The notes beneath the pieces were generated by a model. The model searched no databases. It was not told where the DNA came from and saw nothing but the letters and a program-made list of their open reading frames with translations. A stretch of 64,000 bases of DNA from Enterobacter kobei (GTDB lineage Bacteria > Pseudomonadota > Gammaproteobacteria > Enterobacterales > Enterobacteriaceae). Position numbers and translations under genes: made by a program. Location: NCBI RefSeq assembly GCF_001729765.1, contig NZ_CP017181.1, positions 3,658,001 to 3,722,000 of the forward strand, read 5' to 3'. Below are positions 1 through 64,000 of this stretch, piece after piece; position 1 is the first letter of the stretch, and each line of letters starts with the position of its first letter.

Positions 1-588
1 GTGGAGAAGAAACTGCGCTCCGATGCCAGCATTACCCTGTTGGTGAACAATGCCGGAGTCGGTACACATACGCCTTTGTTGTCTAGCGACGTCGATCAAA
101 TGCAGGCGATGATTAATCTTAATGTCGTCGCCCTGACCCGTCTGACTTACAGCGTGGTTCCTGGTTTTGTCGCGCGAGGTGTGGGTGCCATCACCAATAT
201 TTCATCGATTGTCAGCCTTGCGCCGGAACTGCTTAACGGCGTGTACGGCGGCACAAAGGCCTTTGTTCTGGCCTTCAGTCAGTCACTCCATCATGAACTC
301 TCTGAAAAGGGCATTCACATTCAGGCCGTGCTGCCGGGAGCGACAGCAACACCGTTCTGGGACAACGGCGGTTTACCCCTTGAACAACTCGATAAGTCAA
401 TAGTCATGAGTGCTTACGACCTGGTGGATGCGGCGCTGGCGGGTTTTCTTAGCGGGGAACTTGTCACCATCCCCTCACTGCATAACGACGCTTACTGGCA
501 AGCCATGGAGCGGAATCGGCAGGCCATGATCCCGCACCTCTCAAGTAATGTACCCGCCAGCCGTTATCGCACCGGACTGACTCACTAA
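1..588 (+). CDS. SDR-family short-chain dehydrogenase, 5' end outside window
   Basis: The visible 195 residues are the middle and C-terminal part of a Rossmann-fold short-chain dehydrogenase/reductase. Seen: the NNAG motif near residue 16, the catalytic tyrosine-lysine pair in YGGTK near residue 82, and a PG motif after it. The glycine-rich TGxxxGxG nucleotide loop is missing because the gene starts upstream of position 1, so the GTG at position 1 is probably internal. It lies 28 bp ahead of another SDR gene on the same strand, suggesting one operon with that gene and the MFS exporter. The substrate cannot be told from sequence. Confidence 0.85.
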   Translation: MEKKLRSDASITLLVNNAGVGTHTPLLSSDVDQMQAMINLNVVALTRLTYSVVPGFVARGVGAITNISSIVSLAPELLNGVYGGTKAFVLAFSQSLHHELSEKGIHIQAVLPGATATPFWDNGGLPLEQLDKSIVMSAYDLVDAALAGFLSGELVTIPSLHNDAYWQAMERNRQAMIPHLSSNVPASRYRTGLTH

Positions 589-616
589 CATTGTATTTGC
601 CAACAGGAATAACCCT

Positions 617-1378
617 ATGAAACTGACAGGAAACACGATTTTTATCACTGGCGGCACGTCAGGTATTGGCCGCGCAATGGCAGAAAAATTTCATCAACTG
701 GGTAATCAGGTGATCATTTCAGGCCGTCGTAAGGCTCTTCTGGACACGGTCACGGCGGCCAACCCGGGGATGGATTCCGTGGTACTGGATGTCACCGATG
801 CGTCCAGCATTAAATCGGCGGCGAAAGAGGTGCTCTCCCGCTATCCGGCACTGAATGTGGTAATCAATAACGCTGGCATTATGCCCTTCGATAACGCTGC
901 TGCCGAACTGGATGACGATATGGCCACCACCTTACTGAATACCAACCTGTTGGGAACTGTTCGGGTCAGTTCAGCTTTTGTTGAGCAATTGAAACAACAA
1001 CCGGATGCAGTATTGATCAACAACAGTTCGATTCTGGCTTTTTTACCCCTGGTGACGAATGCACTCTACTCAGCCACTAAAGCCGCGATTCATTCTTACA
1101 CCCTGTCGCAGCGTTTTCTACTGCGCGATGCCGGCGTGAAGGTCATTGAAATTTCACCCCCCTGGGTCGATACCGATTTGATCTACAAAAGCGGTGATTC
1201 ACGTGCGATGCCATTAGCCGATTTTATCCAGCAGACCTTTGAAAAACTGGCGACAGATTCCATTGAAGCGATTGTCGACAGTGTGCTGCCAGCCCGTGCG
1301 AATCAGGGTGCTAATGAACACGAGATGGTGAACGCGTTTAATCAGTCAATGGTAGATAACCCAATACCGGTTGCCTGA
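617..1378 (+). CDS. SDR-family oxidoreductase (DltE-like)
   Basis: A complete 253-residue short-chain dehydrogenase. It has the NAD(P)-binding loop TGGTSGIGRA near residue 11, NNAG near residue 85, and the catalytic YSATK near residue 152. The N-terminal pattern resembles the DltE/YvaG-like branch of SDRs. The start ATG at 617 follows an AGGAAT ribosome-binding site. The gene sits between a partial SDR and an MFS exporter on the same strand with short gaps, which points to a co-transcribed redox and export cluster. The substrate is unknown. Confidence 0.88.
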   Translation: MKLTGNTIFITGGTSGIGRAMAEKFHQLGNQVIISGRRKALLDTVTAANPGMDSVVLDVTDASSIKSAAKEVLSRYPALNVVINNAGIMPFDNAAAELDDDMATTLLNTNLLGTVRVSSAFVEQLKQQPDAVLINNSSILAFLPLVTNALYSATKAAIHSYTLSQRFLLRDAGVKVIEISPPWVDTDLIYKSGDSRAMPLADFIQQTFEKLATDSIEAIVDSVLPARANQGANEHEMVNAFNQSMVDNPIPVA

Positions 1379-1417
1379 CCTGCTCTGGGGCAGGCAACTG
1401 CCCCTTCTCTGGAGTTT

Positions 1418-2620
1418 ATGATGCAAAATCACCTGTCAGCATTTCAAAAGCGTGCATTATGGGCGCTTAGCCTGGCCTATTTTATTCAGGCGACTGGTTC
1501 GCTTTCCGTGGCGGGTAGTCTGGTCCCCATTTCCCAGGAATGGGGCATCAGCGACGCTCAAAGTGCCCGCCTGCTCTCCATTTTCGGTCTGACGTTTGCA
1601 CTGGGCGCGCCGCTGGCGCAGGTTATGTTCGGCAAGTTCATGCGCAGAGCACAGGTGCTGGCAGGCATGCTGGTATTTGGGCTGGGAGCCCTGATTTTTG
1701 CCATCGCGCCGGACTACAAAGTACTGGTGGCTTCGCGGATTGTAATGGGTCTGGGTGCCTCCCTGATCGGGCCGGTACTGATTGCGCTCGGTGCAGAGTT
1801 AGTCGCCCCTGAGGAGCGTGGCAGTGCTATTGCCATGATCCTGCTGGGTGTATCTATGGCCAGTATGGTCGGTATTCCGCTGGCGGCATGGCTGGCCACT
1901 GTCTGGGGTGCGCGTATGCTATTCACGCTTATCGCGCTGGTGAGTGTTCTCACTGCAGGTGCCGTTTTTTTGCTGGTACCGGACGTCGTCAAAGGTGTTG
2001 ATATCCGCTTACGCCAGGTCGGTGTGGTGCTAAAAGAGGGCAAATCACTGGCCGCTTTTCTGGTCGTCTTTTTTATCACCTCTGGTGTGTACGATATGTA
2101 CGCCTTTATCTCACCGATGATCCGCGATCGCTGGCAAGGTGATGCATCAGCTATCTCTATCGCTCTGGCTGTTATCGGTGCGGCGGGTATTGTGGGGAAT
2201 CTTTTTGTTGCCCGTGCAGCACGCCACTTCAGCGCGGAACACTTACTGGTTACCGGTCTGATGTTACTGGTGACGGATATGCTGCTCGTCATGCTACTGC
2301 CAGCTCAGCTGTCATTGCTGTATCTCCTGCTGGTCGTCTGGGCCTTTTCCACTGACCTGTTATGGCCCACTCAACAGCGGCGTATTGTGGAGATCTCGAC
2401 CGCAGAAACGCGTGGAATTTCGCTGGCATTAACCAGCGCCTTTATGTTCTGCGGCATTGGGTTTGGATCGGCGGTAGCATCATGGCTTTATCCCCTGTCG
2501 GGTTTTTACGGTGTAATGATAAGCTCAGTAATGTTCCTGCTGCTGGCACTGGCCAGCCTGTGGACCTCTGAGCGGTTACGGGCCCGCTCCGCGGAATATC
2601 AATCAGTCCGCCTGTCATAA
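1418..2620 (+). CDS. MFS transporter, DHA1-type drug exporter family
   Basis: 400 residues with about twelve hydrophobic segments, as expected for a major facilitator superfamily permease. The first half carries the family pattern of glycine-rich helices and a basic loop (GKFMRRAQ) between TM2 and TM3. General resemblance is to the AraJ/YdhP-like drug:H+ antiporter group. The ATG at 1418 is preceded by GGAG three bases upstream; the next codon is also ATG. It lies downstream of two SDR genes and 10 bp upstream of a GlxA-type regulator. It probably exports a compound linked to those enzymes; the specificity is inferred only. Confidence 0.85.
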   Translation: MMQNHLSAFQKRALWALSLAYFIQATGSLSVAGSLVPISQEWGISDAQSARLLSIFGLTFALGAPLAQVMFGKFMRRAQVLAGMLVFGLGALIFAIAPDYKVLVASRIVMGLGASLIGPVLIALGAELVAPEERGSAIAMILLGVSMASMVGIPLAAWLATVWGARMLFTLIALVSVLTAGAVFLLVPDVVKGVDIRLRQVGVVLKEGKSLAAFLVVFFITSGVYDMYAFISPMIRDRWQGDASAISIALAVIGAAGIVGNLFVARAARHFSAEHLLVTGLMLLVTDMLLVMLLPAQLSLLYLLLVVWAFSTDLLWPTQQRRIVEISTAETRGISLALTSAFMFCGIGFGSAVASWLYPLSGFYGVMISSVMFLLLALASLWTSERLRARSAEYQSVRLS

Positions 2621-2630
2621 AGGAGTTCCA

Positions 2631-3566
2631 ATGCACCGTATAGGATTAATCATTGCCGATCATTTTCAGATGCTGGCGCTGTCTACGCTGACGGTATTTG
2701 AGTTTGCCAATCTGGTGGCTGAACATCCGTTTTACCAGCCGGTGGTCTACTCCGAACACGGAGGAACCGTACGTTCTTCTTCGGGTATCGGCGTGGATTC
2801 GACGAAGTTGACTGAGGAAACTCTGGTAGATACCTGGCTGGTAGCAGGCGTGCTTTCACCTGTTGAGGATCCCGCCAGCCCCGGCGTGATTCATTTTCTG
2901 CAAACCACCGCCCGTCAGGCACGCAGGATTGCCGGAGTCTGTACCGGTGCATTTGTGCTGGCACAGGCTGGCCTGCTGGAGCAAAAACGTGCCACCACGC
3001 ACTGGGCACACTCACAGAGCCTGGCATCGCGGCATCCCACGATTCAGCTTGAAGATGATCGTATTTTTATTATTGATGACACTATCTGGACGTCTGCAGG
3101 CATGACCGCGGGGCTGGATATGGCGCTTGGTATGGTGGAGAAAGATCTCGGTGCAGATATTGCCCGTACGGTCGCGCATCGCCTGGTGATGAATCAGCGT
3201 CGCTCCGGCGGTCAGAAACAGCATTCGGAAATGCTTGCTCTGGCACCGCGCTCAGATCGCCTGCAAACGGCGCTGGAATATGCCCGCCACAATCTGCGCA
3301 AAACGCTGACGGTGGAAATGCTTGCCGATGCGGTGCATGTCAGTGCTCGCCAGCTCAGCCGCCTGTTTCGTCAGGAGACAGGCAAATCTCCGGCGAAAGC
3401 AATTGAAGGGCTGCGGCTTGAGGCCGCGCGCTTGATGATTGAGCAAAGCCGCCTGTCACTGGATGCCATTGCCCGCGAGTCCGGTTTTCGCGACAGACGG
3501 CATATGCGGGAGGTGTTTATTCGCGGGTATGGCATTCCACCTCAGTCGCTTCGCGCAGGGCGTTAA
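2631..3566 (+). CDS. GlxA-family AraC-type transcriptional regulator
   Basis: 311 residues with two domains. Residues 1-190 are a DJ-1/PfpI-like amidotransferase fold with the nucleophile-elbow sequence AGVCTGAFVLAQAG around residue 100. Residues about 205-305 are an AraC double helix-turn-helix (FRQETGKSPAKAIEGLRLEAARLMIE, then the second HTH containing SGFRDRRHMREVF, with the closing GIPPQSLR). This arrangement defines GlxA-type regulators. A clear AAAGGAG site precedes the ATG. It is the last gene of the SDR-SDR-MFS operon and is probably its local regulator. Confidence 0.88.
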   Translation: MHRIGLIIADHFQMLALSTLTVFEFANLVAEHPFYQPVVYSEHGGTVRSSSGIGVDSTKLTEETLVDTWLVAGVLSPVEDPASPGVIHFLQTTARQARRIAGVCTGAFVLAQAGLLEQKRATTHWAHSQSLASRHPTIQLEDDRIFIIDDTIWTSAGMTAGLDMALGMVEKDLGADIARTVAHRLVMNQRRSGGQKQHSEMLALAPRSDRLQTALEYARHNLRKTLTVEMLADAVHVSARQLSRLFRQETGKSPAKAIEGLRLEAARLMIEQSRLSLDAIARESGFRDRRHMREVFIRGYGIPPQSLRAGR

Positions 3567-3682
3567 GCCGTACGGCTGTTTTCACTCATCCAGTGAAGGT
3601 GTTAACCAGGTTCATGGGGTTATTTTTCTTTCCCATGAGCGTAGGCTAGCCGCCTGGTTTATCACTGAAAGGACGTTCGAAT

Positions 3683-3974
3683 ATGCACGATAATATTACA
3701 CTTGTTGCCACTATTACCGCCCGGCAGGGCGCACGCGAAAAGGTACTTCTGGCACTTAAAACTGTCGAACACGATGTGCAGGGGGAAACCCGGGTGTTTA
3801 CAGTATCAGTTGTACATGAACCGTGAAAATGATCACCAGTTTATGATGATTGAACGCTGACAGTCAGCCCTGATGCTGGAAAAGCATACCCAGGCAGCAC
3901 CGTTCAACACACTGGTCCACGCAATTGACGGTATGGCCGAGCTGCAGGTTACTTCGCTAATCTCTGCAGTCTAA
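3683..3974 (+). pseudogene. Decayed antibiotic-biosynthesis-type (quinol) monooxygenase
   Basis: The reading frame starts at ATG 3683 (MHDNITLVATITARQGAREK...), the typical N-terminus of a small ABM-fold monooxygenase. Near position 3800 it must shift frame to keep the family pattern LQYQLYMNRENDHQFMMIER. There it meets an in-frame TGA where the family has tryptophan (ER-W). It then continues QSALMLEKHTQAAPFNTLV to a stop at 3974. With one frameshift and one nonsense codon this roughly 95-residue gene is very likely inactive. It lies between two regulators and overlaps the stop of the AraC gene on the other strand. Confidence 0.7.
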
Positions 3975-4948
3975 TTCTCAGCCTGTTGACCGTTAATCTT
4001 ATCCACCTCGGTGGGCTCGTTGCCAGTGATCGTTGTGCTGTACCCACGTTTACGGTGCAGAGCAGGCGTTATGCCCCAGGTTTTTTTGAACGCTTTAGAA
4101 AAAGACGACAGCGACAAAAAACCACACTGTTCGGCTACTCTCTCCGTTGTCAGGTTTTTCTCTTCTGAAAGCAGTCTTGCCGCCAGCACCATACGTAACT
4201 GGTTGAGCCAGACCTGGGGCGTCTGATGATAGCTGTATGAAAAGTGGCGGGCGAAAGTGGCACGGGACAGAAAACAGCGTTTCGCCATCGATTCCATCGT
4301 CCATGGCGACGCAGGATCGGCGATGACGGCCAGTATGGCGGGAGCAAGACGTGTGTCGCTCAGCAGCCGTAACACACCCGCGGGAGGCTCGTGCAACGAC
4401 AGCAAAATACGCAGGATTAGCGCGAGCAACGTATCTGCCAGCCCCTTCACGATACTCGTACTGCCCGGCAAACCGCCAAGACTTTCGCGTACCAGCATAC
4501 CCAGCAGTGTTTCCAGTTCAGGGACATCGTGTTGCTCATCGGCATGGAGATGGATCAGCGTTGTTTCATCGGCGAACATCCAGCGATAACCCGGCCCGAA
4601 ATGAAACTCGCCACACAATACCTCGACCGCAGGCCCCAGTCCTTCCGTCCACACTTCAGTGACGATGCCATTATTGTTGACCTGAGCAGGTACGACCTGC
4701 CCCCAGTCCACCAGACTTTGCAGTAAATGTGGCGATCCGTGCGGGAAAAGAATGATATCACCCGCACGCACGTCGAACGTCTTCCCCCCAACAATCAGCC
4801 GGGTTTCGCCACGAAGAATGACGTGCCAAGGCACAATACCGGCGGCTTGTTGCGGATGGTCGGCATCCCAGCGCCCGGTAAAACGACAGTGAAGATTGAC
4901 GCTACATGTTGGTGCCAGTAAGGAAAGCAAGCGGCTGAGATTGTCCAC
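3971..4948 (-). CDS. AraC-family regulator with N-terminal cupin domain
   Basis: 325 residues. The N-terminal part is a cupin-type effector domain (PWHVILRGETRLIVGG..., then AGDIILFPHGSPHLL). The C-terminal part from about residue 210 is an AraC DNA-binding domain with two helix-turn-helix motifs (CFLSRATFARHF and CGFLSLSSFSKAFKKTWGITPALHRKR). It is divergent from the carboxymuconolactone decarboxylase gene at 5067 and shares a 118-bp intergenic region with it. Such pairs are usually regulator and target, so it probably controls that gene. The ligand is unknown. Confidence 0.88.
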   Translation of the reverse strand: MDNLSRLLSLLAPTCSVNLHCRFTGRWDADHPQQAAGIVPWHVILRGETRLIVGGKTFDVRAGDIILFPHGSPHLLQSLVDWGQVVPAQVNNNGIVTEVWTEGLGPAVEVLCGEFHFGPGYRWMFADETTLIHLHADEQHDVPELETLLGMLVRESLGGLPGSTSIVKGLADTLLALILRILLSLHEPPAGVLRLLSDTRLAPAILAVIADPASPWTMESMAKRCFLSRATFARHFSYSYHQTPQVWLNQLRMVLAARLLSEEKNLTTERVAEQCGFLSLSSFSKAFKKTWGITPALHRKRGYSTTITGNEPTEVDKINGQQAEN

Positions 4949-4983
4949 TCTGACTCCTGAGACGATAAGACAAATAATCGAGA

Positions 4984-5041
4984 CGATACGGCCTGCATGC
5001 CCGCCGGCTGCGCTCTATTATGTGCTCATCGCCGATACGGC
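4984..5041. promoter_or_regulatory. Pair of direct repeats in the AraC/CMD divergent promoter
   Basis: The nonamer CGATACGGC occurs at 4984-4992 and again at 5033-5041, start to start 49 bp apart, in the intergenic region between the divergent cupin-AraC gene and the CMD gene. Directly repeated half-sites are typical for AraC-type regulators, so these could be binding sites of the neighbouring regulator. This is inferred from position only. Confidence 0.35.
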
Positions 5042-5066
5042 GAAACCCTTAAACTGAAAGGAAAAA

Positions 5067-5603
5067 ATGATGAGCCGTTTAACTTCCGTACAACCTGAAA
5101 ATGCCACTGGCACGACAGCAGAACTCTTCAGCGCCATTAAACGGGCGATGGGTAAAGTCCCGAATGCCTACCAGACCATTGGCATCGCCCCCGACATTCT
5201 AGGTCATGCATTGCAACACAACGCCACGCTGGCTAAAAGTCAGTTGAGCAAACAGGAAATTGAAGCCGTTAACCTTGTGGTCAGTGAAGTCTCAGGGTGT
5301 GATTACTGTCTGGCGGCGCATACGTTGACCGGAAAAATGGCAGGTTACAGCGTTGAGCAAATTCAGGCATTACGCCGGGGAGAGTTCCCGGAAGATCCGC
5401 ACATTGATGCACTGGTCAAATTTGTAAAAACGCTGGTGACGACCCGCAACACCTTACCAGAAGAATCCGTCAGTCGTTTTCTGGCAGCAGGCTTTAGCGA
5501 TCGGCAGGTGGTGGAAGTCATCAGTGCAGTCAGTGCGATTCTGTTTACGAATATGATCAACCGTGTGAATGACACCCTGGTGGACTTTCCAAAAGTAAAC
5601 TAA
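5067..5603 (+). CDS. Carboxymuconolactone decarboxylase / AhpD-like peroxidase-related protein
   Basis: 178 residues, all-helical. It has the AhpD-type redox motif CDYCLAAHT near residue 73 (C-x2-C followed by histidine), the signature of peroxidase-related carboxymuconolactone-decarboxylase proteins that reduce peroxides or act as small thiol oxidoreductases. A GAAAGGAAAA site precedes ATG ATG at 5067/5070. It is divergent from the cupin-AraC regulator, the likely controller, and is followed by a stem-loop terminator. The motif makes the fold assignment firm; the actual substrate is not known. Confidence 0.88.
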   Translation: MMSRLTSVQPENATGTTAELFSAIKRAMGKVPNAYQTIGIAPDILGHALQHNATLAKSQLSKQEIEAVNLVVSEVSGCDYCLAAHTLTGKMAGYSVEQIQALRRGEFPEDPHIDALVKFVKTLVTTRNTLPEESVSRFLAAGFSDRQVVEVISAVSAILFTNMINRVNDTLVDFPKVN

Positions 5604-5610
5604 CCCCACA

Positions 5611-5640
5611 TGTGGCAGAAAGGCATCTCTTTCTGCCACA
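5611..5640 (+). terminator. Stem-loop after the CMD gene
   Basis: TGTGGCAGAAAG (5611-5622) and its complement CTTTCTGCCACA (5629-5640) form a 12-bp perfect stem with a 6-nt loop just after the CMD stop codon. There is no strong T-run after it, so termination efficiency is uncertain. Confidence 0.65.
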
Positions 5641-5648
5641 ACAATTAT

Positions 5649-5667
5649 GCTAAATGGACCATTTAGC
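5649..5667. promoter_or_regulatory. 19-bp perfect palindrome and truncated downstream reading frame
   Basis: GCTAAATGGaCCATTTAGC is a perfect inverted repeat of 9+1+9 bases, the form of an operator for a dimeric repressor. A short open frame follows (TTG 5692 to a stop at 5824-5826, 44 codons; no recognised family). It ends inside the Tn3-type terminal repeat at 5822. This suggests that a regulated gene once started here and was cut off, though the frame may be chance. Confidence 0.4.
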
Positions 5668-5821
5668 CTCAGTCGTCAGCGAGAATTGAATTTGAGTAAC
5701 GATAAATTATCTCGTGAACCGACAACAGTTATGGTGATCTATCAAGGTCCGCTCCTCGCTCATAGCTGCCTGTCAACGTGGTCAAGCTCCCTTATCGCAG
5801 ACCAGGGGTATAAAAAATCAC

Positions 5822-5859
5822 CTTAACGTACAATAATTTTCGATATCCAAACTGACCCC
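5822..5859. repeat. Solitary 38-bp Tn3-family terminal inverted repeat
   Basis: Read on the minus strand from 5859, these 38 bases begin GGGGTC and end ACGTTAAG. That length and those ends are the rule for Tn3-family terminal repeats, and the sequence differs from the Tn21-type repeat seen at 9734-9754. Its outer tip touches the first base of the tnpA fragment at 5860, so the parent transposon lay to the left and had inserted into this tnpA. No transposase or resolvase for it is recognisable in 1-5821. Confidence 0.65.
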
Positions 5860-8394
5860 TTGATCGAGCACCTGCGGCGGCAGTCGGTCATTGTGCCCGC
5901 CCTCAACGCCGTCGAGCGGGCGAGCGCCGAAGCGATTACCCGCGCCAACCGGCGTCTCTACGACGCCTTGGCTGAGCCGCTGACGGACGTGCATCGCCGT
6001 CGCCTCGACGATCTGCTCAAGCGCCGCGACAACGGCAAGACGACGTGGCTGGCCTGGCTGCGGCAATCCCCGGTCAAACCGAACTCGCGGCACATGCTGG
6101 AACACATCGAACGCCTCAAGGCGTGGCAGGCGCTCGACCTGCCCTCCGGCATCGAGCGGCTGGTTCACCAGAACCGGCTGCTCAAGATCGCCCGCGAGGG
6201 CGGCCAGATGACGCCCGCCGACCTGGCGAAGTTCGAGCCGCAGCGGCGTTACGCGACCCTGGTGGCGCTCGCCATCGAGGGCATGGCCACCGTCACCGAC
6301 GAAATCATCGACCTGCATGACCGCATCCTGGGCAAGCTGTTCAATGCCGCCAAGAACAAGCATCAGCAGCAGTTCCAGGCATCCGGCAAGGCGATCAATG
6401 CCAAGGTGCGGCTGTTCGGGCGCATCGGCCAGGCGCTGATCGAGGCCAAGCAAGCGGGCCGCGATCCGTTCGCCGCCATCGAGGCCGTCATGTCCTGGGA
6501 TGCTTTCGCCGAGAGCGTCACCGAAGCGCAGCGGCTCGCGCAACCCGAGGACTTCGATTTCCTGCACCGCATCGGCGAGAGCTACGCCACGCTGCGCCGC
6601 TACGCGCCGGAATTTCTCGACGTGCTCAAGTTGCGGGCCGCGCCCGCCGCCAAGGACGTACTCGACGCCATCGAGGTGCTGCGCAGCATGAACAGCGACA
6701 ACGCCCGCAAGGTGCCCACCGACGCGCCGACCGAGTTCATCAAGCCGCGCTGGCAGAAGCTGGTGATGACCGACACCGGCATCGACCGGCGCTACTACGA
6801 ACTGTGCGCGCTGTCGGAGCTGAAGAACGCGCTGCGCTCCGGCGACATCTGGGTGCAAGGCTCGCGCCAGTTCAAGGACTTCGAGGACTACCTGGTGCCG
6901 CCCGCGAAATTCGCCAGCCTCAAGCAGGCCAGCGAATTGCCGCTGGCCGTGGCCACCGATTGCGACCAGTACCTGCATGACCGGCTGACGCTGCTGGAAA
7001 CGCAGCTCGCCACCGTCAACCGCATGGCGCTGGCCAACGAGCTGCCGGACGCCATCATCACGGAGTCGGGCCTGAAGATCACGCCGCTCGATGCGGCGGT
7101 GCCCGATACCGCACAGGCCCTGATCGACCAGACGGCGATGATCCTACCGCACGTCAAGATCACCGAATTGCTGCTGGAGGTAGACGAATGGACGGGCTTC
7201 ACCCGGCACTTCGCCCACCTGAAGTCAGGCGACCTGGCCAAGGACAAAAACCTGTTGCTGACCACGATCCTCGCCGACGCGATCAACCTGGGCCTGACCA
7301 AGATGGCGGAATCGTGCCCCGGCACGACCTACGCCAAGCTGGCCTGGCTGCAAGCCTGGCACATCCGCGACGAAACCTACGGGGCGGCACTGGCCGAGCT
7401 GGTCAACGCGCAGTTCCGACATCCCTTCGCCGGGCATTGGGGCGACGGCACCACGTCATCGTCGGACGGCCAGAACTTCCGCACCGGCAGCAAGGCCGAG
7501 AGCACCGGCCACATCAATCCGAAATACGGCAGCAGCCCAGGGCGGACGTTCTACACCCATATCTCCGACCAGTACGCGCCGTTCCACACCAAGGTCGTGA
7601 ACGTCGGCGTGCGCGACTCGACCTACGTGCTCGACGGCCTGCTGTATCACGAATCCGACCTGCGGATCGAGGAGCACTACACCGACACGGCAGGGTTCAC
7701 GGACCACGTCTTCGCGTTGATGCACCTGCTGGGCTTCCGCTTCGCCCCGCGCATTCGTGACCTGGGCGACACCAAGCTCTACATCCCGAAGGGCGATGCC
7801 ACCTACGAGGCGTTGAAACCGATGATCGGCGGCACGCTCAACATCAAGCACGTCCGCGCCCATTGGGATGAAATCCTGCGGATGGCCACCTCGATCAAGC
7901 AGGGCACGGCGACGGCCTCGCTGATGCTCAGGAAGCTTGGCAGCTACCCGCGCCAGAACGGCCTGGCCGTCGCCCTGCGTGAGCTGGGACGCATCGAGCG
8001 CACACTGTTCATCCTGGACTGGCTGCAAAGCGTCGAGCTGCGCCGCCGCGTGCATGCCGGGCTGAACAAAGGCGAGGCGCGCAACGCGCTGGCCCGCGCC
8101 GTGTTCTTCAACCGCCTGGGGGAAATCCGCGACCGCAGCTTCGAGCAGCAGCGCTACCGGGCCAGCGGCCTCAACCTGGTGACGGCGGCCATCGTGCTAT
8201 GGAACACGGTCTATCTGGAGCGGGCCGCGAACGCCTTGCGTGGCCACGGTCAAGCCGTCGATGACGGCCTGTTGCAGTACCTGTCGCCGCTCGGCTGGGA
8301 GCACATCAACCTGACCGGCGATTACCTCTGGCGCAGCAGCGCCAAGATCGGCGCGGGCAAGTTCAGGCCGCTACGGCCGCTGCAACCGGCTTAG
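5860..8394 (+). pseudogene. tnpA: Tn21-like transposase, 5'-truncated (copy 1)
   Basis: 844 residues matching the central and C-terminal part of Tn21-subgroup TnpA; a full protein has about 988, so the N-terminal DNA-binding part is missing. The DDE catalytic region is intact: [11 protein letters not shown], then [22 protein letters not shown], then [23 protein letters not shown]. The first codon is only a TTG created by the junction with the Tn3-type repeat at 5859, so no native start or promoter exists. It differs from copy 2 by one residue in the shared part (G versus E in FAGHWGDG). Confidence 0.85.
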
Positions 8395-8406
8395 CGTGCT
8401 TTATTT
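8390..8406 (+). repeat. Inner part of the Tn21-like terminal repeat, split by IS
   Basis: The 17 bases CTTAGCGTGCTTTATTT are the inner half of the 38-bp Tn21-type repeat; the remaining 21 bases lie at 9734-9754. The IS5075-type element occupies the gap. The tnpA stop codon lies inside this segment, as is usual for this subgroup. Confidence 0.85.
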
Positions 8407-9733
8407 AATGAGATGGTCACTCCCTCCTTCCCGGTATTATGCTGAGGACAGGCTTTCATTCGGAGAACTATCATGGAAAACATTGCGCTCATTGGTATCG
8501 ATCTGGGTAAAAACTCTTTCCATATTCATTGCCAGGATCGTCGCGGGAAGGCTGTTTACCGTAAAAAATTTACCCGGCCAAAGTTGATCGAATTTTTGGC
8601 GACATGCCCCGCTACAACCATCGCAATGGAAGCCTGTGGCGGTTCTCACTTTATGGCACGCAAGTTGGAAGAGTTGGGGCATTCCCCAAAGCTGATATCA
8701 CCACAATTTGTCCGCCCGTTCGTTAAAAGCAATAAAAACGACTTTGTCGACGCCGAAGCTATTTGTGAAGCTGCATCGCGTCCGTCTATGCGTTTTGTGC
8801 AGCCCAGAACGGAATCTCAGCAGGCAATGCGGGCTCTGCATCGTGTCCGTGAATCCCTGGTTCAGGATAAGGTAAAAACAACCAATCAAATGCATGCTTT
8901 TCTGCTGGAATTTGGCATTAGCGTTCCCCGAGGAGCTGCCGTTATTAGCCGACTGAGTACCCTTCTTGAGGACAATAGTTTGCCTCTTTACCTCAGCCAG
9001 TTATTGCTGAAATTACAACAGCATTATCACTATCTTGTTGAGCAGATTAAAGATCTGGAATCCCAGTTGAAACGAAAGTTGGACGAAGATGAGGTTGGAC
9101 AGCGCTTGCTGAGCATTCCCTGCGTCGGAACACTGACAGCGAGTACTATTTCAACTGAGATTGGCGACGGGAAGCAGTACGCCAGCAGCCGTGACTTTGC
9201 GGCGGCAACAGGGCTTGTACCTCGGCAGTACAGCACGGGAGGTAGGACGACATTGCTGGGAATTAGTAAGCGAGGTAATAAAAAGATCCGAACTTTGTTG
9301 GTTCAATGTGCCAGGGTATTCATACAAAAACTGGAACACCAGTCTGGCAAATTGGCCGATTGGGTCAGGGATTTACTGTGCCGGAAAAGCAACTTTGTCG
9401 TCACTTGTGCTCTGGCAAACAAGCTGGCCAGAATAGCCTGGGCCCTAACGGCACGACAGCAAACTTATGTAGCATAACGGCAGAAATACACCGGTTTAAA
9501 GAATTACTGATCTGGTTTTGCGAATACTGATATTGATGATACTAACGGCCCACCGGCCTGTTGAGGAACCTGTAAAACGGAAAGGCTCATTGAAGCCGTA
9601 TATTTTCTGGAGGTTCATCAGGCGCGGAACTCATCAAGGCGCGGGAATAAAATCCCATTCAGACGCCGGATAGATTCAAGCAAGCCAACTTGTCGTCAAA
9701 ATCGGTGTTGCAAAAACGGGAGTGACCATAGAT
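8407..9733 (+). mobile_element. IS5075/IS4321-type insertion sequence (IS110 family, IS1111 group), copy 1
   Basis: A 1,327-bp element with subterminal 12-bp inverted repeats ATGGTCACTCCC (8413-8424) and GGGAGTGACCAT (9718-9729), the arrangement of the IS1111 group. It sits inside the 38-bp terminal repeat of the Tn21-like transposon, the known specific target of IS4321 and IS5075. This kind of insertion normally blocks use of that transposon end. Exact ends were set by reconstructing the uninterrupted 38-bp repeat. Confidence 0.88.
8473..9477 (+). CDS. IS110-family (IS5075/IS4321-type) transposase, copy 1
   Basis: 334 residues. The N-terminal RuvC-like DEDD domain starts with IGIDLGKNSFHIHCQDRRGK, followed by FVKSNKNDFVDAEAICEA. 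The C-terminal transposase_20 domain has the helix-hairpin-helix LLSIPCVGTLTASTIS and the conserved serine region QYSTGGRTTLLGISKRGN. Length and motifs fit an intact IS110-family DEDD transposase. Start ATG follows CGGAGAACTATC. It differs from copy 2 at several residues (for example EELGHS versus AELGHF). Confidence 0.9.
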   Translation: MENIALIGIDLGKNSFHIHCQDRRGKAVYRKKFTRPKLIEFLATCPATTIAMEACGGSHFMARKLEELGHSPKLISPQFVRPFVKSNKNDFVDAEAICEAASRPSMRFVQPRTESQQAMRALHRVRESLVQDKVKTTNQMHAFLLEFGISVPRGAAVISRLSTLLEDNSLPLYLSQLLLKLQQHYHYLVEQIKDLESQLKRKLDEDEVGQRLLSIPCVGTLTASTISTEIGDGKQYASSRDFAAATGLVPRQYSTGGRTTLLGISKRGNKKIRTLLVQCARVFIQKLEHQSGKLADWVRDLLCRKSNFVVTCALANKLARIAWALTARQQTYVA

Positions 9734-9754
9734 TCCGTTTTCTGAGACGACCCC
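9734..9754 (+). repeat. Outer part of the Tn21-like terminal repeat
   Basis: TCCGTTTTCTGAGACGACCCC is the outer 21 bases of the 38-bp Tn21-type repeat. The first base outside (9755) is already in frame within trbF, so this is an old transposon insertion point in the conjugation operon. Confidence 0.85.
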
Positions 9755-10075
9755 TGGCTGCGCGCCTACGACTTCACGACTGACCGCGGCGCCATGGCGC
9801 TCAATGACTACGCCCGCTCCAACGACCCCTTTACACGGGTCGGCCGGCAGCAGGTCGCTGTCGACGTCTCCAGCGTCATCCGCGCGTCCCCGGACAGCTT
9901 CCGCGTCGCCTGGGTCGAGCGCCGATACGAAAATGGCCAGCTCGCCGAGACCACGCGCTGGACCGCGATCCTGACGATCGTCGTGCAGATCCCCCGAAAC
10001 GCCGACCGGCTCAGGGCGAACCCGCTCGGCATCTACGTCAACGCCATCAACTGGTCACGGGAGCTTGGGCAATGA
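9755..10075 (+). pseudogene. trbF: TrbF (VirB8-like) conjugation protein, 3' fragment
   Basis: The frame enters directly from the transposon repeat with WLRAYDFTTDRGAMALNDYAR and runs 106 residues to the end of the protein (...NPLGIYVNAINWSREL). This is the C-terminal periplasmic VirB8/TrbF domain; about half of the usual 230-odd residues and the N-terminal membrane helix are missing. TrbF is an inner-membrane scaffold of the P-type type IV secretion channel. Its end overlaps the trbG start by 4 bp, as in intact operons. Not functional as it stands. Confidence 0.82.
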
Positions 10076-11121
10076 AGCCGTATTTCCGTAAAGCCGGAAA
10101 CCCGGCTTCACACACACACGTACTCCCGGCTCTCCGTAGAGCCGCATTCCCGGTCGTTCTGCTAGCGGCGACCGCGCTCGCGGGCTGCGCGACCACCAAT
10201 CCGCCGCCGGAGATTTCCTACGACAATGCGGCTCCGGCGGTGCAGACCGTCGATCCACCCGCGCCGGTCACCGTGGTCGAGCTGCCCCGGCCGCTGCCGC
10301 TGCCTGGCCAATTGCAGCGTGTGGAGGAGACGCGGCGTGCCCCGGAGCCTTCTAATCCGACCGCTCGCGTCAACCAGGCAAACGAGGCGGCACGAGTCCA
10401 GCCGGTGCGCGACGGCTTCATTAACTCGATGCAGGTCTACCCGTGGACTCAAGGGGCGCTTTATCAAGTCTATACCGCCGTCGGGCAGATCACCGACATC
10501 GCGCTCCAACCCGGGGAGCAGCTTGTCGGCGCAGGCCCGGTGGCCGCCGGCGACACAGTGCGCTGGATCATCGGCGACACCGAGAGCGGATCGGGGGCAA
10601 CGCGCCAGATCCACATCCTAGTAAAGCCCACCCGCGCCGACCTGATGACAAACCTCGTCATCAACACCAACATGCGCACCTATCACATGGAGCTGCGCTC
10701 GACAGAGCGCACCTATATGGCGTCGGTCTCATGGCAGTATCCGCAAGACCAGCTCATTGCGCTGCGCCGTCAGAACGCCGAGGCGCAGGCGGCCCAGCCG
10801 GTGGCGAGCGGCGTCGATCTCGCGAACGTCAACTTCCGCTATGCGATCGAGGGCGACCGTGCGCCGTGGCGGCCGCTGCGCGCCTTCGACGACGGACGCC
10901 AGGTCTTTATCGAGTTTCCGCGCGGCATCGGTCAGGGCGAGATGCCGCCACTCTTCGTCGTCGGCCCCGAGGGCAACACCTCTGAGCTCGTGAACTATCG
11001 CGTTCGCGGCCACCACATGATCGTTGATCGTCTGTTCGCGGCTGCCGAACTTCGCTTCGGCTCCGGCCGCGAGCAGAAGCGCGTCAGGATCGTCCGCACA
11101 GACGGGAGGCCGACCTCGTGA
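10072..11121 (+). CDS. trbG: TrbG (VirB9-like) conjugative transfer protein
   Basis: 349 residues. A lipoprotein-like N-terminus (VVLLAATALAGCATT, lipobox LAGC near residue 39) is followed by a proline-rich stretch. The CagX/VirB9 domain begins around INSMQVYPWTQGALYQVYTAVGQITDIALQPGE. TrbG is an outer-membrane-associated part of the P-type mating channel. It overlaps trbF' upstream and trbI downstream by 4 bp each. GC-rich codon use matches alphaproteobacterial integrative conjugative elements. The gene is intact, but the other trb genes are absent from the window. Confidence 0.9.
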   Translation: MKPYFRKAGNPASHTHVLPALRRAAFPVVLLAATALAGCATTNPPPEISYDNAAPAVQTVDPPAPVTVVELPRPLPLPGQLQRVEETRRAPEPSNPTARVNQANEAARVQPVRDGFINSMQVYPWTQGALYQVYTAVGQITDIALQPGEQLVGAGPVAAGDTVRWIIGDTESGSGATRQIHILVKPTRADLMTNLVINTNMRTYHMELRSTERTYMASVSWQYPQDQLIALRRQNAEAQAAQPVASGVDLANVNFRYAIEGDRAPWRPLRAFDDGRQVFIEFPRGIGQGEMPPLFVVGPEGNTSELVNYRVRGHHMIVDRLFAAAELRFGSGREQKRVRIVRTDGRPTS

Positions 11122-12338
11122 GCGAGAACCCGCCCCGGATTGAGGAAGTGCCGGACGACGATGCGCAGCCCCTGACCGGCGAGCCGGTCGGGCCTGCGCC
11201 GATGCGGCTGCGGGCCGAACCGCCCCGCGTCACCCGGTTGTCGCGGAAGGTTCTCGCCGGCCTCGGTCTTGTCGCCAGCGTCGGGCTCGGAGGTGCGCTG
11301 ATCTACGCGCTTCAGACCCGCGACGCCGGTCGGCCGAACGACGAACTCTATTCGACCGAGAACCGCTCGACCGCTGACGGACTGGCCGGCCTGCCGCGAG
11401 ATTACAGTGGCGTGCCACAGCTCGGTCCCCCTCTTCCCGGTGACCTCGGCCGGCCGATCCTTAGTACCCAGGATCGCGGACAGCCGGTGCCCACACCCGG
11501 GACGGCCACGCCCAATCCCGGCATCAGCCCGGAAGAGCAGCGCCGCCTTCAGGAAATCGAGACCGCGCGCACCAGCCGTCTCTTCTCCGGATCGGAAAGC
11601 CGGGGCACACCCGCTGCTGCGGGAGCTGCCCCAGCGCTCGCGCCGGTGCCGGATTTGGCGAGCATTGGCCTCGCTCCGCCGCCCGCCACGCCCTCGGCGC
11701 AGGACCGGCAGAACGCGTTTCTGAACGCCGCGGCCGATCGCAGGACGGTTGCGCCCGATCGCGTCGCTGCGCCAGTATCGCCGAACGTCCTTCAGGCGGG
11801 AGCAGTGATATCCGCGGCGCTGATCACCGGCATCCGATCCGATCTACCCGGCCAGATCACCGCGCAGGTCACCGAAAACATCTACGACAGCCCAACCGGC
11901 CGTATCTTGCTTGTGCCGCAAGGCACTCGTGTGGTCGGGCAGTACGACAACAACGTGCAGTTCGGCCAGAGCCGAGTCCTGCTCGTCTGGACTCGGCTCG
12001 TCTTCCCGAACGGGCGCTCGATCGTTCTCGAGCGCCAGCCTGGTGCTGACGCTGAAGGGTTCGCCGGGCTGCAGGATGGCGTCGATTACCATTGGTGGGA
12101 TCTGGCCAAGGCTGCGGGATTGTCGACACTGCTGAGCGTCGGCGCCGAACTCGCGGTCGACAACGACGATCAGCTCGTTCAGGCGATCCGGAACGGTGGG
12201 CAGGACACCATCAACGACGCAGGGCAGCAGATTGTGAGGCGTCAGCTCAACGTCGCGCCCACGATCACTATTCGGCCCGGATTTCCCGTGCGCGTTCTCG
12301 TGACGCGAGACTTGGTACTGGAGCCATATGGAGGGTGA
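11118..12338 (+). CDS. trbI: TrbI (VirB10-like) conjugative transfer protein
   Basis: 406 residues with a single transmembrane helix near residues 46-66 (VLAGLGLVASVGLGGALIYAL). A long proline-rich periplasmic linker follows, then the VirB10/TrbI beta-barrel domain (LITGIRSDLPGQITAQVTENIYDSPTGRILLVPQGTRVVGQYDN...). It bridges the inner and outer membranes in the mating channel. The start overlaps the trbG stop (GTGA) and its own stop overlaps the next ATG. Intact, though without the rest of the operon it cannot support transfer alone. Confidence 0.92.
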   Translation: MSENPPRIEEVPDDDAQPLTGEPVGPAPMRLRAEPPRVTRLSRKVLAGLGLVASVGLGGALIYALQTRDAGRPNDELYSTENRSTADGLAGLPRDYSGVPQLGPPLPGDLGRPILSTQDRGQPVPTPGTATPNPGISPEEQRRLQEIETARTSRLFSGSESRGTPAAAGAAPALAPVPDLASIGLAPPPATPSAQDRQNAFLNAAADRRTVAPDRVAAPVSPNVLQAGAVISAALITGIRSDLPGQITAQVTENIYDSPTGRILLVPQGTRVVGQYDNNVQFGQSRVLLVWTRLVFPNGRSIVLERQPGADAEGFAGLQDGVDYHWWDLAKAAGLSTLLSVGAELAVDNDDQLVQAIRNGGQDTINDAGQQIVRRQLNVAPTITIRPGFPVRVLVTRDLVLEPYGG

Positions 12339-12577
12339 TGATGTCGAAGCTTAAGCTAGGCCCCATCGCGGACGACAAGCCGCTTAAGGTACAGGTCGAG
12401 CTACCTGCAGCTCTCCACCAGGACCTTGTTGACTACGCCCACCTATTGGGCCGAGAGCAAGGTCAGTCCGCTGTTGACCCAGCTCGGTTAATCGTCCCGA
12501 TGTTACAACGGTTCATCGCGACAGACCGTGGCTTCGCCAAAGCCAGGCGAACGTTGACGCCGGGGAGCGCCGATTAA
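12338..12577 (+). CDS. DUF2274 protein of trb operons
   Basis: 79 residues (MMSKLKLGPIADDKPLKVQVELPAALHQDLVDYAHLL...). This is the small DUF2274 protein regularly encoded directly after trbI in alphaproteobacterial and related ICEs. The first ATG overlaps the trbI stop (ATGA at 12335-12340). Function is unknown; the sequence looks ribbon-helix-helix-like, which would suggest DNA binding. It marks the usual 3' end of the trb operon. Confidence 0.82.
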   Translation: MMSKLKLGPIADDKPLKVQVELPAALHQDLVDYAHLLGREQGQSAVDPARLIVPMLQRFIATDRGFAKARRTLTPGSAD

Positions 12578-13469
12578 TCCGTGGTCCCCGCTCTAGAGGG
12601 GGTGTCGAAACACTTCAGCAGCAGCGGCAGAGTCGGGTTGTCGTTGTCACTGGAAGAAATTATAGCGGCCGTCGGCGCCCGCGCCGATGGGAGCGGGATC
12701 AACGCGATATCCGGCCGGTAGATCACGCTGGTGATGGTCAAGCCGAAGCCCTGTTCGACCATCGTCAGCAGGGTTTCTCGGCTGACTTGTTGGATCGAGA
12801 GTTGAACCGCTCCGTCTCCGGCGCCCACCATGCGCCGGAGTATGCCAGCGAGCTCACGCCCAGCGCCATCCGAGCGAACGAGGAAGACTTCGTCACAAAC
12901 GTCCTCCCACGACAGCTGTGGCCGTGCTGCCAACTCGTGAAGCGGGGACAATGCCACGAACAGATCTGGTTCGCAGAGACGTCGAACTTGGAACTGAGGG
13001 CTCTTGCTCGCACTCAGGCTGATTGCTGCGTCCAGTAATCCGCGCTTCACCCCCAAAGTGTTTTCTTCTGAAGTGCCTTCCTCAAGCTTTACCTCGATCG
13101 TCGGATGTCTATTTCTGAATGCCGAGAGAATGTTGATGATCGGGCACGCCGGGAACGCTTCAAGCATTCCAAACCTCACGAGCCCGGTCTTGAGTTTCCG
13201 CGCGGAGCGGATCTCCGTTGCGGCGTTACGAAGGTAGCGCGCTCCCACCACCGCTTGTTGAAGGAAGCGCTCACCTTCTGGAGTCAGCCCTGCCCCGCTC
13301 GCGTACGCTTGAAGAGAGAAAAGCCAAGTTGGCGCTCAAACAGCTGCACACGTCGGCTGACGGTGGATTGCGATATCGATAGGCGCTCCGCCGCTCGGCG
13401 GAAGCTGCCGGCCTCGGCGACCTGAACGGCGTACTTCAGGTATCGGAGATCAAGAGTCAGGTCGGGCAT
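12574..13469 (-). pseudogene. LysR-family regulator, frameshifted
   Basis: The N-terminal winged helix-turn-helix (LKYAVQVAEAGSFRRAAERLSISQSTVSRRVQLFERQLGFSLFKRTRAG) is encoded at 13469-13287. The ligand-binding domain (RYLRNAATEIRSARKLKTGLVRFGMLEAFPACP...) continues in another frame to 12574. The break is near 13290, where the family sequence RAGLTPEGERFLQQAV requires a frame change and the real frame hits TGA. The total length of about 298 residues is normal for LysR. It lies tail to tail with the DUF2274 gene. A sequencing error cannot be excluded from one sequence. Confidence 0.8.
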
Positions 13470-13698
13470 GAGACCCGTCCGATCATACCGGCGGTCTCAT
13501 CGGCGAACCGCCTGCGCCCGGTGAGCGGCACCCATGCACGTCCACTTTCATCGAGCCCACCCCCGCTAGCGCCTGGGGAACGAGCACGTCCGTTGATCTC
13601 AGATGTGGAATCCGAGCTGAGCCCCTCAATGAGCATGACCATGTCCGAATCTGTCATAGATGCATGCGGCGGTCATACATTTTCACACGCTTGAAGTC

Positions 13699-13715
13699 TA
13701 TGCGCGAAGCATATA
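13699..13715. promoter_or_regulatory. TATGC-N5-GCATA dyad before first MarR gene
   Basis: TATGCGCGAAGCATATA contains the dyad TATGC-N5-GCATA ten bases upstream of the MarR start codon at 13726. The same dyad recurs at other stress-gene promoters in this region, so this is a likely autoregulatory operator. Confidence 0.6.
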
Positions 13716-13725
13716 TTCTTGCGGT

Positions 13726-14259
13726 ATGGAGCCTGAGGTCGCCAAGTACCATTTAGGTGCACTCGCGTTGGCCGTTGCAGACAGCATCGCCAGTGTCTCG
13801 GCCTCGTTTTCACCAAGCGGCCCGGGGACCGCCGTGATGGTGTTACTCAGCATGGAGCCCGGACTGCCGATCAGCGTTTTGGCTACCTCGATCGGGCTTT
13901 CTCATGCCGGGACGGTGCGATTGATCGATAGGCTCGAGCGCGAACAGTTGGTGGAACGACGAAGACAAATCACCGACAGGCGGGCGCGCTTCATTCACCT
14001 CACCAATTCGGGGAAGAAGATAACGGACGCCTTGCTCAAGGCACGGGAGCAGGTGATCTCCGAATGTATTTCGCCCCTGTCGCCCAATGACCTCGACATT
14101 CTAGGCATGCTGTCGGAGCGGCTCCTTGTGGCAAACGGCTTCGACAAAGATGGCTCGGTCAGCCTTTGCCATCTGTGCGGCTACAGCAGGATCGCGCCTT
14201 CCCGTGGTAAAGCTAAGCCGGGGCGCTCGCCACGCTGGAACGTCGCATCAGAAGGCTGA
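13726..14259 (+). CDS. MarR-family regulator with C-terminal CxxC motif (1)
   Basis: About 177 residues from ATG 13726. The winged helix-turn-helix is clear (LATSIGLSHAGTVRLIDRLEREQLVERRRQITDRRARFIHLTNSGKK). The C-terminal extension holds CHLCGY, a cysteine pair shared with the second MarR protein at 16942. MarR proteins with such cysteines often sense oxidants or electrophiles; here that is inferred. The start was chosen because the shared dyad operator lies just upstream; an earlier in-frame start would place the operator inside the gene. It precedes the YeeE/YedE gene by 26 bp. Confidence 0.85.
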   Translation: MEPEVAKYHLGALALAVADSIASVSASFSPSGPGTAVMVLLSMEPGLPISVLATSIGLSHAGTVRLIDRLEREQLVERRRQITDRRARFIHLTNSGKKITDALLKAREQVISECISPLSPNDLDILGMLSERLLVANGFDKDGSVSLCHLCGYSRIAPSRGKAKPGRSPRWNVASEG

Positions 14260-14285
14260 CGATATGATCAGGCAGGCTTGAAATA

Positions 14286-15245
14286 ATGGGATCGTTTGCG
14301 CTCGAACTTCTTCTATGCGTACTTGCCTTCGGGTTCGGATATGCGGCGAACCAAGGCGGAACCTGTTTAGTGGTGGCCGCTCATGAGTTACACAGAAGAC
14401 AGCCGCCGAAAATGTTCGTCGGATTTCTCGCAGCGTCGGCAGCGGCAGGCCTGGTTGCGGTCCCGATAGTCTGGACGGGAACACTGGGCGCAACACTCGC
14501 ACCCTCGACCAGCATCAATTTCCTCCTGCTCATCGGCGCCATCGCCTTCGGCCTCGGCGCACTCATTAATGACACATGCCTGCTCGGATCGCTGGCGCGG
14601 CTTGGGGATGGGGAGATGCGACTTCTAGCTCTACCCTTGGGATTAACGATTGGTATCTTGGCTGCCGACCATGGCAGGTTCGGCTACGATTCAACATGGC
14701 CAAGCTTAATCTCCAAACCGAGCGCAACAGGCCTCGTTACTCTCCTAGCCTTCCTAGTTGTGCTCGTGCTGGCACTCGTTTTCGTTTCCACGAAGAGCGT
14801 TCTGCGAACAAAGCCGGGTTGGTCGTTCGGCGCTTCGATGATTGGACTCGGTATCACTGGCGGACTTCTATATGCACTCTCGCCGGCCTGGACCTTCGCA
14901 GACGTGATTCAACGCGCCCTTCCTCTCAGAATGTCCCCGGCCGGCGAGGTCGCGCTCACTGCGGTGATCTCTTCGATCGCAGGCGCCCTAACCGCCTCCT
15001 TTCGCCAAGGCAATCTGCGTCTCCAACTGCCGACAGCCAATGGCATTCTGCGATCTGTCGTCGGCGGCACATTGATGGGTATCGGCATCGCGCTCATACC
15101 CGGCGGGAATGATGGGTTGATCCTCGCAGCGGTTCCGACTCTTTCACCTGGTGGGATAGTCGCCTACCTTCTGATGACGACGACAATCGTCTTCGGATTT
15201 GCAGCGCGTGGTAAGTTATTCCGGCGCTGCCTTTCACGGCCATGA
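14286..15245 (+). CDS. YeeE/YedE-family sulfur transporter homolog
   Basis: 319 residues, with about nine to ten hydrophobic segments. It shows the two-fold repeated pattern of the YeeE/YedE (DUF395) family: FGFGYAANQGGTCLVVAAHEL in the first half with a conserved cysteine, FGLGALINDTCLLGSLARLGDGE in the centre, and GGTLMGIGIALIPGGNDGLIL near the C-terminus. Characterised relatives import thiosulfate or related sulfur species. The second cysteine motif in the C-terminal half is GGNDG rather than a cysteine, so transport chemistry may differ. Probably co-transcribed with the MarR gene upstream. Confidence 0.82.
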   Translation: MGSFALELLLCVLAFGFGYAANQGGTCLVVAAHELHRRQPPKMFVGFLAASAAAGLVAVPIVWTGTLGATLAPSTSINFLLLIGAIAFGLGALINDTCLLGSLARLGDGEMRLLALPLGLTIGILAADHGRFGYDSTWPSLISKPSATGLVTLLAFLVVLVLALVFVSTKSVLRTKPGWSFGASMIGLGITGGLLYALSPAWTFADVIQRALPLRMSPAGEVALTAVISSIAGALTASFRQGNLRLQLPTANGILRSVVGGTLMGIGIALIPGGNDGLILAAVPTLSPGGIVAYLLMTTTIVFGFAARGKLFRRCLSRP

Positions 15246-15283
15246 TAAGGGCAACAGAGGACTTGCCCTCCTGACATGAGCAT

Positions 15284-15694
15284 TTATCCCGACCGGGAAT
15301 ATCGGCTGACTAGCTCGTATGCCTTTGCAGGCCCTTGGACCATGATGACCACTTCAAAGGCCGCCGGCCCCAGAATCCTGTAGGTTGCATGGTAGGTGTC
15401 GTCTCCGCAGGCATAGACGCCACTCGCTTCCAACCCGGTATCCGTCCGCGAGAAACTCAAGCTGAGGAACTGCGTCCCGATATGAGGTCCGTCTGCGAAC
15501 TCGACGACAACACTGTCCTCGCTCAAGCGATAGCGATACTGCCGGCACGCGGAGAATACTCTGCCATCTGCCAGTGAGAGAATGCCGCTCTCTCGATAAG
15601 CGAGCGCGCCTTCGCCGATCGCTGCTACGATTTCGGTGGGCATGGTTATCTCGTCCAGGGCCGCGTCCATCCGTACAGGCTGGACGTTTGCCAA
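15284..15694 (-). CDS. DUF6314-like protein, probably lacking its N-terminus
   Basis: 136 residues from a TTG at 15694. The pattern LAYRESGILSLADGRVFSACRQYRYRL...VVEFADG...YACGDDTYHATYRI...VQGPAKAYELVSRY resembles the body of DUF6314 proteins. These usually begin with a GRWxLxR segment that is missing here. A segment of that kind (NLRGAWMLRRDIEPGGAQLHGDAVFAR) is found on the opposite strand at about 16455-16550. Function of the family is unknown. The gene may have been split by an inversion. Confidence 0.55.
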   Translation of the reverse strand: MANVQPVRMDAALDEITMPTEIVAAIGEGALAYRESGILSLADGRVFSACRQYRYRLSEDSVVVEFADGPHIGTQFLSLSFSRTDTGLEASGVYACGDDTYHATYRILGPAAFEVVIMVQGPAKAYELVSRYSRSG

Positions 15695-15849
15695 CGGGCT
15701 ATAGGCCCACCCGGAGCGCCAGCCCCATCAAGTCAAAATCCCGCAAAGGTCGCGCGTTTGCTGGGTAAAGGCATCGCCGATGAGGATGGCTTCGTGAGGC
15801 AGCGAAGCGCGAGCCAGCCGCTCGACATATCTCGCTTATTAGTATATGG

Positions 15850-15868
15850 TATATGCGTCGCGCATATA
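15850..15868. promoter_or_regulatory. TATATGCG-TCG-CGCATATA palindrome before the DUF417 gene
   Basis: A perfect 8+3+8 inverted repeat, 73 bp before the DUF417 start codon. It contains the shared core TATGC-N5-GCATA and is the most symmetrical example in the region. Confidence 0.65.
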
Positions 15869-15940
15869 CTGCAACGCCTGCCCGAAGCACGTAGACGACG
15901 TTCGTGACGTTCCCACGGGACCACTGTTGAGGAATTTTAG

Positions 15941-16429
15941 ATGAGCATTTTCGACCGTTATGAATTTCTTGTCCCCGAGCACGGTCGGAGGGATCTTGGC
16001 CTGCTTAGATGGGCTCTCGTGATCGTATTTCTGTGGTTCGGCGCGATGAAGTTCACAGCGTACGAGGCCTATGGTATCGCCCCGTTTATCGAACACAGCC
16101 CGATCATGAATTGGCTCGGCATGTTCGGGACGCAGGGGCAAAGCTATTTCATCGGCGTTATCGAGTTATCGACCGGTCTCGTTCTGATCCTTGGTGCATT
16201 TCGTCCACTCTTCTCTGCGCTAGGCGCACTAATGTCAGCAGCGACCTATCTGATCACGCTGACCTTTTTCATCACCACTCCAGGTGTCGCGGAGCAGACT
16301 GCCGGCGGCTTTCCTGCGATTTCGGCTGCACCAGGGCAGTTTCTACTGAAGGACGCAGTTCTGCTAGCGGCGTCCCTCGTGCTGCTGCGTGCTTCGGTCC
16401 GCCACAGAGGGGCGCTTGTGCTCTCGTGA
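15941..16429 (+). CDS. DUF417 (YkgB/RclC-like) membrane protein
   Basis: 162 residues with four hydrophobic segments. The family pattern is FLWFGAMKFTAYEAYGIAPFIEHSPIMNWL, then GVIELSTGLVLILGAF, and a C-terminal QFLLKDAVLLAASLVLL. DUF417 includes RclC of the E. coli reactive-chlorine operon rclABC, an inner-membrane protein needed for hypochlorite survival. Start ATG at 15941 follows GAGGAATTTTAG. A near-perfect palindrome lies upstream. It is the best single pointer to a reactive-chlorine role for the island, though DUF417 proteins occur in other contexts too. Confidence 0.85.
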   Translation: MSIFDRYEFLVPEHGRRDLGLLRWALVIVFLWFGAMKFTAYEAYGIAPFIEHSPIMNWLGMFGTQGQSYFIGVIELSTGLVLILGAFRPLFSALGALMSAATYLITLTFFITTPGVAEQTAGGFPAISAAPGQFLLKDAVLLAASLVLLRASVRHRGALVLS

Positions 16430-16905
16430 CTGTGGTCCTCTCGTGACGGCGGGCGTGCAAATCCTGCAGAACCTCCGCGGGGCATGGATGCTCCGTCGCG
16501 ATATCGAGCCCGGAGGCGCTCAGCTGCATGGCGACGCGGTCTTCGCCCGTTTCGCCGCAATCCCCGACGTCGTGGAGCACGGACTGTTCCTCAATGGGAT
16601 TGATACAATCGTGATCGCGCGCGGTGACACGATGGAAGTGCGACGCCGGGGGCAAGCTAGGTCTCGCTGATCTGCACCTGCGCGGCCTGGATGACAGCGC
16701 TGACGCGGAGTGATTCTCGGGCGCGACCTACGGCGATTCCGAGCGAAAAGGCTTGCCCTATAGCCGCCAGGTATCAACGGTTCCGCGGCCTTAACGAGCC
16801 GGACCCGTTTTTTTCGGCGCGCTCGATCAGTCGAAATCCTCCGAAACCCTTCTAAAACAGGACATTTTCCACAAGCCGCGCGGAGGAAGAGGACCACGGT
16901 ATGGC
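16430..16905 (+). other. Intergenic stretch with a DUF6314 N-terminus-like remnant
   Basis: No complete gene is seen. From about 16446 to 16670 one frame reads GVQILQNLRGAWMLRRDIEPGG and AQLHGDAVFARFAAIPDVV before a stop. Its first half looks like the missing start of the DUF6314-like gene on the other strand at 15284-15694. The rest (16671-16905) shows nothing recognisable apart from the upstream region of the next MarR gene. Confidence 0.4.
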
Positions 16906-16913
16906 TTGCTGTC

Positions 16914-16930
16914 TATGCTCCGCGCACATA
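16914..16930. promoter_or_regulatory. Imperfect TATGC-N5-GCACA dyad before second MarR gene
   Basis: TATGCTCCGCGCACATA lies 11 bases upstream of the chosen start at 16942. The spacing relative to the gene copies that of the first MarR gene (dyad ending 10 bases before its start), which supports both the operator and both start-codon choices. Confidence 0.5.
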
Positions 16931-16941
16931 TAGATGTGGCA

Positions 16942-17481
16942 ATGGATGGACCTCGAGATCGAAACATTTTCGGGGCGTTCGCACTCATGATCAGCGACGA
17001 CATCGTTCGCGCTAGTTCATCGCGGGCGCCGGAAGCTGGACCCGCCGCCTCAGCGCTGGCGTTGCTCGCGCACAAGCCCGGGCTCTCGATCCGTATGCTT
17101 GCGATCGGGGTGGGCCTTTCACATGCTGGAACTGTTCGCCTGGTGGATAGATTGGTAAGCGAGGGATTGATCGAGCGTAGGGAGCATTCGACAGACGGGC
17201 GCGCGCGATCCCTCTATCTTACTCCAACTGGCAAGGTCGCGAGCGACGAGGTCCTGGCCTCGCGCGATCAAGTGATTGCCGAAGGGCTATCGATCCTTAA
17301 TCCAGACGAACTGAAAACCTTATCGGACATCGCTGAACGCGTTCTCCGAAATCGCTTGGAAAACCTCGAGCAGTCATACCGCATCTGCCGCTTGTGCTGC
17401 TACGAGGGCTGCACGAACTGCCCCGTCGATGCCGAATTGCATGAGCGAGGTGTGGACCGCGAGAAGAACGACGACGCGTAG
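16942..17481 (+). CDS. MarR-family regulator with C-terminal cysteine cluster (2)
   Basis: About 179 residues from ATG 16942. The winged helix is nearly the same as in the first MarR gene (IGVGLSHAGTVRLVDRLVSEGLIERREHSTDGRARSLYLTPTGK). The C-terminus carries CRLCCYEGCTNCPVDAEL, five cysteines within 15 residues, which could bind a metal or form disulfides. The shared operator and paralogy suggest both MarR proteins act on overlapping target sites. The family is known to use cysteine oxidation for sensing; whether this one does is not shown by sequence. Confidence 0.85.
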   Translation: MDGPRDRNIFGAFALMISDDIVRASSSRAPEAGPAASALALLAHKPGLSIRMLAIGVGLSHAGTVRLVDRLVSEGLIERREHSTDGRARSLYLTPTGKVASDEVLASRDQVIAEGLSILNPDELKTLSDIAERVLRNRLENLEQSYRICRLCCYEGCTNCPVDAELHERGVDREKNDDA

Positions 17482-17489
17482 GAGACTCG

Positions 17490-17612
17490 CAATTGCGGCA
17501 GCTCAACGCTGCTCAGATGGCGGGGCTTCATAATGTCAGCGAGCCTACCATCAGCCGCATTCTTTTGGCTACGCGTCAAGCCGGCCGATCGGGCATGGCG
17601 GTCTCATTCTAA
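17490..17612 (+). pseudogene. Resolvase/invertase C-terminal remnant
   Basis: Forty codons read QLRQLNAAQMAGLHNVSEPTISRILLATRQAG before a stop at 17612. This matches the C-terminal helix-turn-helix of serine recombinases (resolvase/invertase family). No catalytic domain precedes it; the MarR gene ends 8 bp upstream. It is probably the scar of a lost recombinase or transposon. The following 17613-17877 holds nothing recognisable. Confidence 0.45.
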
Positions 17613-17877
17613 TATGTCGGTGATCGCCCCACTTTTAGCCGCTCAATTGATCGGAACGCGGTTTCGGAAGCGGCCGTTCAAACCACTCGCTGCATTCCCA
17701 TTTCTCTATGTCCGATAGGTAGTTTCGGGGAAAAGCAGTCGGGAACAGGTTTCGGGAACGCATGCTCCGGCAGGAGCGCAGCGCGCGTCCCAAACGCGTT
17801 TTCCCGGTAGAGCTTCCCAATCGGCAAAGTGCGGGCCACCTCAGACTGCGAACGCGAAAAACCGCCTGGCTGGTCAC

Positions 17878-18903
17878 TCAAGGCAGGGTAACGACGATTT
17901 TCGCTGCGGATACACCCGCCTTCAGGGCTTCCAAGGCAGCCTGGAGCATTTCAAGGCCCTGGCCCACGATCTTCGCCGGAGGGGCGGGGACGAACGTGCG
18001 CGCCGCGAGAGCCTGCGGCAGGAATTCGCGGTAGATCATTGGACCAACCTCGTCATCCTTGAGGCTCGTCCCGGAGATGTGCGTCGCCTCGACTCCAAAT
18101 GAACGCTCGTCGGGCGGGGCCAGCGTCGCTGCCACCCGGCGCGAGCCCTCGCATCTCGCAACTACGGCAAAACAGTCTTTCATGTGACCGGTCGCGTGAA
18201 GCGTTCCAGCGAGACTGCGCCCGCGCATTGCCTCAATCACGTCTTCCACGATGGCTGGACTCGAGTGGTCAAGAACCTCGCTTGCACCCAGCTCCTTCAA
18301 CAGGCCGACGTTGCGCGCCGAAGCGGTGGCGACGCACCTGTAGCCCGACGCCACCGCGAGCTGGATGGCGTTGCAGCCAACGCTCGACGATCCACCCCAG
18401 ACCAGAACGACCTCTGGACGCGCGGTCGGCGAGTGTAACGGTGGCGCGAGAGCCAACTGTGTCCATCCGTAGAGCCCGCTTGCGGCGGTGCCAAGGCCAA
18501 GCGGGAGGACTGCCGCATCAGCGAAGGCAATGTTGTTGGGGATCGGCGCCGCCATGTGGTCCAGCACGATCGTGTGGTGCTGGAACGCACCCTGCGCAGG
18601 TTGATTTACGGTTGTCCCGACCGCCTGTCCGATGACTCGATCGCCGACCTTGAACCGCTCGACCGCGCCACCGACCGCCGCGACCTCACCGGAGACGTCG
18701 CTGCCGAGAATCGCGGGATAGTCGAGCCATGGCAAAAGCGCGACGTCCTGCAGAATCCAGTCGAGTGGGTTGATCGCGATGGCCGCGTTGCGGATCAATA
18801 TCTCGTTCGCCGCCAGATGCGGCAGAGCGGTGACACCGATCCTCAGTGGCTGCCCCGGCGCTTTCTGCCAGGCGGCCTGATTAGTCACGGTTTCGGTCAT
18901 CAT
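17878..18903 (-). CDS. MDR-superfamily quinone reductase-like dehydrogenase (1)
   Basis: 341 residues of the medium-chain dehydrogenase/reductase type. The GroES-like N-terminal domain (INPLDWILQD..., GSDVSGEVAAVGGAVERFKVGDRV) is followed by a Rossmann domain (VVLVWGGSSSVGCNAIQLAVASGYRCVATAS). The cysteine zinc ligands of true alcohol dehydrogenases are not seen, so it fits the zinc-free quinone oxidoreductase/enoyl reductase branch. The ATG at 18903 overlaps the msrA stop (TGATG), so it is the last gene of the osmC fusion-msrA-MDR operon. Likely role: NADPH-dependent reduction of quinones or other electrophiles. Confidence 0.85.
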   Translation of the reverse strand: MMTETVTNQAAWQKAPGQPLRIGVTALPHLAANEILIRNAAIAINPLDWILQDVALLPWLDYPAILGSDVSGEVAAVGGAVERFKVGDRVIGQAVGTTVNQPAQGAFQHHTIVLDHMAAPIPNNIAFADAAVLPLGLGTAASGLYGWTQLALAPPLHSPTARPEVVLVWGGSSSVGCNAIQLAVASGYRCVATASARNVGLLKELGASEVLDHSSPAIVEDVIEAMRGRSLAGTLHATGHMKDCFAVVARCEGSRRVAATLAPPDERSFGVEATHISGTSLKDDEVGPMIYREFLPQALAARTFVPAPPAKIVGQGLEMLQAALEALKAGVSAAKIVVTLP

Positions 18904-19466
18904 CAACTCTTTCTGTCAAGTATTACAGCTGGGCGTTCGTCTGAGCGGTCCAACCGCCAGGTCGGGCGCACGAAGTGGCAGCTATAGCCCCCAGGATAGC
19001 GCACCAGGTATTCTTGGTGCTCTGGCTCCGCCTCCCAAAAGGGTTCTTCTGGGTTGATCTCCGACACGACCGGGCCTGGCCAGCTTCCTGATGCCTCGAT
19101 TTCCGCGATGGTTGTGAGGGCGACTTCCTTCTGCACTTCGGTGGTGTAGAAAATCGCCGATCGATAGCTCGGACCGACATCGCTGCCTTGTTGCTCGTAG
19201 GTCGTGGGGTCATGTATCTGGAAGAAGAGTTCCAAGAGCGAGCGATAGGCGAGAACGGAAGGGTCGAAGGTCACTTCCACTGCTTCCGCATGGCCGTAAT
19301 GTCTCGCGTAGGTCGGATCAGGCATTTCTCCGCCTGTGTAACCGACACGCGTCGAAATGACTCCCCTGGCTCGGCGCAGCAAATCCTCCATGCCCCAGAA
19401 GCAGCCGCCTGCGAGAATTGCTCGCTCTGTCGCGGCCGCCCTATTGCCGGTAGGCGATTGGCTCAC
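18903..19466 (-). CDS. msrA: Peptide-methionine (S)-S-oxide reductase MsrA (1)
   Basis: 187 residues from GTG 19466, with a GGAGGAGGG site upstream. The active-site motif GCFWG is near residue 20. Family blocks follow: [35 protein letters not shown], then FFQIHDPTT and [13 protein letters not shown]-terminal [12 protein letters not shown] supplies a possible resolving cysteine. MsrA reduces methionine-S-sulfoxide in proteins using thioredoxin. It follows the hydrolase-OsmC fusion by 32 bp and overlaps the next gene. A second MsrA of about 55-60% similar pattern is encoded at 22427. Confidence 0.92.
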
Positions 19467-19498
19467 AGTCCGTTCGCCCTCCTCCGTGTGCGCCACGG

Positions 19499-20725
19499 TC
19501 AAGCCAGCCTCGCGGGATCCGCAGCCTGACTGGCGCTCAAGAGCTCGGTCTGCACGTCCGAACCCCGGATGAGACTCAGATCGACGGGACACCGATCAGC
19601 GATCGCGAGGATCCGAGCGCGCTGATCATCACTCAGCGGCCCATCGAGGACAATGGTGCGGGTGAACCGGTCGGGTGGCATCATGTCCGGCACCTTCTCG
19701 TGCTGCACGGTCGTGCTCGCCCGTTCGAGCGGAAAGCCCTTGCGGTTCGCATAGAGACGCATCGTCATCACCGTGCAGGCTGCGAGGCCGGCAGATACGA
19801 GTTCGTAGGGAGATAGTCCGGTCCCGAGGCCACCGACCGATGCTGGCTCGTCGGCGAACAGAGTGTGCTCGCCGCTGCGGACCTTGAGCTGGAACGTCCC
19901 TGCAAGAGTTTCGGTGGAGACGACGCCCTCCGCAACCTCGACCTGCGGAAGATCCGCGCTGAGTGGTGGGAGAAAGCGGCTCGCCCAAACCGCCACCATG
20001 GCCGCGGCGTAGTTCGCGTCCGCGACGTCGGTGAGAAGGTGATCCGCGTTGTCGAGCGAGATGAAGCTTTTAGGGTGCCTGGACGCGACGAAGATGCGCG
20101 ACGCGTGGTCGATGCCGACCACCTGATCCAGCGGAGAGTGCATGACCAGCACCGGCCGTCGCAGGGAGGCAATGGCCTTCTCGACGTCGATCCCCTCAAC
20201 CGCCTCAAGGAACCCTCGGCGAATGAGGAAGGGCCTACCGGCAATCTCCACCGAGGCCTCGCCCTCGCTCGCGATGGTGTCCAGATCATTCGGTCCGAAG
20301 AGGCGCAAGATATGCTGAAGGTCGGCCGGCGCACCAATCGTCGCTACCGCCGCAATATCAGGCATGTCGGCGGCGGCTACGATCGCAGCGGTGCCACCCA
20401 GGCTGTGCCCGACGAGGAGGGACGGTGACATGCCCGCCGCCGCCATCGCATTTGCGGCGGCCCGAAGGTCCTCGACGTCCGACGCGAAGTTCACAGGTTC
20501 TCCCGTCCCACCGCCGATCCCGGTCCCGGCGAAATCGAACCTCAAGACCCCGATGCCCGCACGCGACAGCGCGCGCGAGATGTGAACAGCGGCGCGACTG
20601 TCTTTCCCGCACGTGAAGCAGTGGGCGAAGATCGCCCAGCCCCGCGGCGTCCCTTCCGGCGGTTCGAGGTGCCCGGACAGCGGAGAGCCAGCCCCACTGA
20701 CAAACGTAAATGATCTTCCTGCCAT
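19499..20725 (-). CDS. Alpha/beta hydrolase-OsmC fusion protein
   Basis: About 408 residues with two domains. Residues 1-250 are an alpha/beta hydrolase: [12 protein letters not shown], nucleophile elbow GHSLGG, and the late motif DNADHLL supplying the histidine. Residues about 270-400 are an OsmC/Ohr-like domain with both redox cysteines ([18 protein letters not shown] and DRCPVDLSL). OsmC proteins reduce organic hydroperoxides. The two starts ATGGAC (20731) and ATGGCA (20725) both lie near GGAGG; either is possible. It is the first gene of the operon leading into msrA and faces the LysR gene across two copies of the shared dyad. Confidence 0.88.
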
Positions 20726-20834
20726 GTCCATCAAACCTCCAGCACGCGGCTTGGCGGTTGCGCTCTCAGAACCTTCGACGGAGCTGAGCGGAGCGCACCG
20801 CCAACCGGTAATCGTCATCTCAGGCTATCATTTA

Positions 20835-20889
20835 TATGTCTGGCGCATATAGACAAGCCCCTATACCATGATTATATGCGCCAAGCATA
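20835..20889. promoter_or_regulatory. Two TATGC-N5-GCATA-type dyads in the osmC/lysR divergent promoter
   Basis: TATGT-CTGGC-GCATA at 20835-20849 and TATGC-GCCAA-GCATA at 20875-20889, centres 40 bp apart, between the divergent hydrolase-OsmC operon (starts at 20725) and the LysR gene (start 20960). Two sites in one divergent promoter suggest coordinated control of both directions. Confidence 0.65.
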
Positions 20890-20959
20890 CTTCTGCGACC
20901 TGCTTTCCAAAGGCGGTCTCACGGAAGAGGTATCAGTCAGGCGCGTGGGCCAAAGGACT

Positions 20960-21835
20960 ATGGAACTCAATCAAGTCAGCTATTTCATCAACTTGGCCGA
21001 GACGCTGAATTTCACAGCGGCCGCTCGCTTGAGCGGTGTGTCACAGCCAAGTCTGACCCGCGCGATCCGCCGCTTGGAAGATGAGCTTGGCGGGCCGCTG
21101 ATCTATCGCGACGGGAAGAACAGCCGCCTGACTGGCCTTGGCCATGACGTCGAGGCAGAATTCCGGCGCATGGTGGTCGCGATGAAGAGCGTTCGCAATC
21201 ACTCGGAGCACTGGGCGATGGGGGGGCACCGCGTGCTGGATGTCGCCGTCGCGCCCACCGTCGGACCAAAGGAATTTACGGCATTCTTCGAGAGCGCATT
21301 GGCGGAGATGCCATCCATCGAAATCAAGCTGCACTCGCTCCAGTCGAACGAGGACACATCGGAGGTGCTTTCAGGAAAATACCACGCGTGCATCATGCCG
21401 CGTGAAACAAGACCGGAACGCAAGCTGGATGTGCATCCTCTATTTCGGGAGCGCTTCGTGCTCGGCTGTTCTGCAAACCATCCCTTGGCTGCCAACGAGA
21501 TCGTGCGCGGCGAAGACCTGCTCGAGTTTCCTTTCGTCGATCGCCTGAAATGCGAGTTTCGCGATCGGATCCTCGATCACTTCGCGCGACGGGACTTGCT
21601 CATGCGACCTCGCTTTCGATCAGATCGCGAGGACTGGGTGCAACGGGTCGTCGCTGACGGCCACGCCATATGCATTCTTCCGGAACGATCGCCGACCGTG
21701 CAAGGCCTCGTCACTCGGCCGATCGACGGATTTGTCTTGGAGCGCGAAGTCGTGATCGCGACAGTATCCGGCTCCACGGCAACGGTCGAGATACGGAACA
21801 TCGCGCAGCTGGCAGCCCGGTATGAGTGGAACTGA
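20960..21835 (+). CDS. LysR-family transcriptional regulator
   Basis: 291 residues from ATG 20960 (MELNQVSYFINLAETLNFTAAARLSGVSQPSLTRAIRRLEDELGGPLIYRDG), a typical LysR winged helix-turn-helix, followed by a periplasmic-binding-protein-like effector domain. One cysteine is in LGCSANHPL and another in RLKCEFRDR; cysteines at similar places allow thiol sensing in some LysR proteins, an inference here. An earlier ATG at 20876 would run through the shared dyad and is less likely. It is divergent from the osmC-msrA-MDR operon and upstream of msrB-msrA, so it could activate either. Confidence 0.87.
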   Translation: MELNQVSYFINLAETLNFTAAARLSGVSQPSLTRAIRRLEDELGGPLIYRDGKNSRLTGLGHDVEAEFRRMVVAMKSVRNHSEHWAMGGHRVLDVAVAPTVGPKEFTAFFESALAEMPSIEIKLHSLQSNEDTSEVLSGKYHACIMPRETRPERKLDVHPLFRERFVLGCSANHPLAANEIVRGEDLLEFPFVDRLKCEFRDRILDHFARRDLLMRPRFRSDREDWVQRVVADGHAICILPERSPTVQGLVTRPIDGFVLEREVVIATVSGSTATVEIRNIAQLAARYEWN

Positions 21836-21862
21836 ATCACGACGTGAAGAGCTTCGGCGCTA

Positions 21863-21914
21863 TGGAAACTATACGCGCAGCGTATTGGATAAATCTGGGG
21901 CGCACTGCTATAGT
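21863..21914 (+). promoter_or_regulatory. msrB promoter with dyad next to the -35 box
   Basis: GGAAACTATACGCGCAGCG is followed by a likely -35 TTGGAT (21885-21890) and -10 TATAGT (21909-21914), 18 bp apart. The dyad ATACG-CGCAG-CGTAT (21871-21885) runs into the -35 from upstream. An almost parallel arrangement precedes the molybdopterin oxidoreductase gene near 31150-31201. A site just upstream of -35 fits activation better than repression. Confidence 0.55.
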
Positions 21915-21981
21915 CGGCGCAATGACTGCAAAGATAAATGACAGTGTGTCGAGCTCTCTAGATTAATTATTGGAGACTATC

Positions 21982-22425
21982 ATGAAGTTTGAGAAGTCAC
22001 AGGCAGCAGTTGACCGCCTGACCCCCGAGCAACGCCGGATTACCCAGGATTCGGGGACCGAAAGGCCCTTCACGGGTGAGCACAACGACAACAAGGAGCC
22101 TGGCATCTACGTCGACATAGTGTCGGGAGAGCCGCTGTTCGCTTCAACGGACAAGTTCGATTCGGGTACTGGCTGGCCCAGCTTCACCAAGCCGATCGTT
22201 CCGGCAAACGTGAACGAGGTGCGGGACAGTGCACACGGCATGGTCCGGACGGAGGTCAGGTCGGTACACGCCGACAGCCATCTGGGCCACGTTTTCCCGG
22301 ACGGTCCTTCCGACCGCGGCGGTCTGCGCTACTGCATCAACTCTGCGTCCCTTCGCTTCATCCCGCGCGACGAGATGGAGTCCGAGGGATACGGTGAATA
22401 TCTCGATCAAGTAGAGGAGGCTTAA
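21982..22425 (+). CDS. msrB: Peptide-methionine (R)-S-oxide reductase MsrB
   Basis: 147 residues from ATG 21982, preceded by TTGGAGACTATC. Family blocks: [44 protein letters not shown], then [14 protein letters not shown] and the catalytic-cysteine motif [13 protein letters not shown]. The zinc-binding CxxC pairs of many MsrB are absent, as in one known subgroup. MsrB reduces methionine-R-sulfoxide, complementing MsrA. The stop is 1 bp before the start of the following msrA, so both stereo-specific reductases are made together. Confidence 0.92.
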
Positions 22426-22426
22426 C

Positions 22427-22966
22427 ATGCATCAGCGCGCTGTTCTCGCAGGAGGATGTTTCTGGGGCATGCAGGATCTGATCCGCAAGCGGCCCGGCAT
22501 CATCTCGACCCGTGTGGGTTACACGGGCGGCGATATTCCGAACGCCACGTATCGTAATCACGGCACGCATGCCGAGGGGATCGAGATTGTCTTCGACCCG
22601 ACAGTGACGAGCTACCGGCACATCCTGGAATTCTTCTTCCAGATCCACGATCCGACGACGCTGAACCGCCAGGGCAATGATCGTGGGCTCTCCTACCGGT
22701 CGGGCATCTATTATGTCGACGAGGAGCAGAAGCGCGTCGCCGAGGATACGATCGCCGATGTGGATGCCTCGGGGCTGTGGGATGGCAAAGTGGTGACCGA
22801 GGTCCAGCCGGTCGGCGAGTTCTGGGAGGCCGAGCCCGATCACCAGGATTATCTGGAGAAGCGGCCGGGCGGCTACACCTGCCACTTCGTCCGTCCCGAC
22901 TGGGTTCTTCCAAAGCGGCATGAGGCCGGCGATGTGAGCCCTGCGGCCGGGGCTGCAGCGGAATAG
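22427..22966 (+). CDS. msrA: Peptide-methionine (S)-S-oxide reductase MsrA (2)
   Basis: 179 residues; catalytic motif GCFWG at residues 10-14, then [61 protein letters not shown], and C-terminal [12 protein letters not shown]. It follows msrB with 1 bp between and shares its promoter. It is a paralog of the msrA at 18903-19466 in the opposite operon, so the island encodes two MsrA enzymes and one MsrB. AGGAGG site lies within the msrB end. Confidence 0.93.
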
Positions 22967-23098
22967 GCTTCGCTGCCGTTAGTGCCGCGCCGATCCGGTT
23001 CGCAACCTCCGACGACCGCGTCAATCGACGCGGTCGTCGAACCCGGCCTTGAAGCAGATCATTCCATTCAGCCGCCGTCGCAGTGCCAGGATCCAGAT

Positions 23099-23803
23099 AT
23101 GACAGACCTCTCCTCCTTTCCCATCACGCAGCGCTGGCCAGCATCTTATCCGGATCGCTTGCAACTATACGCGGCCCCCACGCCCAACGGCGTCAAGGTC
23201 TCGATGATGCTGGAGGAGACTGGCCTGCCGTATGAGCCCCACTTCGTCGACATCTCGAACAACGAGTCGAAGGATCCAGCGTTCGTGTCGTTGAATCCCA
23301 ACGGCCGCATACCCGCGATCATCGATCCGGCTGGCCCTGACGGCCAGCCCATTGGCATATGGGAAACCGGTGCGATCCTCATCTATCTGGCCGACAAGAC
23401 GGGGCAGCTCATCTCAACAACACCCGCCCAGCGGTACGAGACTCTGGCCTGGGTGTTCTTTCAGGTGTCGGGCGTTGGGCCGACCTTCGGACAGCTAGGC
23501 TTTTTCCTGCGATTTGCCGGCAAGGACTATGAGGACAAGCGACCTCGGCAGCGCTTTGTTGATGAATCCAGGCGTCTTCTCGGGGTCCTGGATCACCGGC
23601 TGGAGGGCCGCGAATGGATTGTCGATGATTACTCGATCGCGGACATTGCGACGTTTGGCTGGGTGAATGCGCTGGTCGAATTCTACGCAGCGGGCGACAT
23701 CCTCGGCCTAAGCAGCTATTCGAACGTGCAGGCATGGCTCGAACGCGGGCTGGCGCGACCGGCTGTACAGCGTGGCCTGCGAATTCCTGCGAGGCCTGCA
23801 TGA
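23099..23803 (+). CDS. Glutathione S-transferase (YfcG/Ure2p-like)
   Basis: 234 residues. The N-terminal thioredoxin-fold GST domain (LQLYAAPTPNGVKVSMMLEETGLPYEPHFVDISNNESKDPAFVSLNPNGRIPAIID) resembles the YfcG/Ure2p-like group, with NPNGRIPAI containing the cis-proline and WETGAILIYLADK the glutathione-binding region. An all-helical C-terminal domain follows. Such enzymes conjugate or reduce electrophiles, and YfcG-type members have disulfide reductase activity. Its stop overlaps the CorA-type start (ATGA). It follows the msrB-msrA pair on the same strand. Confidence 0.88.
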   Translation: MTDLSSFPITQRWPASYPDRLQLYAAPTPNGVKVSMMLEETGLPYEPHFVDISNNESKDPAFVSLNPNGRIPAIIDPAGPDGQPIGIWETGAILIYLADKTGQLISTTPAQRYETLAWVFFQVSGVGPTFGQLGFFLRFAGKDYEDKRPRQRFVDESRRLLGVLDHRLEGREWIVDDYSIADIATFGWVNALVEFYAAGDILGLSSYSNVQAWLERGLARPAVQRGLRIPARPA

Positions 23804-24768
23804 CCATTATCGCCGCATATTATTACAACGAAGGTAAGCGAGTCCGTGAAATCAGGCTCGATGAGCACGTCGAACTAAACGAGAATCGCTCGGGCTTCTG
23901 CTGGATCGCGCTTAGCGAGCCCACCGCAGACGAACTCAGCGCGATCCAGACGACGTATAACCTCCATCCTTTGGCGATCGACAACGCCATGCACCCGCTG
24001 TGCCCGCCCAAGCTCGAGGTCTACAACGATGAGTTGTACGTCGTCGCCCAGACCGCCGAGCTGGTCGGCGACCGGATCAGCTACGGCAAGATGGCGATCT
24101 TCACCGGTCACAATCACCTTATCACCGTGCGGCACGGCAATGCCGGAGCGCTGGGCAAACTTCGGGAGCAACTCGAGGCATCGCCGACGCAGTTCGGCAA
24201 GGGTGTCGACTATGTGCTGCACGCGATCTTGCACCGAGTGGTCGACCAGTATCTGCCCATCTTCGAAATGATCGAGGACGACGTCCTGGCGATGGAGCGA
24301 CGGTCGCTGCACGATTTCCTCGGGCCAGAAGAGGTGGCGCGAATCTTCGAACTAAGGTCCGAACTCACGCGGTTCCAGCGCACGCTCGGGGCTATGGCCG
24401 AGCTGGTGCGAAAGCTCGTTCGCGGCCACTTTCCCTGCATCAGCGCCGAAATGACACCATATTTCCACGACGTCGCGGACCATGTCCACCGCGTGCAGTC
24501 CATGGTCGACGGCCTCCTGCTTGTCCTGTCCACGGTCTTCGAGGCCAGCAGCCTTCTGGAAGCGCAAAGGATCGGTGTGGTCACTCGCCAGCTCGCGGCC
24601 TGGGCGGCGCTCTTGGCGGTCCCGACGGCGATCGCCGGAATATATGGCATGAACTTCAAGCACATGCCGGAACTGGACACGCCATATGGCTACTTCGTCG
24701 TGCTCGGAGTGATAGCGGTGTTCTGCCTTCTCCTATTCATGCGCTTCAAGAAGGCCAAGTGGCTATGA
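23800..24768 (+). CDS. CorA-type divalent cation transporter
   Basis: 322 residues from ATG 23800, which overlaps the GST stop. A long cytosolic N-terminal domain precedes two C-terminal membrane helices, with the family signature GMNF (YGMNFKHMPEL) between them and a short basic C-terminus (RFKKAKWL). CorA-like proteins carry Mg2+, Co2+ or, in the ZntB group, Zn2+. The loop MPEL instead of the typical MPEL/MPELxWxxG gives no exact ion assignment. Co-translation with the GST gene suggests regulated expression within the stress island. Confidence 0.88.
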   Translation: MTIIAAYYYNEGKRVREIRLDEHVELNENRSGFCWIALSEPTADELSAIQTTYNLHPLAIDNAMHPLCPPKLEVYNDELYVVAQTAELVGDRISYGKMAIFTGHNHLITVRHGNAGALGKLREQLEASPTQFGKGVDYVLHAILHRVVDQYLPIFEMIEDDVLAMERRSLHDFLGPEEVARIFELRSELTRFQRTLGAMAELVRKLVRGHFPCISAEMTPYFHDVADHVHRVQSMVDGLLLVLSTVFEASSLLEAQRIGVVTRQLAAWAALLAVPTAIAGIYGMNFKHMPELDTPYGYFVVLGVIAVFCLLLFMRFKKAKWL

Positions 24769-24859
24769 GTAACGCACTTCGCGAGCTTCTCCGTCCGCCG
24801 AGTCACAGCGCGCTTTGTGCGCGAGCGTGTCCAATCCAGTTCAAGATGAAGGTGCTTCC

Positions 24860-25432
24860 ATGACCTCCCAGGTGACCGACGTTCTAGAAGCAGTCCAGTC
24901 ATTCATCGCCAAAGGCTATGACCGCGAATACCGCGTCAAGGACGGCAATCTCGTCGATCTCGAACTAGGGTCAACCCTCGATGCATGCAGCATTCGCGTC
25001 GATGCGGCGTTGCGCCTCGAGAGCGGGGACGACGGCGAAGATGCCTCCAACATCTACGCGATCACCGATCCGGCGACAGAGCATAAAGGCCTGTTGATCG
25101 ACGCCTTCGACGTGTTCCACGAAATCTGCCCCCGCGACTTGTCCGAGCGCCTTGTGGCGCATCGGGAAACAGCACCGGCAGGTGACCAGGACGCGCCGAG
25201 CAAGCACGGACTACGGAAAGTCTACAAGAGCGAGTTTCACAGCGATCCCGAGCGTTACGTTCTGCGCGAGGGCTTTCCAGACTTCCCGCCATGCCCTTTC
25301 GGCCAATCCTTCAGCATCCTCGGCTTCGATACCGCCGAGCAGGAATATGTCTGGCTCGTCACGAGCATCATTCGAGATCCTCGGCTGATCAGGGTTCCAT
25401 ACCAGGGCGAAGACGTCATCAGCGACGAATAG
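24860..25432 (+). CDS. Protein of unknown function (acidic, stress-island)
   Basis: 190 residues from ATG 24860 with an AAGGTGCTTCC leader. The first 90 residues (FIAKGYDREYRVKDGNLVDLELGSTLDAC..., DASNIYAITDPATEHKGLLIDAF) resemble a short alphaproteobacterial protein family often mislabelled phosphoribosylpyrophosphate synthetase; no PRPP-synthase motif is visible. The second half (FHSDPERYVLREGFPDFPPCPFGQSFSILGFDTAEQEYVWLVTSII) is not recognised. Soluble, no signal peptide. Same strand as the GST-CorA pair. Confidence 0.65.
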   Translation: MTSQVTDVLEAVQSFIAKGYDREYRVKDGNLVDLELGSTLDACSIRVDAALRLESGDDGEDASNIYAITDPATEHKGLLIDAFDVFHEICPRDLSERLVAHRETAPAGDQDAPSKHGLRKVYKSEFHSDPERYVLREGFPDFPPCPFGQSFSILGFDTAEQEYVWLVTSIIRDPRLIRVPYQGEDVISDE

Positions 25433-25519
25433 CGGTGTCGCTTAGCCGGAAAGGCTGGCCTTCCTGGCCCACACATCTGCAGGCTGAACTTTAAGAACAT
25501 CGAAAATTAGGAGGTGATT

Positions 25520-25969
25520 ATGGACTGGAACAAGGACCACATACGAGAAACTATGCTCTTGCTGGAGACAGCAGCGTTGCACAGCGCTCGCGAAAACTAC
25601 CTGGACTATGTCTCTACCGCTCGGCTCGATCGGAGCGAACCGATCGAAAACGACGAACTAGCTCAGGCCGAGGTCGCGAGCGACTTCGCTGAAGCGCTCG
25701 ATGACACGCTCCATGACTACGCCAATAAACTCGAAAAGCTCAGGACGATCGATTTCGGCCCCAAGTTGGCCGTCAACGAAGGCGCTGTCGTCAAGCTGTC
25801 CGGCCGCCACTTTGTGATCGCGGTGTCAACGAGCAAGTTTACCTGTCAGGGGCGTGAGCTCATGGGCATTTCCACGATGGCGCCGATCTTCGAAGCGATC
25901 GAGGGTGCCCGAGCCGGGGAGACCGTGCAGTTCAACGGCCGGGACCTCACCGTAGAAGACGTGGAATAA
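25520..25969 (+). CDS. GreA/GreB C-terminal-domain-like protein
   Basis: 149 residues from ATG 25520 with a strong AGGAGG site. The N-terminal half is helical (LLLETAALHSARENYLDYVSTARLDRSEPIENDELAQAEVASDFAEAL), and the C-terminal part (NEGAVVKLSGRHFVIAVSTSKFTCQGRELMGISTMAPIFEAIEGARAGETVQFNGRDLTVEDV) follows the GreA/GreB FKBP-like domain pattern. It lacks the acidic coiled-coil tip of true transcript-cleavage factors. It may bind RNA polymerase or be a divergent relative; function is not shown. Confidence 0.6.
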   Translation: MDWNKDHIRETMLLLETAALHSARENYLDYVSTARLDRSEPIENDELAQAEVASDFAEALDDTLHDYANKLEKLRTIDFGPKLAVNEGAVVKLSGRHFVIAVSTSKFTCQGRELMGISTMAPIFEAIEGARAGETVQFNGRDLTVEDVE

Positions 25970-26075
25970 AGCCCTCCACCGCAGCCGGCGCGCTAGTGCC
26001 GAACGCCCTGCATCTCTTTCTGCATGCATACGGTCACTTGCAGCCGCGTTGACCTGGCTCATCAAAGGCAAACTC

Positions 26076-26477
26076 ATGACAACACCTTCATTCTTCATCA
26101 CCCCCGGATACGGGACGCGCCTGCATGACGCGCTTCATTATTCTCAGGCAATGCGCATTGGTGACCGCGTGGAGATCTCCGGACAGGGCGGATGGAACGA
26201 CGATCTCGTCATTCCGGAGTCGATTGAGGAAGAGATCGAGCAGGCGTTCAAGAACGTGGAACGGACGCTCGCGACCGCCGGAGCACGCTGGCCGCATGTG
26301 GTCCACGTCAATTCCTATCACGTCGGTGGATTCCCTCCCGTGATCAACGAAACAATGGCCAAGCTGTATCGCCACTACATGCCCGACCGCGCTCCAATCT
26401 GGACGCAGTTGGGAATCGAAGCGCTGGGGCTTCCAACCATGCGTATCGAAATTCGCGTAACAGCTATCATCGCCTGA
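26076..26477 (+). CDS. RidA-family protein (YjgF/YER057c/UK114)
   Basis: 133 residues from ATG 26076. The Rid fold is marked by YSQAMRIGDRVEISGQGGW, QAFKNVERTLATAGARWPHVVHVNSYHV and a C-terminal GLPTMRIEIRVTAI. The arginine that binds the substrate carboxylate in RidA proper appears as MRIEIRV. RidA deaminates reactive enamines, and E. coli RidA is reported to become a holdase chaperone on N-chlorination by hypochlorite, which fits the island. Whether this subfamily member does either is unknown. Confidence 0.82.
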   Translation: MTTPSFFITPGYGTRLHDALHYSQAMRIGDRVEISGQGGWNDDLVIPESIEEEIEQAFKNVERTLATAGARWPHVVHVNSYHVGGFPPVINETMAKLYRHYMPDRAPIWTQLGIEALGLPTMRIEIRVTAIIA

Positions 26478-26507
26478 CCCCGCGGTTCGTGCAGGCGCCG
26501 TGCCGCG

Positions 26508-27779
26508 CTAATCCCGCACGCCCTGCGCCCGCTTCTCCATGCATATCATCGTATCGAGAGATCCGGTTATCATCGGCGTGCTCGGAGAACGGGGGGCCGC
26601 CTTGGCCTGGTTGGCGCGCCTCGGCTGCCTGCGGGCGATGGCCAGCACTGCCAGGAGCGTGAGCAACGCCGCCGCATAAAGGAACAGGCCGCCAGGGCCG
26701 ACGATATTCATTGCAGCTGCTCCTATTAGGGGGCCAGCGGCTGTCCCGATCCCGTTGAGCAACAGAAGCCCGCGCGCGGTGCCGAGTAGCCGACCGGCCG
26801 GAAGATCGTCGTTTGCGACGGCGAGACACAACGAATAAATCGGGATGCCAAAGCCGCCGAACAGCGCACCTGCCGCAAGGAGCAGCGGCAGAGGCGCTTC
26901 CACCGCCAACGCTACGCCGATGGCAGACGCTGCGGACGCCAGCGCCGCACCGGCGATGACAAGATTCCGGGGCACTCGATCCGAAAGCCAACCGAGTGGC
27001 CAATGGAAGGCGAGCGTTCCACCAAGAACCGCAGCCATGAAGGCGGAGATACCGCCCACATCGAGGCCGATGCTCTGGGCGAAGTTCGCGCCCATGCCCC
27101 AGAAACCACCGATAGCCAGGCCGGCCAGGAAAGCGCCAGCCGCAGCGAGAGGTGATACGAGGACGAGGTCCCTGAACGCGACCCATTCCTGTTCCACCTG
27201 GGCCGGCGGATGACTGGGCAGCAAGGTGATCGGAACCACCGCCGCTGATATCAGCAGCGACACGATGAGGAACAATGTCACGTCGGCGGGCGGTGCGATG
27301 TTGAGTAACGCCTGCCCGATTGCCCATGAGCCCATAGAGACAACTCCGAATATCGACAGGAGCTGCCCGCGTGTGGATGGCAATGCGTGGGCGTTGAGCC
27401 AACTCTCCGTTGCGAGGATCATGCCCGCGTAGGCGAAGCCGGTAATCAGGCGAAGCGGCATCCAGGCGATCGGCTCCACGAACGCCACATGGAGAAGGGC
27501 GGTCATCGAGGCAATGGCCGCGAAGCCGGCGAAGGTTCTGACATGTCCCACGGAGACGATGATCGGTGGCAACACGAGCGCGCCGATCGTGAAACCCGCG
27601 AAATAGAAGGACATCATCGCGCTGATCGCGCCGGTCGAGAACCCCTTATGGCCGGCTCTCACGATCAGGAGCGTGCTCAGCAGGCCATTGCCCAGCAGCA
27701 GAGCGGCGACGCTCAGCAGCAGCGCCGCCACCGGCGCGAGAACGAGGCCGCGCTTGCCCGCCGACCTCATGGTATCCAT
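26508..27779 (-). CDS. MFS transporter (YcaD/YfkF-like)
   Basis: About 423 residues from ATG 27779, with about twelve hydrophobic segments (VLAPVAALLLSVAALLLGNGLLSTLLIVRAG first, then MSFYFAGFTIGALVLP). The pattern fits the YcaD-like group of the major facilitator superfamily. The start lies within the end of the DM13-protein gene (13-bp overlap), so the two are probably translationally coupled. Substrate unknown. On the minus strand, with the DM13 gene and the thioredoxin-like gene upstream in the same operon. Confidence 0.83.
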   Translation of the reverse strand: MDTMRSAGKRGLVLAPVAALLLSVAALLLGNGLLSTLLIVRAGHKGFSTGAISAMMSFYFAGFTIGALVLPPIIVSVGHVRTFAGFAAIASMTALLHVAFVEPIAWMPLRLITGFAYAGMILATESWLNAHALPSTRGQLLSIFGVVSMGSWAIGQALLNIAPPADVTLFLIVSLLISAAVVPITLLPSHPPAQVEQEWVAFRDLVLVSPLAAAGAFLAGLAIGGFWGMGANFAQSIGLDVGGISAFMAAVLGGTLAFHWPLGWLSDRVPRNLVIAGAALASAASAIGVALAVEAPLPLLLAAGALFGGFGIPIYSLCLAVANDDLPAGRLLGTARGLLLLNGIGTAAGPLIGAAAMNIVGPGGLFLYAAALLTLLAVLAIARRQPRRANQAKAAPRSPSTPMITGSLDTMICMEKRAQGVRD

Positions 27780-28279
27780 CGCCGGGCTCGTTCTCGGGCC
27801 TGACTTGAGGGTTGATACTCTGCCGCACTGATGAACTGGTCGAATGCTTCGCACCAGATGACGACCGTGTTGTAGTCACGGACATCGATGCCGGCAGGCA
27901 CCTCGACGATGAAGCCGTTGAACGTCTTCACATCGCCCACGCGGACTGATCTGTCCTTGATTAGGAGAAAGGCCTCCTTCGTGTCGACGAAACGTGGTGC
28001 GAGGTAGAGCTTGTAGTCGGGACCAGGGGCGAGGCGCCCGATATGGGCGATACGGTCGCGCGAGACCCGGATCTCGCCTTCCCCCCAGTGAAGCAGGTCG
28101 CTGCCTTTGAGATCGCGGGCCAGACGCCCTGCGTAGAGCGTCTCGGCTGAGATGGTCCGCAAGGCCGCCGCGTCCGGGGCCTGGGGGGCGGTCAGGATCG
28201 GCAGCGTGTAGACACCGCCCGCGAAGCCCATGGCGAGCATCGCGAGATGGGTGGCAATCAGGATGACCCAGCGCCGCAT
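27767..28279 (-). CDS. DM13-domain membrane-anchored protein
   Basis: 170 residues with an N-terminal signal-anchor helix (RRWVILIATHLAMLAMGFAGGVYTLPIL). A DM13 domain follows: GSDLLHWGEGEIRVSRDRIAHIGRLAPGPDYKLYLAPRF, FNGFIVEVPAGIDVRDYNTVVIWCEAFDQFISAAEY. DM13 domains have a conserved cysteine (here in VIWCEAF) and are proposed to take part in electron transfer or redox reactions outside the cytoplasm. It is 3 bp downstream of the thioredoxin-like gene and overlaps the MFS gene, giving one three-gene operon. Confidence 0.82.
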   Translation of the reverse strand: MRRWVILIATHLAMLAMGFAGGVYTLPILTAPQAPDAAALRTISAETLYAGRLARDLKGSDLLHWGEGEIRVSRDRIAHIGRLAPGPDYKLYLAPRFVDTKEAFLLIKDRSVRVGDVKTFNGFIVEVPAGIDVRDYNTVVIWCEAFDQFISAAEYQPSSQARERARRWIP

Positions 28280-28282
28280 CGG

Positions 28283-28753
28283 TTACACCAGCTCCAGTCC
28301 CTTCACGAGCTGATCGGCGTCGAGATGGAAGTCCGAGAATACGATGCGGCCGCCAGCGTCCATCACGGAGAACCAGGGCGTTCCCCGCGTGCGGTAGTCC
28401 TCCATGAAGGTGGGAAGCGTCGCGCCGGCAGGTGGCTCGTCCTGACCGAACGCGACAGGAAGCGCATACTTGAGCTGGTTCACGCGCAGCTTCTCGAAGG
28501 TGTTCTCATCCGCTCCTTCGAAGACGGTCTGGATCACCGCGAAGCCCACGCCCTTGGCGCTCAATGCACCATGCAACCTTTGTAGCGTCGGAAATCCATG
28601 CAAATGGCAGCCACGGCACCAGTGCTGGAAGGCGAAGAGGACTTTCGGGCCGGTGCCGAGATCCGACAGCTTGAGCGGCGCGATGCTTTCTCCATCCGCG
28701 CCAATCCATCTCTGCACCCGCAGCTCGGGGGCTTGTCGTTCGTCGACGCTCAT
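28283..28753 (-). CDS. Thioredoxin-fold (TlpA/AhpC-TSA-like) redox protein
   Basis: 156 residues from ATG 28753 with GGAGGATCAG upstream. The active-site region FAFQHWCRGCHLHGFPTLQRLHG has a CxxC pair (C-R-G-C). The cis-proline region is GTPWFSVMDAGGRIVFSDFHLD. The fold is that of thioredoxin or TlpA-like proteins, but no signal peptide is present, so it is probably cytosolic. It could reduce disulfides or act with the Msr enzymes. First gene of the minus-strand operon with the DM13 and MFS genes. Confidence 0.82.
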   Translation of the reverse strand: MSVDERQAPELRVQRWIGADGESIAPLKLSDLGTGPKVLFAFQHWCRGCHLHGFPTLQRLHGALSAKGVGFAVIQTVFEGADENTFEKLRVNQLKYALPVAFGQDEPPAGATLPTFMEDYRTRGTPWFSVMDAGGRIVFSDFHLDADQLVKGLELV

Positions 28754-28904
28754 CTGATCCTCCAATTCCGATGCAGAAGTCCGATGAGTGGTCGCGTGTG
28801 GCGATGGCACGCGAACCTCACCGCCTTGATCCCCTACAGGTTGTAGGATGCGAGTTCGCCGACCGATACCTCGTGGCCAGCCCCGCCGTTCTTCCGTCGG
28901 TGTG

Positions 28905-29210
28905 TCACCGCCGCCCCTCAATGACAAAGGCGCGATAGCGGGAACCGGCAAAACGGTGCGCAGCGATGGTTTGGTAGGCGGGGCTATGATACCAATCACG
29001 GGCGGCCTGCATCGTCGGGAACCGCAAAATTACGGCCCCTTCGACGGGCGGCCCCTCCAAATGCTCCATCGCGCCATAAGCGGCGAGAAAGGTTACGTCG
29101 TGGCCATCGAACGATGGGCCGACGCCTGCAGAATAGGTTGCGAGTTCTTCCGGATCGGTGGTTTCTTCGCGGGTGAAGACGACGAACGCTTCCATCTTAA
29201 AGTCTTTCAT
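28905..29210 (-). CDS. DUF1330-family protein
   Basis: About 101 residues from ATG 29210 (an alternative start is 29195). The ferredoxin-like dimeric alpha-beta barrel pattern of DUF1330 is seen: AFVVFTREETTDPEELATYSAGVGPSF, GAVILRFPTMQAARDWYHSPAYQTIAAHRFAGSRYRAFVIEG. Members are close to the EthD/ABM barrel proteins and are small; their function is mostly unknown. It lies between the thioredoxin-like operon and the GlcG-like gene on the same strand. Confidence 0.82.
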   Translation of the reverse strand: MKDFKMEAFVVFTREETTDPEELATYSAGVGPSFDGHDVTFLAAYGAMEHLEGPPVEGAVILRFPTMQAARDWYHSPAYQTIAAHRFAGSRYRAFVIEGRR

Positions 29211-29257
29211 AAGGTCGCATCTGCAGGCCACCGCCGCTGGCGATGGCCTTAAAGTCG

Positions 29258-29689
29258 TCAGGCTGGCAGCTCGAACCCGATTTTCGTGAGTGCCTCGACG
29301 CACGCATCCTGATCCTGCTGATAGTTGCCTCCGGAGATGCCGATCCCGCCGATCAACTTCCCGTCTTCCAGGATCGGATAGCCTCCGCCGACAGCGACCA
29401 TCCGGGGGCGATAGGCCAGCGGCGCCACTTTTGGATCGTTCGAAACATAGTCGTTCCAGACATGGGTGGGGTACCCAAACGAGGCGGAACTCCAAGCCTT
29501 GTCGATGGCAACATCGACGGTGAGAAACGGCGCGTCATCAGTGCGCTCGAACGCGCGCAGGTTACCGGTGGCGTCGACGACGGCGACCGCAGCCGGGATG
29601 CCGATTGTACGTGCCGCGGCGATCGCCGCGTCGATGAGGGCGACGGCGGTTTCGCGGTTGATCGAGGCGGTGGCAATGGATTTCGTCAT
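29258..29689 (-). CDS. GlcG/HbpS-family heme-binding-like protein
   Basis: 143 residues from ATG 29689 with an AAGGAAATTTC leader. Family pattern: AVALIDAAIAAARTIGIPAAVAVVDATGNLRAFERTDDAPFLTVDVAIDKAWSS, then VAVGGGYPILEDGKLIGGIGISGGNYQQDQDACVEAL. HbpS of Streptomyces binds haem and senses oxidative stress; GlcG is of unknown role. No export signal is seen. It sits 74 bp after the MDR gene and is probably transcribed from the promoter upstream of that gene. Confidence 0.85.
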   Translation of the reverse strand: MTKSIATASINRETAVALIDAAIAAARTIGIPAAVAVVDATGNLRAFERTDDAPFLTVDVAIDKAWSSASFGYPTHVWNDYVSNDPKVAPLAYRPRMVAVGGGYPILEDGKLIGGIGISGGNYQQDQDACVEALTKIGFELPA

Positions 29690-29762
29690 GAAATTTCCTT
29701 CGCCGTGGCGTAATCCGTCCGGCGTTCTTGAGGTTAGAAAAGACGTTCGGCGGTGGCAGTCA

Positions 29763-30773
29763 TCAGAAGCCTTCGAGGACAATCTTGCCTCTTGCCGCGC
29801 CACTTTCGATCAGTGCGTGCACCGTCTTCAGATTGGCGGCATTAATTGGCGACAATTTTTCGGTTAGCGTCGTGCGAATTTTGCCGTCGTCCACCAGCAC
29901 CGCCAGCGAATTGAGGATCTTGCCCTGCTCATCCATGTCGGGCGTGCCGTAGAGCGACCGTGTGAACATCAGCTCGTGGTGGATCGACACTGCCTTGCGC
30001 TTGAACAGCATGACGTCGAGCGCCTTGGGATCGTCGATGAATCCGAACCGTCCTTGCGGGGCGATCAGTTCGGCGATGTCGGATGCATGCTGCTCGGTAT
30101 GCGTGGTCGAGAACACGAAAGCGGGAGCGCCGATGTTGAGCTCGGCAATCTGTGGCGCGAGCGGCCGAGAGTGGTCGATGACATGATGAGCCCCAAGCCC
30201 TTTAACCCACTCCTGGGTTTCCGGCCGAGAGGCGGTGGAGATGACGATGAGATCCGTGCGCTGTCGAGCGATCTGGATGGCGATCGACCCGACCCCACCC
30301 GCACCACCGATGATGAGGATCGCCGCCGCCCCGGGAACGGGCTTCGTCACGTCCAGGCGATCGAACATGGCTTCCCAGGCCGTCAACGTCGTGAGTGGCA
30401 GCGCCGCCGCTTCCGCCCAGTCGAGCGACGCGGGTTTACGACCGACGATCCGGGCGTCGACGAGATGGAACTCCGCATTGGTGCCAGGCCTTATGAGCGA
30501 TCCGGCATAATAGACCTCGTCGCCTACCGCGAACTGCGTCACGTCGGGGCCGACCTCTTGCACGATCCCGGCCGCATCCCATCCCAGCACTTTCCAATCG
30601 CCATCAGCGGGCGGCGTGCTGCTGCGGATTTTGTAGTCGACCGGGTTGACCGAGACAGCCTTCACCTCAACCAGGATATCGCCTCCTTCAGCGACAGGCC
30701 GAGGCAGATCAATGTCGACCAGAGAGGCGTCCTCGGCGATGGGTCCCGGAACCTTGTAACCAACGGCTTTCAT
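29763..30773 (-). CDS. MDR-superfamily zinc-type alcohol dehydrogenase-like / quinone reductase (2)
   Basis: 336 residues. The N-terminal GroES-like domain (VSVNPVDYKIRSS, KVLGWDAAGIVQEVGPDVTQFAVGDEVYYAG) and the Rossmann loop (ILIIGGAGGVGSIAIQIARQRTDLIVISTAS) are typical of the ZADH/YhdH-like quinone oxidoreductase branch. No structural zinc cysteines are seen. It is likely NADPH-dependent and reduces quinones or reactive carbonyls. The imperfect shared dyad lies at 30877-30891, about 100 bp upstream. It is only distantly like the MDR gene at 17878. Confidence 0.88.
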   Translation of the reverse strand: MKAVGYKVPGPIAEDASLVDIDLPRPVAEGGDILVEVKAVSVNPVDYKIRSSTPPADGDWKVLGWDAAGIVQEVGPDVTQFAVGDEVYYAGSLIRPGTNAEFHLVDARIVGRKPASLDWAEAAALPLTTLTAWEAMFDRLDVTKPVPGAAAILIIGGAGGVGSIAIQIARQRTDLIVISTASRPETQEWVKGLGAHHVIDHSRPLAPQIAELNIGAPAFVFSTTHTEQHASDIAELIAPQGRFGFIDDPKALDVMLFKRKAVSIHHELMFTRSLYGTPDMDEQGKILNSLAVLVDDGKIRTTLTEKLSPINAANLKTVHALIESGAARGKIVLEGF

Positions 30774-30876
30774 CGGTGTCTCCAGCTTGCTGTATCCTGA
30801 AGTCTTATCGATCAGATCGAAATTTCTTCCGAAATATACTCAGGATTTAAAGATTTCGCGTGTCAGACTATGAAGG

Positions 30877-30891
30877 TATGCGCGCAACATA
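30877..30891. promoter_or_regulatory. Imperfect TATGC-N5-ACATA dyad upstream of MDR gene
   Basis: TATGCGCGCAACATA, about 104 bp before the MDR start at 30773 on the minus strand. It matches the shared core in nine of the ten dyad bases. Confidence 0.45.
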
Positions 30892-31378
30892 TCCAATAGC
30901 GGTACGACATAGTTTCCATACCTCGGAGCCGGATTCAGAAGTTTATCGAAAATAGCGGTTTATTGCTGTTCGGCGGGTGAGCATCCGGATGGAGGCGATA
31001 AGCGCCCAAGCGGTTGAGGAGTCGACCTCTCAGCGGTCGCGTTGGCAGGGGCGATCTCGCCCGCCGGTCTCACACCAACGTTGGCAAGCGACGGCGTCCG
31101 CTCGAAATCCGCTGACGGGGATACGCCTGCAATGCCGATTCGAAGCTATCGAAACTATAGCTACAGGGTATTGGGAAATCATACTGGACTGACGCTATAG
31201 TCTTCACGCATAACCACGACTCAAAATGGTCCAACACTTTTCTCTACGCTAATAGAGAATCCGGTATTCTGATTTTCAGTGAATTGGCTCGTTCGGCGGT
31301 TGTGCGCGCAAAGATCTTTTACAGAATTCTGAACTGAATCAGGTTCTGGTCTGTCGTGACAAGCAAGGGGGTTTCGCT
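30892..31378. other. Intergenic region with one recognisable promoter
   Basis: No credible gene is found; a short frame at 30977-31192 has no family pattern and is probably chance. From 31143 the sequence GCTATCGAAACTATAGCTAC leads into GGGTATTGGG, then to a likely -10 TATAGT at 31196-31201, closely parallel to the msrB promoter. The -35 would be TTGGGA (31171-31176) with a 19-bp spacer. The remaining 178 bp to the next start are a long leader. Confidence 0.5.
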
Positions 31379-31984
31379 ATGGTCACCAGAGGTTTCACAG
31401 GCCGCGGTCCAGGCGGCGACCAGTCCGATCGGATACCGCCGGGTCAGCATCTCGTGGAGAATTTCCCTGTTCTGACGGCCGGGCCAACGCCGAGCGTGGA
31501 GCCCTCCGATTGGAAATTCACCGTCAAGATCGGTCCGAAGCCCGTCAAAGTGTGGAACTGGAGCGAGTTCAACGCCCTACCGAAGACCAAGATGACCCGA
31601 GACATTCACTGCGTCACGTCCTGGTCCAAGCTGGATACCGCCTGGGAGGGCGTACTCATCGAAGACATCCTTGCAGATGCAGGGCTCGATCGGCCCACCG
31701 ATTTCGTCTTGGCGCACTGCTACGATAATTACTCGACAAACGTCCCGCTGGCGGATCTGCTCTCCGGGAAAGCGATGGTCGCCCTCAACTATGCGGGCAA
31801 GCCGCTTCCCCGCGATCATGGAGGGCCGGCGCGTCTTCTGGTTCCGCACCTTTACTTCTGGAAGTCCGCCAAATGGGTGAACGCGCTGCAATTCACAACG
31901 CGTGACGAGGCGGGCTTCTGGGAGCTGCGCGGCTATCACATCTATGGCGATCCGTGGCGCGAGCAGCGATACACCAATGACTGA
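31379..31984 (+). CDS. Sulfite oxidase-like molybdopterin oxidoreductase (MsrP/YuiH-type)
   Basis: 201 residues. The molybdopterin-binding fold is seen in TRDIHCVTSWSKLDTAWEGVLIEDIL, with the cysteine that ligates molybdenum, and in LPRDHGGPARLLVPHLYFWKSAKWV. The family includes MsrP, which repairs oxidised methionine in the periplasm. This protein has no Tat signal and is shorter than MsrP, so it should be cytosolic. The start ATG follows AAGGGGG. The next gene, a flavin reductase, overlaps its end, so they are probably a two-component enzyme. Confidence 0.87.
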   Translation: MVTRGFTGRGPGGDQSDRIPPGQHLVENFPVLTAGPTPSVEPSDWKFTVKIGPKPVKVWNWSEFNALPKTKMTRDIHCVTSWSKLDTAWEGVLIEDILADAGLDRPTDFVLAHCYDNYSTNVPLADLLSGKAMVALNYAGKPLPRDHGGPARLLVPHLYFWKSAKWVNALQFTTRDEAGFWELRGYHIYGDPWREQRYTND

Positions 31985-32720
31985 AAACGGCGCGCAAATC
32001 GCGTGGCAGTCATGCGTGATCGACGAAATCGTCCAGCAAACCCCGAGTATCAAGAGCTTCTTCCTTCGGTTGAGCAAACCGTTCGCGCACATCGCAGGGC
32101 AGCACGTCGATGTCCGGCTGACCGCGCCCGGTGGCTACAGTGCGATGCGGAGTTACTCGATTGCGTCTTCGGCAATCTCGTTCCCGACGGTCGAGCTCGC
32201 TATCGAGCGCCTGCCGGATGGCGAAGTTTCGCCGTTCTTCCACGATGTCGCGGCGATCGGAGACGAAATCGAGCTTCGTGGTCCGCTCGGCGGCCATTTC
32301 CTATGGCCTGAACCTGCCATAGACCCAGTGCTGTTGATCGGGGCAGGCTCCGGCCTCGTGCCGTTGATGGCGATGATCCGGCAGCGCCGCGCACTAGCCC
32401 AGGTCGTGCCGACAGCGCTGCTCCTGTCCGCACGAACCGCTGAAGACGTTCTCTTCTCAAAAGAGCTTCATTCCATCGAATGCAGCGATCCGGCATTCGC
32501 CTTGGCGCTGGCAATTACGCGCGAGAACCCGATCCGCGCATCGGACTTTGCGCGACGGATCGACGGCGTGATGGTCCAAGAAGTTCTGGCCCGGCTTCAC
32601 CGAAAGCCCACACAAGTATTCGTTTGCGGGTCCAACGGTTTCGTCAACATCGCGACCGAGGGCGCGCTGCTGGCCGGCCTGGACCCCTCCATTGTCAAAA
32701 CCGAGCGCTACGGCGGCTAG
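31977..32720 (+). CDS. Ferredoxin-NADP reductase-like flavin oxidoreductase
   Basis: 247 residues from ATG 31977, overlapping the molybdoenzyme end by 8 bp. The FAD-binding motif RSYSIAS is near residue 59, and the NAD(P)-binding motif LLIGAGSGLVPLMAMIRQ near residue 120. The C-terminus ends FVCGSNGFVNIATEGALLAGLDPSIVKTERYGG, typical of FNR-type reductases. No iron-sulfur domain is attached. It likely supplies electrons from NAD(P)H to the molybdoenzyme, a soluble stand-in for the membrane haem protein MsrQ. That pairing is inferred from overlap. Confidence 0.87.
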   Translation: MTENGAQIAWQSCVIDEIVQQTPSIKSFFLRLSKPFAHIAGQHVDVRLTAPGGYSAMRSYSIASSAISFPTVELAIERLPDGEVSPFFHDVAAIGDEIELRGPLGGHFLWPEPAIDPVLLIGAGSGLVPLMAMIRQRRALAQVVPTALLLSARTAEDVLFSKELHSIECSDPAFALALAITRENPIRASDFARRIDGVMVQEVLARLHRKPTQVFVCGSNGFVNIATEGALLAGLDPSIVKTERYGG

Positions 32721-32788
32721 CGGCGCAAGCTACTTCGCGTCCCGCCGATCGTGGACGTGCAGCCCACGGATTAATTTTGGAGATCATC

Positions 32789-34054
32789 ATGAGCCGCTTT
32801 GCCGAACCCGTCTTCATTGCCGCTGGCCTTCGGACGCCTTTCGGCCGCGGCGGAGGCGCGTTGGCTGCCTACGATGCCATCTCTCTGTCCGTGCCTGTCG
32901 TGCAGGCGATGGCGGCGCAGGCGGAGCCTGATCTCCTCGTCTGGGGAACCGTGATCCCGAATTTGGGCTGGAGCAATATTGCTCGCGAAACCTGGCTTGA
33001 TGCCAAGCTCAATCCGACTGTTCCGGCGTTCTCCGTCGTCCTGGCATGCTCGACCAGCATGACGGCGACCTTCGCTGCGGCAGGGATGCTGGGCGGAGGA
33101 ACCGACCTCACCATGGTCGGCGGGTCCGAAGTCATGAGCCGGCCGTCAATCGCCCTGACGGCCGATGCATCGAAGCGGCTCACCGACCTCTTTGCGCAGG
33201 ATGCGACCGCCGCGCTTGCCGCCCTCCAGTCTCTGACTCCACGAGACTACGTGCTCCCCACAAAGGGCTGGGCAAACCGGATCACCGGAAGGACGATGGG
33301 TGATCATATGGAGGAGACCGCCAAGGCTTGGCGGGTCTCGCGCGTCGCGCAGGATGATTGGGCGCTCAAGAGCCACCAGCGGGCAGTCGCTGGTTGGGAA
33401 CGTGGCTTCTTCGACGATCTCGTGATTTCGCTGCCTGAGCTGGCGCGCGATGCGAACCCGCGCGCCGATACGTCGCCCGAACGGCTGGCCGCACTCAAGC
33501 CCGCCTTCGATCGCGACAGCGGGAGGGGAACCCTGACCGCCGGCAACAGCTCACCGATTACGGATGGAGCCGCCGGGTGTTGGGTCGCTACCGAAGCCGG
33601 TGTGGCGAGACTCCCGGCGGGCACCCCCTACGCGCGGCTCGTCGACTACGAGATCTCTGCCGTCGATCTCCACACCGAGGGCCTGCTGATGGCGCCCTCC
33701 TATGGCATTCCGCGCCTGCTCGCGCGGCATCAACTCAGCTTCTCCGACATCGCACTCTGGGAAATCCACGAAGCCTTTGCAGCCCAGGTCCTGGCGAACG
33801 TCGCGGCCATCACCGATCGGGAGTGGGTGCGCGCGACAGCCGGTGTCCAGGCGGCTATGGGCGATTTTGACTGGGACCGCGTCAATCCCAATGGAGGCTC
33901 GGTCGCCCTGGGTCATCCGTTCGGCGCTACAGGCGCGCGCGACCTCAGCCAGGCGGTAAAGGAACTTTGGGCCATGCCGCCCGGATCGCGCGCAATCGTC
34001 AGCATCTGCGCCGACGGCGGTCAAGGCACAGTCGCCCTCCTCGAACGCGGCTGA
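32789..34054 (+). CDS. Thiolase (acetyl-CoA acetyltransferase family)
   Basis: 421 residues. Thiolase hallmarks: active-site cysteine in VVLACSTSMTATFAAAGML, then GNSSPITDGAAG, the histidine in WEIHEAFAAQVLAN, GGSVALGHPFGATGAR, and the second cysteine in SICADGGQGTVALLERG. It should claisen-condense or cleave acyl-CoA. The link to oxidative stress is not evident, except that the thiolase is embedded in the same strand run. ATG 32789 follows TTTTGGAGATCATC. Overall length is slightly above the usual 390-400. Confidence 0.88.
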   Translation: MSRFAEPVFIAAGLRTPFGRGGGALAAYDAISLSVPVVQAMAAQAEPDLLVWGTVIPNLGWSNIARETWLDAKLNPTVPAFSVVLACSTSMTATFAAAGMLGGGTDLTMVGGSEVMSRPSIALTADASKRLTDLFAQDATAALAALQSLTPRDYVLPTKGWANRITGRTMGDHMEETAKAWRVSRVAQDDWALKSHQRAVAGWERGFFDDLVISLPELARDANPRADTSPERLAALKPAFDRDSGRGTLTAGNSSPITDGAAGCWVATEAGVARLPAGTPYARLVDYEISAVDLHTEGLLMAPSYGIPRLLARHQLSFSDIALWEIHEAFAAQVLANVAAITDREWVRATAGVQAAMGDFDWDRVNPNGGSVALGHPFGATGARDLSQAVKELWAMPPGSRAIVSICADGGQGTVALLERG

Positions 34055-34106
34055 CGGTAGATCAACGCCATGACAGCGATCCGCTTCCAACTGTCGGAGA
34101 CGCGAT

Positions 34107-34379
34107 ATGACAACTGATGTGCTGCTGTACATCACGAACTGATGCCCGTTCTGCCGCCGGGCGAAGATGCTCCTCGAGGAGAAGGGCGTGCAATGGAAGG
34201 AACTCGATATCGAGGCGGATCCGGTTCACCGGCAGGCCATGACGGAAGCGTCGGGTCGAAACACCGTGCCGCAGATCTTCATCAACGGCACGCATGTCGG
34301 TGGCTCCGACGAGCTTTTCGAGCTCGATGTCAGAGGCGAACTCGACAAACTCCTGGGGCGCACGCCGCCCGCCATCTGA
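34107..34379 (+). pseudogene. Glutaredoxin interrupted by in-frame TGA before CPFC
   Basis: From ATG 34107 the frame reads MTTDVLLYITN, then TGA (34140-34142), then CPFCRRAKMLLEEKGVQWKELDIEADPVHRQAMTEASGRNTVPQIFINGTHVGGSDELFELDVRGELDKLL. This is a complete 90-residue class I glutaredoxin apart from the stop, with the redox pair CPFC, TVP cis-proline and GG(S)D glutathione site intact. Many relatives have tryptophan before CPFC, so TGG to TGA is the simplest change. Translation from a later ATG (34167) would lose the active site. Selenocysteine is unlikely at this position. Confidence 0.72.
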
Positions 34380-34448
34380 GGGGGTGCGGCCTTGGGGCAG
34401 ACAGCCCGCAAGCCCCGTGCCGGTTGATGAATACGAAAGGAGAGTCCG

Positions 34449-34730
34449 TTGGTCTCAGCTATCTGGAATGACGCCACCATCGCCACAAGCAACGAGACGG
34501 TCGTCGTCGAGGGAAACCACTACTTCCCACCGTCGGCAGTCGATTTTGGCCTGCTTGAGATGAGCCCGCACACGTCCGTCTGCCCGATCAAGGGCACCGC
34601 GCGCTACTTCCATGTGCGTGTGGGAGACGCGCTCAACGTGAACGCAGCCTGGACCTATCCAGATCCGACGCCAGGCGCCGAGGGCATCCGGGATCATATC
34701 GCCTTCTGGAAAGGCGTGGAGGTTGCGTAG
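34449..34730 (+). CDS. DUF427-family protein
   Basis: 93 residues from TTG 34449, with AAAGGAGAGTCCG upstream. The family pattern is seen: TIATSNETVVVEGNHYFPPSAVDFGLLEMSPHTSVCPIKGTARYFHV... and AAWTYPDPTPGAEGIRDHIAFWKGVEV. The CPxKG segment with a conserved cysteine is the most typical element. Function of DUF427 is not established. It follows the glutaredoxin pseudogene by 69 bp on the same strand. Confidence 0.83.
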   Translation: MVSAIWNDATIATSNETVVVEGNHYFPPSAVDFGLLEMSPHTSVCPIKGTARYFHVRVGDALNVNAAWTYPDPTPGAEGIRDHIAFWKGVEVA

Positions 34731-34900
34731 CAGGCGGACAGGTGGCGGCCTCAGCGCCATGTGCAAGCGCCCGCGGGACGGCTTTTCCGCCCATCCCAGG
34801 CCGCGTCGGCTACAGGGCTCCGCCCCGGACCTTCTCCGCGGACTGGCGCCGAGGGCCTCGGACCCTTGGGCTTCTGTCGAATCAAGACGACTGGATTGAG

Positions 34901-35167
34901 ATGGAGCATGCCGAGTTCGATGCCGCCTTCGCGCAGCTTCCCGAGGGATACAGCGAAGGCGCCTACGAAGGCCGGCGTTTCGGCGTGACTGTCCGGCGAT
35001 CCGGTGACGGACGTCGCAACAGCCTGTTCGCCAGGGAGTTGGCCGGGACCGACATTGTCAGCTTCAACCTCTATCGCGTTACATCAGATAGAACATTGCT
35101 GAAGCCGTGCGAGATGTCCGCCGAAAAGGTCGTCGCGTTCGTGCTGGATTTCCGACCGGCCCCCTGA
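34901..35167 (+). CDS. Small conserved-looking hypothetical protein
   Basis: 88 residues from ATG 34901 (MEHAEFDAAFAQLPEGYSEGAYEGRRFGVTVRRSGDGRRNSLFARELAGTDIVSFNLYRV...). The family is not recognised with certainty; the closing LKPCEMSAEKVVAFVLDF holds the only cysteine. Soluble, without signal peptide. The codon use and GC content match the stress island, and it is the last gene before the island meets the second transposon copy. Confidence 0.55.
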   Translation: MEHAEFDAAFAQLPEGYSEGAYEGRRFGVTVRRSGDGRRNSLFARELAGTDIVSFNLYRVTSDRTLLKPCEMSAEKVVAFVLDFRPAP

Positions 35168-35240
35168 CGGGCAGGTGGAGGTCCCGGCCGACCGGTCCGC
35201 CTGCGACGCCCGGCCCCCCAAGACTGCGCATGTCGCTCAA

Positions 35241-35290
35241 AGGTATCAAAACTATAGCCACCGGCCATTGGACTTCGTCTGGCAATGAAT
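35241..35290. promoter_or_regulatory. Third copy of the GAAACTATA-type promoter element at the island edge
   Basis: ATCAAAACTATAGCCACCGG followed by CCATTGGAC resembles the upstream part of the msrB and molybdoenzyme promoters, but no convincing -10 follows. It ends 89 bp before the truncated tnpA at 35379. It is probably the cut-off promoter of another regulated gene lost at the junction. Confidence 0.4.
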
Positions 35291-35378
35291 TCATCTTCTA
35301 TACATCGCCATCCGTGGGGGAATCGGTGCTGGATCCCGTGTAGCCAGATTGAGAAAGTCTAAGCGATGACGAACAACA

Positions 35379-38180
35379 ATGCCCCTGCGCTTTCCCGGCG
35401 TCATCCTTGGCGCTGATGAGCCACCGTTCCCGCCATTGCTGAGACTGGTCGCCAACCAGCTCAAGGTCGGCATCGAAAGCTGGGACGAGTACGGGCAGCG
35501 TGAGCAGACCCGACGCGAGCACCTGGTCGAGCTGCAAACGGTGTTCGGCTTCCAGCCGTTCACGATTGGCCACTACCGGCAGGCTGTCCAGTTGCTGACC
35601 GAGCTGGCCATGCAAACCGACAAGGGCATCGTGCTGGCCAGAGCCTTGATCGAGCACCTGCGGCGGCAGTCGGTCATTGTGCCCGCCCTCAACGCCGTCG
35701 AGCGGGCGAGCGCCGAAGCGATTACCCGCGCCAACCGGCGTCTCTACGACGCCTTGGCTGAGCCGCTGACGGACGTGCATCGCCGTCGCCTCGACGATCT
35801 GCTCAAGCGCCGCGACAACGGCAAGACGACGTGGCTGGCCTGGCTGCGGCAATCCCCGGTCAAACCGAACTCGCGGCACATGCTGGAACACATCGAACGC
35901 CTCAAGGCGTGGCAGGCGCTCGACCTGCCCTCCGGCATCGAGCGGCTGGTTCACCAGAACCGGCTGCTCAAGATCGCCCGCGAGGGCGGCCAGATGACGC
36001 CCGCCGACCTGGCGAAGTTCGAGCCGCAGCGGCGTTACGCGACCCTGGTGGCGCTCGCCATCGAGGGCATGGCCACCGTCACCGACGAAATCATCGACCT
36101 GCATGACCGCATCCTGGGCAAGCTGTTCAATGCCGCCAAGAACAAGCATCAGCAGCAGTTCCAGGCATCCGGCAAGGCGATCAATGCCAAGGTGCGGCTG
36201 TTCGGGCGCATCGGCCAGGCGCTGATCGAGGCCAAGCAAGCGGGCCGCGATCCGTTCGCCGCCATCGAGGCCGTCATGTCCTGGGATGCTTTCGCCGAGA
36301 GCGTCACCGAAGCGCAGCGGCTCGCGCAACCCGAGGACTTCGATTTCCTGCACCGCATCGGCGAGAGCTACGCCACGCTGCGCCGCTACGCGCCGGAATT
36401 TCTCGACGTGCTCAAGTTGCGGGCCGCGCCCGCCGCCAAGGACGTACTCGACGCCATCGAGGTGCTGCGCAGCATGAACAGCGACAACGCCCGCAAGGTG
36501 CCCACCGACGCGCCGACCGAGTTCATCAAGCCGCGCTGGCAGAAGCTGGTGATGACCGACACCGGCATCGACCGGCGCTACTACGAACTGTGCGCGCTGT
36601 CGGAGCTGAAGAACGCGCTGCGCTCCGGCGACATCTGGGTGCAAGGCTCGCGCCAGTTCAAGGACTTCGAGGACTACCTGGTGCCGCCCGCGAAATTCGC
36701 CAGCCTCAAGCAGGCCAGCGAATTGCCGCTGGCCGTGGCCACCGATTGCGACCAGTACCTGCATGACCGGCTGACGCTGCTGGAAACGCAGCTCGCCACC
36801 GTCAACCGCATGGCGCTGGCCAACGAGCTGCCGGACGCCATCATCACGGAGTCGGGCCTGAAGATCACGCCGCTCGATGCGGCGGTGCCCGATACCGCAC
36901 AGGCCCTGATCGACCAGACGGCGATGATCCTACCGCACGTCAAGATCACCGAATTGCTGCTGGAGGTAGACGAATGGACGGGCTTCACCCGGCACTTCGC
37001 CCACCTGAAGTCAGGCGACCTGGCCAAGGACAAAAACCTGTTGCTGACCACGATCCTCGCCGACGCGATCAACCTGGGCCTGACCAAGATGGCGGAATCG
37101 TGCCCCGGCACGACCTACGCCAAGCTGGCCTGGCTGCAAGCCTGGCACATCCGCGACGAAACCTACGGGGCGGCACTGGCCGAGCTGGTCAACGCGCAGT
37201 TCCGACATCCCTTCGCCGAGCATTGGGGCGACGGCACCACGTCATCGTCGGACGGCCAGAACTTCCGCACCGGCAGCAAGGCCGAGAGCACCGGCCACAT
37301 CAATCCGAAATACGGCAGCAGCCCAGGGCGGACGTTCTACACCCATATCTCCGACCAGTACGCGCCGTTCCACACCAAGGTCGTGAACGTCGGCGTGCGC
37401 GACTCGACCTACGTGCTCGACGGCCTGCTGTATCACGAATCCGACCTGCGGATCGAGGAGCACTACACCGACACGGCAGGGTTCACGGACCACGTCTTCG
37501 CGTTGATGCACCTGCTGGGCTTCCGCTTCGCCCCGCGCATTCGTGACCTGGGCGACACCAAGCTCTACATCCCGAAGGGCGATGCCACCTACGAGGCGTT
37601 GAAACCGATGATCGGCGGCACGCTCAACATCAAGCACGTCCGCGCCCATTGGGATGAAATCCTGCGGATGGCCACCTCGATCAAGCAGGGCACGGCGACG
37701 GCCTCGCTGATGCTCAGGAAGCTTGGCAGCTACCCGCGCCAGAACGGCCTGGCCGTCGCCCTGCGTGAGCTGGGACGCATCGAGCGCACACTGTTCATCC
37801 TGGACTGGCTGCAAAGCGTCGAGCTGCGCCGCCGCGTGCATGCCGGGCTGAACAAAGGCGAGGCGCGCAACGCGCTGGCCCGCGCCGTGTTCTTCAACCG
37901 CCTGGGGGAAATCCGCGACCGCAGCTTCGAGCAGCAGCGCTACCGGGCCAGCGGCCTCAACCTGGTGACGGCGGCCATCGTGCTATGGAACACGGTCTAT
38001 CTGGAGCGGGCCGCGAACGCCTTGCGTGGCCACGGTCAAGCCGTCGATGACGGCCTGTTGCAGTACCTGTCGCCGCTCGGCTGGGAGCACATCAACCTGA
38101 CCGGCGATTACCTCTGGCGCAGCAGCGCCAAGATCGGCGCGGGCAAGTTCAGGCCGCTACGGCCGCTGCAACCGGCTTAG
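35379..38180 (+). pseudogene. tnpA: Tn21-like transposase, N-terminally truncated (copy 2)
   Basis: 933 residues from an ATG created at the junction ([19 protein letters not shown]...). Homology to Tn21-type TnpA starts at LRFPGVILG, so about 55 N-terminal residues, part of the DNA-binding region, are missing. The DDE catalytic region is complete. Sequence upstream of 35379 is island DNA, with no tnpA promoter visible. It covers 88 more N-terminal residues than copy 1 and is otherwise nearly identical (one residue differs). Probably inactive in transposition. Confidence 0.85.
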
Positions 38181-38192
38181 CGTGCTTTATTT

Positions 38193-39519
38193 AATGAGAT
38201 GGTCACTCCCTCCTTCCCGGTATTATGCTGAGGACAGGCTTTCATTCGGAGAACTATCATGGAAAACATTGCGCTCATTGGTATCGATCTGGGTAAAAAC
38301 TCTTTCCATATTCATTGCCAGGATCGTCGCGGGAAGGCTGTTTACCGTAAAAAATTTACCCGGCCAAAGTTGATCGAATTTTTGGCGACATGCCCCGCTA
38401 CAACCATCGCAATGGAAGCCTGTGGCGGTTCTCACTTTATGGCACGCAAGCTGGCAGAGTTAGGGCATTTTCCAAAGCTGATATCACCGCAATTTGTCCG
38501 CCCATTCGTTAAAAGCAACAAAAATGACTTCGTTGATGCTGAAGCTATCTGTGAAGCAGCATCACGTCCATCTATGCGTTTCGTGCAGCCCAGAACCGAA
38601 TCTCAGCAGGCAATGCGAGCTCTGCATCGTGTCCGTGAATCCCTGGTTCAGGATAAGGTGAAAACAACTAATCAGATGCATGCTTTTCTGCTGGAATTTG
38701 GTATCAGCGTTCCGCGAGGTGCTGCCGTTATTAGTCGACTGAGTACCCTTCTTGAGGACAGTAGTTTGCCTCTTTATCTCAGCCAGTTACTGCTGAAATT
38801 ACAACAGCATTATCACTATCTTGTTGAGCAGATTAAAGATCTGGAATCTCAGTTGAAACGAAAGTTGGACGAAGATGAGGTTGGACAGCGCTTGCTGAGT
38901 ATTCCCTGCGTTGGAACGCTGACTGCCAGTACTATTTCAACTGAGATTGGCGACGGGAAGCAGTACGCCAGCAGCCGTGACTTTGCGGCGGCAACAGGGC
39001 TGGTACCCCGACAGTACAGCACGGGAGGTCGGACGACATTGTTAGGGATTAGCAAGCGGGGCAACAAAAAGATCCGAACTTTGTTGGTTCAGTGTGCCAG
39101 GGTATTCATACAAAAACTGGAACACCAGTCTGGCAAGTTGGCCGACTGGGTCAGGGAGTTGTTGTGTCGGAAAAGCAACTTTGTCGTCACCTGTGCTCTG
39201 GCAAACAAGCTGGCCAGAATAGCCTGGGCACTGACGGCGCGACAGCAAACTTACGAAGCATAAAGGCAGAAATACACCAGTTTAAACAATCATTCATCTG
39301 GTTTTGCGAATACTGATATTGATGATACTAACGGCCCACCGGCCTGTTGAGGAACCTGTAAAACGGAAAGGCTCATTGAAGCCGTATATTTTCTGGAGGT
39401 TCATCAGGCGCGGAACTCATCGAGGCGCGGGAATAAAATCCCATTCAGACGCCGGATAGATTCAAGCAAGCCAACTTGTCGTCAAAATCGGTGTTGCAAA
39501 AACGGGAGTGACCATAGAT
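38193..39519 (+). mobile_element. IS5075/IS4321-type insertion sequence, copy 2
   Basis: 1,327 bp, inserted at exactly the same base of the 38-bp Tn21-type repeat as copy 1. The right subterminal repeat GGGAGTGACCAT is at 39504-39515. Unlike the flanking tnpA, this IS differs from copy 1 by many scattered base changes, many of them silent, consistent with a different isoform. Confidence 0.87.
38259..39263 (+). CDS. IS110-family (IS5075/IS4321-type) transposase, copy 2
   Basis: 334 residues, same domain order as the copy at 8473: DEDD domain (IGIDLGKNSFHIHCQDRRGK...) and C-terminal transposase_20 domain. Differences seen: AELGHF for EELGHS, DSSLP for DNSLP, RELLC for RDLLC, and ending TYEA for TYVA. 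No frameshift or stop, so apparently functional. Confidence 0.9.
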   Translation: MENIALIGIDLGKNSFHIHCQDRRGKAVYRKKFTRPKLIEFLATCPATTIAMEACGGSHFMARKLAELGHFPKLISPQFVRPFVKSNKNDFVDAEAICEAASRPSMRFVQPRTESQQAMRALHRVRESLVQDKVKTTNQMHAFLLEFGISVPRGAAVISRLSTLLEDSSLPLYLSQLLLKLQQHYHYLVEQIKDLESQLKRKLDEDEVGQRLLSIPCVGTLTASTISTEIGDGKQYASSRDFAAATGLVPRQYSTGGRTTLLGISKRGNKKIRTLLVQCARVFIQKLEHQSGKLADWVRELLCRKSNFVVTCALANKLARIAWALTARQQTYEA

Positions 39520-40017
39520 TCCGTTTTCTGAGACGACCCCTTTTTTACCCAACAAGCTGCTGGAAACGAAAAGTAAGGCACCGAGGACAATTGCAATATC
39601 AGCCAGGTTGAAGGCCGGCCAATGCCAGTCTCGCCAATAGAAATCAAAGGAATCCACAACATAGCCGCGAAAGACCCGGTCAATCAGGTTGCCCATGGCG
39701 CCACCGAGGATAAGACTGTAAGCGATGGCTTCTCCTTTATGACGATTTTCAAGGATCAGCTTGATCAGAAAAATCGAGACCACTACCGCGATTCCGATAA
39801 AAAAGTAGCGCTGCCAGCCTCCACCATTCGCAAAAAGACTGAATGCGGCACCGGTGTTCCATAGGTGCACCCAGTTAAAGAACGGGGTCACCGAAACATA
39901 CTCGCCATAGGCCATTGATTGCTGCACCAGCCACTTTACAGCCTGATCAGACGCTGCCAGCAGGCCCGATATGGACAATAGGGCATACGGCGAGAGCTTT
40001 TTGCCAATAATGAGCAT
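39445..40017 (-). CDS. lspA: Lipoprotein signal peptidase with transposon-derived C-terminal tail
   Basis: 190 residues with four membrane helices and the aspartic protease motifs GNLIDRVFRGYVVDSFDF and FNLADIAIVLGA. LspA cleaves the signal peptide of diacylated prolipoproteins. Copies of this kind travel with cadmium/lead resistance genes. Codons up to LLGKK are native; from 39540 down, the frame runs into the Tn21-type repeat and IS end, adding about 31 residues (GVVSENGIYGHS...). It starts 3 bp after the stop of the cation transporter gene, so it is co-transcribed with it. Both catalytic aspartates are kept, so activity may survive. Confidence 0.88.
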   Translation of the reverse strand: MLIIGKKLSPYALLSISGLLAASDQAVKWLVQQSMAYGEYVSVTPFFNWVHLWNTGAAFSLFANGGGWQRYFFIGIAVVVSIFLIKLILENRHKGEAIAYSLILGGAMGNLIDRVFRGYVVDSFDFYWRDWHWPAFNLADIAIVLGALLFVSSSLLGKKGVVSENGIYGHSRFCNTDFDDKLACLNLSGV

Positions 40018-40020
40018 TAT

Positions 40021-40917
40021 TTAACCCTTCAACGCCAAAATGCGTCTGGCACCGTTAAGTACAATGCCCCCCGCGATGGTGCCGATAATCAGATCCGGAT
40101 AATTGGAACCGGTCCACGCGACCAGGGCGCCGGCGGTGATGACCCCCAGGTTGATCACCACGTCGTTGGCCGAGAATATCCAGCTTGCCTTCATGTGCGC
40201 CCCGCCTTCCCGATGTTTGGATATGAGCAGCAGACAACTGGTATTGGCAATCAATGCGACGAATGCGATAGCCATCATCACCAGCGATTCAGGCTCACTA
40301 CCGAATACAAAGCGTCTCACCACCTCTACGAGCACGCCCACAGCCAAGATCAGTTGCAGTACACCAGCAAGATGCGCGGCACGTACCTGCATTTTCACGC
40401 TATGTCCAACCGCATAAAGGGCAAGCCCGTACACCGCCGCATCGGCAAAATTGTCCAGGGATTCTCCAATCAGGCCGGTGGACCGGGCGATCAGACCGGC
40501 AGTCATTTCCACCACGAACAGAAGTGCATTGATGCCGAGCAACCAGCGCAGGGTCCCGGATTCTTGCTTAGCAGAAGCTGCCGAAAACTCGGCGGCCTTG
40601 ATGGTCTCCGGATTTGCAGCGACGGTTTCCTGAAGCGAGGCGCCTAGCCCCAAGGTCTTCAGTTTCGAGGTGACGGGCTCGACCTCGCCGTCATGCACGA
40701 CCTTCAGCCGGCGGTTCGACAAGTCGAAGGACAGCGCCCGAATCTCCTCAAAGCCGTTCAGGGCTAGGCGAATCATTCGTTCTTCTGATGGACAGTCCAT
40801 CTTCGGCACGGCATAAACACTGACCCATCTCCCTGGCGCCTCGGAGGAGGCCTGTATATCGGTATCCGCTGCGGACGTTGCATCACCGCCACAGGCGCCA
40901 CCACAGGATTTGCTCAT
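40021..40917 (-). CDS. CDF-type cation efflux transporter with N-terminal metal-binding region
   Basis: 298 residues from ATG 40917. A cysteine-rich start (SKSCGGACGGDATS) and a heavy-metal-associated-like domain (YAVPKMDCPSEERMIRLALNGFEEI...) precede a cation diffusion facilitator membrane domain (NALLFVVEMTAGLIARSTGLIGESLDNFADAAVYGLALYAVG...). The aspartates in ESLDNFAD and in FSANDVVINLG are the expected metal ligands. It likely exports Cd2+, Zn2+ or Pb2+. It is divergent from cadR and followed by lspA, the usual arrangement of this resistance module. Confidence 0.87.
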   Translation of the reverse strand: MSKSCGGACGGDATSAADTDIQASSEAPGRWVSVYAVPKMDCPSEERMIRLALNGFEEIRALSFDLSNRRLKVVHDGEVEPVTSKLKTLGLGASLQETVAANPETIKAAEFSAASAKQESGTLRWLLGINALLFVVEMTAGLIARSTGLIGESLDNFADAAVYGLALYAVGHSVKMQVRAAHLAGVLQLILAVGVLVEVVRRFVFGSEPESLVMMAIAFVALIANTSCLLLISKHREGGAHMKASWIFSANDVVINLGVITAGALVAWTGSNYPDLIIGTIAGGIVLNGARRILALKG

Positions 40918-41012
40918 GATACGACTCCACTTGAACAATGTTGTGGTACCATTTAAAACTATAAAGCTACTATAAGGTCAATAGAGTAAAGAATCCGTTG
41001 GGGAGGAGGCTG
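40918..41012. promoter_or_regulatory. cadR/transporter divergent promoter
   Basis: 95-bp AT-rich gap between the divergent transporter and cadR genes. It contains the dyad-like stretch ACTATAAAGCTACTATAAGG around 40960-40978, the type of long-spacer promoter bound by MerR-family regulators. Exact -35 and -10 boxes are not assigned. Confidence 0.45.
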
Positions 41013-41420
41013 ATGCGCATTGGTCAGTTGGCGCAGTTGGTAGGGGTCGAAACACAGACGATCCGCTTCTATGAACAGCAGGGCTTGTTGCCGCCGCCTG
41101 ATCGGCAGGACAACGGTTACCGTGTCTATACCGAGAAGCATGGTGAGGGGCTGGCCTTCATCCGTCGCTGCAGAATCCTGGGCCTGTCACTGGCTGAGAT
41201 TCACGAACTACAGAGCTATCAGGACGACCCTCATCAGCCTTGTACCGCCGTCAACGCCTTGCTCGATGATCACATCTCTCATGTGCGGTCGCAGATAACC
41301 GCTCTGCAAGCGCTTGAGAAACAACTCGTTTCACTGAGAGCGAGTTGCAACGATGACCGGGAAGTTGAGGCGTGTGGGGTTCTTGCTGGAATTAGCGAAG
41401 GAAACATGCACCAGCAGTAG
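41013..41420 (+). CDS. cadR: CadR/PbrR-type MerR-family Cd/Pb-responsive regulator
   Basis: 135 residues from ATG 41013 with GGGGAGGAGGCTG upstream. The MerR helix-turn-helix (MRIGQLAQLVGVETQTIRFYEQQGLLPPPDRQDNGYRVY) and the dimerisation helix (LDDHISHVRSQITALQALEKQLVSLRASC) are clear. Metal-binding cysteines are seen at HQPCTAVN, RASCNDD and EACGVL, the three-cysteine pattern of CadR/PbrR. It controls the divergent transporter-lspA operon in response to cadmium or lead. Confidence 0.9.
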   Translation: MRIGQLAQLVGVETQTIRFYEQQGLLPPPDRQDNGYRVYTEKHGEGLAFIRRCRILGLSLAEIHELQSYQDDPHQPCTAVNALLDDHISHVRSQITALQALEKQLVSLRASCNDDREVEACGVLAGISEGNMHQQ

Positions 41421-41484
41421 GTGAAGCATCAACCAGATAATCCGATGAGATGCCGGTCTGTCTCACTCTCATGCAAAGGTAAGA

Positions 41485-42132
41485 TCAACCATTTAATCCG
41501 CTTACCCATTTATCCAGCGTTCTCTGTGCGACATCCAGTACGCTGTCCTGGATCTCATTTTCCAGCGCTGTAATTTTGTCCTGCAGCGCCGCCTGAGCGT
41601 CTTTTACGGCCTGCTGTAAGGGGTTTTTAGCTTCTGAATCCCCGTCGCTGCTTTCCCTGTCGGCTTTGAAAATCGCATACGTGGGCAGCAAATCGAGGAT
41701 CTTACCCCATAATGATTTTGTGTCGGTTCCAAACTCTTTATCGACATCCAGCAACATTTCCGAACAGGTATAGGGAGCGGCGGCTTCCCTGATGGCCTGA
41801 CGCCATAACGATGCGGTGCGTTTATCCGCCACATTTTTTTCAACTTCTTTTCCCACCGCCTTGAGTTCGGAAATTTTCATGCCCAGTAAATTTCTCAGGG
41901 GCTCCTCATCCGGGTGGATGCAGCGGATGCAGGTCTGCTCCGGTTTTCCTGAGGTCGTTGCTTTAAACGTTTTGACGATTTCAAAATTGCCGTCTTCATT
42001 CAGCAGATGTTCTGAGGCGAGCGTGGTCTGCACCCTGTCGTCGATCATGATAAAATCGGGCAGATCATCGAATTCACAGGCTATTTCAAAACGGCCCTCC
42101 CCTTCTCTCAGGCTGAAACAGTTCATGTCATT
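41485..42132 (-). pseudogene. AAA/OLD-type ATPase fragment, downstream part
   Basis: Joined to the segment at 45632-45805 by removing the IS3-type element and one ATT duplicate, the frame reads ...EGMKADKN-DMNCFSLREGEGRFEIACEFDDLPD... without a break. The combined product is about 274 residues: a P-loop NTPase start and a helical middle region (ELKAVGKEVEKNV, LQQAVKDAQAALQDKITALENEI). It ends WVSGLNG at 41485, far short of the usual 500-700 residues, next to the cadR module. So it is also truncated at its 3' end. Confidence 0.7.
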
Positions 42133-42150
42133 TGAATCGCCACGGATAAT

Positions 42151-42617
42151 CTAGACACTTCCGAGCCGTTGATAATACTGGTTTTCATATTCTGTCGGTG
42201 ACATCTGATCGCTAGAACCATGCCGACGCTTACTGTTATAAAACATTTCGATGTAATCAAAAATATCGCTGCGGGCTTCTTCCCGCGTTCCGTAGATCTT
42301 TTTCTTTATCCGTTCGCGTTTCAACAACTGGAAAAAGCTTTCTGCAACCGCATTATCATGGCAGTTACCGCGACGGCTCATGCTGCCCTCCAGGCCGTGT
42401 GATTTCAGGAACGACTGCCACTCATGGCTTGTGTACTGACTGCCCTGATCCGAATGAACCAGCACCTGTTTTTGGGGATTACGCCGCCATACAGCCATCA
42501 GCAGTGCGTTCAGGACAATGTCCTTTGTCATCCGGGATTGCATGGACCAGCCGATAATTTTGCGTGAGAACAGATCAACAACCACGGCAAGATACAGCCA
42601 GCCTTCGTGGGTCCTGA
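42151..42617 (-). pseudogene. IS3-family transposase OrfB, 3' exon
   Basis: Encodes the rest of the rve integrase core after the intron: RTHEGWLYLAVVVDLFSRKIIGWSM, the second catalytic aspartate in VHSDQGSQYTS, and the glutamate in AESFFQLLKRE, ending RLGSV at 42151. If the intron splices, the exon joins cleanly: ACC TAC A + TC AGG ACC gives T-Y-I-R-T. Confidence 0.8.
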
Positions 42618-44887
42618 GTAGAGTAAGAGGCAGGGCGTAGTCGGACTATTTCCCTGCCTCTCCTCCCCGAACCGGACGTGCACCTTTCAGCGCATCCGGC
42701 TCTCCATTTAAATGCTGGCGAACGCCATTGCCACTTCTGTAAAGCGCGATGTATACGTGTTTCTGGTCTCCGTCCTCAGATAGGGATTACCTTCGGGTAG
42801 CCGCCAGCGGAACAGCTTCTTGCCTTGCCCCACCAACCGGTACAGTATTTCGCCGCTGAGCTTGCCGTGATTGGTTTTACCAAATAAAACCCACGTTTTG
42901 CTCTGACCCGGTTTCGGTGATTTACACCACCACCTCATCAGGGAAGCGATACCTGTACGGTATTTGCGGGCCAGCCAGTGAGCCAGCTTCCAGAACACGA
43001 CACGGTCGATATAACTGAAGACTTTGGCCTTAAAATCAACGAACTGATAGAACATGGCCCAGCCTTTCAGTTTTCGGTTGAGTTGTTCAGCCATATCGAC
43101 TTTGCTTTCACTGTAGTTGCCTGATAACAGTGCTGTCAGCGATGCGGCGAAGTTTCTGGCTTTCTCCTGCGGGATCGTTGAGACCACTCGCATCTCGCCA
43201 TAACGACTGCGTTTGCGAATGATCCTGTGCCCCAGAAAGATAAAGCCGTCATTAACATGGGTGATTTTAGTCTTATCCATGTTCAGCCTGAGTTTCAGAC
43301 TGCCTTCGAGCACACCCCGACACTCCTCCCTGATGGCTTCCGCCTGTGCTTTGGTGCCTTTGACGATGAGGACAAAATCATCGGCATAGCGGCAGTACGC
43401 CACCGCGGGTTTCCACTGCCAGTTTTCTCTGACCGCCGTACTTCGGCCCCGTTGGATACTGTTATTCCAGTACCACCGATCTTTTCTGGCTTTCCCGCTC
43501 AGGTAGCGCTCATGCAGGTATTGATCGAACTCATTCAGCATGATGTTCGATAATAGCGGCGATATAACACCGCCCTGTGGTACACCTTCACTGGCCGCCC
43601 GAAAGAGACCGACATCGATATGTCCCGCCTTGATGGTTTTCCACAGCAGAGTCATGAAACGTGCGTCACTGATCCTGCGGCGTACAGCCTTCATCAGCAG
43701 TCGATGATGTACGGTGTCGAAGTAACTGGACAGGTCGCCTTCAATCACCCAGCGTCCCCGGGTTTCACCACAGTCTGTGAGCTGTAATTTCACCGTGCGG
43801 ATCGCGTGGTGGACACTGCGCTCAGGCCGGAAGCCATATGAGAGCGTATGAAAATCACTCTCCCATATCGGCTCCATCGCCATCAGCATGGCCCGCTGAA
43901 CAATACGATCCCGCAACGCGGGGATACCCAGTGGTCGCAGTTTGCCGTTGCTTTTAGGGATGTAAACCCGTCTGGCGGGCAAGGGCTGGTAGTGGCCTGA
44001 GAGTAATTCATCCCTGAGGATTTGCAGCTCAACAGCCAGTCTGGCCTGTAGCATTGTTTTGTTCACGCCATCAACGCCGGGGGTATGGGCCCCCTTTGAT
44101 GAAAGCGTGATCCGCGCCGCTTCAGCCAGCCATTCTGGTTGTGTTATCAGACGCAGCAGCCGTTGAATCCGTAGGGACGGATCGGTGGCTGCCCATGTGG
44201 CAAGCTTGCGTTGCATTTCGCTGATTATCAAAGGTCTTCACCTCGTTAGGTCAGTTAATTCACGTCGCAAACACATTCAAACTGCTTCCCTTCGCCATGT
44301 AATGGGCTTTCCCCATCGCGGACTACTACGGAAGCTCCGCCAGCCAGCGCGTCATCGGAGCCATGCCCCCTTAACATCCGTCGCTGACCTTCCCCGGTTT
44401 ACCTGCCTGGACTCAGGCATACTGAGGAGGCTGCCCGTCGCACTCTTTATCCTTGCTTGCCGCAAGTTGGCAGAAGTCAGCATCGCAAGCGTGATAGACG
44501 CTGCTGCCCCGGTGTTTCGCATACATGTCAAAACACCTTCGACCGGCAGTGCTTACGTATCACTGCCAGTTCCTCCTGCACGGCCTGTCAGATCACGTAG
44601 GCCGTGGTGACGTTTTCAACCCACAGAGGCGGATTAACGGGTTCATGTTCTTCAGCCTTTCAGTACTTAACCTTGAGGATCATCTCGGCTTAGTGATCTC
44701 GCCTCAATCCCCGTTGTCAGCGGGTTACATCACCCTGCGGGCATGCCGCAGGTCACTGCCGCTCAGGTTCTCCACCGTCACACCCGGTGGGATTGTTGGG
44801 TTTCTCATCGTGAGTTACCGGTTCAATATTCCAGACAGACTCGCGGTTCATTTAAGCATCCATGCCCGCCCTGAACTCCGGGCACAC
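42618..44887 (-). mobile_element. Group II intron inserted in IS3 orfB
   Basis: 2,270 bp on the minus strand. It begins GTGTGCCCG at 44887 (group II consensus GUGYG) and ends CTAC at 42618 (AY end). Ends were set by requiring the interrupted transposase codons to rejoin in frame. It encodes a 507-residue maturase-reverse transcriptase and has a roughly 650-nt 5' region for RNA domains I-III (44232-44887). The open frame sits in the position of domain IV, leaving about 90 nt for domains V-VI. Confidence 0.85.
42708..44231 (-). CDS. ltrA: Group II intron-encoded reverse transcriptase/maturase
   Basis: 507 residues. RT blocks are clear: YIPKSNGKLRPLGIPALRDRIVQRAM, YGFRPERSVHHAI, EGDLSSYFDTVHH, EGVPQGGVISPLLSNIMLNEFD and the catalytic YCRYADDFVL. 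A maturase X-domain follows (LNRKLKGWAMFYQFVDFKAKVFSYIDRVVFWKLAHWLARKYRTGIASLMRWW). The C-terminus has no HNH endonuclease motif, so mobility would rely on target priming without second-strand cleavage. Start ATG 44231; no strong ribosome site needed to be assumed. Confidence 0.92.
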   Translation of the reverse strand: MIISEMQRKLATWAATDPSLRIQRLLRLITQPEWLAEAARITLSSKGAHTPGVDGVNKTMLQARLAVELQILRDELLSGHYQPLPARRVYIPKSNGKLRPLGIPALRDRIVQRAMLMAMEPIWESDFHTLSYGFRPERSVHHAIRTVKLQLTDCGETRGRWVIEGDLSSYFDTVHHRLLMKAVRRRISDARFMTLLWKTIKAGHIDVGLFRAASEGVPQGGVISPLLSNIMLNEFDQYLHERYLSGKARKDRWYWNNSIQRGRSTAVRENWQWKPAVAYCRYADDFVLIVKGTKAQAEAIREECRGVLEGSLKLRLNMDKTKITHVNDGFIFLGHRIIRKRSRYGEMRVVSTIPQEKARNFAASLTALLSGNYSESKVDMAEQLNRKLKGWAMFYQFVDFKAKVFSYIDRVVFWKLAHWLARKYRTGIASLMRWWCKSPKPGQSKTWVLFGKTNHGKLSGEILYRLVGQGKKLFRWRLPEGNPYLRTETRNTYTSRFTEVAMAFASI

Positions 44888-45233
44888 TGTAGGTTATGTC
44901 CGTTACCCAACGCTCATCCGGAGCATCCGGATTGAACTGTCGCTGGAGCCTGTTGGGCGACACGATACTGGCCTCGCCTTTACGTGCCCGCGGGCTCCGG
45001 TATCCGACCTGAGCCTTTATCCCGACACGTTTCATCAGTCGCCAGACCCGGTTCACTCCGCACTGTTGCCCGCTGTCCCGCAGATCCAGATGGATTTTGC
45101 GATAACCATAAACGCATCCCGATTCCAGCCAGAACTGTTTAATCTGTCCTGTCAGTCTCAGGTCTGCCTGATGGCGTTGTGAATGCGGCTGCTGAAGCCA
45201 GGCGTAAAAACCACTGGGATGAACATCCAGCAC
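44888..45233 (-). pseudogene. IS3-family transposase OrfB, 5' exon
   Basis: Reads VLDVHPSGFYAWLQQPHSQRHQADLRLTGQIKQFWLESG, then the HTH_21 region and ERWVTDITY with the first catalytic aspartate, up to the intron at 44887. The real OrfAB product is made by a frameshift from orfA upstream, so translation begins before the ATG/ATG-like codon at 45233. Inactive unless the intron splices out. Confidence 0.78.
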
Positions 45234-45289
45234 CCGACAGAGCAGGCGAACAGGCCAGCAACAGGTGTTGTCACGGATAAAGGCGTACC

Positions 45290-45574
45290 TCAGTCGGACA
45301 GCTTTGCGAAGTACGCCGCGGCTTTTTTTAATATGTCCCGTTCGTCGGTAACCCGCTTCAGCTCTTTCTGGAGACGGCGGATCTCGGCCTGAGCATCTGA
45401 CTGTTCTTTATTAGTGGAAGGATCCGGACCGTACTTCTTTATCCAGGCGTAAAGGCTGTGGGTGGTGATATCGAGACGTGTTGCAACGCTGGCAACAGAA
45501 TAACCGCGATCAACAACCTGTTTGACTGCTTCAGTTTTAAACTCTTCGGGATAACGCTTACCGCTCATGGGCAC
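45290..45574 (-). CDS. IS3-family transposase OrfA
   Basis: 94 residues. A helix-turn-helix (KRYPEEFKTEAVKQVVDRGYSVASVATRLDITTHSLYAWIKKYGP) is followed by a leucine-zipper coiled coil (AEIRRLQKELKRVTDERDILKKAAAYFAKLSD). It binds the IS ends and is the N-terminal part of the OrfAB fusion. A slippery run of A/G residues near its end would allow the -1 frameshift into orfB. Confidence 0.87.
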   Translation of the reverse strand: MPMSGKRYPEEFKTEAVKQVVDRGYSVASVATRLDITTHSLYAWIKKYGPDPSTNKEQSDAQAEIRRLQKELKRVTDERDILKKAAAYFAKLSD

Positions 45575-45631
45575 CTCTCTTTAAGCCATCTTAAATGACT
45601 CTGAGGTGTCTGTTAAACCCGTGGCGATTCA

Positions 45632-45805
45632 ATTCTTGTCAGCCTTCATTCCTTCTGTTTCAAAAAAAATAGCCAGCGCTTCCAGAAGCGTTGATTTCCC
45701 AAAGTCATTACGACCAACAATGCCCGTCATGCCTTCATCAATAATGATTTCAGTAGAGTTTCTGTAGCCTCTGAAGTTTTTCAGTTTTAATTTTTTGAGC
45801 CGCAT
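45632..45805 (-). pseudogene. AAA/OLD-type ATPase fragment, N-terminal part
   Basis: From ATG 45805: MRLKKLKLKNFRGYRNSTEIIIDEG then the P-loop GIVGRNDFGKSTLLEALAIFFE, the typical start of OLD-family and related SMC-like ATPases that often belong to phage defence. The frame is cut by the IS3-type element after ADKN. See the segment at 41485-42132 for the continuation. Which system it came from cannot be told because the C-terminus is lost. Confidence 0.72.
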
Positions 45806-46367
45806 ATGAAGTCCTGTGTGTAAGAAAGCGTTTTGCTGCAACCTGAATACAAAATATATTTTCAAATGCCTGCCAGCATGCAGGGATAACCGTTATTGAG
45901 AATATCTTAACGACATTTCTGGATTATGATCTGGTCGCGCTTTCTGAACTTTACTGCTCCTCAAAACACCGGAAGCCAACTTGTGGTTCGATACATGGCT
46001 AAGTTAAAACTCCAGAATGATGGGTAATAATTTCAATGCTCATTATATTTTTTGGAACTGACTCATGGCTTTTATGATTTAAATGATAATAATACACATT
46101 CTTTGATATTAATTATGTCGTACGGACATTGATAAATTTAAAGGTAGATAGATTTTCATTTACGGATTATTTCCTAAATTCATCGATAATGTGATCGACA
46201 TAAAATTTTCATTTAAGAGTGAAGAGATAATTTATGGTTGTCCGAAACAGCTCAAACTGGTGTATTTAACATAACAGAAGAAACGAAAGGCTTCATAGCA
46301 ACCTGATACTTCAGGCCGCTAAGGGGTTAATATTGCTGCAGACAATTAGACCGGGAAGCGCATGGCG
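45806..46367. other. AT-rich intergenic stretch, nothing recognised
   Basis: About 560 bp between the ATPase start and the HipB-like gene. No reading frame with a family pattern, no tRNA and no clear repeat is seen. The stretch 46020-46230 is notably AT-rich. A HipA toxin gene, expected downstream of the HipB-like gene on this strand, is absent. Confidence 0.5.
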
Positions 46368-46665
46368 TCACCATTTCTCCCGCCTGGCTGGAAGTGAAGA
46401 ATCATTGTGCAAAGCTCCGTATTCGGGCTTTGCATCTGACAATGGTTCCCTGGATGAAAGTACGATCTCCACTCCAAGGACGCTGAACACTCTAAACAAA
46501 CGCTCAAAACCCACACTTGCAGGGTTGGCCTCCAGTCGGGCATAAGTTTGCTGTGTTACACCCAAACGTTCAGAAACATCTCTTTGCGTCAGTCCATTGG
46601 CTTTGCGAAAGCCGATTAAAACAGGACGCAACTGATTCAAGGTCTTCAAAGCGTATTGAGTGTTC
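46368..46665 (-). CDS. HipB-like XRE-family antitoxin/regulator without partner
   Basis: 98 residues from ATG 46665: MNTQYALKTLNQLRPVLIGFRKANGLTQRDVSERLGVTQQTYARLEANPASVGFERLFRVFSVLGVEIVLSS. This is a XRE-type helix-turn-helix of the HipB antitoxin kind. HipB is normally followed by the kinase toxin gene hipA, but the strand downstream (46367 to 45806) has no such gene. Two dyads with CTGTAAT half-sites lie upstream (46713-46760), as expected for autoregulation. It may be an antitoxin remnant or an independent regulator. Confidence 0.75.
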
Positions 46666-46712
46666 ATAAGTGATCTTCCGTATCGACGGGTTAACAAGCA
46701 CAACGAATGGAT

Positions 46713-46760
46713 TTACAGCAGATAAGCTGTAATACTCATTAACAGACTATAGGCTGTAAT
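46713..46760. promoter_or_regulatory. Two CTGTAA dyads upstream of the HipB-like gene
   Basis: TTACAGC-N6-GCTGTAA at 46713-46732 is a perfect inverted repeat. ATTAACAG and CTGTAAT at 46738-46760 form a second, imperfect one. They lie 48-95 bp upstream of the gene start and are candidate operators. The rest of 46761-47029 shows no gene. Confidence 0.5.
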
Positions 46761-47029
46761 ACGCCTCTTGCCAAGATTCGGCATCTTTCAAAAACAAGGC
46801 CGTGTTGAGTAAGCAGTACTGGTATCTAGCACCCCTGACCACTTTGCTTGAGAGTGACCCAGTGACATTTATCGTGATCGTAGGTCTTTTAGACGTTGTT
46901 GCTAACCGGCATCATACTCAGGTGGTAACCCCCAGGGATACTCGGGAAGTGATAATTTATTCCCGCCCTAATCAAAATATATAACCCTATCTTATTAGCT
47001 TTCTTAGTAGTTTATAAATGAAGTAAAAA

Positions 47030-47956
47030 TTAGCGAAGAAGCTTTACATTAAAAAGTGAGCAAAAATTTTTACCATTGAACCGGCAAAATTTGCAATCTG
47101 CGGCTTTTAGCCTGAGAAAATCCACATTAACAGAATAATCATCAAGTCCAACAGAGGCATAACTTACGTCCTCGAATAAATCGGTAATAAATGAGTTGAA
47201 ATTACAAAAATTAACCTCACTCAATATCCTGAACACCGCAGAAATATAACTACTATGCATTATCCTGACTTCAATAACCTTTAATAAACTAGAATGCGAT
47301 TTACTTTTAAAGAGGTCAAAGAGAAAGTAAACCAGCTCATTTTTATTGTCAGAAATCCATTTTAAAATTTTATCCCTGGCACATGGCAATAAATACACTG
47401 GAGTTTTGAAAGGATTTGAAATGTCAACCACAAGGGAACAATAACCATGAGGATTTATTCCACTTATAATTAAGTCACTAAGTCCTTTCACTGCATCCAA
47501 ATAGTTGTCAAAACAAACCTCATATAAACAGGTACTATGAGCTGCACATTTAGATTCAAACAACCATCTATGACGAAGATAACCAATGCCTTTAGAGTGT
47601 ATATCTTCAATAATACATTTATGGCAGTAATGAATCTTTGAGATGTTTACCAATGGATATGAATTAGTTATGTGTAAATTATTTCGACAGGCATCTTCAA
47701 CAGCGTTGAAATACCCGTAAACACCAGAAGATAACGACACTATATTGGAAGTTAGTATATAACCATTTCTTGTGGCAAGAATGTCATATATATCCTGCAA
47801 ACTATGCAATTTGTACATATCAATCAGTTCGAGCCGAGGAAAGGCATCGTACCTTAGTTCACCATGCTTAGATATTATGTTCCTGCAATTGGATAAGTTA
47901 TACATTATCTGTGAACGCAGAAGAAAACTGTGCCACAATTCATTTTCGTAAACCAT
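47030..47956 (-). CDS. TniQ-like target-selection protein of Tn7-like element (second copy)
   Basis: 308 residues, AT-rich codon use. The central zinc-finger-like segment YCHKCIIEDIHSKGIGYLRHRWLFESKCAAHSTCL has the C-x2-C, tryptophan and C-x2-H pattern of TniQ/TnsD. Another CxxC pair is in ADCKFCRFNGKNFC at the end. The N-terminal region (NELWHSFLLRSQIMYNLSNCRNII...) starts like TniQ proteins. It is 11 bp after the canonical TnsD-type gene, so co-transcribed. It may direct insertion to a different target than the first; that is inferred. Confidence 0.68.
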   Translation of the reverse strand: MVYENELWHSFLLRSQIMYNLSNCRNIISKHGELRYDAFPRLELIDMYKLHSLQDIYDILATRNGYILTSNIVSLSSGVYGYFNAVEDACRNNLHITNSYPLVNISKIHYCHKCIIEDIHSKGIGYLRHRWLFESKCAAHSTCLYEVCFDNYLDAVKGLSDLIISGINPHGYCSLVVDISNPFKTPVYLLPCARDKILKWISDNKNELVYFLFDLFKSKSHSSLLKVIEVRIMHSSYISAVFRILSEVNFCNFNSFITDLFEDVSYASVGLDDYSVNVDFLRLKAADCKFCRFNGKNFCSLFNVKLLR

Positions 47957-47967
47957 ATCACTCCCTC

Positions 47968-49524
47968 TTATTTAATTAGATTCTTTTTCCTGAGAAGTGT
48001 CATTGTCATTGGTAGTTTATCTCTGTATTTCAAAAGCCAGTTATGCCCCCCCAGTAAAGCATCCAGGCTTGTAAGTGACATCGGGTATTGCCCCTGAGAT
48101 AAAACAACATTTATTAATGATGATGAGATTATATCTCTCTCGCTCCAGTCTACTCTTTTATTTCTATAACATCGTACTGCTTTAGGAAGACAGGAATTAA
48201 GCCAGCCATTTTCATGTTTATTTAGCCAAAAGAAACTAGCATAACAACTTTCCTTGACTAACTTTCGCGTTACAGAAATGGATTGATTATGTATAAATCT
48301 TAATATTTTCTGCTTATGACGCCGTCTTAAAGAATCTTTTTTACATTTTTTACGCCATGAGCATAAACCGTAACAAGATGAAATTACAGAGGATACAGTT
48401 CCTTCCGATAATGAGTTTTTCTCAGCTATGGATGCCAGACTAAACCCCCTTACAGCCATAGACTTGATAAGCAATTCAGTGAATATATTAATTTTTGTGT
48501 TTCGCTTAAACGCCCTCAGGTATTTTTTATAAATAAGTGTTTTAATGTAACATCTGCTGCGATTAAATTCTCTCCCAAGGTTGCTAACACTAGTATTATT
48601 TTCAGCCATATGAAAGCTGTATTCCTTATGACTTTTAAAGATTTCTTTCTTTTTATTAGGACGACTTCCTGCATACGTTGGCCAGCAAGTATTTAACAAA
48701 CAATAACAAAGCAAAAGGTGTTTTGTGGGATGCTGACAACATTTATCTTTGAGTATAGGCTCCCAGTAGTGATAATCAGTAAGGGATGTCGGTAGAAGCT
48801 CCGATGAACCCTCCCCAAATAACTGGCACTTAGCATAAACATGTGCGTAAAATACATTTTTCTTCAGATTCCCGTCCAATGATAATAAATTTAACTTTTT
48901 AAGTACATCCATGTAATTTGGGTGACAAATTTCTTTTCTTCTGATTATATTTATGGACTCATAACAAAATTTAGCAAAATCGAAGTCTGTCTCATTGCTG
49001 AGTTGTTCTGTATACGAAACAGGAGGCATCAGTCCAATACGTATGTGCGGTGCAGAAGGGACATTGATGCTTTCAAGCACTACCTGGTGCCGATGGCAGG
49101 TTGTAACCCCATGAAGTTGATGCGCCAGATGCCAATAAGTAACACCATAATGAAAAGTATCTTCACGAGCGCAAACCGGGCAAAACTTCAATAGTGTCCG
49201 CTGTCCTAGTGAAAAATTACTAAGGCGGCACAATCGATTAAGCCTGGCAGGGGTCGTGTTGAAATCCATAATTTCATTACGACTGATTGGTAGTGCCCAG
49301 GCAAACAGAGGGAGTAAAGTCTGTTCATGCCAGAGCTGGTCTGCACTTTCGGATGTATGAAGAGAAATAGCCTTTAATCCTGAATTGAGAATTGGATGGA
49401 CGCTCATATCAGGTTTGTGGAAAATGATCGTTAACAGAGAAGATGGGGACATACCGTACACGGTAGCTGTCCGACAAAACCGACTGAACAAGGATTCATC
49501 AGGTAAAACAGACAACATTCTCAT
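47968..49524 (-). CDS. tnsD: TnsD/TniQ target-selection protein
   Basis: 518 residues. The N-terminal TniQ domain opens LSVLPDESLFSRFCRTATVYGMSPSSLL, and the zinc finger reads KFCPVCAREDTFHYGVTYWHLAHQLHGVTTCHRHQVVL, the family signature. The C-terminal half is rich in basic, helix-turn-helix-like segments (FSLASIAEKNSLSEGTVSSVISSC) for binding a specific DNA site. In Tn7 TnsD recognises attTn7 in glmS; the target here is not known. It follows tnsC by 41 bp. AT-rich, unlike the GC-rich stress island. Confidence 0.85.
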   Translation of the reverse strand: MRMLSVLPDESLFSRFCRTATVYGMSPSSLLTIIFHKPDMSVHPILNSGLKAISLHTSESADQLWHEQTLLPLFAWALPISRNEIMDFNTTPARLNRLCRLSNFSLGQRTLLKFCPVCAREDTFHYGVTYWHLAHQLHGVTTCHRHQVVLESINVPSAPHIRIGLMPPVSYTEQLSNETDFDFAKFCYESINIIRRKEICHPNYMDVLKKLNLLSLDGNLKKNVFYAHVYAKCQLFGEGSSELLPTSLTDYHYWEPILKDKCCQHPTKHLLLCYCLLNTCWPTYAGSRPNKKKEIFKSHKEYSFHMAENNTSVSNLGREFNRSRCYIKTLIYKKYLRAFKRNTKINIFTELLIKSMAVRGFSLASIAEKNSLSEGTVSSVISSCYGLCSWRKKCKKDSLRRRHKQKILRFIHNQSISVTRKLVKESCYASFFWLNKHENGWLNSCLPKAVRCYRNKRVDWSERDIISSSLINVVLSQGQYPMSLTSLDALLGGHNWLLKYRDKLPMTMTLLRKKNLIK

Positions 49525-49565
49525 TTACCCCACCTCTCTTTGACCGTTACGAACTGATGACCTCA

Positions 49566-51014
49566 TTACAATTTATTAAGTGGATCTGTATTTATAAGCC
49601 CGCAACGCTGAAGAGCATCGTAGGTATTTTTCTTTTCAGCTGTTCTGGTGATAACAAGATCATGGTCAAGAGACAGTATTTTCTCGTCGAAATTGCGCAT
49701 AACCTCGTCTATTTTTCTTACGAATTCCTTGTGCTGTGGCCTGTCTATATCTCCAGGGATCAAAGCTTTTAAGGGCTTCTCTGACATGAACTTAGCCGAA
49801 GCATCACTTTCATTAGATGCAGAGAGCCATTTGGCTTCCTCGTCTTCAGTCGCTGCCCCCGGGAGTAAAGTATCCTTATATTCCTCCGTATGGCTTACGA
49901 GTACCGGTACAGAGGCCGACAAGACTGCACCAGTTATGATTTCATTACCGCTACCGATAACCTTTAATTGTGCCCCCCGATAAATCATCTGAGCCAATCC
50001 AATGTTGCCTTTAGATAAAATGAATAATTTTTCGTTTAACTCATCATTTAATGGTGTTTCAACATTTGTCCATTGTAATGGCCATAAATAATGAATAAAC
50101 GATTGCCAGTCTTGTGAGTCGTATCTGACATTTGAAATTTTCATATAACCACCAGACTCTGCCCGCCTGGCAATTCTCATTTTCTTTGTCAGAGTCTCGT
50201 CAAAAGGATGATTTCCACAAAAAACCATAGATACCCCCATCGAATCTACAATTTCATGTAAAAAATCAATCAACTTACTCTCACCTCCAGTTCTTGAAAA
50301 TTTTAGCCTCTGCATTTCATCAATAACAAGGATACCTAAAAATGATGATTTTATTCTTTGCGCAATCTGGCGAGCCAGAGCACCATTTCTAATCTCTGGT
50401 GTAGTTCGTTCAATACCAATTGCATCATCTAATTTTTGTAAAATCTCTTCACAAAGGTCTTTCACACTTGAGTTGTATGGACAATTAATCTTTACCCATA
50501 CGATTTGCTTACTGAAGCCGGGAAAAACTCCTTTATAGCTGCTGTGTTCTATAATCTGAGGGAAATGATCCATGACTTGCTCGATCATGGTAGTTTTTCC
50601 AGAACCACTCATTCCAACTATCGTAATGGTTTCAGCCTGGGATTTAAAATATCCACTTTCGGGTTCAATATCAGGACGCTCAGTCCCATAGTAATGAAGA
50701 TATTGAATAGTTCCGCTTTTTAAAGGATTACGGGCTGCATAGCTTTCCCTAAGTGCCCGTAAAATCATTTTATAAGCCTGGATAAGATTGGTTTGAGGGC
50801 AACGGAATTTCTTTATACGTTCGACATACTGCTCTCTAACATTCGCCGGGGCAGTCCAGCGGATTTTTTCGTCAATTTCGGGAAAATAACTCATTTCCAG
50901 AAGTACTTCATCTTCCGTAAGCGCTTCAGGAAGTGCTTCAATTAAGGGGTTGCCACGATACTCAGGTAACTCCTGTTCTTTATATATCGCTGAAACGCTC
51001 CGTATAAGGTTCAT
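49566..51014 (-). CDS. tnsC: TnsC-type AAA+ transposition regulator
   Basis: 482 residues. Walker A is GMSGSGKTTMIEQ near residue 133, Walker B is LGILVIDEMQRL, followed by MVFCGNHPFDETLTKKMRIARRAESGG with the arginine-finger region. TnsC forms filaments on target DNA and links the target selectors with the TnsAB transposase. The ATG overlaps the tnsB stop by one base (TAATG). An operon of four or five genes is therefore clear. Confidence 0.88.
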   Translation of the reverse strand: MNLIRSVSAIYKEQELPEYRGNPLIEALPEALTEDEVLLEMSYFPEIDEKIRWTAPANVREQYVERIKKFRCPQTNLIQAYKMILRALRESYAARNPLKSGTIQYLHYYGTERPDIEPESGYFKSQAETITIVGMSGSGKTTMIEQVMDHFPQIIEHSSYKGVFPGFSKQIVWVKINCPYNSSVKDLCEEILQKLDDAIGIERTTPEIRNGALARQIAQRIKSSFLGILVIDEMQRLKFSRTGGESKLIDFLHEIVDSMGVSMVFCGNHPFDETLTKKMRIARRAESGGYMKISNVRYDSQDWQSFIHYLWPLQWTNVETPLNDELNEKLFILSKGNIGLAQMIYRGAQLKVIGSGNEIITGAVLSASVPVLVSHTEEYKDTLLPGAATEDEEAKWLSASNESDASAKFMSEKPLKALIPGDIDRPQHKEFVRKIDEVMRNFDEKILSLDHDLVITRTAEKKNTYDALQRCGLINTDPLNKL

Positions 51015-53137
51015 TATTCTGCGTCCTCAGTCTTCTTCTTACCTTTTAACCATCTTTGTTTCTCCTCCCGGCCAGGCAAAAGCAGAACCTTACTGGATGA
51101 CGGAAGTAGGGGTTCAGGTCTTCCATTAGCAACATCAGTTCGCCCTAATGAATCAAGTTCATTTTTCCTGTTCTTTTTAATATCTTTACCATGTACCCGT
51201 CGAGATTCGTATATTTCATTTAATCTTTCGTTACCTTTCTTGTTAAAATCATCTTTATTATTGATATTGCTGAGTGAATTCAGAGTAAATAAATTAATTT
51301 CTTTTTGAGTATCTACCCAATCAGCCATTACATCTGTATCAAGATGAGCTTTACCTTTAAATATATCTCTTTTCTTAAGCAGGTAATGCTTTTTGAAAAT
51401 GCTATTTTTGTCAAATCTTACATATATATAATCTACGCAATTGTCATCTATTCTTGCTTCACAAGTGGTTCTTCCAAATACTCTGGCACCTGATGCAATG
51501 TCTGGATCACATTCATAAAAAAGATTATTGTACTGAATCCCACCGGCGGTAATGTTAGCGTTCACAGGGATCAACAATCGTGCGATCACTTCGTCGGCCC
51601 CAACGGCTCTTGCGCTGAATCTCCCGTGCTTTAAGCTTATCATCCAACTATTTTTTGGTGATATTACGAGATCATTTTCAATCAGTAAGGGATTGATATA
51701 AGCCAGTTCTTCATATGTTCTCTGATTATGTGCAAGTATCTCCCGAATCAGTAAAGACGTGACCTCCTGAATCGTTAAACAAGCCCTGGATTGCGGTGTT
51801 GGCTCTCCTTTAACAATCTTACCCCTTCGTGTTGTTCCAATAAGCCTATGAATAACTTCATCATTTAGAATACCGAAACAGCGTTCAACAATGCTTTTTC
51901 TGTCGCCTCTACCGACTGGCGCAAACTCAAGTTTTGTCAGGGGGGTCATCTTTTCCTGAGGTTTAAGACCAATCATCTCCCCGTTGTCACACATCAATGT
52001 TAATGGAATATGAGAACAAGGCCAATCATCATTAGTAATAGAGATTCCAAATAATCTACAATATTCTTTTTTTGGCATAAAGCAATTTGCTAACGCTTGT
52101 CGGGCAGCTCGCCATGAAGCATGGTATAAAGAAACATGAAGGCCAACAATCATTCTTGTTGCGCGATCCACCACTGTATAAATAGTTGGGCGCCCAATGA
52201 CTTTTCGTCTGTTTAAACTCGAAATAAGATGTACATCAGCGACAGTTGAGTCTATTTCGAAAACATCACCCGGTAAAACAGTTGTATTAGCCGCACTACC
52301 TAAAAGCGCCCGCATTTTGAGGTCTATTTCTTTTTTCGTGTTCTTCTTCTTTATCGAGAAATCTTTAGTGAAGAGTTTTTTATTCCAGTATGAAAATTGT
52401 TTTAAAGAAGGAACATATGGAGCTCTATTTTCTAAGTTCGCTGTTTTAATTTCATCCCTAAAATACAAATCAATATGTCTCTCTAATGTTTTCTTTATCG
52501 TATCTCCGTTAACTTTATAATGATACATAATGAGAGATTTTCTAATATTATTTATATCTCTTTCATTAAGAATGAAAACACGTGAACGTTCATTAGGTAA
52601 TGCTCTGTTTTTCTTGGAATTCCCAAGTTTAATTTCATGTTTGATTCTACTTTTCCCAGCGGCACCACAGTTCGAGAATGCGGGTAGCAATGCATAAATA
52701 TCCTGCCCATGTCGCCAGTACAACGCCAGAAGCGTTCTGATAGTATATTGTGATATTTTTTTATTTCTGGAGTAGTCCATTAAAAGGTGAGACTTTTTAT
52801 GTAATGCATAGTCGAACAGAAACATTCTGTCATCTACAAGATCTTTAATGATATTGTAATTTTCATCTCGCCTTCCCCTGTCTTCATCTGTTATTTCTTT
52901 CTCATCTACTAACATATATGAAGGGTATATATAATCTTTACAAGTTATGCTATTTGATTCAATATAATATTTAAACAATGAAAATGAGAAAGGAATTGGC
53001 TTACCCGTTCTTTCTGATTTTATTTTAAACAAAATTAACAAATCAACCTTTTTGTCAAAATCCAAAACACGATAAAGCCCCTCTGCAAGCAAATCAGTGC
53101 CTTGAGAGAGCCAGACTGAATTTCTAATAATATCCAT
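51014..53137 (-). CDS. tnsB: TnsB-type DDE transposase
   Basis: 707 residues. The retroviral-integrase-type catalytic core is seen: first aspartate in GDVFEIDSTVADVHLISSLNRRKVIGRPTIYTVVDRATRMIVG, second in LTLMCDNGEMIGLKPQ, and the glutamate in KSIVERCFGILNDEVIHRLIG. A mu-type C-terminal beta-barrel and a basic tail follow. TnsB cuts the 3' ends and joins them to the target. It overlaps tnsA by 14 bp and tnsC by one. Length is normal. Confidence 0.9.
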   Translation of the reverse strand: MDIIRNSVWLSQGTDLLAEGLYRVLDFDKKVDLLILFKIKSERTGKPIPFSFSLFKYYIESNSITCKDYIYPSYMLVDEKEITDEDRGRRDENYNIIKDLVDDRMFLFDYALHKKSHLLMDYSRNKKISQYTIRTLLALYWRHGQDIYALLPAFSNCGAAGKSRIKHEIKLGNSKKNRALPNERSRVFILNERDINNIRKSLIMYHYKVNGDTIKKTLERHIDLYFRDEIKTANLENRAPYVPSLKQFSYWNKKLFTKDFSIKKKNTKKEIDLKMRALLGSAANTTVLPGDVFEIDSTVADVHLISSLNRRKVIGRPTIYTVVDRATRMIVGLHVSLYHASWRAARQALANCFMPKKEYCRLFGISITNDDWPCSHIPLTLMCDNGEMIGLKPQEKMTPLTKLEFAPVGRGDRKSIVERCFGILNDEVIHRLIGTTRRGKIVKGEPTPQSRACLTIQEVTSLLIREILAHNQRTYEELAYINPLLIENDLVISPKNSWMISLKHGRFSARAVGADEVIARLLIPVNANITAGGIQYNNLFYECDPDIASGARVFGRTTCEARIDDNCVDYIYVRFDKNSIFKKHYLLKKRDIFKGKAHLDTDVMADWVDTQKEINLFTLNSLSNINNKDDFNKKGNERLNEIYESRRVHGKDIKKNRKNELDSLGRTDVANGRPEPLLPSSSKVLLLPGREEKQRWLKGKKKTEDAE

Positions 53138-53966
53138 TTGCGTTCAGTCCTATATAGTGGCCATTGGATATTATCTTTATCAGACCGGTTTCGAGTATTG
53201 GATATGATAAATCAATTTTTATCATTTTTAATCCAATCATTGCCTGCAATAACATCATCGCTTCTTGTGCATCTACCCCAATGATTGATGAAATCATTGC
53301 ACGTAGTCCCACTATGGGATAAACATCTGGTTTAAGCTTCCATAGGATTTTATCAAGAGGATATTTATCATAAAATTCAGAACCATCTCTTAATACAGAA
53401 GTAGCCCAGCAAATGTTTTTACCGACGACGTTATTGAGTTCCGAGCCAACATAAATTTGAAACTCAACATCAATCAACTGCCAAAACATCCTCTCTATTT
53501 CAAGTTTTTGGGCTTCGCGTTCAGGTATGCTCTCGTTATGTTTTACTGCTATAGCTTTGTATCGAAGTCCGCCTTCAGGAGTTCTCAAGGTCAGTAAAAA
53601 ATCGGTTGTCATAACATTCAGAACTTCGACAGGTACTCCTCTTACTCCCCTCACCATAGGATGTTGAAAATGTAGATGATTTGCTATTTGTTGGGTAAGC
53701 CGGAGAGGAAAGAGTGGGAATTGTTCCCGGATATCAATCACCGAGTCATTAAACTCAGCCAGATAGAAAAAGTTACTTTCGACAGAAGAAAGGAGATGAT
53801 GGTTTCGAAACGTCTTAAGGCCAAAGACTATCGAACGGTTTCCACGGGATTTAACGTCCTGAGCTCTAAGCCAGGGCTGATAACTTTGGCCATAGCCCAC
53901 TCCTATGCCGTCACCTAGCGCATTTTCATAATCCAAATAGGATTTGAGACGCCTACCCCTACCCAT
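53124..53966 (-). CDS. tnsA: TnsA-type endonuclease
   Basis: About 280 residues from ATG 53966 (MGRGRRLKSYLDYENALGDGIGVGYGQSYQPW...). The restriction-endonuclease-like core is seen: SSVESNFFYLAEFNDSVIDIREQFPLFPL with the acidic residues, MTTDFLLTLRT and YKAIAVKHNES with the lysine. TnsA cuts the 5' strands of the transposon ends, so transposition should be cut-and-paste. A C-terminal winged-helix-like part follows. The transposon end lies about 160 bp upstream. Confidence 0.87.
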   Translation of the reverse strand: MGRGRRLKSYLDYENALGDGIGVGYGQSYQPWLRAQDVKSRGNRSIVFGLKTFRNHHLLSSVESNFFYLAEFNDSVIDIREQFPLFPLRLTQQIANHLHFQHPMVRGVRGVPVEVLNVMTTDFLLTLRTPEGGLRYKAIAVKHNESIPEREAQKLEIERMFWQLIDVEFQIYVGSELNNVVGKNICWATSVLRDGSEFYDKYPLDKILWKLKPDVYPIVGLRAMISSIIGVDAQEAMMLLQAMIGLKMIKIDLSYPILETGLIKIISNGHYIGLNANGYY

Positions 53967-53989
53967 GATCGTACCCAAAAAACGACATT

Positions 53990-54124
53990 GATACGTACCT
54001 ATATGTGCATTTTATAGTCTCCAACCCTATAACCACACATTCAGTAAGTATACAACATTAGCGTCGTTTTTTGAGAATGGTTACAACTTTAGTGCTTTGT
54101 GTACAACTTTATTGTCTTCGGACA
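53990..54124 (-). mobile_element. Right end of the Tn7-like element
   Basis: Read on the minus strand, the end begins TGTCCGAAGACAATAAAGT at 54124, resembling the terminal TGTGGGCGGACAATAAAG of Tn7. Related repeats with the core ACAACNTTA follow inwards, at about 54050-54056, 54082-54088 and 54102-54108, as expected for TnsB sites. The base outside interrupts a dam methylase frame at 54125-54237. The 5 bp outside are ACTGC; a matching duplicate at the other end was not found. Confidence 0.7.
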
Positions 54125-54237
54125 ACTGCGCAGGAACCCGCGAAAGGTTCAACCAGACGCGGGCCAGCGGGGAGGTGCTTTTTAAGTTCGGACATGATGG
54201 CGGTTTTGTTTCCCGCCCATTTCAGGATAGTGCTCAT
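54125..54237 (-). pseudogene. dam: Phage Dam methylase 5' fragment cut by the Tn7-like insertion
   Basis: From ATG 54237 the frame reads MSTILKWAGNKTAIMSELKKHLPAGPRLVEPFAGSCA for 37 residues and runs into the transposon end. KWAGNK and the motif VEPFAGS are typical of the DNA-adenine methylases of P2-like phages. The rest of the gene is not in the window. The ATG overlaps the stop of the zinc-finger gene (TATGAG), so the original phage operon order is preserved. Confidence 0.75.
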
Positions 54238-54461
54238 ACAACGCCTCCGTTGTAGTGCTTGCCTTTAAGCTCTGCGATTTCCTGACAGGTCACACAGCAC
54301 TGCACGCCGGGAATAGCGCGGCGGCGAGCTGGCGGGATCGGAGCATCACACTCCGCACAGAGAACACGGGAAACGCCCGGCACTTTGGCGCGGGCATTGT
54401 TGATATGGCGCTCACGATCTTCCTGTTCGCGCAGTTGGGCGAGGTCCATTGAATCAGCCAT
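54234..54461 (-). CDS. TraR/DksA-type zinc-finger phage protein
   Basis: 75 residues with the C4 zinc-finger CAECDAPIPPARRRAIPGVQCCVTCQE. This small TraR/DksA-like protein is found in the early region of P2/186 phages. TraR-like proteins can bind RNA polymerase in the secondary channel. It is between the DUF2732 gene (overlapping) and dam. Confidence 0.85.
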   Translation of the reverse strand: MADSMDLAQLREQEDRERHINNARAKVPGVSRVLCAECDAPIPPARRRAIPGVQCCVTCQEIAELKGKHYNGGVV

Positions 54462-54700
54462 TAATGCAGCTCCTGCGCTTCGTTCTGGATGCGAACCGCT
54501 TCAACGCGAAGCAGTTCGGCCGCCTCGATATGGCTCAACTGACGGGAAACGATGCGCACGGCCAGACTATCCAGACGAGCCGCCATTGCATCAGCGCGGC
54601 AACGGCGCTCATCCATGCGCGTTTCATTTAACAAAGCGAACAGGCCAGCATCGTCTGGGCCTGTTTTCGTTGAGTGGGTTTTAGTATTTTTCATATTCAT
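54461..54700 (-). CDS. DUF2732-family phage protein
   Basis: 79 residues (MNMKNTKTHSTKTGPDDAGLFALLNETRMDERRCRADAMAARLDSLAVRIVSRQLSHIEAAELLRVEAVRIQNEAQEL), the small helical DUF2732 protein of P2-like prophages. Alternative start at 54694. Its stop overlaps the start of the zinc-finger gene. Function unknown. Confidence 0.78.
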   Translation of the reverse strand: MNMKNTKTHSTKTGPDDAGLFALLNETRMDERRCRADAMAARLDSLAVRIVSRQLSHIEAAELLRVEAVRIQNEAQELH

Positions 54701-54763
54701 TTCCTCAGAATTCGGGCAAAAAAATGCCCGGCGGGTTTACGCCATAAAAAACGGGTTAATTAC

Positions 54764-54964
54764 TTAGATATAACCAGAAACAGGGACGGGCTTACTTTTA
54801 ATTTGGTTGATAATTTCAGCCTGCAAACCTTCTTTAAATTCTTTGCAGCATTCCCATTCAGGATCGACACGCAAAACAGCACCATCGCGGGTTTTAATTT
54901 CAAAACCTTCTGCCATATTTGGGATTATCACGCCCAGAATAATTCTCAACTCATTGCGAGACAT
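54764..54964 (-). CDS. Small P2/186-like phage early protein
   Basis: 66 residues (MSRNELRIILGVIIPNMAEGFEIKTRDGAVLRVDPEWECCKEFKEGLQAEIINQIKSKP). No named family was recognised with confidence, but small proteins of this size fill this position in P2-like phages. Its start overlaps the end of the Fil-like gene by 14 bp. Confidence 0.6.
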   Translation of the reverse strand: MSRNELRIILGVIIPNMAEGFEIKTRDGAVLRVDPEWECCKEFKEGLQAEIINQIKSKPVPVSGYI

Positions 54965-55184
54965 GTTTCACTCCTTTAATAATCAAGCGAACAATGCGAA
55001 TAATTAAAAAAGCTGACGGCTTAGCCGATTTAGATTTCAGCCCGTTTAATAATTCGGACTGATCACGGCACGGGTGCCAGCGTTTACCGTTTTCCCCAAT
55101 AATCCATCCATGGCCGTAGTGCATTGCCGGGCTTTGCTTTACCAGCAGCGAAGCGAATGAAGGTTCTTTATTAAGCATGAGCAC
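54951..55184 (-). CDS. Fil-family (DUF2724) phage filamentation protein
   Basis: 77 residues with the motif YGHGWIIGENGKRWHPCRDQSELLNGLKSK, matching the Fil family of phage 186, whose overproduction blocks cell division. The C-terminus is basic and hydrophobic. It lies directly after the cII-like gene in the early operon. Role in division inhibition is by family only. Confidence 0.72.
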   Translation of the reverse strand: MLMLNKEPSFASLLVKQSPAMHYGHGWIIGENGKRWHPCRDQSELLNGLKSKSAKPSAFLIIRIVRLIIKGVKHVSQ

Positions 55185-55185
55185 C

Positions 55186-55695
55186 TCAGATCAGACCAAA
55201 AGACGCGCTGAGGCCCGTCACTGTATCGACAGCACTTGCCATTGCCGGGTTGTACTGTAGGCGCGCGTGCATGGAAACAGCTGTAAGCGCCATCAAACGA
55301 GTAACAGAATTGATGCTTTCGATAACCTGGCGGCGTTCCGTTGTTGTCTGGTGTTCGCCAGAAACAGCGCTTGCTGCAACGCGACCGATCTCTGCTGTAG
55401 CATTCAAAACGTAATGAGGCATTTTCTCGCTGGCTACTTCGTTAAGCGGCACACATGGCAGGCAATGGATTTGTGACAGGAACCCATCAACCAGCGTGGA
55501 GTCCTCAGTGATATCCGTCAGCAGCCAAATATCCGGCGCCGTGAGTTGATGCGGTTGCTCCGGGTTTAGTTTGTTGCGCAGCGTCTGGACGTTCATGCCT
55601 GCGCGGTCCGCCAGCTTCGCCATGTTGTGGCGCAGTGCGAAAGCGCGGCAGGCTTCATCAAAGTGTGGATGTTTGGAAATCTTATAATCAAACAT
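55186..55695 (-). CDS. cII: Phage regulatory protein CII (P2/186 type)
   Basis: 169 residues. The N-terminal part has a helix-turn-helix (HNMAKLADRAGMNVQTLRNKLNPEQPHQLTAPDIWLLTDIT), and the whole fits the CII regulatory protein of 186-like phages that promotes establishment of lysogeny by activating the cI gene. It is transcribed from the early promoter opposite to cI. An apparently complete gene. Confidence 0.82.
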   Translation of the reverse strand: MFDYKISKHPHFDEACRAFALRHNMAKLADRAGMNVQTLRNKLNPEQPHQLTAPDIWLLTDITEDSTLVDGFLSQIHCLPCVPLNEVASEKMPHYVLNATAEIGRVAASAVSGEHQTTTERRQVIESINSVTRLMALTAVSMHARLQYNPAMASAVDTVTGLSASFGLI

Positions 55696-55730
55696 GTGAG
55701 CCCCTTAAAAAGTTCTCATAATCTAACTTA

Positions 55731-55970
55731 CTAACCAACAATGACACGGAAGTTGGAATGACCGAGAGACTCACGGACCTGATCGGTTTTGTACATTAAG
55801 TAACGAAGACTTACGCGACCTTTATTTTTCTCTTTTTTGACCATGTACTTAGCAAGCTGACCATGGTGAATTTTTTGGTATACAGATCCACGGGAAATAC
55901 CTTCCCACTCCGCGAACTCTGCAGGAGTAGCCATCTCTTTTGGTACACGAATTGAAATATCTGTACTCAT
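55731..55970 (-). CDS. cox: Cox/Apl-type excisionase-regulator
   Basis: 79 residues (MSTDISIRVPKEMATPAEFAEWEGISRGSVYQKIHHGQLAKYMVKKEKNKGRVSLRYLMYKTDQVRESL), with an excisionase-like winged helix. Cox/Apl proteins of P2-like phages repress the lysogenic promoter and help excision. First gene of the early operon, divergent from cI over a 119-bp region that holds the operator palindrome. Confidence 0.8.
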   Translation of the reverse strand: MSTDISIRVPKEMATPAEFAEWEGISRGSVYQKIHHGQLAKYMVKKEKNKGRVSLRYLMYKTDQVRESLGHSNFRVIVG

Positions 55971-56020
55971 AGTGCAGTATCCTTAGGTTTAAGTTAGTTT
56001 TATCTCGTTTTAGCTCACTT

Positions 56021-56074
56021 TTCGGGATTCCCCTTTCGGGATAACCGTGATACTACGATCACTTTAAGTGATCG
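56021..56074. promoter_or_regulatory. Lysis-lysogeny switch operators
   Basis: CGATCACTTTAAGTGATCG at 56056-56074 is a nearly perfect palindrome 15 bp before the CI start. Two direct repeats TTTCGGGAT lie at about 56021-56041. The first is a likely CI operator and the second may bind Cox, by position. Confidence 0.6.
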
Positions 56075-56089
56075 TCAATGGAGTATTTG

Positions 56090-56722
56090 ATGATCAACAT
56101 TCAGGCAGGTCCCAATACGGGAGGCAGAGAGGCTATCGAAAGATTGCTTAAGGCATATGGATTCAGCACCAAACAAGCACTAGCTGACCATTTAAAAATC
56201 TCAAAAAGCACTATGGCAAACAGAAACTTACGAGATAGTTTCCCTGCTGAGTGGGTCATCCAGTGTGCACTTGAAACAGGGGTTTCGCTGCTATGGCTAG
56301 CCACAGGCCAGGGTGAAATGTTCACTTCAGAAGACCGAGAAAAAATTCCCGTAAACGAGTCAAACGTCACGCTTCGACCACTTTCAAAAATCGTTGCCCC
56401 CAGCATTAAGCAAGCAGAATTGAAGAATGGAGAGTTGAATAACGAAGGGGAAGTCTTGCTTGATAGCAGCTTACTGGACAGTGAGCCCGGCAATTCATTG
56501 TTTATAAAAACGTCTACTGACTGCTTTGTAGTGGATATATCTGTCAAACAGGTTAGCAATGGTTACTGGCTTGTCGATATTGATGGGGTGAAAAGCATCG
56601 TCAAGATTGCCCGAATACCAGGCAACAGAATTGTTGTTCACCAGGACGACTCATCCTTTGAGTGTTCTGTTGATGATGTGGAAGTTGTCGGGCGAGCCAT
56701 TAAAGTAATCAAGAGTATTTAG
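56090..56722 (+). CDS. cI: Phage repressor CI (186/P2 type)
   Basis: 210 residues from ATG 56090. The N-terminal CI helix-turn-helix (ERLLKAYGFSTKQALADHLKISKSTMANRNLRDSFPAEWVIQCALETGVSLLWLATGQGE) is typical of 186-type CI. The C-terminal oligomerisation region (GNSLFIKTSTDCFVVDISVKQVSNGYWLVDIDGVKSIVKIARIPGNRIVVH) is the peptidase S24-like fold without a need for cleavage. It keeps the prophage silent. Followed at 2 bp by the integrase gene, a common lysogenic operon. Confidence 0.88.
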   Translation: MINIQAGPNTGGREAIERLLKAYGFSTKQALADHLKISKSTMANRNLRDSFPAEWVIQCALETGVSLLWLATGQGEMFTSEDREKIPVNESNVTLRPLSKIVAPSIKQAELKNGELNNEGEVLLDSSLLDSEPGNSLFIKTSTDCFVVDISVKQVSNGYWLVDIDGVKSIVKIARIPGNRIVVHQDDSSFECSVDDVEVVGRAIKVIKSI

Positions 56723-56724
56723 CC

Positions 56725-57747
56725 ATGACCATTAGGAAACAGCCGAACGGAAAATGGTTGTGTGAGTGCTACCCTAACGGGCGGGACGGCAAGCGCGTGC
56801 GCAAGCAATTTGCGACGAAAGGTGAAGCAGTAGCATTCGAAAACTTCACCATGGATGAAGTGAACAAAAAGCCCTGGCTGGGTGAAAAGGATGATCGGCG
56901 GCGTTTGTCAGAATTGATTGAGCAGTGGCACTCCCTTTACGGCCGGACGCTCGCAGACCCCAAACGGCTTATGGCGAAACTGAACATTATCTGCAATGGG
57001 TTGGGAGATCCTGTTGCATCTGAGTTAACCGCTGGTGACTTTACGAGATATCGTGAAGCACGATTAAAAGGTGAAGTGCGTAACGAAGACGGCGCGCTAA
57101 TGTCCCCAGTAAAGCCACGCACGGTAAACCTGGAACAGCGTAACTTATCATCCGTTTTTGGCACCCTGAAAAAACTGGGCCACTGGTCAGCGCCTAATCC
57201 GCTTGCCGGGCTACCAACATTTAAAATCGCAGAGGGGGAACTGGCGTTCCTGGCCACGGACGAAATTAAACGCCTGCTTGATGCTTGCGCAGACTCCCAA
57301 AGTCCCAGTCTATTGATGATCGCCAAAGTATGCCTGGCTACCGGCGCTCGATGGAGTGAAGCCGAAAACCTTCAGGGACATCAATTATCAAAATACCGAA
57401 TCACTTACACCAAAACCAAAGGTAAGAAAAACCGAACCGTCCCGATATCGCAGGATTTATATGACGAACTCCCTAAAAACAGAGGGAGGTTATTCACGCC
57501 ATGCAGAAAAGCTTTTGAACGCGCAGTAACGCGGGCTGGTATCGAGCTACCGGAAGGCCAATGCACCCACGTACTACGCCATACATTCGCCAGCCATTTT
57601 ATGATGAACGGTGGAAATATCCTCGTTTTGAGGGATATCCTTGGTCACTCAGATATAAAAATGACCATGGTCTATGCTCATTTTGCACCTGAGCACTTAG
57701 AAGATGCCGTTACTAAAAACCCGCTCAATTCATTGTTTAGGAAATAA
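56725..57747 (+). CDS. int: P2-like phage tyrosine integrase
   Basis: 340 residues. The catalytic residues of the tyrosine recombinase family are seen: first arginine in CLATGARWSEAENLQGHQL, lysine in KTKGKKNRTVPIS, HVLRHTFASHFMMNGG with histidine-arginine, histidine in LGHSDIKMTMVYAHFAPEHL, and the tyrosine in MVYAH. It would insert and excise the prophage. The attachment site, normally right after int, seems to be lost with the DNA deleted at the IS1 end. Confidence 0.9.
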   Translation: MTIRKQPNGKWLCECYPNGRDGKRVRKQFATKGEAVAFENFTMDEVNKKPWLGEKDDRRRLSELIEQWHSLYGRTLADPKRLMAKLNIICNGLGDPVASELTAGDFTRYREARLKGEVRNEDGALMSPVKPRTVNLEQRNLSSVFGTLKKLGHWSAPNPLAGLPTFKIAEGELAFLATDEIKRLLDACADSQSPSLLMIAKVCLATGARWSEAENLQGHQLSKYRITYTKTKGKKNRTVPISQDLYDELPKNRGRLFTPCRKAFERAVTRAGIELPEGQCTHVLRHTFASHFMMNGGNILVLRDILGHSDIKMTMVYAHFAPEHLEDAVTKNPLNSLFRK

Positions 57748-57750
57748 AAA

Positions 57751-58056
57751 ATGACTCTTCATCAAATTTTATCTAAAGAACTGAAGGATCTATTTGTTTA
57801 TATTTTAAGGCGTTCAACTTTTCGCCCCCCCATTAAAATAAATGGTGATATTGTTTCTGATTTTTCAAACCGATGCGAACAGTTCAAAGAGTGCCTAAAT
57901 GATTACATCGATGATAACGATAATGCTGTATCAGAAAGAGTCAAATCAAGAATAAAAACAATCGAAAGATTACAAAATGGGCTTACTGAATCTCTTAAAG
58001 CATTTTTATCTGGTAATATAAAGGATGCCGGTAATGGTGCCAACTTACTGATTTAG
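57751..58056 (+). pseudogene. Hypothetical phage or chromosomal gene truncated by IS1
   Basis: From ATG 57751 the frame reads MTLHQILSKELKDLFVYILRRSTFRPPIKINGDIVSDFSNRCEQFKECLNDYIDDND and becomes IS1 sequence at about 58030, ending at a stop in the IS at 58056. So the native protein is cut near residue 93. AT-rich, no family recognised. It starts 3 bp after the int stop and was probably part of the prophage or its integration region. Confidence 0.6.
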
Positions 58057-58084
58057 TGTACGATGGTGTTTTTGAGGTGCTCCC

Positions 58085-58360
58085 GTGGCTTCCATCTCCA
58101 TCAGTTGTCCCTCCTGCTCAGCTACTGAAGGCGTGGTGCGTAACGGTAAAAGTACTGCCGGACATCAGCGCTATCTCTGCTCTCACTGCCGTAAAACATG
58201 GCAGCTACAGTTCACTTACACCGCCTCTCAGCCCGGTACACACCAGAAAATCATTGATATGGCCATGAATGGTGTTGGATGCCGGGCAACCGCCCGCATT
58301 ATGGGCGTTGGCCTCAACACGATTTTACGTCACTTAAAAAACTCAGGCCGCAGTCGGTAA
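58085..58360 (+). CDS. insA: IS1 InsA
   Basis: 91 residues from GTG 58085: zinc-finger region [34 protein letters not shown] and [33 protein letters not shown]. InsA binds the IS1 ends and, fused by a -1 frameshift to InsB, forms the transposase. Confidence 0.92.
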
Positions 58361-58782
58361 CCTCGCGCATACAGCCGGGCAGTGATGTGATTGTCTGCGC
58401 TGAAATGGACGAACAGTGGGGCTACGTCGGTGCTAAATCACGTCAGCGCTGGCTGTTTTACGCGTATGACAGGATACGGAGGACGGTTGTGGCGCACGTC
58501 TTCGGTGAACGCACTCTGGCCACACTGGAGCGTCTTCTGAGCCTGCTGTCGGCCTTTGAGGTCGTGGTATGGATGACGGATGGCTGGCCGCTGTATGAAT
58601 CCCGCCTGAAGGGAAAGCTGCACGTAATCAGCAAGCGTTACACTCAGCGAATTGAGCGGCATAACCTGAATCTGAGACAACATCTGGCAAGGCTGGGACG
58701 GAAGTCACTGTCGTTCTCAAAATCGGTGGAGCTGCATGACAAGGTCATCGGGCATTATCTGAACATAAAACACTATCAGTAA
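58279..58782 (+). CDS. insB: IS1 InsB transposase part
   Basis: 167 residues including the DDE-type core ([29 protein letters not shown], then [17 protein letters not shown] and [33 protein letters not shown]). Expressed as the InsAB' fusion. Intact, so this IS1 is probably still active. Confidence 0.92.
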
Positions 58783-58797
58783 GTTGGAGTCATTACC

Positions 58798-58974
58798 GGC
58801 ACCACCGAGGAGATTTATATGATCTATCTGATCTTCGACTGCATGAGCGCCAACCGGGACGTCACGTTTAATGAGGAGTTTCAGGAGATCGCCTGGGTTA
58901 ATCCGGAATCGTTAAAAGATCTGGATCTCAACGAAGCTACCCGTATGACCTTCGCGCAAAAGGGTCTTCTTTAA
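58798..58974 (+). pseudogene. nudI: NudI nucleotide hydrolase, 3' fragment
   Basis: Reads [58 protein letters not shown], the C-terminal 58 residues of the enterobacterial Nudix hydrolase NudI (about 141 residues). The Nudix box and everything before it are missing, replaced by IS1. NudI cleaves pyrimidine deoxynucleoside triphosphates. Clearly non-functional here; another copy elsewhere cannot be excluded. Confidence 0.82.
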
Positions 58975-59090
58975 TCGCCCACTGCCCCGGCGTTTTACCG
59001 GTCCATGTTCTGAAAACCTCAATGAATGCGCTGACGCTGCTGTAGCCGCAGGACAGCGCAATCCACCCTACCGGATTCCCTGCCGCCAGT
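58937..59090 (-). pseudogene. AraC-family regulator C-terminal remnant
   Basis: On the minus strand from about 59087 the frame LAAGNPVGWIALSCGYSSVSAFIEVFRTWTGKTPGQWAI matches the second helix-turn-helix and closing motif of AraC regulators. It ends at 58937, overlapping the nudI 3' end. A stop codon lies just upstream in this frame and no N-terminal part is seen, so only a scar remains. Confidence 0.6.
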
Positions 59091-59099
59091 TAACGAAGT

Positions 59100-59618
59100 T
59101 CATTCCGCCCGGCGAAGTGCGGTACGATTATACACCCCAACATACCGCGCAAATTTCCCAATAAATACGCCGGCAAACACGCCCCCGGAGACGATCGCCA
59201 GCGCGCTCATGGCGGGATGTTGCATCGTCTGAGGCGAAACCGCGCTCATCACCCCCAGCACATACTTCACGCCAAACGCCAGCATCATAAACGGCAGCGC
59301 GGTGTAGTCTGCCTGGCGGTAAAGCGTACGCGGCGCATCTGCCCGGGTGATAACCGCCCGCTTAATCAGGAGATACCCCAGCGCGGCACCGGCGAAGATC
59401 CCCGCCGTCCACAATGCGACAGTCGCAGGGGTCAACGTGCGATAGACCACCAGATCGTAAATATCCCACACCAGAAAGATCGCCGGGATAATGGCAAGCC
59501 TCTCCAGCGTAACGGTGGCGGGCCTGCGGGCTTTGATACCACGGGAGATAAGGAAGATAAACAACACCCACACCCAGGCGGGCGTGTGCGTAACAACACC
59601 GATCAGAAATTCAAACAT
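59100..59618 (-). CDS. DUF6622-family membrane protein
   Basis: 172 residues from ATG 59618, with five hydrophobic segments (FEFLIGVVTHTPAWVWVLFIFLISRGIKARRPA first). The glycine-rich C-terminal helix (MSALAIVSGGVFAGVFIGKFARYVGVY) and overall form fit the DUF6622 group of uncharacterised enterobacterial inner-membrane proteins. Upstream in-frame codons were not used because the MFEFL start is typical. Function unknown. Confidence 0.75.
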   Translation of the reverse strand: MFEFLIGVVTHTPAWVWVLFIFLISRGIKARRPATVTLERLAIIPAIFLVWDIYDLVVYRTLTPATVALWTAGIFAGAALGYLLIKRAVITRADAPRTLYRQADYTALPFMMLAFGVKYVLGVMSAVSPQTMQHPAMSALAIVSGGVFAGVFIGKFARYVGVYNRTALRRAE

Positions 59619-59703
59619 GGAACTCACCATGAACGATCGCGGCCCGTGCCGCCCTGAACGCGTATTGCGCATAACGGCAGAAATGCCATTATGCGCAGGT
59701 CTT

Positions 59704-60885
59704 TTAAAGCGATTTCTTCAGGCGCTGCACCGCCTCTTTCAGCTGCTCATCTGTTGGTGTCACAAACGACATGCGCAGCGTGGTCTGGTCCGGTTCATTG
59801 CAGTAGAAAAACTCGCCCGGGACAAATACCACGCCGTTGCTTAACGTCTTTTCCAGCCAGCGGGTGGTATTCATACCGTTGTTCATTTTCGCCCACAGGA
59901 ACATGCCGCCTTTAGGCTTGTGGAACGACATCACATCACCCAGCTCCGCTTCCAGTTCGGTGGCGAAGGTCTGGTATTTCTGGCGATAGGCTTCGCGGAT
60001 CATCTTAATCTGCCCGGCCAGGCGACCGGTTTTCAGGTACTCATACGTCATTAACTGCGACAGCGTGCTGGTGTGCAGATCGGTGGTTTGCTTAAGGTTC
60101 ACCACCCCACGCTTCAGCCACTCCGGCACCAGCACCCAGCCTACGCGGGTGCCCGGCGCGAGTATTTTAGAGAAGGTTGAGGTGTAGACCACGTTCTCTT
60201 CGTTACCGATATCTTTGGCATGGGCAATTAACGGGCGGAAGACCTCATCGGTGTAGTTAATTTCGCTGTACGGGTCGTCTTCAATAATGACGAAATCATA
60301 GCGTTTCGATAATTCCACCAGATGTTTACGACGCGCTTCAGAGAGCGTCACGCCGCCCGGGTTACCAAAGGTCGGGACGATATAAACCGCTTTGATGGTT
60401 TTCTTTGCCACCAGCGCCTCAAGTTCGTCGACCTTCATGCCGTCGCCGTCGGTGCCGACGGATTCAAAATTCGCCTGCGCCAGGCCGAAAACCTGCAGCG
60501 CGGCAAGATAGGTTGGACGTTCGACGACGACGGTATCGCCTGGGTTAATTAATGCACGCGCCAGCACGTCGAGAGACTGCTGCGAACCGGACGTCACCAC
60601 CACGTCATCGGCTTGACAGGCAATGCCTCGTCCTTCACAGATGCGTTGGATCTCTTCCCGCAGTCCTGGAAAACCTTCGGTCAGACCATACTGAAACGCC
60701 TCGCCAAAATGTTGCGATAAGACGGCATCCGCGGCTATTTTAAGCCCTTCGTGATCGAACAAATCGGGGTTCGGAATCCCTCCGCCCAGCGAAATCACGC
60801 CAGCCATTTTGCTATGTTTTAATAATTCACGGATGGCAGATGATTGCAGGCCCTGCGCGCTGCTGGCGAGTTTGTTTGCAGACAT
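59704..60885 (-). CDS. PLP-dependent aminotransferase (ARO8/2-aminoadipate type)
   Basis: 393 residues from ATG 60885. Fold-type I motifs are seen: SLGGGIPNPDLF, VTSGSQQSLDVLARALINPGDTVVVERPTY, PTFGNPGGVTLS, IIEDDPYSEI, and the PLP lysine in YTSTFSKILAPGTRVGW. This resembles the MocR-unlinked 2-aminoadipate or aromatic-type transaminases of enterobacteria. It lies 20 bp downstream of a LysR gene on the same strand, which may control it. Amino donor not known. Confidence 0.88.
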   Translation of the reverse strand: MSANKLASSAQGLQSSAIRELLKHSKMAGVISLGGGIPNPDLFDHEGLKIAADAVLSQHFGEAFQYGLTEGFPGLREEIQRICEGRGIACQADDVVVTSGSQQSLDVLARALINPGDTVVVERPTYLAALQVFGLAQANFESVGTDGDGMKVDELEALVAKKTIKAVYIVPTFGNPGGVTLSEARRKHLVELSKRYDFVIIEDDPYSEINYTDEVFRPLIAHAKDIGNEENVVYTSTFSKILAPGTRVGWVLVPEWLKRGVVNLKQTTDLHTSTLSQLMTYEYLKTGRLAGQIKMIREAYRQKYQTFATELEAELGDVMSFHKPKGGMFLWAKMNNGMNTTRWLEKTLSNGVVFVPGEFFYCNEPDQTTLRMSFVTPTDEQLKEAVQRLKKSL

Positions 60886-60905
60886 TCTTTGATTACCTTC
60901 TTTTT

Positions 60906-61793
60906 TTATATTGTGCCCAATCTTAGCAGAATATGGGCGATAAATTCCGTTAGCTTCGGAAGAGGACGTAAATCCTGGCGCCACAATAAATGCACCGGCC
61001 TCGGCGCGGGGGTGAACGGCTCCAGTACCCGAATCAGCCTGCCGCTTGCCAGCTCTTCCGCCACCAGCACTTCCGGTTGTAGCAACAGCCCCGCCCCTGC
61101 GCGTGCCGCCATACGCAGGCCATAGCCGTCGTTACATCTTAAGATGGCATCACGCTTCCAGCGTACTTCCCCTTCCACGCCCGGTAGCCGCCACTCGTTA
61201 CGCGCGGTCCATACCGTGTGCGAAAGACACAGATGATCCACCAGATCGACAGGCGTTTGCGGCGTACCGTATCGCGCTAAATAGTCCGGTGCGGCGCAGA
61301 TCACCATGTTGTAGGGGCACAAATATTTCGCCACCAGATCGTCATTGCGAATATCACCAATGCGAATGGCCAAATCGACCCCCTCCTCCACCAGATCGAC
61401 CATTCGGTTAGTCAGATCCAGTTCGATGCGCACCTGCGGGTAACGTTGTAAAAAGGTGGCGGTGAGCGGGGCGATCACGCAGCCGCCAAACGACGTAGGC
61501 GCCGTGACGCGCAGGGTTCCGGCCGGTGTGGCACGCAGGCGTTCAACCGCGTTTTCGGCGATTGAGACCTGCTCCAGCACCCGTCTGGCTTCTTCAAAAT
61601 AGACGCGGCCCGCATCCGTCAGGCTCTGACGACGCGTGTTACGCTCAAGCAGGCGGGTGCCAAGCTGGGACTCCAGCAACGCAATATACTTTCCCACCAT
61701 GACCGCCGACATCTCCAGGCGGGAGGCCGCGCCGGTAAAGCTGCCGCTTTCTACCACCGCGATAAACGTCTCCATGCCGCGAAGCTTATCCAT
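60906..61793 (-). CDS. LysR-family transcriptional regulator
   Basis: 295 residues: winged helix MDKLRGMETFIAVVESGSFTGAASRLEMSAVMVGKYIALLESQLGTRLLERNTRRQSLTDAG, then a LysR effector domain (GTLRVTAPTSFGGCVIAPLTATFLQRYPQVRIELDLTNR). Close to the broad CrgA-like group. It is divergent from the SDR gene at 61890 with a 96-bp gap, so it is probably the regulator of that gene; the aminotransferase follows on the same strand. Confidence 0.88.
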   Translation of the reverse strand: MDKLRGMETFIAVVESGSFTGAASRLEMSAVMVGKYIALLESQLGTRLLERNTRRQSLTDAGRVYFEEARRVLEQVSIAENAVERLRATPAGTLRVTAPTSFGGCVIAPLTATFLQRYPQVRIELDLTNRMVDLVEEGVDLAIRIGDIRNDDLVAKYLCPYNMVICAAPDYLARYGTPQTPVDLVDHLCLSHTVWTARNEWRLPGVEGEVRWKRDAILRCNDGYGLRMAARAGAGLLLQPEVLVAEELASGRLIRVLEPFTPAPRPVHLLWRQDLRPLPKLTEFIAHILLRLGTI

Positions 61794-61889
61794 ATTCCGA
61801 ACCTCTGGTTAGCAATCTTCTAACTTTAGCCCAGTTTATCTGACTTTTTATTTATTAAAGAATGAAGGCTCACACATAAGGAGTCTGCT

Positions 61890-62492
61890 ATGAAAATCGT
61901 GATTATTGGTGCCAGTGGTACGGTCGGTCAGGCAGTAACAGAAGCGCTAAGCCGCCGTCATGAGGTGATCCGCGTGGGTCGTACCCAGGGCGACTATCAG
62001 GTGGATATCACCTCGCAGGAGAGCGTGCAGGCGCTGTTCGAGAAAATTGGCCGGGTGGATGCCATTGTCTCCGCCAGCGGTGGCCTCTACTTTGGCCCGC
62101 TTGCGACCATGAAAGACAGCGACTTTAATCAGGGCCTGCAGGATAAACTTCTGGGGCAGGTGCGCCTTGCGCTAACCGGCCAGCACTATCCGAACGAAGG
62201 TGGCTCTATCACCCTGATTAGCGGCATTGTGGCGCACGAACCGATTGCCCAGGGAGTAAACGCCACCACCGTGAATGCCGCACTGGAAGGGTTTGTTCGC
62301 GCCGCAGCCTGTGAGCTGCCGCGCGGGATCCGCATTAACCTGATTAGCCCGACGGTCCTGACGGAATCCGCTGAAGCGTACGACGGTTTCTTCCCCGGCT
62401 TTGAGAGCGTCCCCGCTGCAACCGTGGCGCAGGCCTATCGCCGCAGCGTGGAAGGGGTACAGAGCGGTCGGGTGTATAAGGTTGGTTACTGA
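61890..62492 (+). CDS. Short-chain dehydrogenase (SDR family)
   Basis: 200 residues with the N-terminal nucleotide loop IIGASGTVGQAVTEALSRRHEVIRVGR and a short form of the SDR fold (DAIVSASGGLYFGPL..., LISGIVAHEPIAQGVNATTVNAALEGFVRAAACELPRGIRINLISPTVL). The usual YxxxK is replaced by NATTVNAALE, so the catalytic tyrosine is absent, as in a known group of short enterobacterial SDR-like proteins. Start ATG follows AAGGAGTCTGCT. Divergent from the LysR gene. Its stop overlaps the methyltransferase end by 7 bp. Confidence 0.85.
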   Translation: MKIVIIGASGTVGQAVTEALSRRHEVIRVGRTQGDYQVDITSQESVQALFEKIGRVDAIVSASGGLYFGPLATMKDSDFNQGLQDKLLGQVRLALTGQHYPNEGGSITLISGIVAHEPIAQGVNATTVNAALEGFVRAAACELPRGIRINLISPTVLTESAEAYDGFFPGFESVPAATVAQAYRRSVEGVQSGRVYKVGY

Positions 62493-63220
62493 GCCTTACG
62501 GGCGGCGATCAGCACCAGCATCGGGCGCTCTGCCTCTTCGGCCAACGCGGGCCAGGCCGCAATTTGCCCCTGCGTTGGCCCCCATTCGTTGACTTCGCTT
62601 ATCGTTAATCCGGCCTTGATCAGCGCGTTGAGCGTGGTGCCAAGCGTACGGTGATACTTGATCACCCCGTCCGCCAGCCAGTTGCTGACGCGCTGGCTCT
62701 CGTCCTGATAATGGTTCACGCCCCAGAACCGCTCGCCGTTGTCGTCGGTCAGCCAGCCCTGGCGGGTGGCGCAGGTGTAAATGGGGTGCTCTATCGAGAA
62801 GACCAGGCTGCCACCGGGTTTAAGCGCGCGCTGAACGTTGGCGAATAACGTATCCAGTTCCGGCAGGTAGTGCAGTGCCAGCGAGCTGTAGACCAGGTCC
62901 AGGCTGTTATCTTTGAGCGCCAGCGACTCCAGATCGCTACGCTGATAATGAATCTGTGGGTCAGCGGTAAGCTCCGCAGCCCGGGCGAGCATCTTTTCTG
63001 AGATATCAACACCCGTGATGTCAGATGCACCCAGGTCGCGCGCAGCGCGACAAAACCAGCCGTAGCCGCAGCCGAGATCGATAACCGATTTCCCGGTTAA
63101 ATCCGGCAGCATGCTTTTCAGCGAAGGCCACTCCGGCGCACCGTCCAGCCCCTGCACCGAGCGCGGAAGCTGGGCGTAGCCTTCGAAAAACGCCGGGTTG
63201 TCGTAGATATTTTGTGCCAT
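62486..63220 (-). CDS. SAM-dependent methyltransferase (class I)
   Basis: 244 residues from ATG 63220 (AAGAGGGATCTGCC upstream). SAM-binding motif I is VIDLGCGYGWFCRAARDLGASDITGVDISEKMLARA, then DLESLALKDNSLDLVYSSLALHYLPELDTLFANVQRALKPGGSLVFSIEHP. It resembles the UbiE/BioC-like small-molecule methyltransferases. Substrate unknown. It is convergent with the SDR gene. The upstream intergenic space contains a REP-like repeat. Confidence 0.88.
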   Translation of the reverse strand: MAQNIYDNPAFFEGYAQLPRSVQGLDGAPEWPSLKSMLPDLTGKSVIDLGCGYGWFCRAARDLGASDITGVDISEKMLARAAELTADPQIHYQRSDLESLALKDNSLDLVYSSLALHYLPELDTLFANVQRALKPGGSLVFSIEHPIYTCATRQGWLTDDNGERFWGVNHYQDESQRVSNWLADGVIKYHRTLGTTLNALIKAGLTISEVNEWGPTQGQIAAWPALAEEAERPMLVLIAARKAQ

Positions 63221-63261
63221 GGCAGATCCCTCTTTAAGAATGTGACTCCCAGTATAAAACA

Positions 63262-63345
63262 TTGCCGGGTGGCGCTGCGCTTACCCGGCCTACGATTTGA
63301 GGGTTTCAGTAGGCCGGGTAAGGCGAAGCCGTCACCCGGCTCGCC
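63262..63345. repeat. REP-like palindromic repeat pair
   Basis: Two imperfect palindromes: TTGCCGGGTGGCGCTGCGC with TTACCCGGCCTACG, and TAGGCCGGGTAAGGCGAAGC followed by CGTCACCCGGCTCG. This is the enterobacterial REP/BIME pattern found between convergent or adjacent genes, and it supports a chromosomal location for the right flank. Confidence 0.8.
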
Positions 63346-63346
63346 T

Positions 63347-64000
63347 CTAGCCCACAGTACCCCAGACCAGATTTCCCTTATGGAACGTCGCGGTACGCGG
63401 TGAAATCCGCGCCACGGCTTCGGCGGAGCACGAGGCATCCACCAGCACAAAGCTGGCATCGTCCTGCGCTTTCGGCCACACCCGTTCGCCTTTGTCGTTC
63501 AGCGGCAGAACGTCACCGGTCGCGATACCGAGCGCCCGGGAAAGCGTCTGCTCGTTCGGGCGAATGTACAGCTGCGCGTAAAGATTGGCTTTTTCCAGCA
63601 TATCTCCCAGGCCGTACGGCGACCAGTGGTCGATCACGCTGTCGGTGCCGGTCATGACAAACACGCCCTTATCACGCAGCTGTTTCAGCGGCATATGGAG
63701 GGTACCAATCGGCACGGTAGAGGCGATGGTCACCTGCTGCGCCGCCATACGGGTCGCAATCGCATCCACCTCCTGCTCGTTAAGCGTCGCCAGCGCGAAG
63801 GCGTGGCTGATAGTCAGCTTGCCCTTCAGCTCCGGCGTTTTCTCCACCGTTTCCACCATGTAATTCACCGCCGCCACGCCCGCCGGGCTGGTTTCATGCA
63901 GGTGAATATCCACCCCTTTGTCGTAATCCAGCGCAATCTGGAACATCAGATCGAGGGATTTCTCCATCGCGCCGTCGACGTTCGTCGGGTCCAGCCCGCC
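63347..64000 (-). CDS. Amidohydrolase-family deaminase (CodA-like), 5' end outside window
   Basis: The visible 218 residues are the C-terminal part of a metal-dependent amidohydrolase. Metal and catalytic residues are seen in DIHLHETSPAG, the histidine in TISHAFALATL, and the aspartate in VFVMTGTDSVIDHW. It resembles the cytosine-deaminase-like branch. The gene continues beyond the right edge, so the start and the N-terminal HxH motif are not visible. It deaminates an unknown heterocycle. Confidence 0.82.
   Translation of the reverse strand, partial: GGLDPTNVDGAMEKSLDLMFQIALDYDKGVDIHLHETSPAGVAAVNYMVETVEKTPELKGKLTISHAFALATLNEQEVDAIATRMAAQQVTIASTVPIGTLHMPLKQLRDKGVFVMTGTDSVIDHWSPYGLGDMLEKANLYAQLYIRPNEQTLSRALGIATGDVLPLNDKGERVWPKAQDDASFVLVDASCSAEAVARISPRTATFHKGNLVWGTVG

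What the first reader, a model, noticed from the sequence alone, without database searches (positions are those of the whole stretch)
13699..35167. Mobile island with a coherent reactive-chlorine/oxidant defence gene set
Sequence shows two MsrA, one MsrB, a hydrolase-OsmC fusion, a DUF417/RclC-like membrane protein, a YeeE/YedE transporter, a GST, RidA, a CxxC thioredoxin-fold protein, DM13, a GlcG/HbpS-like protein, two MDR reductases and a molybdoenzyme with a flavin reductase, all in one 21-kb GC-rich block. Established: Msr enzymes repair methionine sulfoxide, the main hypochlorite lesion; RclC is in the reactive-chlorine regulon; RidA becomes a chaperone on N-chlorination. Inference: the block is a transferable tolerance module against hypochlorite or related oxidants, now in an enterobacterial host. 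I know of no name for this exact set.
Basis: partly seen in the sequence, partly recalled or inferred. Interest (0 to 1): 0.78.

Follow-up and report, generated by a model that had tools for sequence, protein, structure and literature searches.

The report
Mobile oxidant-defence regulon on plasmids
This is a travelling cluster of bacterial genes that looks built to repair and resist oxidant damage, probably of the bleach (hypochlorite) type; it is shared almost unchanged among plasmids of gut and water bacteria and is partly governed by a matching DNA switch sequence of its own.

Summary
The gene list is real and the block is one mobile unit: window 9733-38192 is 99.95% identical to Aeromonas plasmid pKAM339_1; 409 of 72,556 plasmid records hold some match, 7 cover at least 80%. 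Diverged, reshuffled versions lie in Hyphomicrobium, Sphingomonas, Sphingopyxis and others, with dN/dS 0.03-0.37. The oxidant link is supported: near the RclC-like DUF417 gene stand Msr genes, or an RclR-like regulator plus an AhpD-like protein, in 30 of 41 locus clusters against 0 of 38 control loci. New here: two MarR repressors (tail CRLCC-X3-C-X2-CP in MarR2) and a palindrome, TATATGCGNNNCGCATATA, at the promoters of both MarR genes, DUF417 and OsmC; the only three sites with at most 2 mismatches in the 4.93-Mb genome are in the block. Corrections: the RidA-family gene is YjgH-like; RclC, YeeE and molybdoenzyme matches fall far below NCBI cut-offs; the glutaredoxin is broken, DUF6314 truncated. 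The msrB-msrA-yfcG-corA part is already in print as an 'anti-oxidative system'. Chlorine specificity remains inference.

The parts
3971..4948 (-). RclR-like AraC/Cupin_6 regulator, left of the block and also acquired
   Evidence: NCBIfam RclR is its best model, 138 bits (cut-off 400); 29% to E. coli RclR with Cys at the columns of C21 and C89; segment absent from 29 other genomes of the genus apart from two short stray matches
5067..5603 (+). AhpD-like (CMD) protein, CxxC, divergent from the RclR-like gene
   Evidence: Pfam CMD, TIGR01926 below cut-off, VSGCDYCLAA motif
5858..9477 (+). left Tn3-family (ISPa38) transposase remnant plus IS110 element
9794..13469 (.). conjugation fragment (VirB8, TrbG, TrbI) and a LysR gene with a 1-bp gap relative to pKAM339_1
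13697..13715 (.). operator, 2 mismatches, just upstream of a MarR1 ATG at 13726
13726..14259 (+). MarR1 repressor, short C-terminal CxLC
   Evidence: start codon proposed from the operator position
14286..15245 (+). YeeE/YedE-family (Sulf_transp) membrane protein
   Evidence: 32 bits against the TsuA cut-off of 400
15284..15670 (-). DUF6314, N-terminus cut off by an inversion
   Evidence: profile positions 34-131 of 131
15613..16557 (.). 945-bp segment holding DUF417, inverted relative to alphaproteobacterial loci L101-L103
15850..15868 (.). operator, perfect match, upstream of DUF417
15941..16429 (+). DUF417 inner-membrane protein, RclC/RcrB relative, no cysteine
16912..16930 (.). operator, 3 mismatches, just upstream of a MarR2 ATG at 16942
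16942..17481 (+). MarR2 repressor with tail CRLCC-X3-C-X2-CP
   Evidence: start codon proposed from the operator position and homologues
17878..18903 (-). zinc-type MDR reductase 1
18903..19592 (-). MsrA1 open frame (start uncertain; GCFWG present in this frame)
19499..20731 (-). alpha/beta hydrolase-OsmC fusion, OsmC-domain Cys 319 and 381
20833..20891 (.). two operators 40 bp apart between OsmC fusion and LysR1
20960..21835 (+). LysR1 regulator
21869..21888 (.). second conserved palindrome CTATACGC-N3-GCGTATTGG upstream of MsrB
21982..22966 (+). MsrB then MsrA2
23099..23803 (+). GST of the YfcG/YghU kind (below both cut-offs)
23800..24768 (+). CorA
24860..25432 (+). hypA, no known family; by its place after corA the orf8 of IncP-6 plasmids (inferred)
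25520..25969 (+). hypB, possibly GreA/Gfh1-like transcription factor
   Evidence: GreA_GreB below threshold in 18 of 24 members; low-confidence fold model, best matches GreA and Gfh1
26076..26477 (+). Rid-family protein of YjgH type
26508..28753 (-). MFS transporter, DM13 protein, CxxC protein hypC
28905..30773 (-). DUF1330, HbpS-like protein, MDR reductase 2
31379..34054 (+). sulfite-oxidase-like molybdoenzyme, flavin reductase, thiolase
34107..34379 (+). glutaredoxin with an in-frame stop before CPFC (broken)
34449..35167 (+). DUF427 protein and hypD
35384..39263 (+). right Tn3-family (ISPa38) transposase remnant plus IS110 element

Best explanation
A mobile oxidant-defence regulon. Two MarR repressors bind a shared palindrome at the promoters of their own genes, of DUF417 and of the OsmC-MsrA1-MDR operon. 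Thiol-reactive oxidants (best guess: HOCl, chloramines or HOSCN) modify the MarR cysteines, the repressors leave, and the cell makes a DUF417 membrane protein of the RclC/RcrB family, an OsmC peroxidase-type fusion, methionine sulfoxide reductases and a glutathione-dependent disulfide reductase. A LysR protein probably controls msrB-msrA-GST-CorA through a second palindrome. Shown: genes, synteny, mobility, operator positions, cysteine conservation, purifying selection. Inferred: binding, repression, cysteine sensing, the inducing oxidant, the LysR role, protection.
For: Neighbours of DUF417: Msr (30% identity or more), or RclR-like AraC plus AhpD-like protein (25% or more each), in 30 of 41 locus clusters, 0 of 38 control loci, Fisher p 6e-13. 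Of the 80 loci, 21 have the RclR-like AraC, all in the lower half of the list (mostly Burkholderia, Cupriavidus, Paraburkholderia, Caballeronia); 12 of these also have an AhpD-like protein and a GST 60-64% identical to the block's; L136 and L150, which are one cluster, add an OsmC fusion at 57%. RclR C89 aligned in 25 of 25 and C21 in 23 of 25 AraC proteins (window, L012 and 23 from loci; related sequences, not independent). DUF417 proteins: RclC is needed for HOSCN resistance (PMC12096828 passages), RcrB for HOCl resistance (PMC9600549 passages) in E. coli. Pseudomonas RclR and AhpD-like RclX are needed against HOCl and HOSCN (PMC7950407 passages). Operator: 5 sites with at most 3 mismatches in the window, expected 0.13, 0 of 100 shuffles; all three sites with at most 2 mismatches in 4,927,478 bases lie in the block; 30 sites in 8 MarR-bearing cluster representatives (161 kb), 7 in 33 without (630 kb), 2 in 38 controls (743 kb). 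Unused for finding the motif: cluster L110/L112/L113, two sites per locus, perfect and between MarR2 and DUF417 in L112; the L124/L129-L134/L138 cluster, one perfect site per locus before a distant MarR. Five tail cysteines of MarR2 invariant in 30 of 30 aligned (window plus 29 picked from 120 listed of 259 found). dN/dS 0.03-0.37 where it could be measured.
Against: No expression, binding or survival data. The motif was found in these loci, and 7 of the 8 MarR-bearing clusters hold a locus used to find it, so those counts are partly circular; at 3 mismatches the genome-wide total (9) is below the backward control pattern (12). The operator is not seen upstream of msrB or in the 22-31 kb part (the 30877 site is weak), so shared control is indicated for the left third only. 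11 of 41 clusters show neither Msr nor RclR-like plus AhpD-like genes (one, L107, is cut by its contig end). Controls were not matched by taxon and 20 positions were hand-picked; one control has an RclR-like AraC hit. RclA and RclB: in the 182-kb stretch searched, two 31% RclA matches outside the window and no RclB match. DUF417, RclR-like, YeeE, GST, SUOX and Rid proteins are below the NCBI cut-offs. CorA, MFS, thiolase, DM13 and HbpS have no chlorine role that I know of.
Confidence: 0.62

Rival explanations
1. A general oxidant or electrophile response (organic hydroperoxide, quinone, aldehyde) with no special tie to chlorine: OsmC, GST and MDR reductases are the core and Msr enzymes mend collateral damage.
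For: OsmC domain, two MDR reductases, GST and a MarR repressor fit OhrR-type systems (recalled biology).
Against: MarR1/2 score 32 and 23 bits against the OhrR cut-off of 200. DUF417, RclR-like and AhpD-like genes recur together, and in print RcrB protects from HOCl while loss of its repressor RcrR made no difference to H2O2 growth (PMC9600549 passages).
Confidence: 0.2
2. A metal-responsive or metal-tolerance island: the MarR cysteine tail binds a metal and the module protects from metal-driven oxidation.
For: The five-cysteine tail could bind zinc, copper or an Fe-S cluster (inference); CorA is in the block; a cation-efflux gene lies just right of it (40021-40938).
Against: The cation-efflux gene lies outside the flanking transposase copy; Pfam shows no efflux ATPase or metallochaperone in the block. 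Conservation of the efflux gene with the block was not tested.
Confidence: 0.1
3. A fragment of a degradation pathway for sulfur or aromatic compounds (SUOX, flavin reductase, thiolase, MDR, YeeE).
For: SUOX, flavin reductase and thiolase stay together in Sphingomonadales loci L124 and L129-L133, which form one cluster.
Against: Pfam shows no oxygenase, CoA ligase or other pathway enzyme in the block; these genes are only the right 4 kb, and the 17.7-kb match of many listed plasmids ends before them.
Confidence: 0.06
4. Passenger DNA spread by resistance plasmids with no selected function in its present hosts.
For: Glutaredoxin, DUF6314 and one LysR gene are damaged in the window; the block or parts of it lie near tet(A) and aadA2 or sul1 and blaAFM-1.
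Against: Most genes have open frames and were under purifying selection in diverged lineages; 146 of 146 plasmid records keep the DUF417 junction at 99% or more, though recent spread alone could explain that.
Confidence: 0.1

Closest known systems
msrB-msrA-yfcG-corA-orf8 (orfX) cluster of IncP-6 plasmids, called anti-oxidative system
   Same: Same genes and order; the 3.6-kb copy in L014 is 99% identical. In print in PMC4785139, PMC7096625, PMC8421773 and, next to blaAFM, PMC9984417 (passages read).
   Different: Lacks DUF417, OsmC, the MarR pair, the operators and the right half; the passages read report no function test.
pFBAOT6 28-kb insert in Tn1721 (IncU plasmid, Aeromonas)
   Same: Near-identical block, 99.9% over 81% of the query; mobile history described in PMC5756416 (passages).
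   Different: Treated as mobile DNA; the passages read assign the shared block no oxidant function; lacks the SUOX-thiolase end.
E. coli RclR-RclABC
   Same: DUF417 protein related to RclC (32%); an RclR-like AraC with both cysteines nearby.
   Different: No RclA or RclB in the 182 kb searched; the block's DUF417 has a MarR-type palindrome upstream.
E. coli RcrR-RcrB (TetR repressor and DUF417)
   Same: A repressor controlling a DUF417 membrane protein (PMC9600549 passages); a TetR-DUF417-msrB-msrA set sits on Serratia plasmid pQC07_1.
   Different: The block has MarR, not TetR, and adds repair genes; RcrB itself was not compared by sequence.
Pseudomonas RclR-RclX
   Same: AraC regulator beside an AhpD-like CxxC protein, as in window 3971-5603 (PMC7950407 passages).
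   Different: RclX itself was not compared by sequence here; the pair lies outside the flanking transposase copy.

Membership tests
RclR-RclABC regulon | RclC above NCBIfam NF040476 cut-off | tested here: not met
   89 bits, cut-off 275
RclR-RclABC regulon | RclR above NF040475 cut-off | tested here: not met
   138 bits, cut-off 400; RclR C21 and C89 columns are Cys
RclR-RclABC regulon | RclA and RclB genes alongside | tested here: not met
   in 182 kb: two 31% RclA matches outside the window, no RclB match
RcrARB | TetR repressor next to DUF417 | tested here: not met
   no TetR among the block proteins scanned
[quoted passage not shown]
   L014 match 21966-25606 at 99%; proteins 95-100%
Canonical RidA | Rid family model TIGR00004 above cut-off | tested here: not met
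   35 bits, cut-off 106; best solved relative YjgH
MsrP methionine sulfoxide reductase | NF003767 above cut-off | tested here: not met
   36 bits, cut-off 207
YeeE/TsuA thiosulfate transporter | TsuA model above cut-off | tested here: not met
   32 bits, cut-off 400
OxyR | LysR1 above OxyR model cut-off | tested here: not met
   71 bits, cut-off 329
OhrR | MarR1/2 above OhrR cut-off | tested here: not met
   32 and 23 bits, cut-off 200
Oxidant-defence island | conserved co-occurrence of oxidant genes in separate loci | tested here: met
   30 of 41 clusters against 0 of 38 controls
Oxidant-defence island | induction and protection by hypochlorite | not testable with these tools
   needs bench work

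The most novel reading that the evidence does not exclude
MarR1/MarR2 found a new class of thiol-oxidant sensors (MarR fold with an added CRLCC-X3-C-X2-CP tail) that read TATATGCGNNNCGCATATA, and their reactive-chlorine regulon, at home in alphaproteobacteria such as Hyphomicrobium and sphingomonads, has moved into Enterobacterales plasmids, where chlorination may select it together with resistance genes. DUF417 is its constant member while the regulator is swapped (MarR pair, RclR-like AraC or TetR).
Probability: 0.35. Interest if true: 0.82.

Novelty: new variant of a known kind. Interest (0 to 1): 0.64.

Why it matters
Pieces of this block appear as 'hypothetical' or 'backbone' genes on plasmids that also carry drug resistance (seen and papers). 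If the block protects from chlorine-type oxidants, water and hospital disinfection could co-select such plasmids. The shared operator and the cysteine-tailed repressors give a direct, testable handle, and the recurring partnership of DUF417 with Msr, AhpD-like and RclR-like genes bears on the open question of what RclC/RcrB proteins do (mechanism stated as unknown in PMC12096828, passages).

Tried and rejected
Phase-variable DUF417 switch: an inverted segment (15613-16557, 6-bp inverted repeats) first looked like a switch, but 146 of 146 plasmid records with the junction have one orientation and 0 of 146 the other, and the inversion cuts DUF6314 in two, so it reads as a single past event.

OsmC fusion as anchor: relatives at 44-49% in 18 loci had no Msr neighbour; three had a DUF6314 match at 31-32% and one a SUOX match at 47%. 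That family by itself is not diagnostic; these loci became controls.

Island borders and an empty site: not found. The left flanks of four related genomes did not match the 3560-3716 kb stretch, so the left end of the larger island is unknown.

hypA fold: model too weak (mean pLDDT 65), no credible match. hypB model is weak too (54); the GreA/Gfh1 reading rests on weak but agreeing hints, while the profile search of solved structures found no GreA.

OxyR, OhrR, canonical RidA, MsrP and TsuA identities: rejected on scores.

Rows without weight: the 'Grx' query in my tblastn lists was a wrong-frame ORF and was not counted. The MsrA1 query in the scripts began after the active site (database start). 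In one search the MsrA1 cells for L115, L012 and L124 compare the MsrA2-type paralogue. Generic 'RclA' matches of 20-35% were not counted. output was cut in the middle. In one search MarR2 was taken from 16945, one codon after its ATG.


Full report
What is there. The window is bases 3658001-3722000 of contig 1 of a 4.93-Mb genome.

Mobility. A 28,461-bp alignment to Aeromonas caviae pKAM339_1 covers window 9733-38192 at 99.95%; both sides carry a Tn3-family (ISPa38) transposase copy, and in the window each also has an IS110 gene. Of 72,556 plasmid records 409 hold some match, from 90 bp up and some only to distant msrA or DUF417 genes; 7 have one place covering at least 80% of the query, and 199 of the 409 are predicted conjugative. 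In E. coli 17 of 5,426 genomes match, all 21 places on plasmids. Many listed records share the same 17.7 kb (13600-31255); of the 30 listed only pKAM339_1 reaches the right end at 35.2 kb, and in the 60 spread rows also AP022242, with diverged SUOX-reductase copies in a further group. TnsA-, TniB/TnsC- and TniQ/TnsD-like genes of a Tn7-like element lie to the right; their relation to the block was not worked out. The RclR-like and AhpD-like pair (3971-5603) is also acquired: 29 other genomes of the genus lack the segment apart from two short stray matches, and it is 100% identical on Serratia plasmids, one typed IncHI2A.

Other versions. A DUF417 alignment against genome contigs gave 519 relatives, of which the best 80 loci were kept. 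Fourteen form one cluster of near-identical copies (Zoogloea, Thauera, Brachymonas, Pseudochrobactrum, Serratia, Mixta and others; L096 is mosaic and L102 short). Others are diverged and reshuffled, with recurring sub-operons: MarR2-DUF417; OsmC-MsrA1; LysR1-MsrB-MsrA2-GST-CorA-hypA-hypB; ADH2-HbpS-DUF1330-hypC; SUOX-FNR-thiolase. Pseudomonas and Acinetobacter plasmids carry a further arrangement of msrB to hypD genes at 80-95% nucleotide identity; the Pseudomonas one has a DUF417 of another type (45% to the block's) beside an RclR-like AraC. After merging near-identical loci (3 kb or more at 90%), 41 clusters remain: Msr nearby in 13, GST at 50% or more in 16, RclR-like AraC in 17, AhpD-like in 20; Msr, or RclR-like plus AhpD-like, in 30 of 41. 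Among 38 control loci (18 OsmC-anchored, 20 hand-picked positions) these figures are 0, 0, 1, 0 and 0.

Regulation. Aligning upstream regions of diverged loci showed a palindrome, TATATGCGNNNCGCATATA. The window has five sites with at most 3 mismatches against 0.13 expected, all inside the block: just before MarR1, DUF417 and MarR2, and two between OsmC and LysR1. In the whole genome the only three sites with at most 2 mismatches are block sites; at 3 mismatches 5 of 9 are in the block, while the backward control pattern gives 12 genome-wide. Clusters with a MarR at 60% or more have 30 sites in 161 kb (8 representatives), clusters without have 7 in 630 kb (33), controls 2 in 743 kb (38 loci). 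Seven of those 8 clusters include a locus used to find the motif. The exception, L110/L112/L113, has two sites per locus; those listed (L112) are perfect and lie between MarR2 and DUF417. Of the 15 sites in the 45 loci without a close MarR, 11 lie before a distant MarR (32-37%), 2 before LysR1 and 2 before DUF417 in L107, whose left side is cut off. L012 and L194, where an AraC or a TetR sits by DUF417, and L013-L015 have no site. In the sequence the DUF417 site overlaps a TATACT hexamer, as expected of a repressor site (inference). MarR2 relatives keep five tail cysteines in 30 of 30 aligned (window plus 29 picked from 120 listed of 259); MarR1 keeps two.

Selection and decay. dN/dS is 0.03-0.37 in the cells that could be computed, against up to nine diverged loci for 24 genes; ADH1 and MFS gave no usable pair, some cells were saturated, and three MsrA1 cells compare a paralogue. 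Three genes are damaged in the window: glutaredoxin (in-frame stop), DUF6314 (N-terminus cut off by the inversion) and the left LysR (1-bp gap relative to pKAM339_1).

Function. E. coli RclC (for HOSCN) and its homologue RcrB (for HOCl), both DUF417, are needed for resistance, by a mechanism called unknown (PMC12096828, PMC9600549; passages read). Pseudomonas RclR and RclX, an AhpD-like protein, act against HOCl and HOSCN (PMC7950407; passages). The block's DUF417 is 32% identical to RclC, has no cysteine and is the only relative that the RclC model found in this genome. I therefore read the block as a MarR-controlled oxidant regulon with reactive chlorine as the likeliest natural trigger. Binding, repression, sensing and protection are inferred, not shown.

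The Rid protein is YjgH-like, so the RidA chaperone argument does not carry over. SUOX is not MsrP and YeeE is far from the thiosulfate-transporter cut-off. The name 'anti-oxidative system' exists for the msrB-msrA-yfcG-corA-orfX part (PMC8421773, passage). My ten paper searches (listings, with passages of selected papers) found no description of the whole set as an oxidant module nor of the operator; most subscription papers are not in that library, and the operator letters themselves were not a search term.

Noticed in passing
window 15613-16557; L101-L103: The DUF417 segment is inverted between 6-bp inverted repeats relative to alphaproteobacterial copies; all 146 plasmid records with this junction share one orientation, so plasmid copies probably descend from one event.
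   Followed up: yes
window 18903-19592: Database annotation starts MsrA1 (WP_045269765) after its GCFWG active site; the open frame continues upstream and includes it.
   Followed up: partly
L194 3773-6520: Serratia plasmid pQC07_1 carries Tn3-IS110-TetR-DUF417-msrB-msrA about 17 kb from an RclR-like/AhpD pair: a third regulator type with DUF417.
   Followed up: partly
window 47030-57747: Tn7-like TnsA, TniB/TnsC and TniQ/TnsD genes with unassigned frames in a GC-poor stretch, next to P2-type phage CI, CII-like and integrase genes (55186-57747) near the host border.
   Followed up: no
window 41485-44231: Group II intron reverse transcriptase beside integrase-core and AAA fragments.
   Followed up: no
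window 25520-25969: hypB may be a GreA/Gfh1-type RNA polymerase factor; why an oxidant island would carry one is unexplained.
   Followed up: partly
window 21869-21888: A second conserved palindrome upstream of msrB, ATAC-N7-GTAT, may be the LysR1 box.
   Followed up: partly
G000 C1 3639140-3648809: Two RclA-like flavoproteins (31%) in a GC-rich stretch left of the window, perhaps mercuric reductases (guess).
   Followed up: no
L092: A near-identical copy sits on a contig binned as an Acidobacteriota MAG; mis-binning is possible.
   Followed up: no
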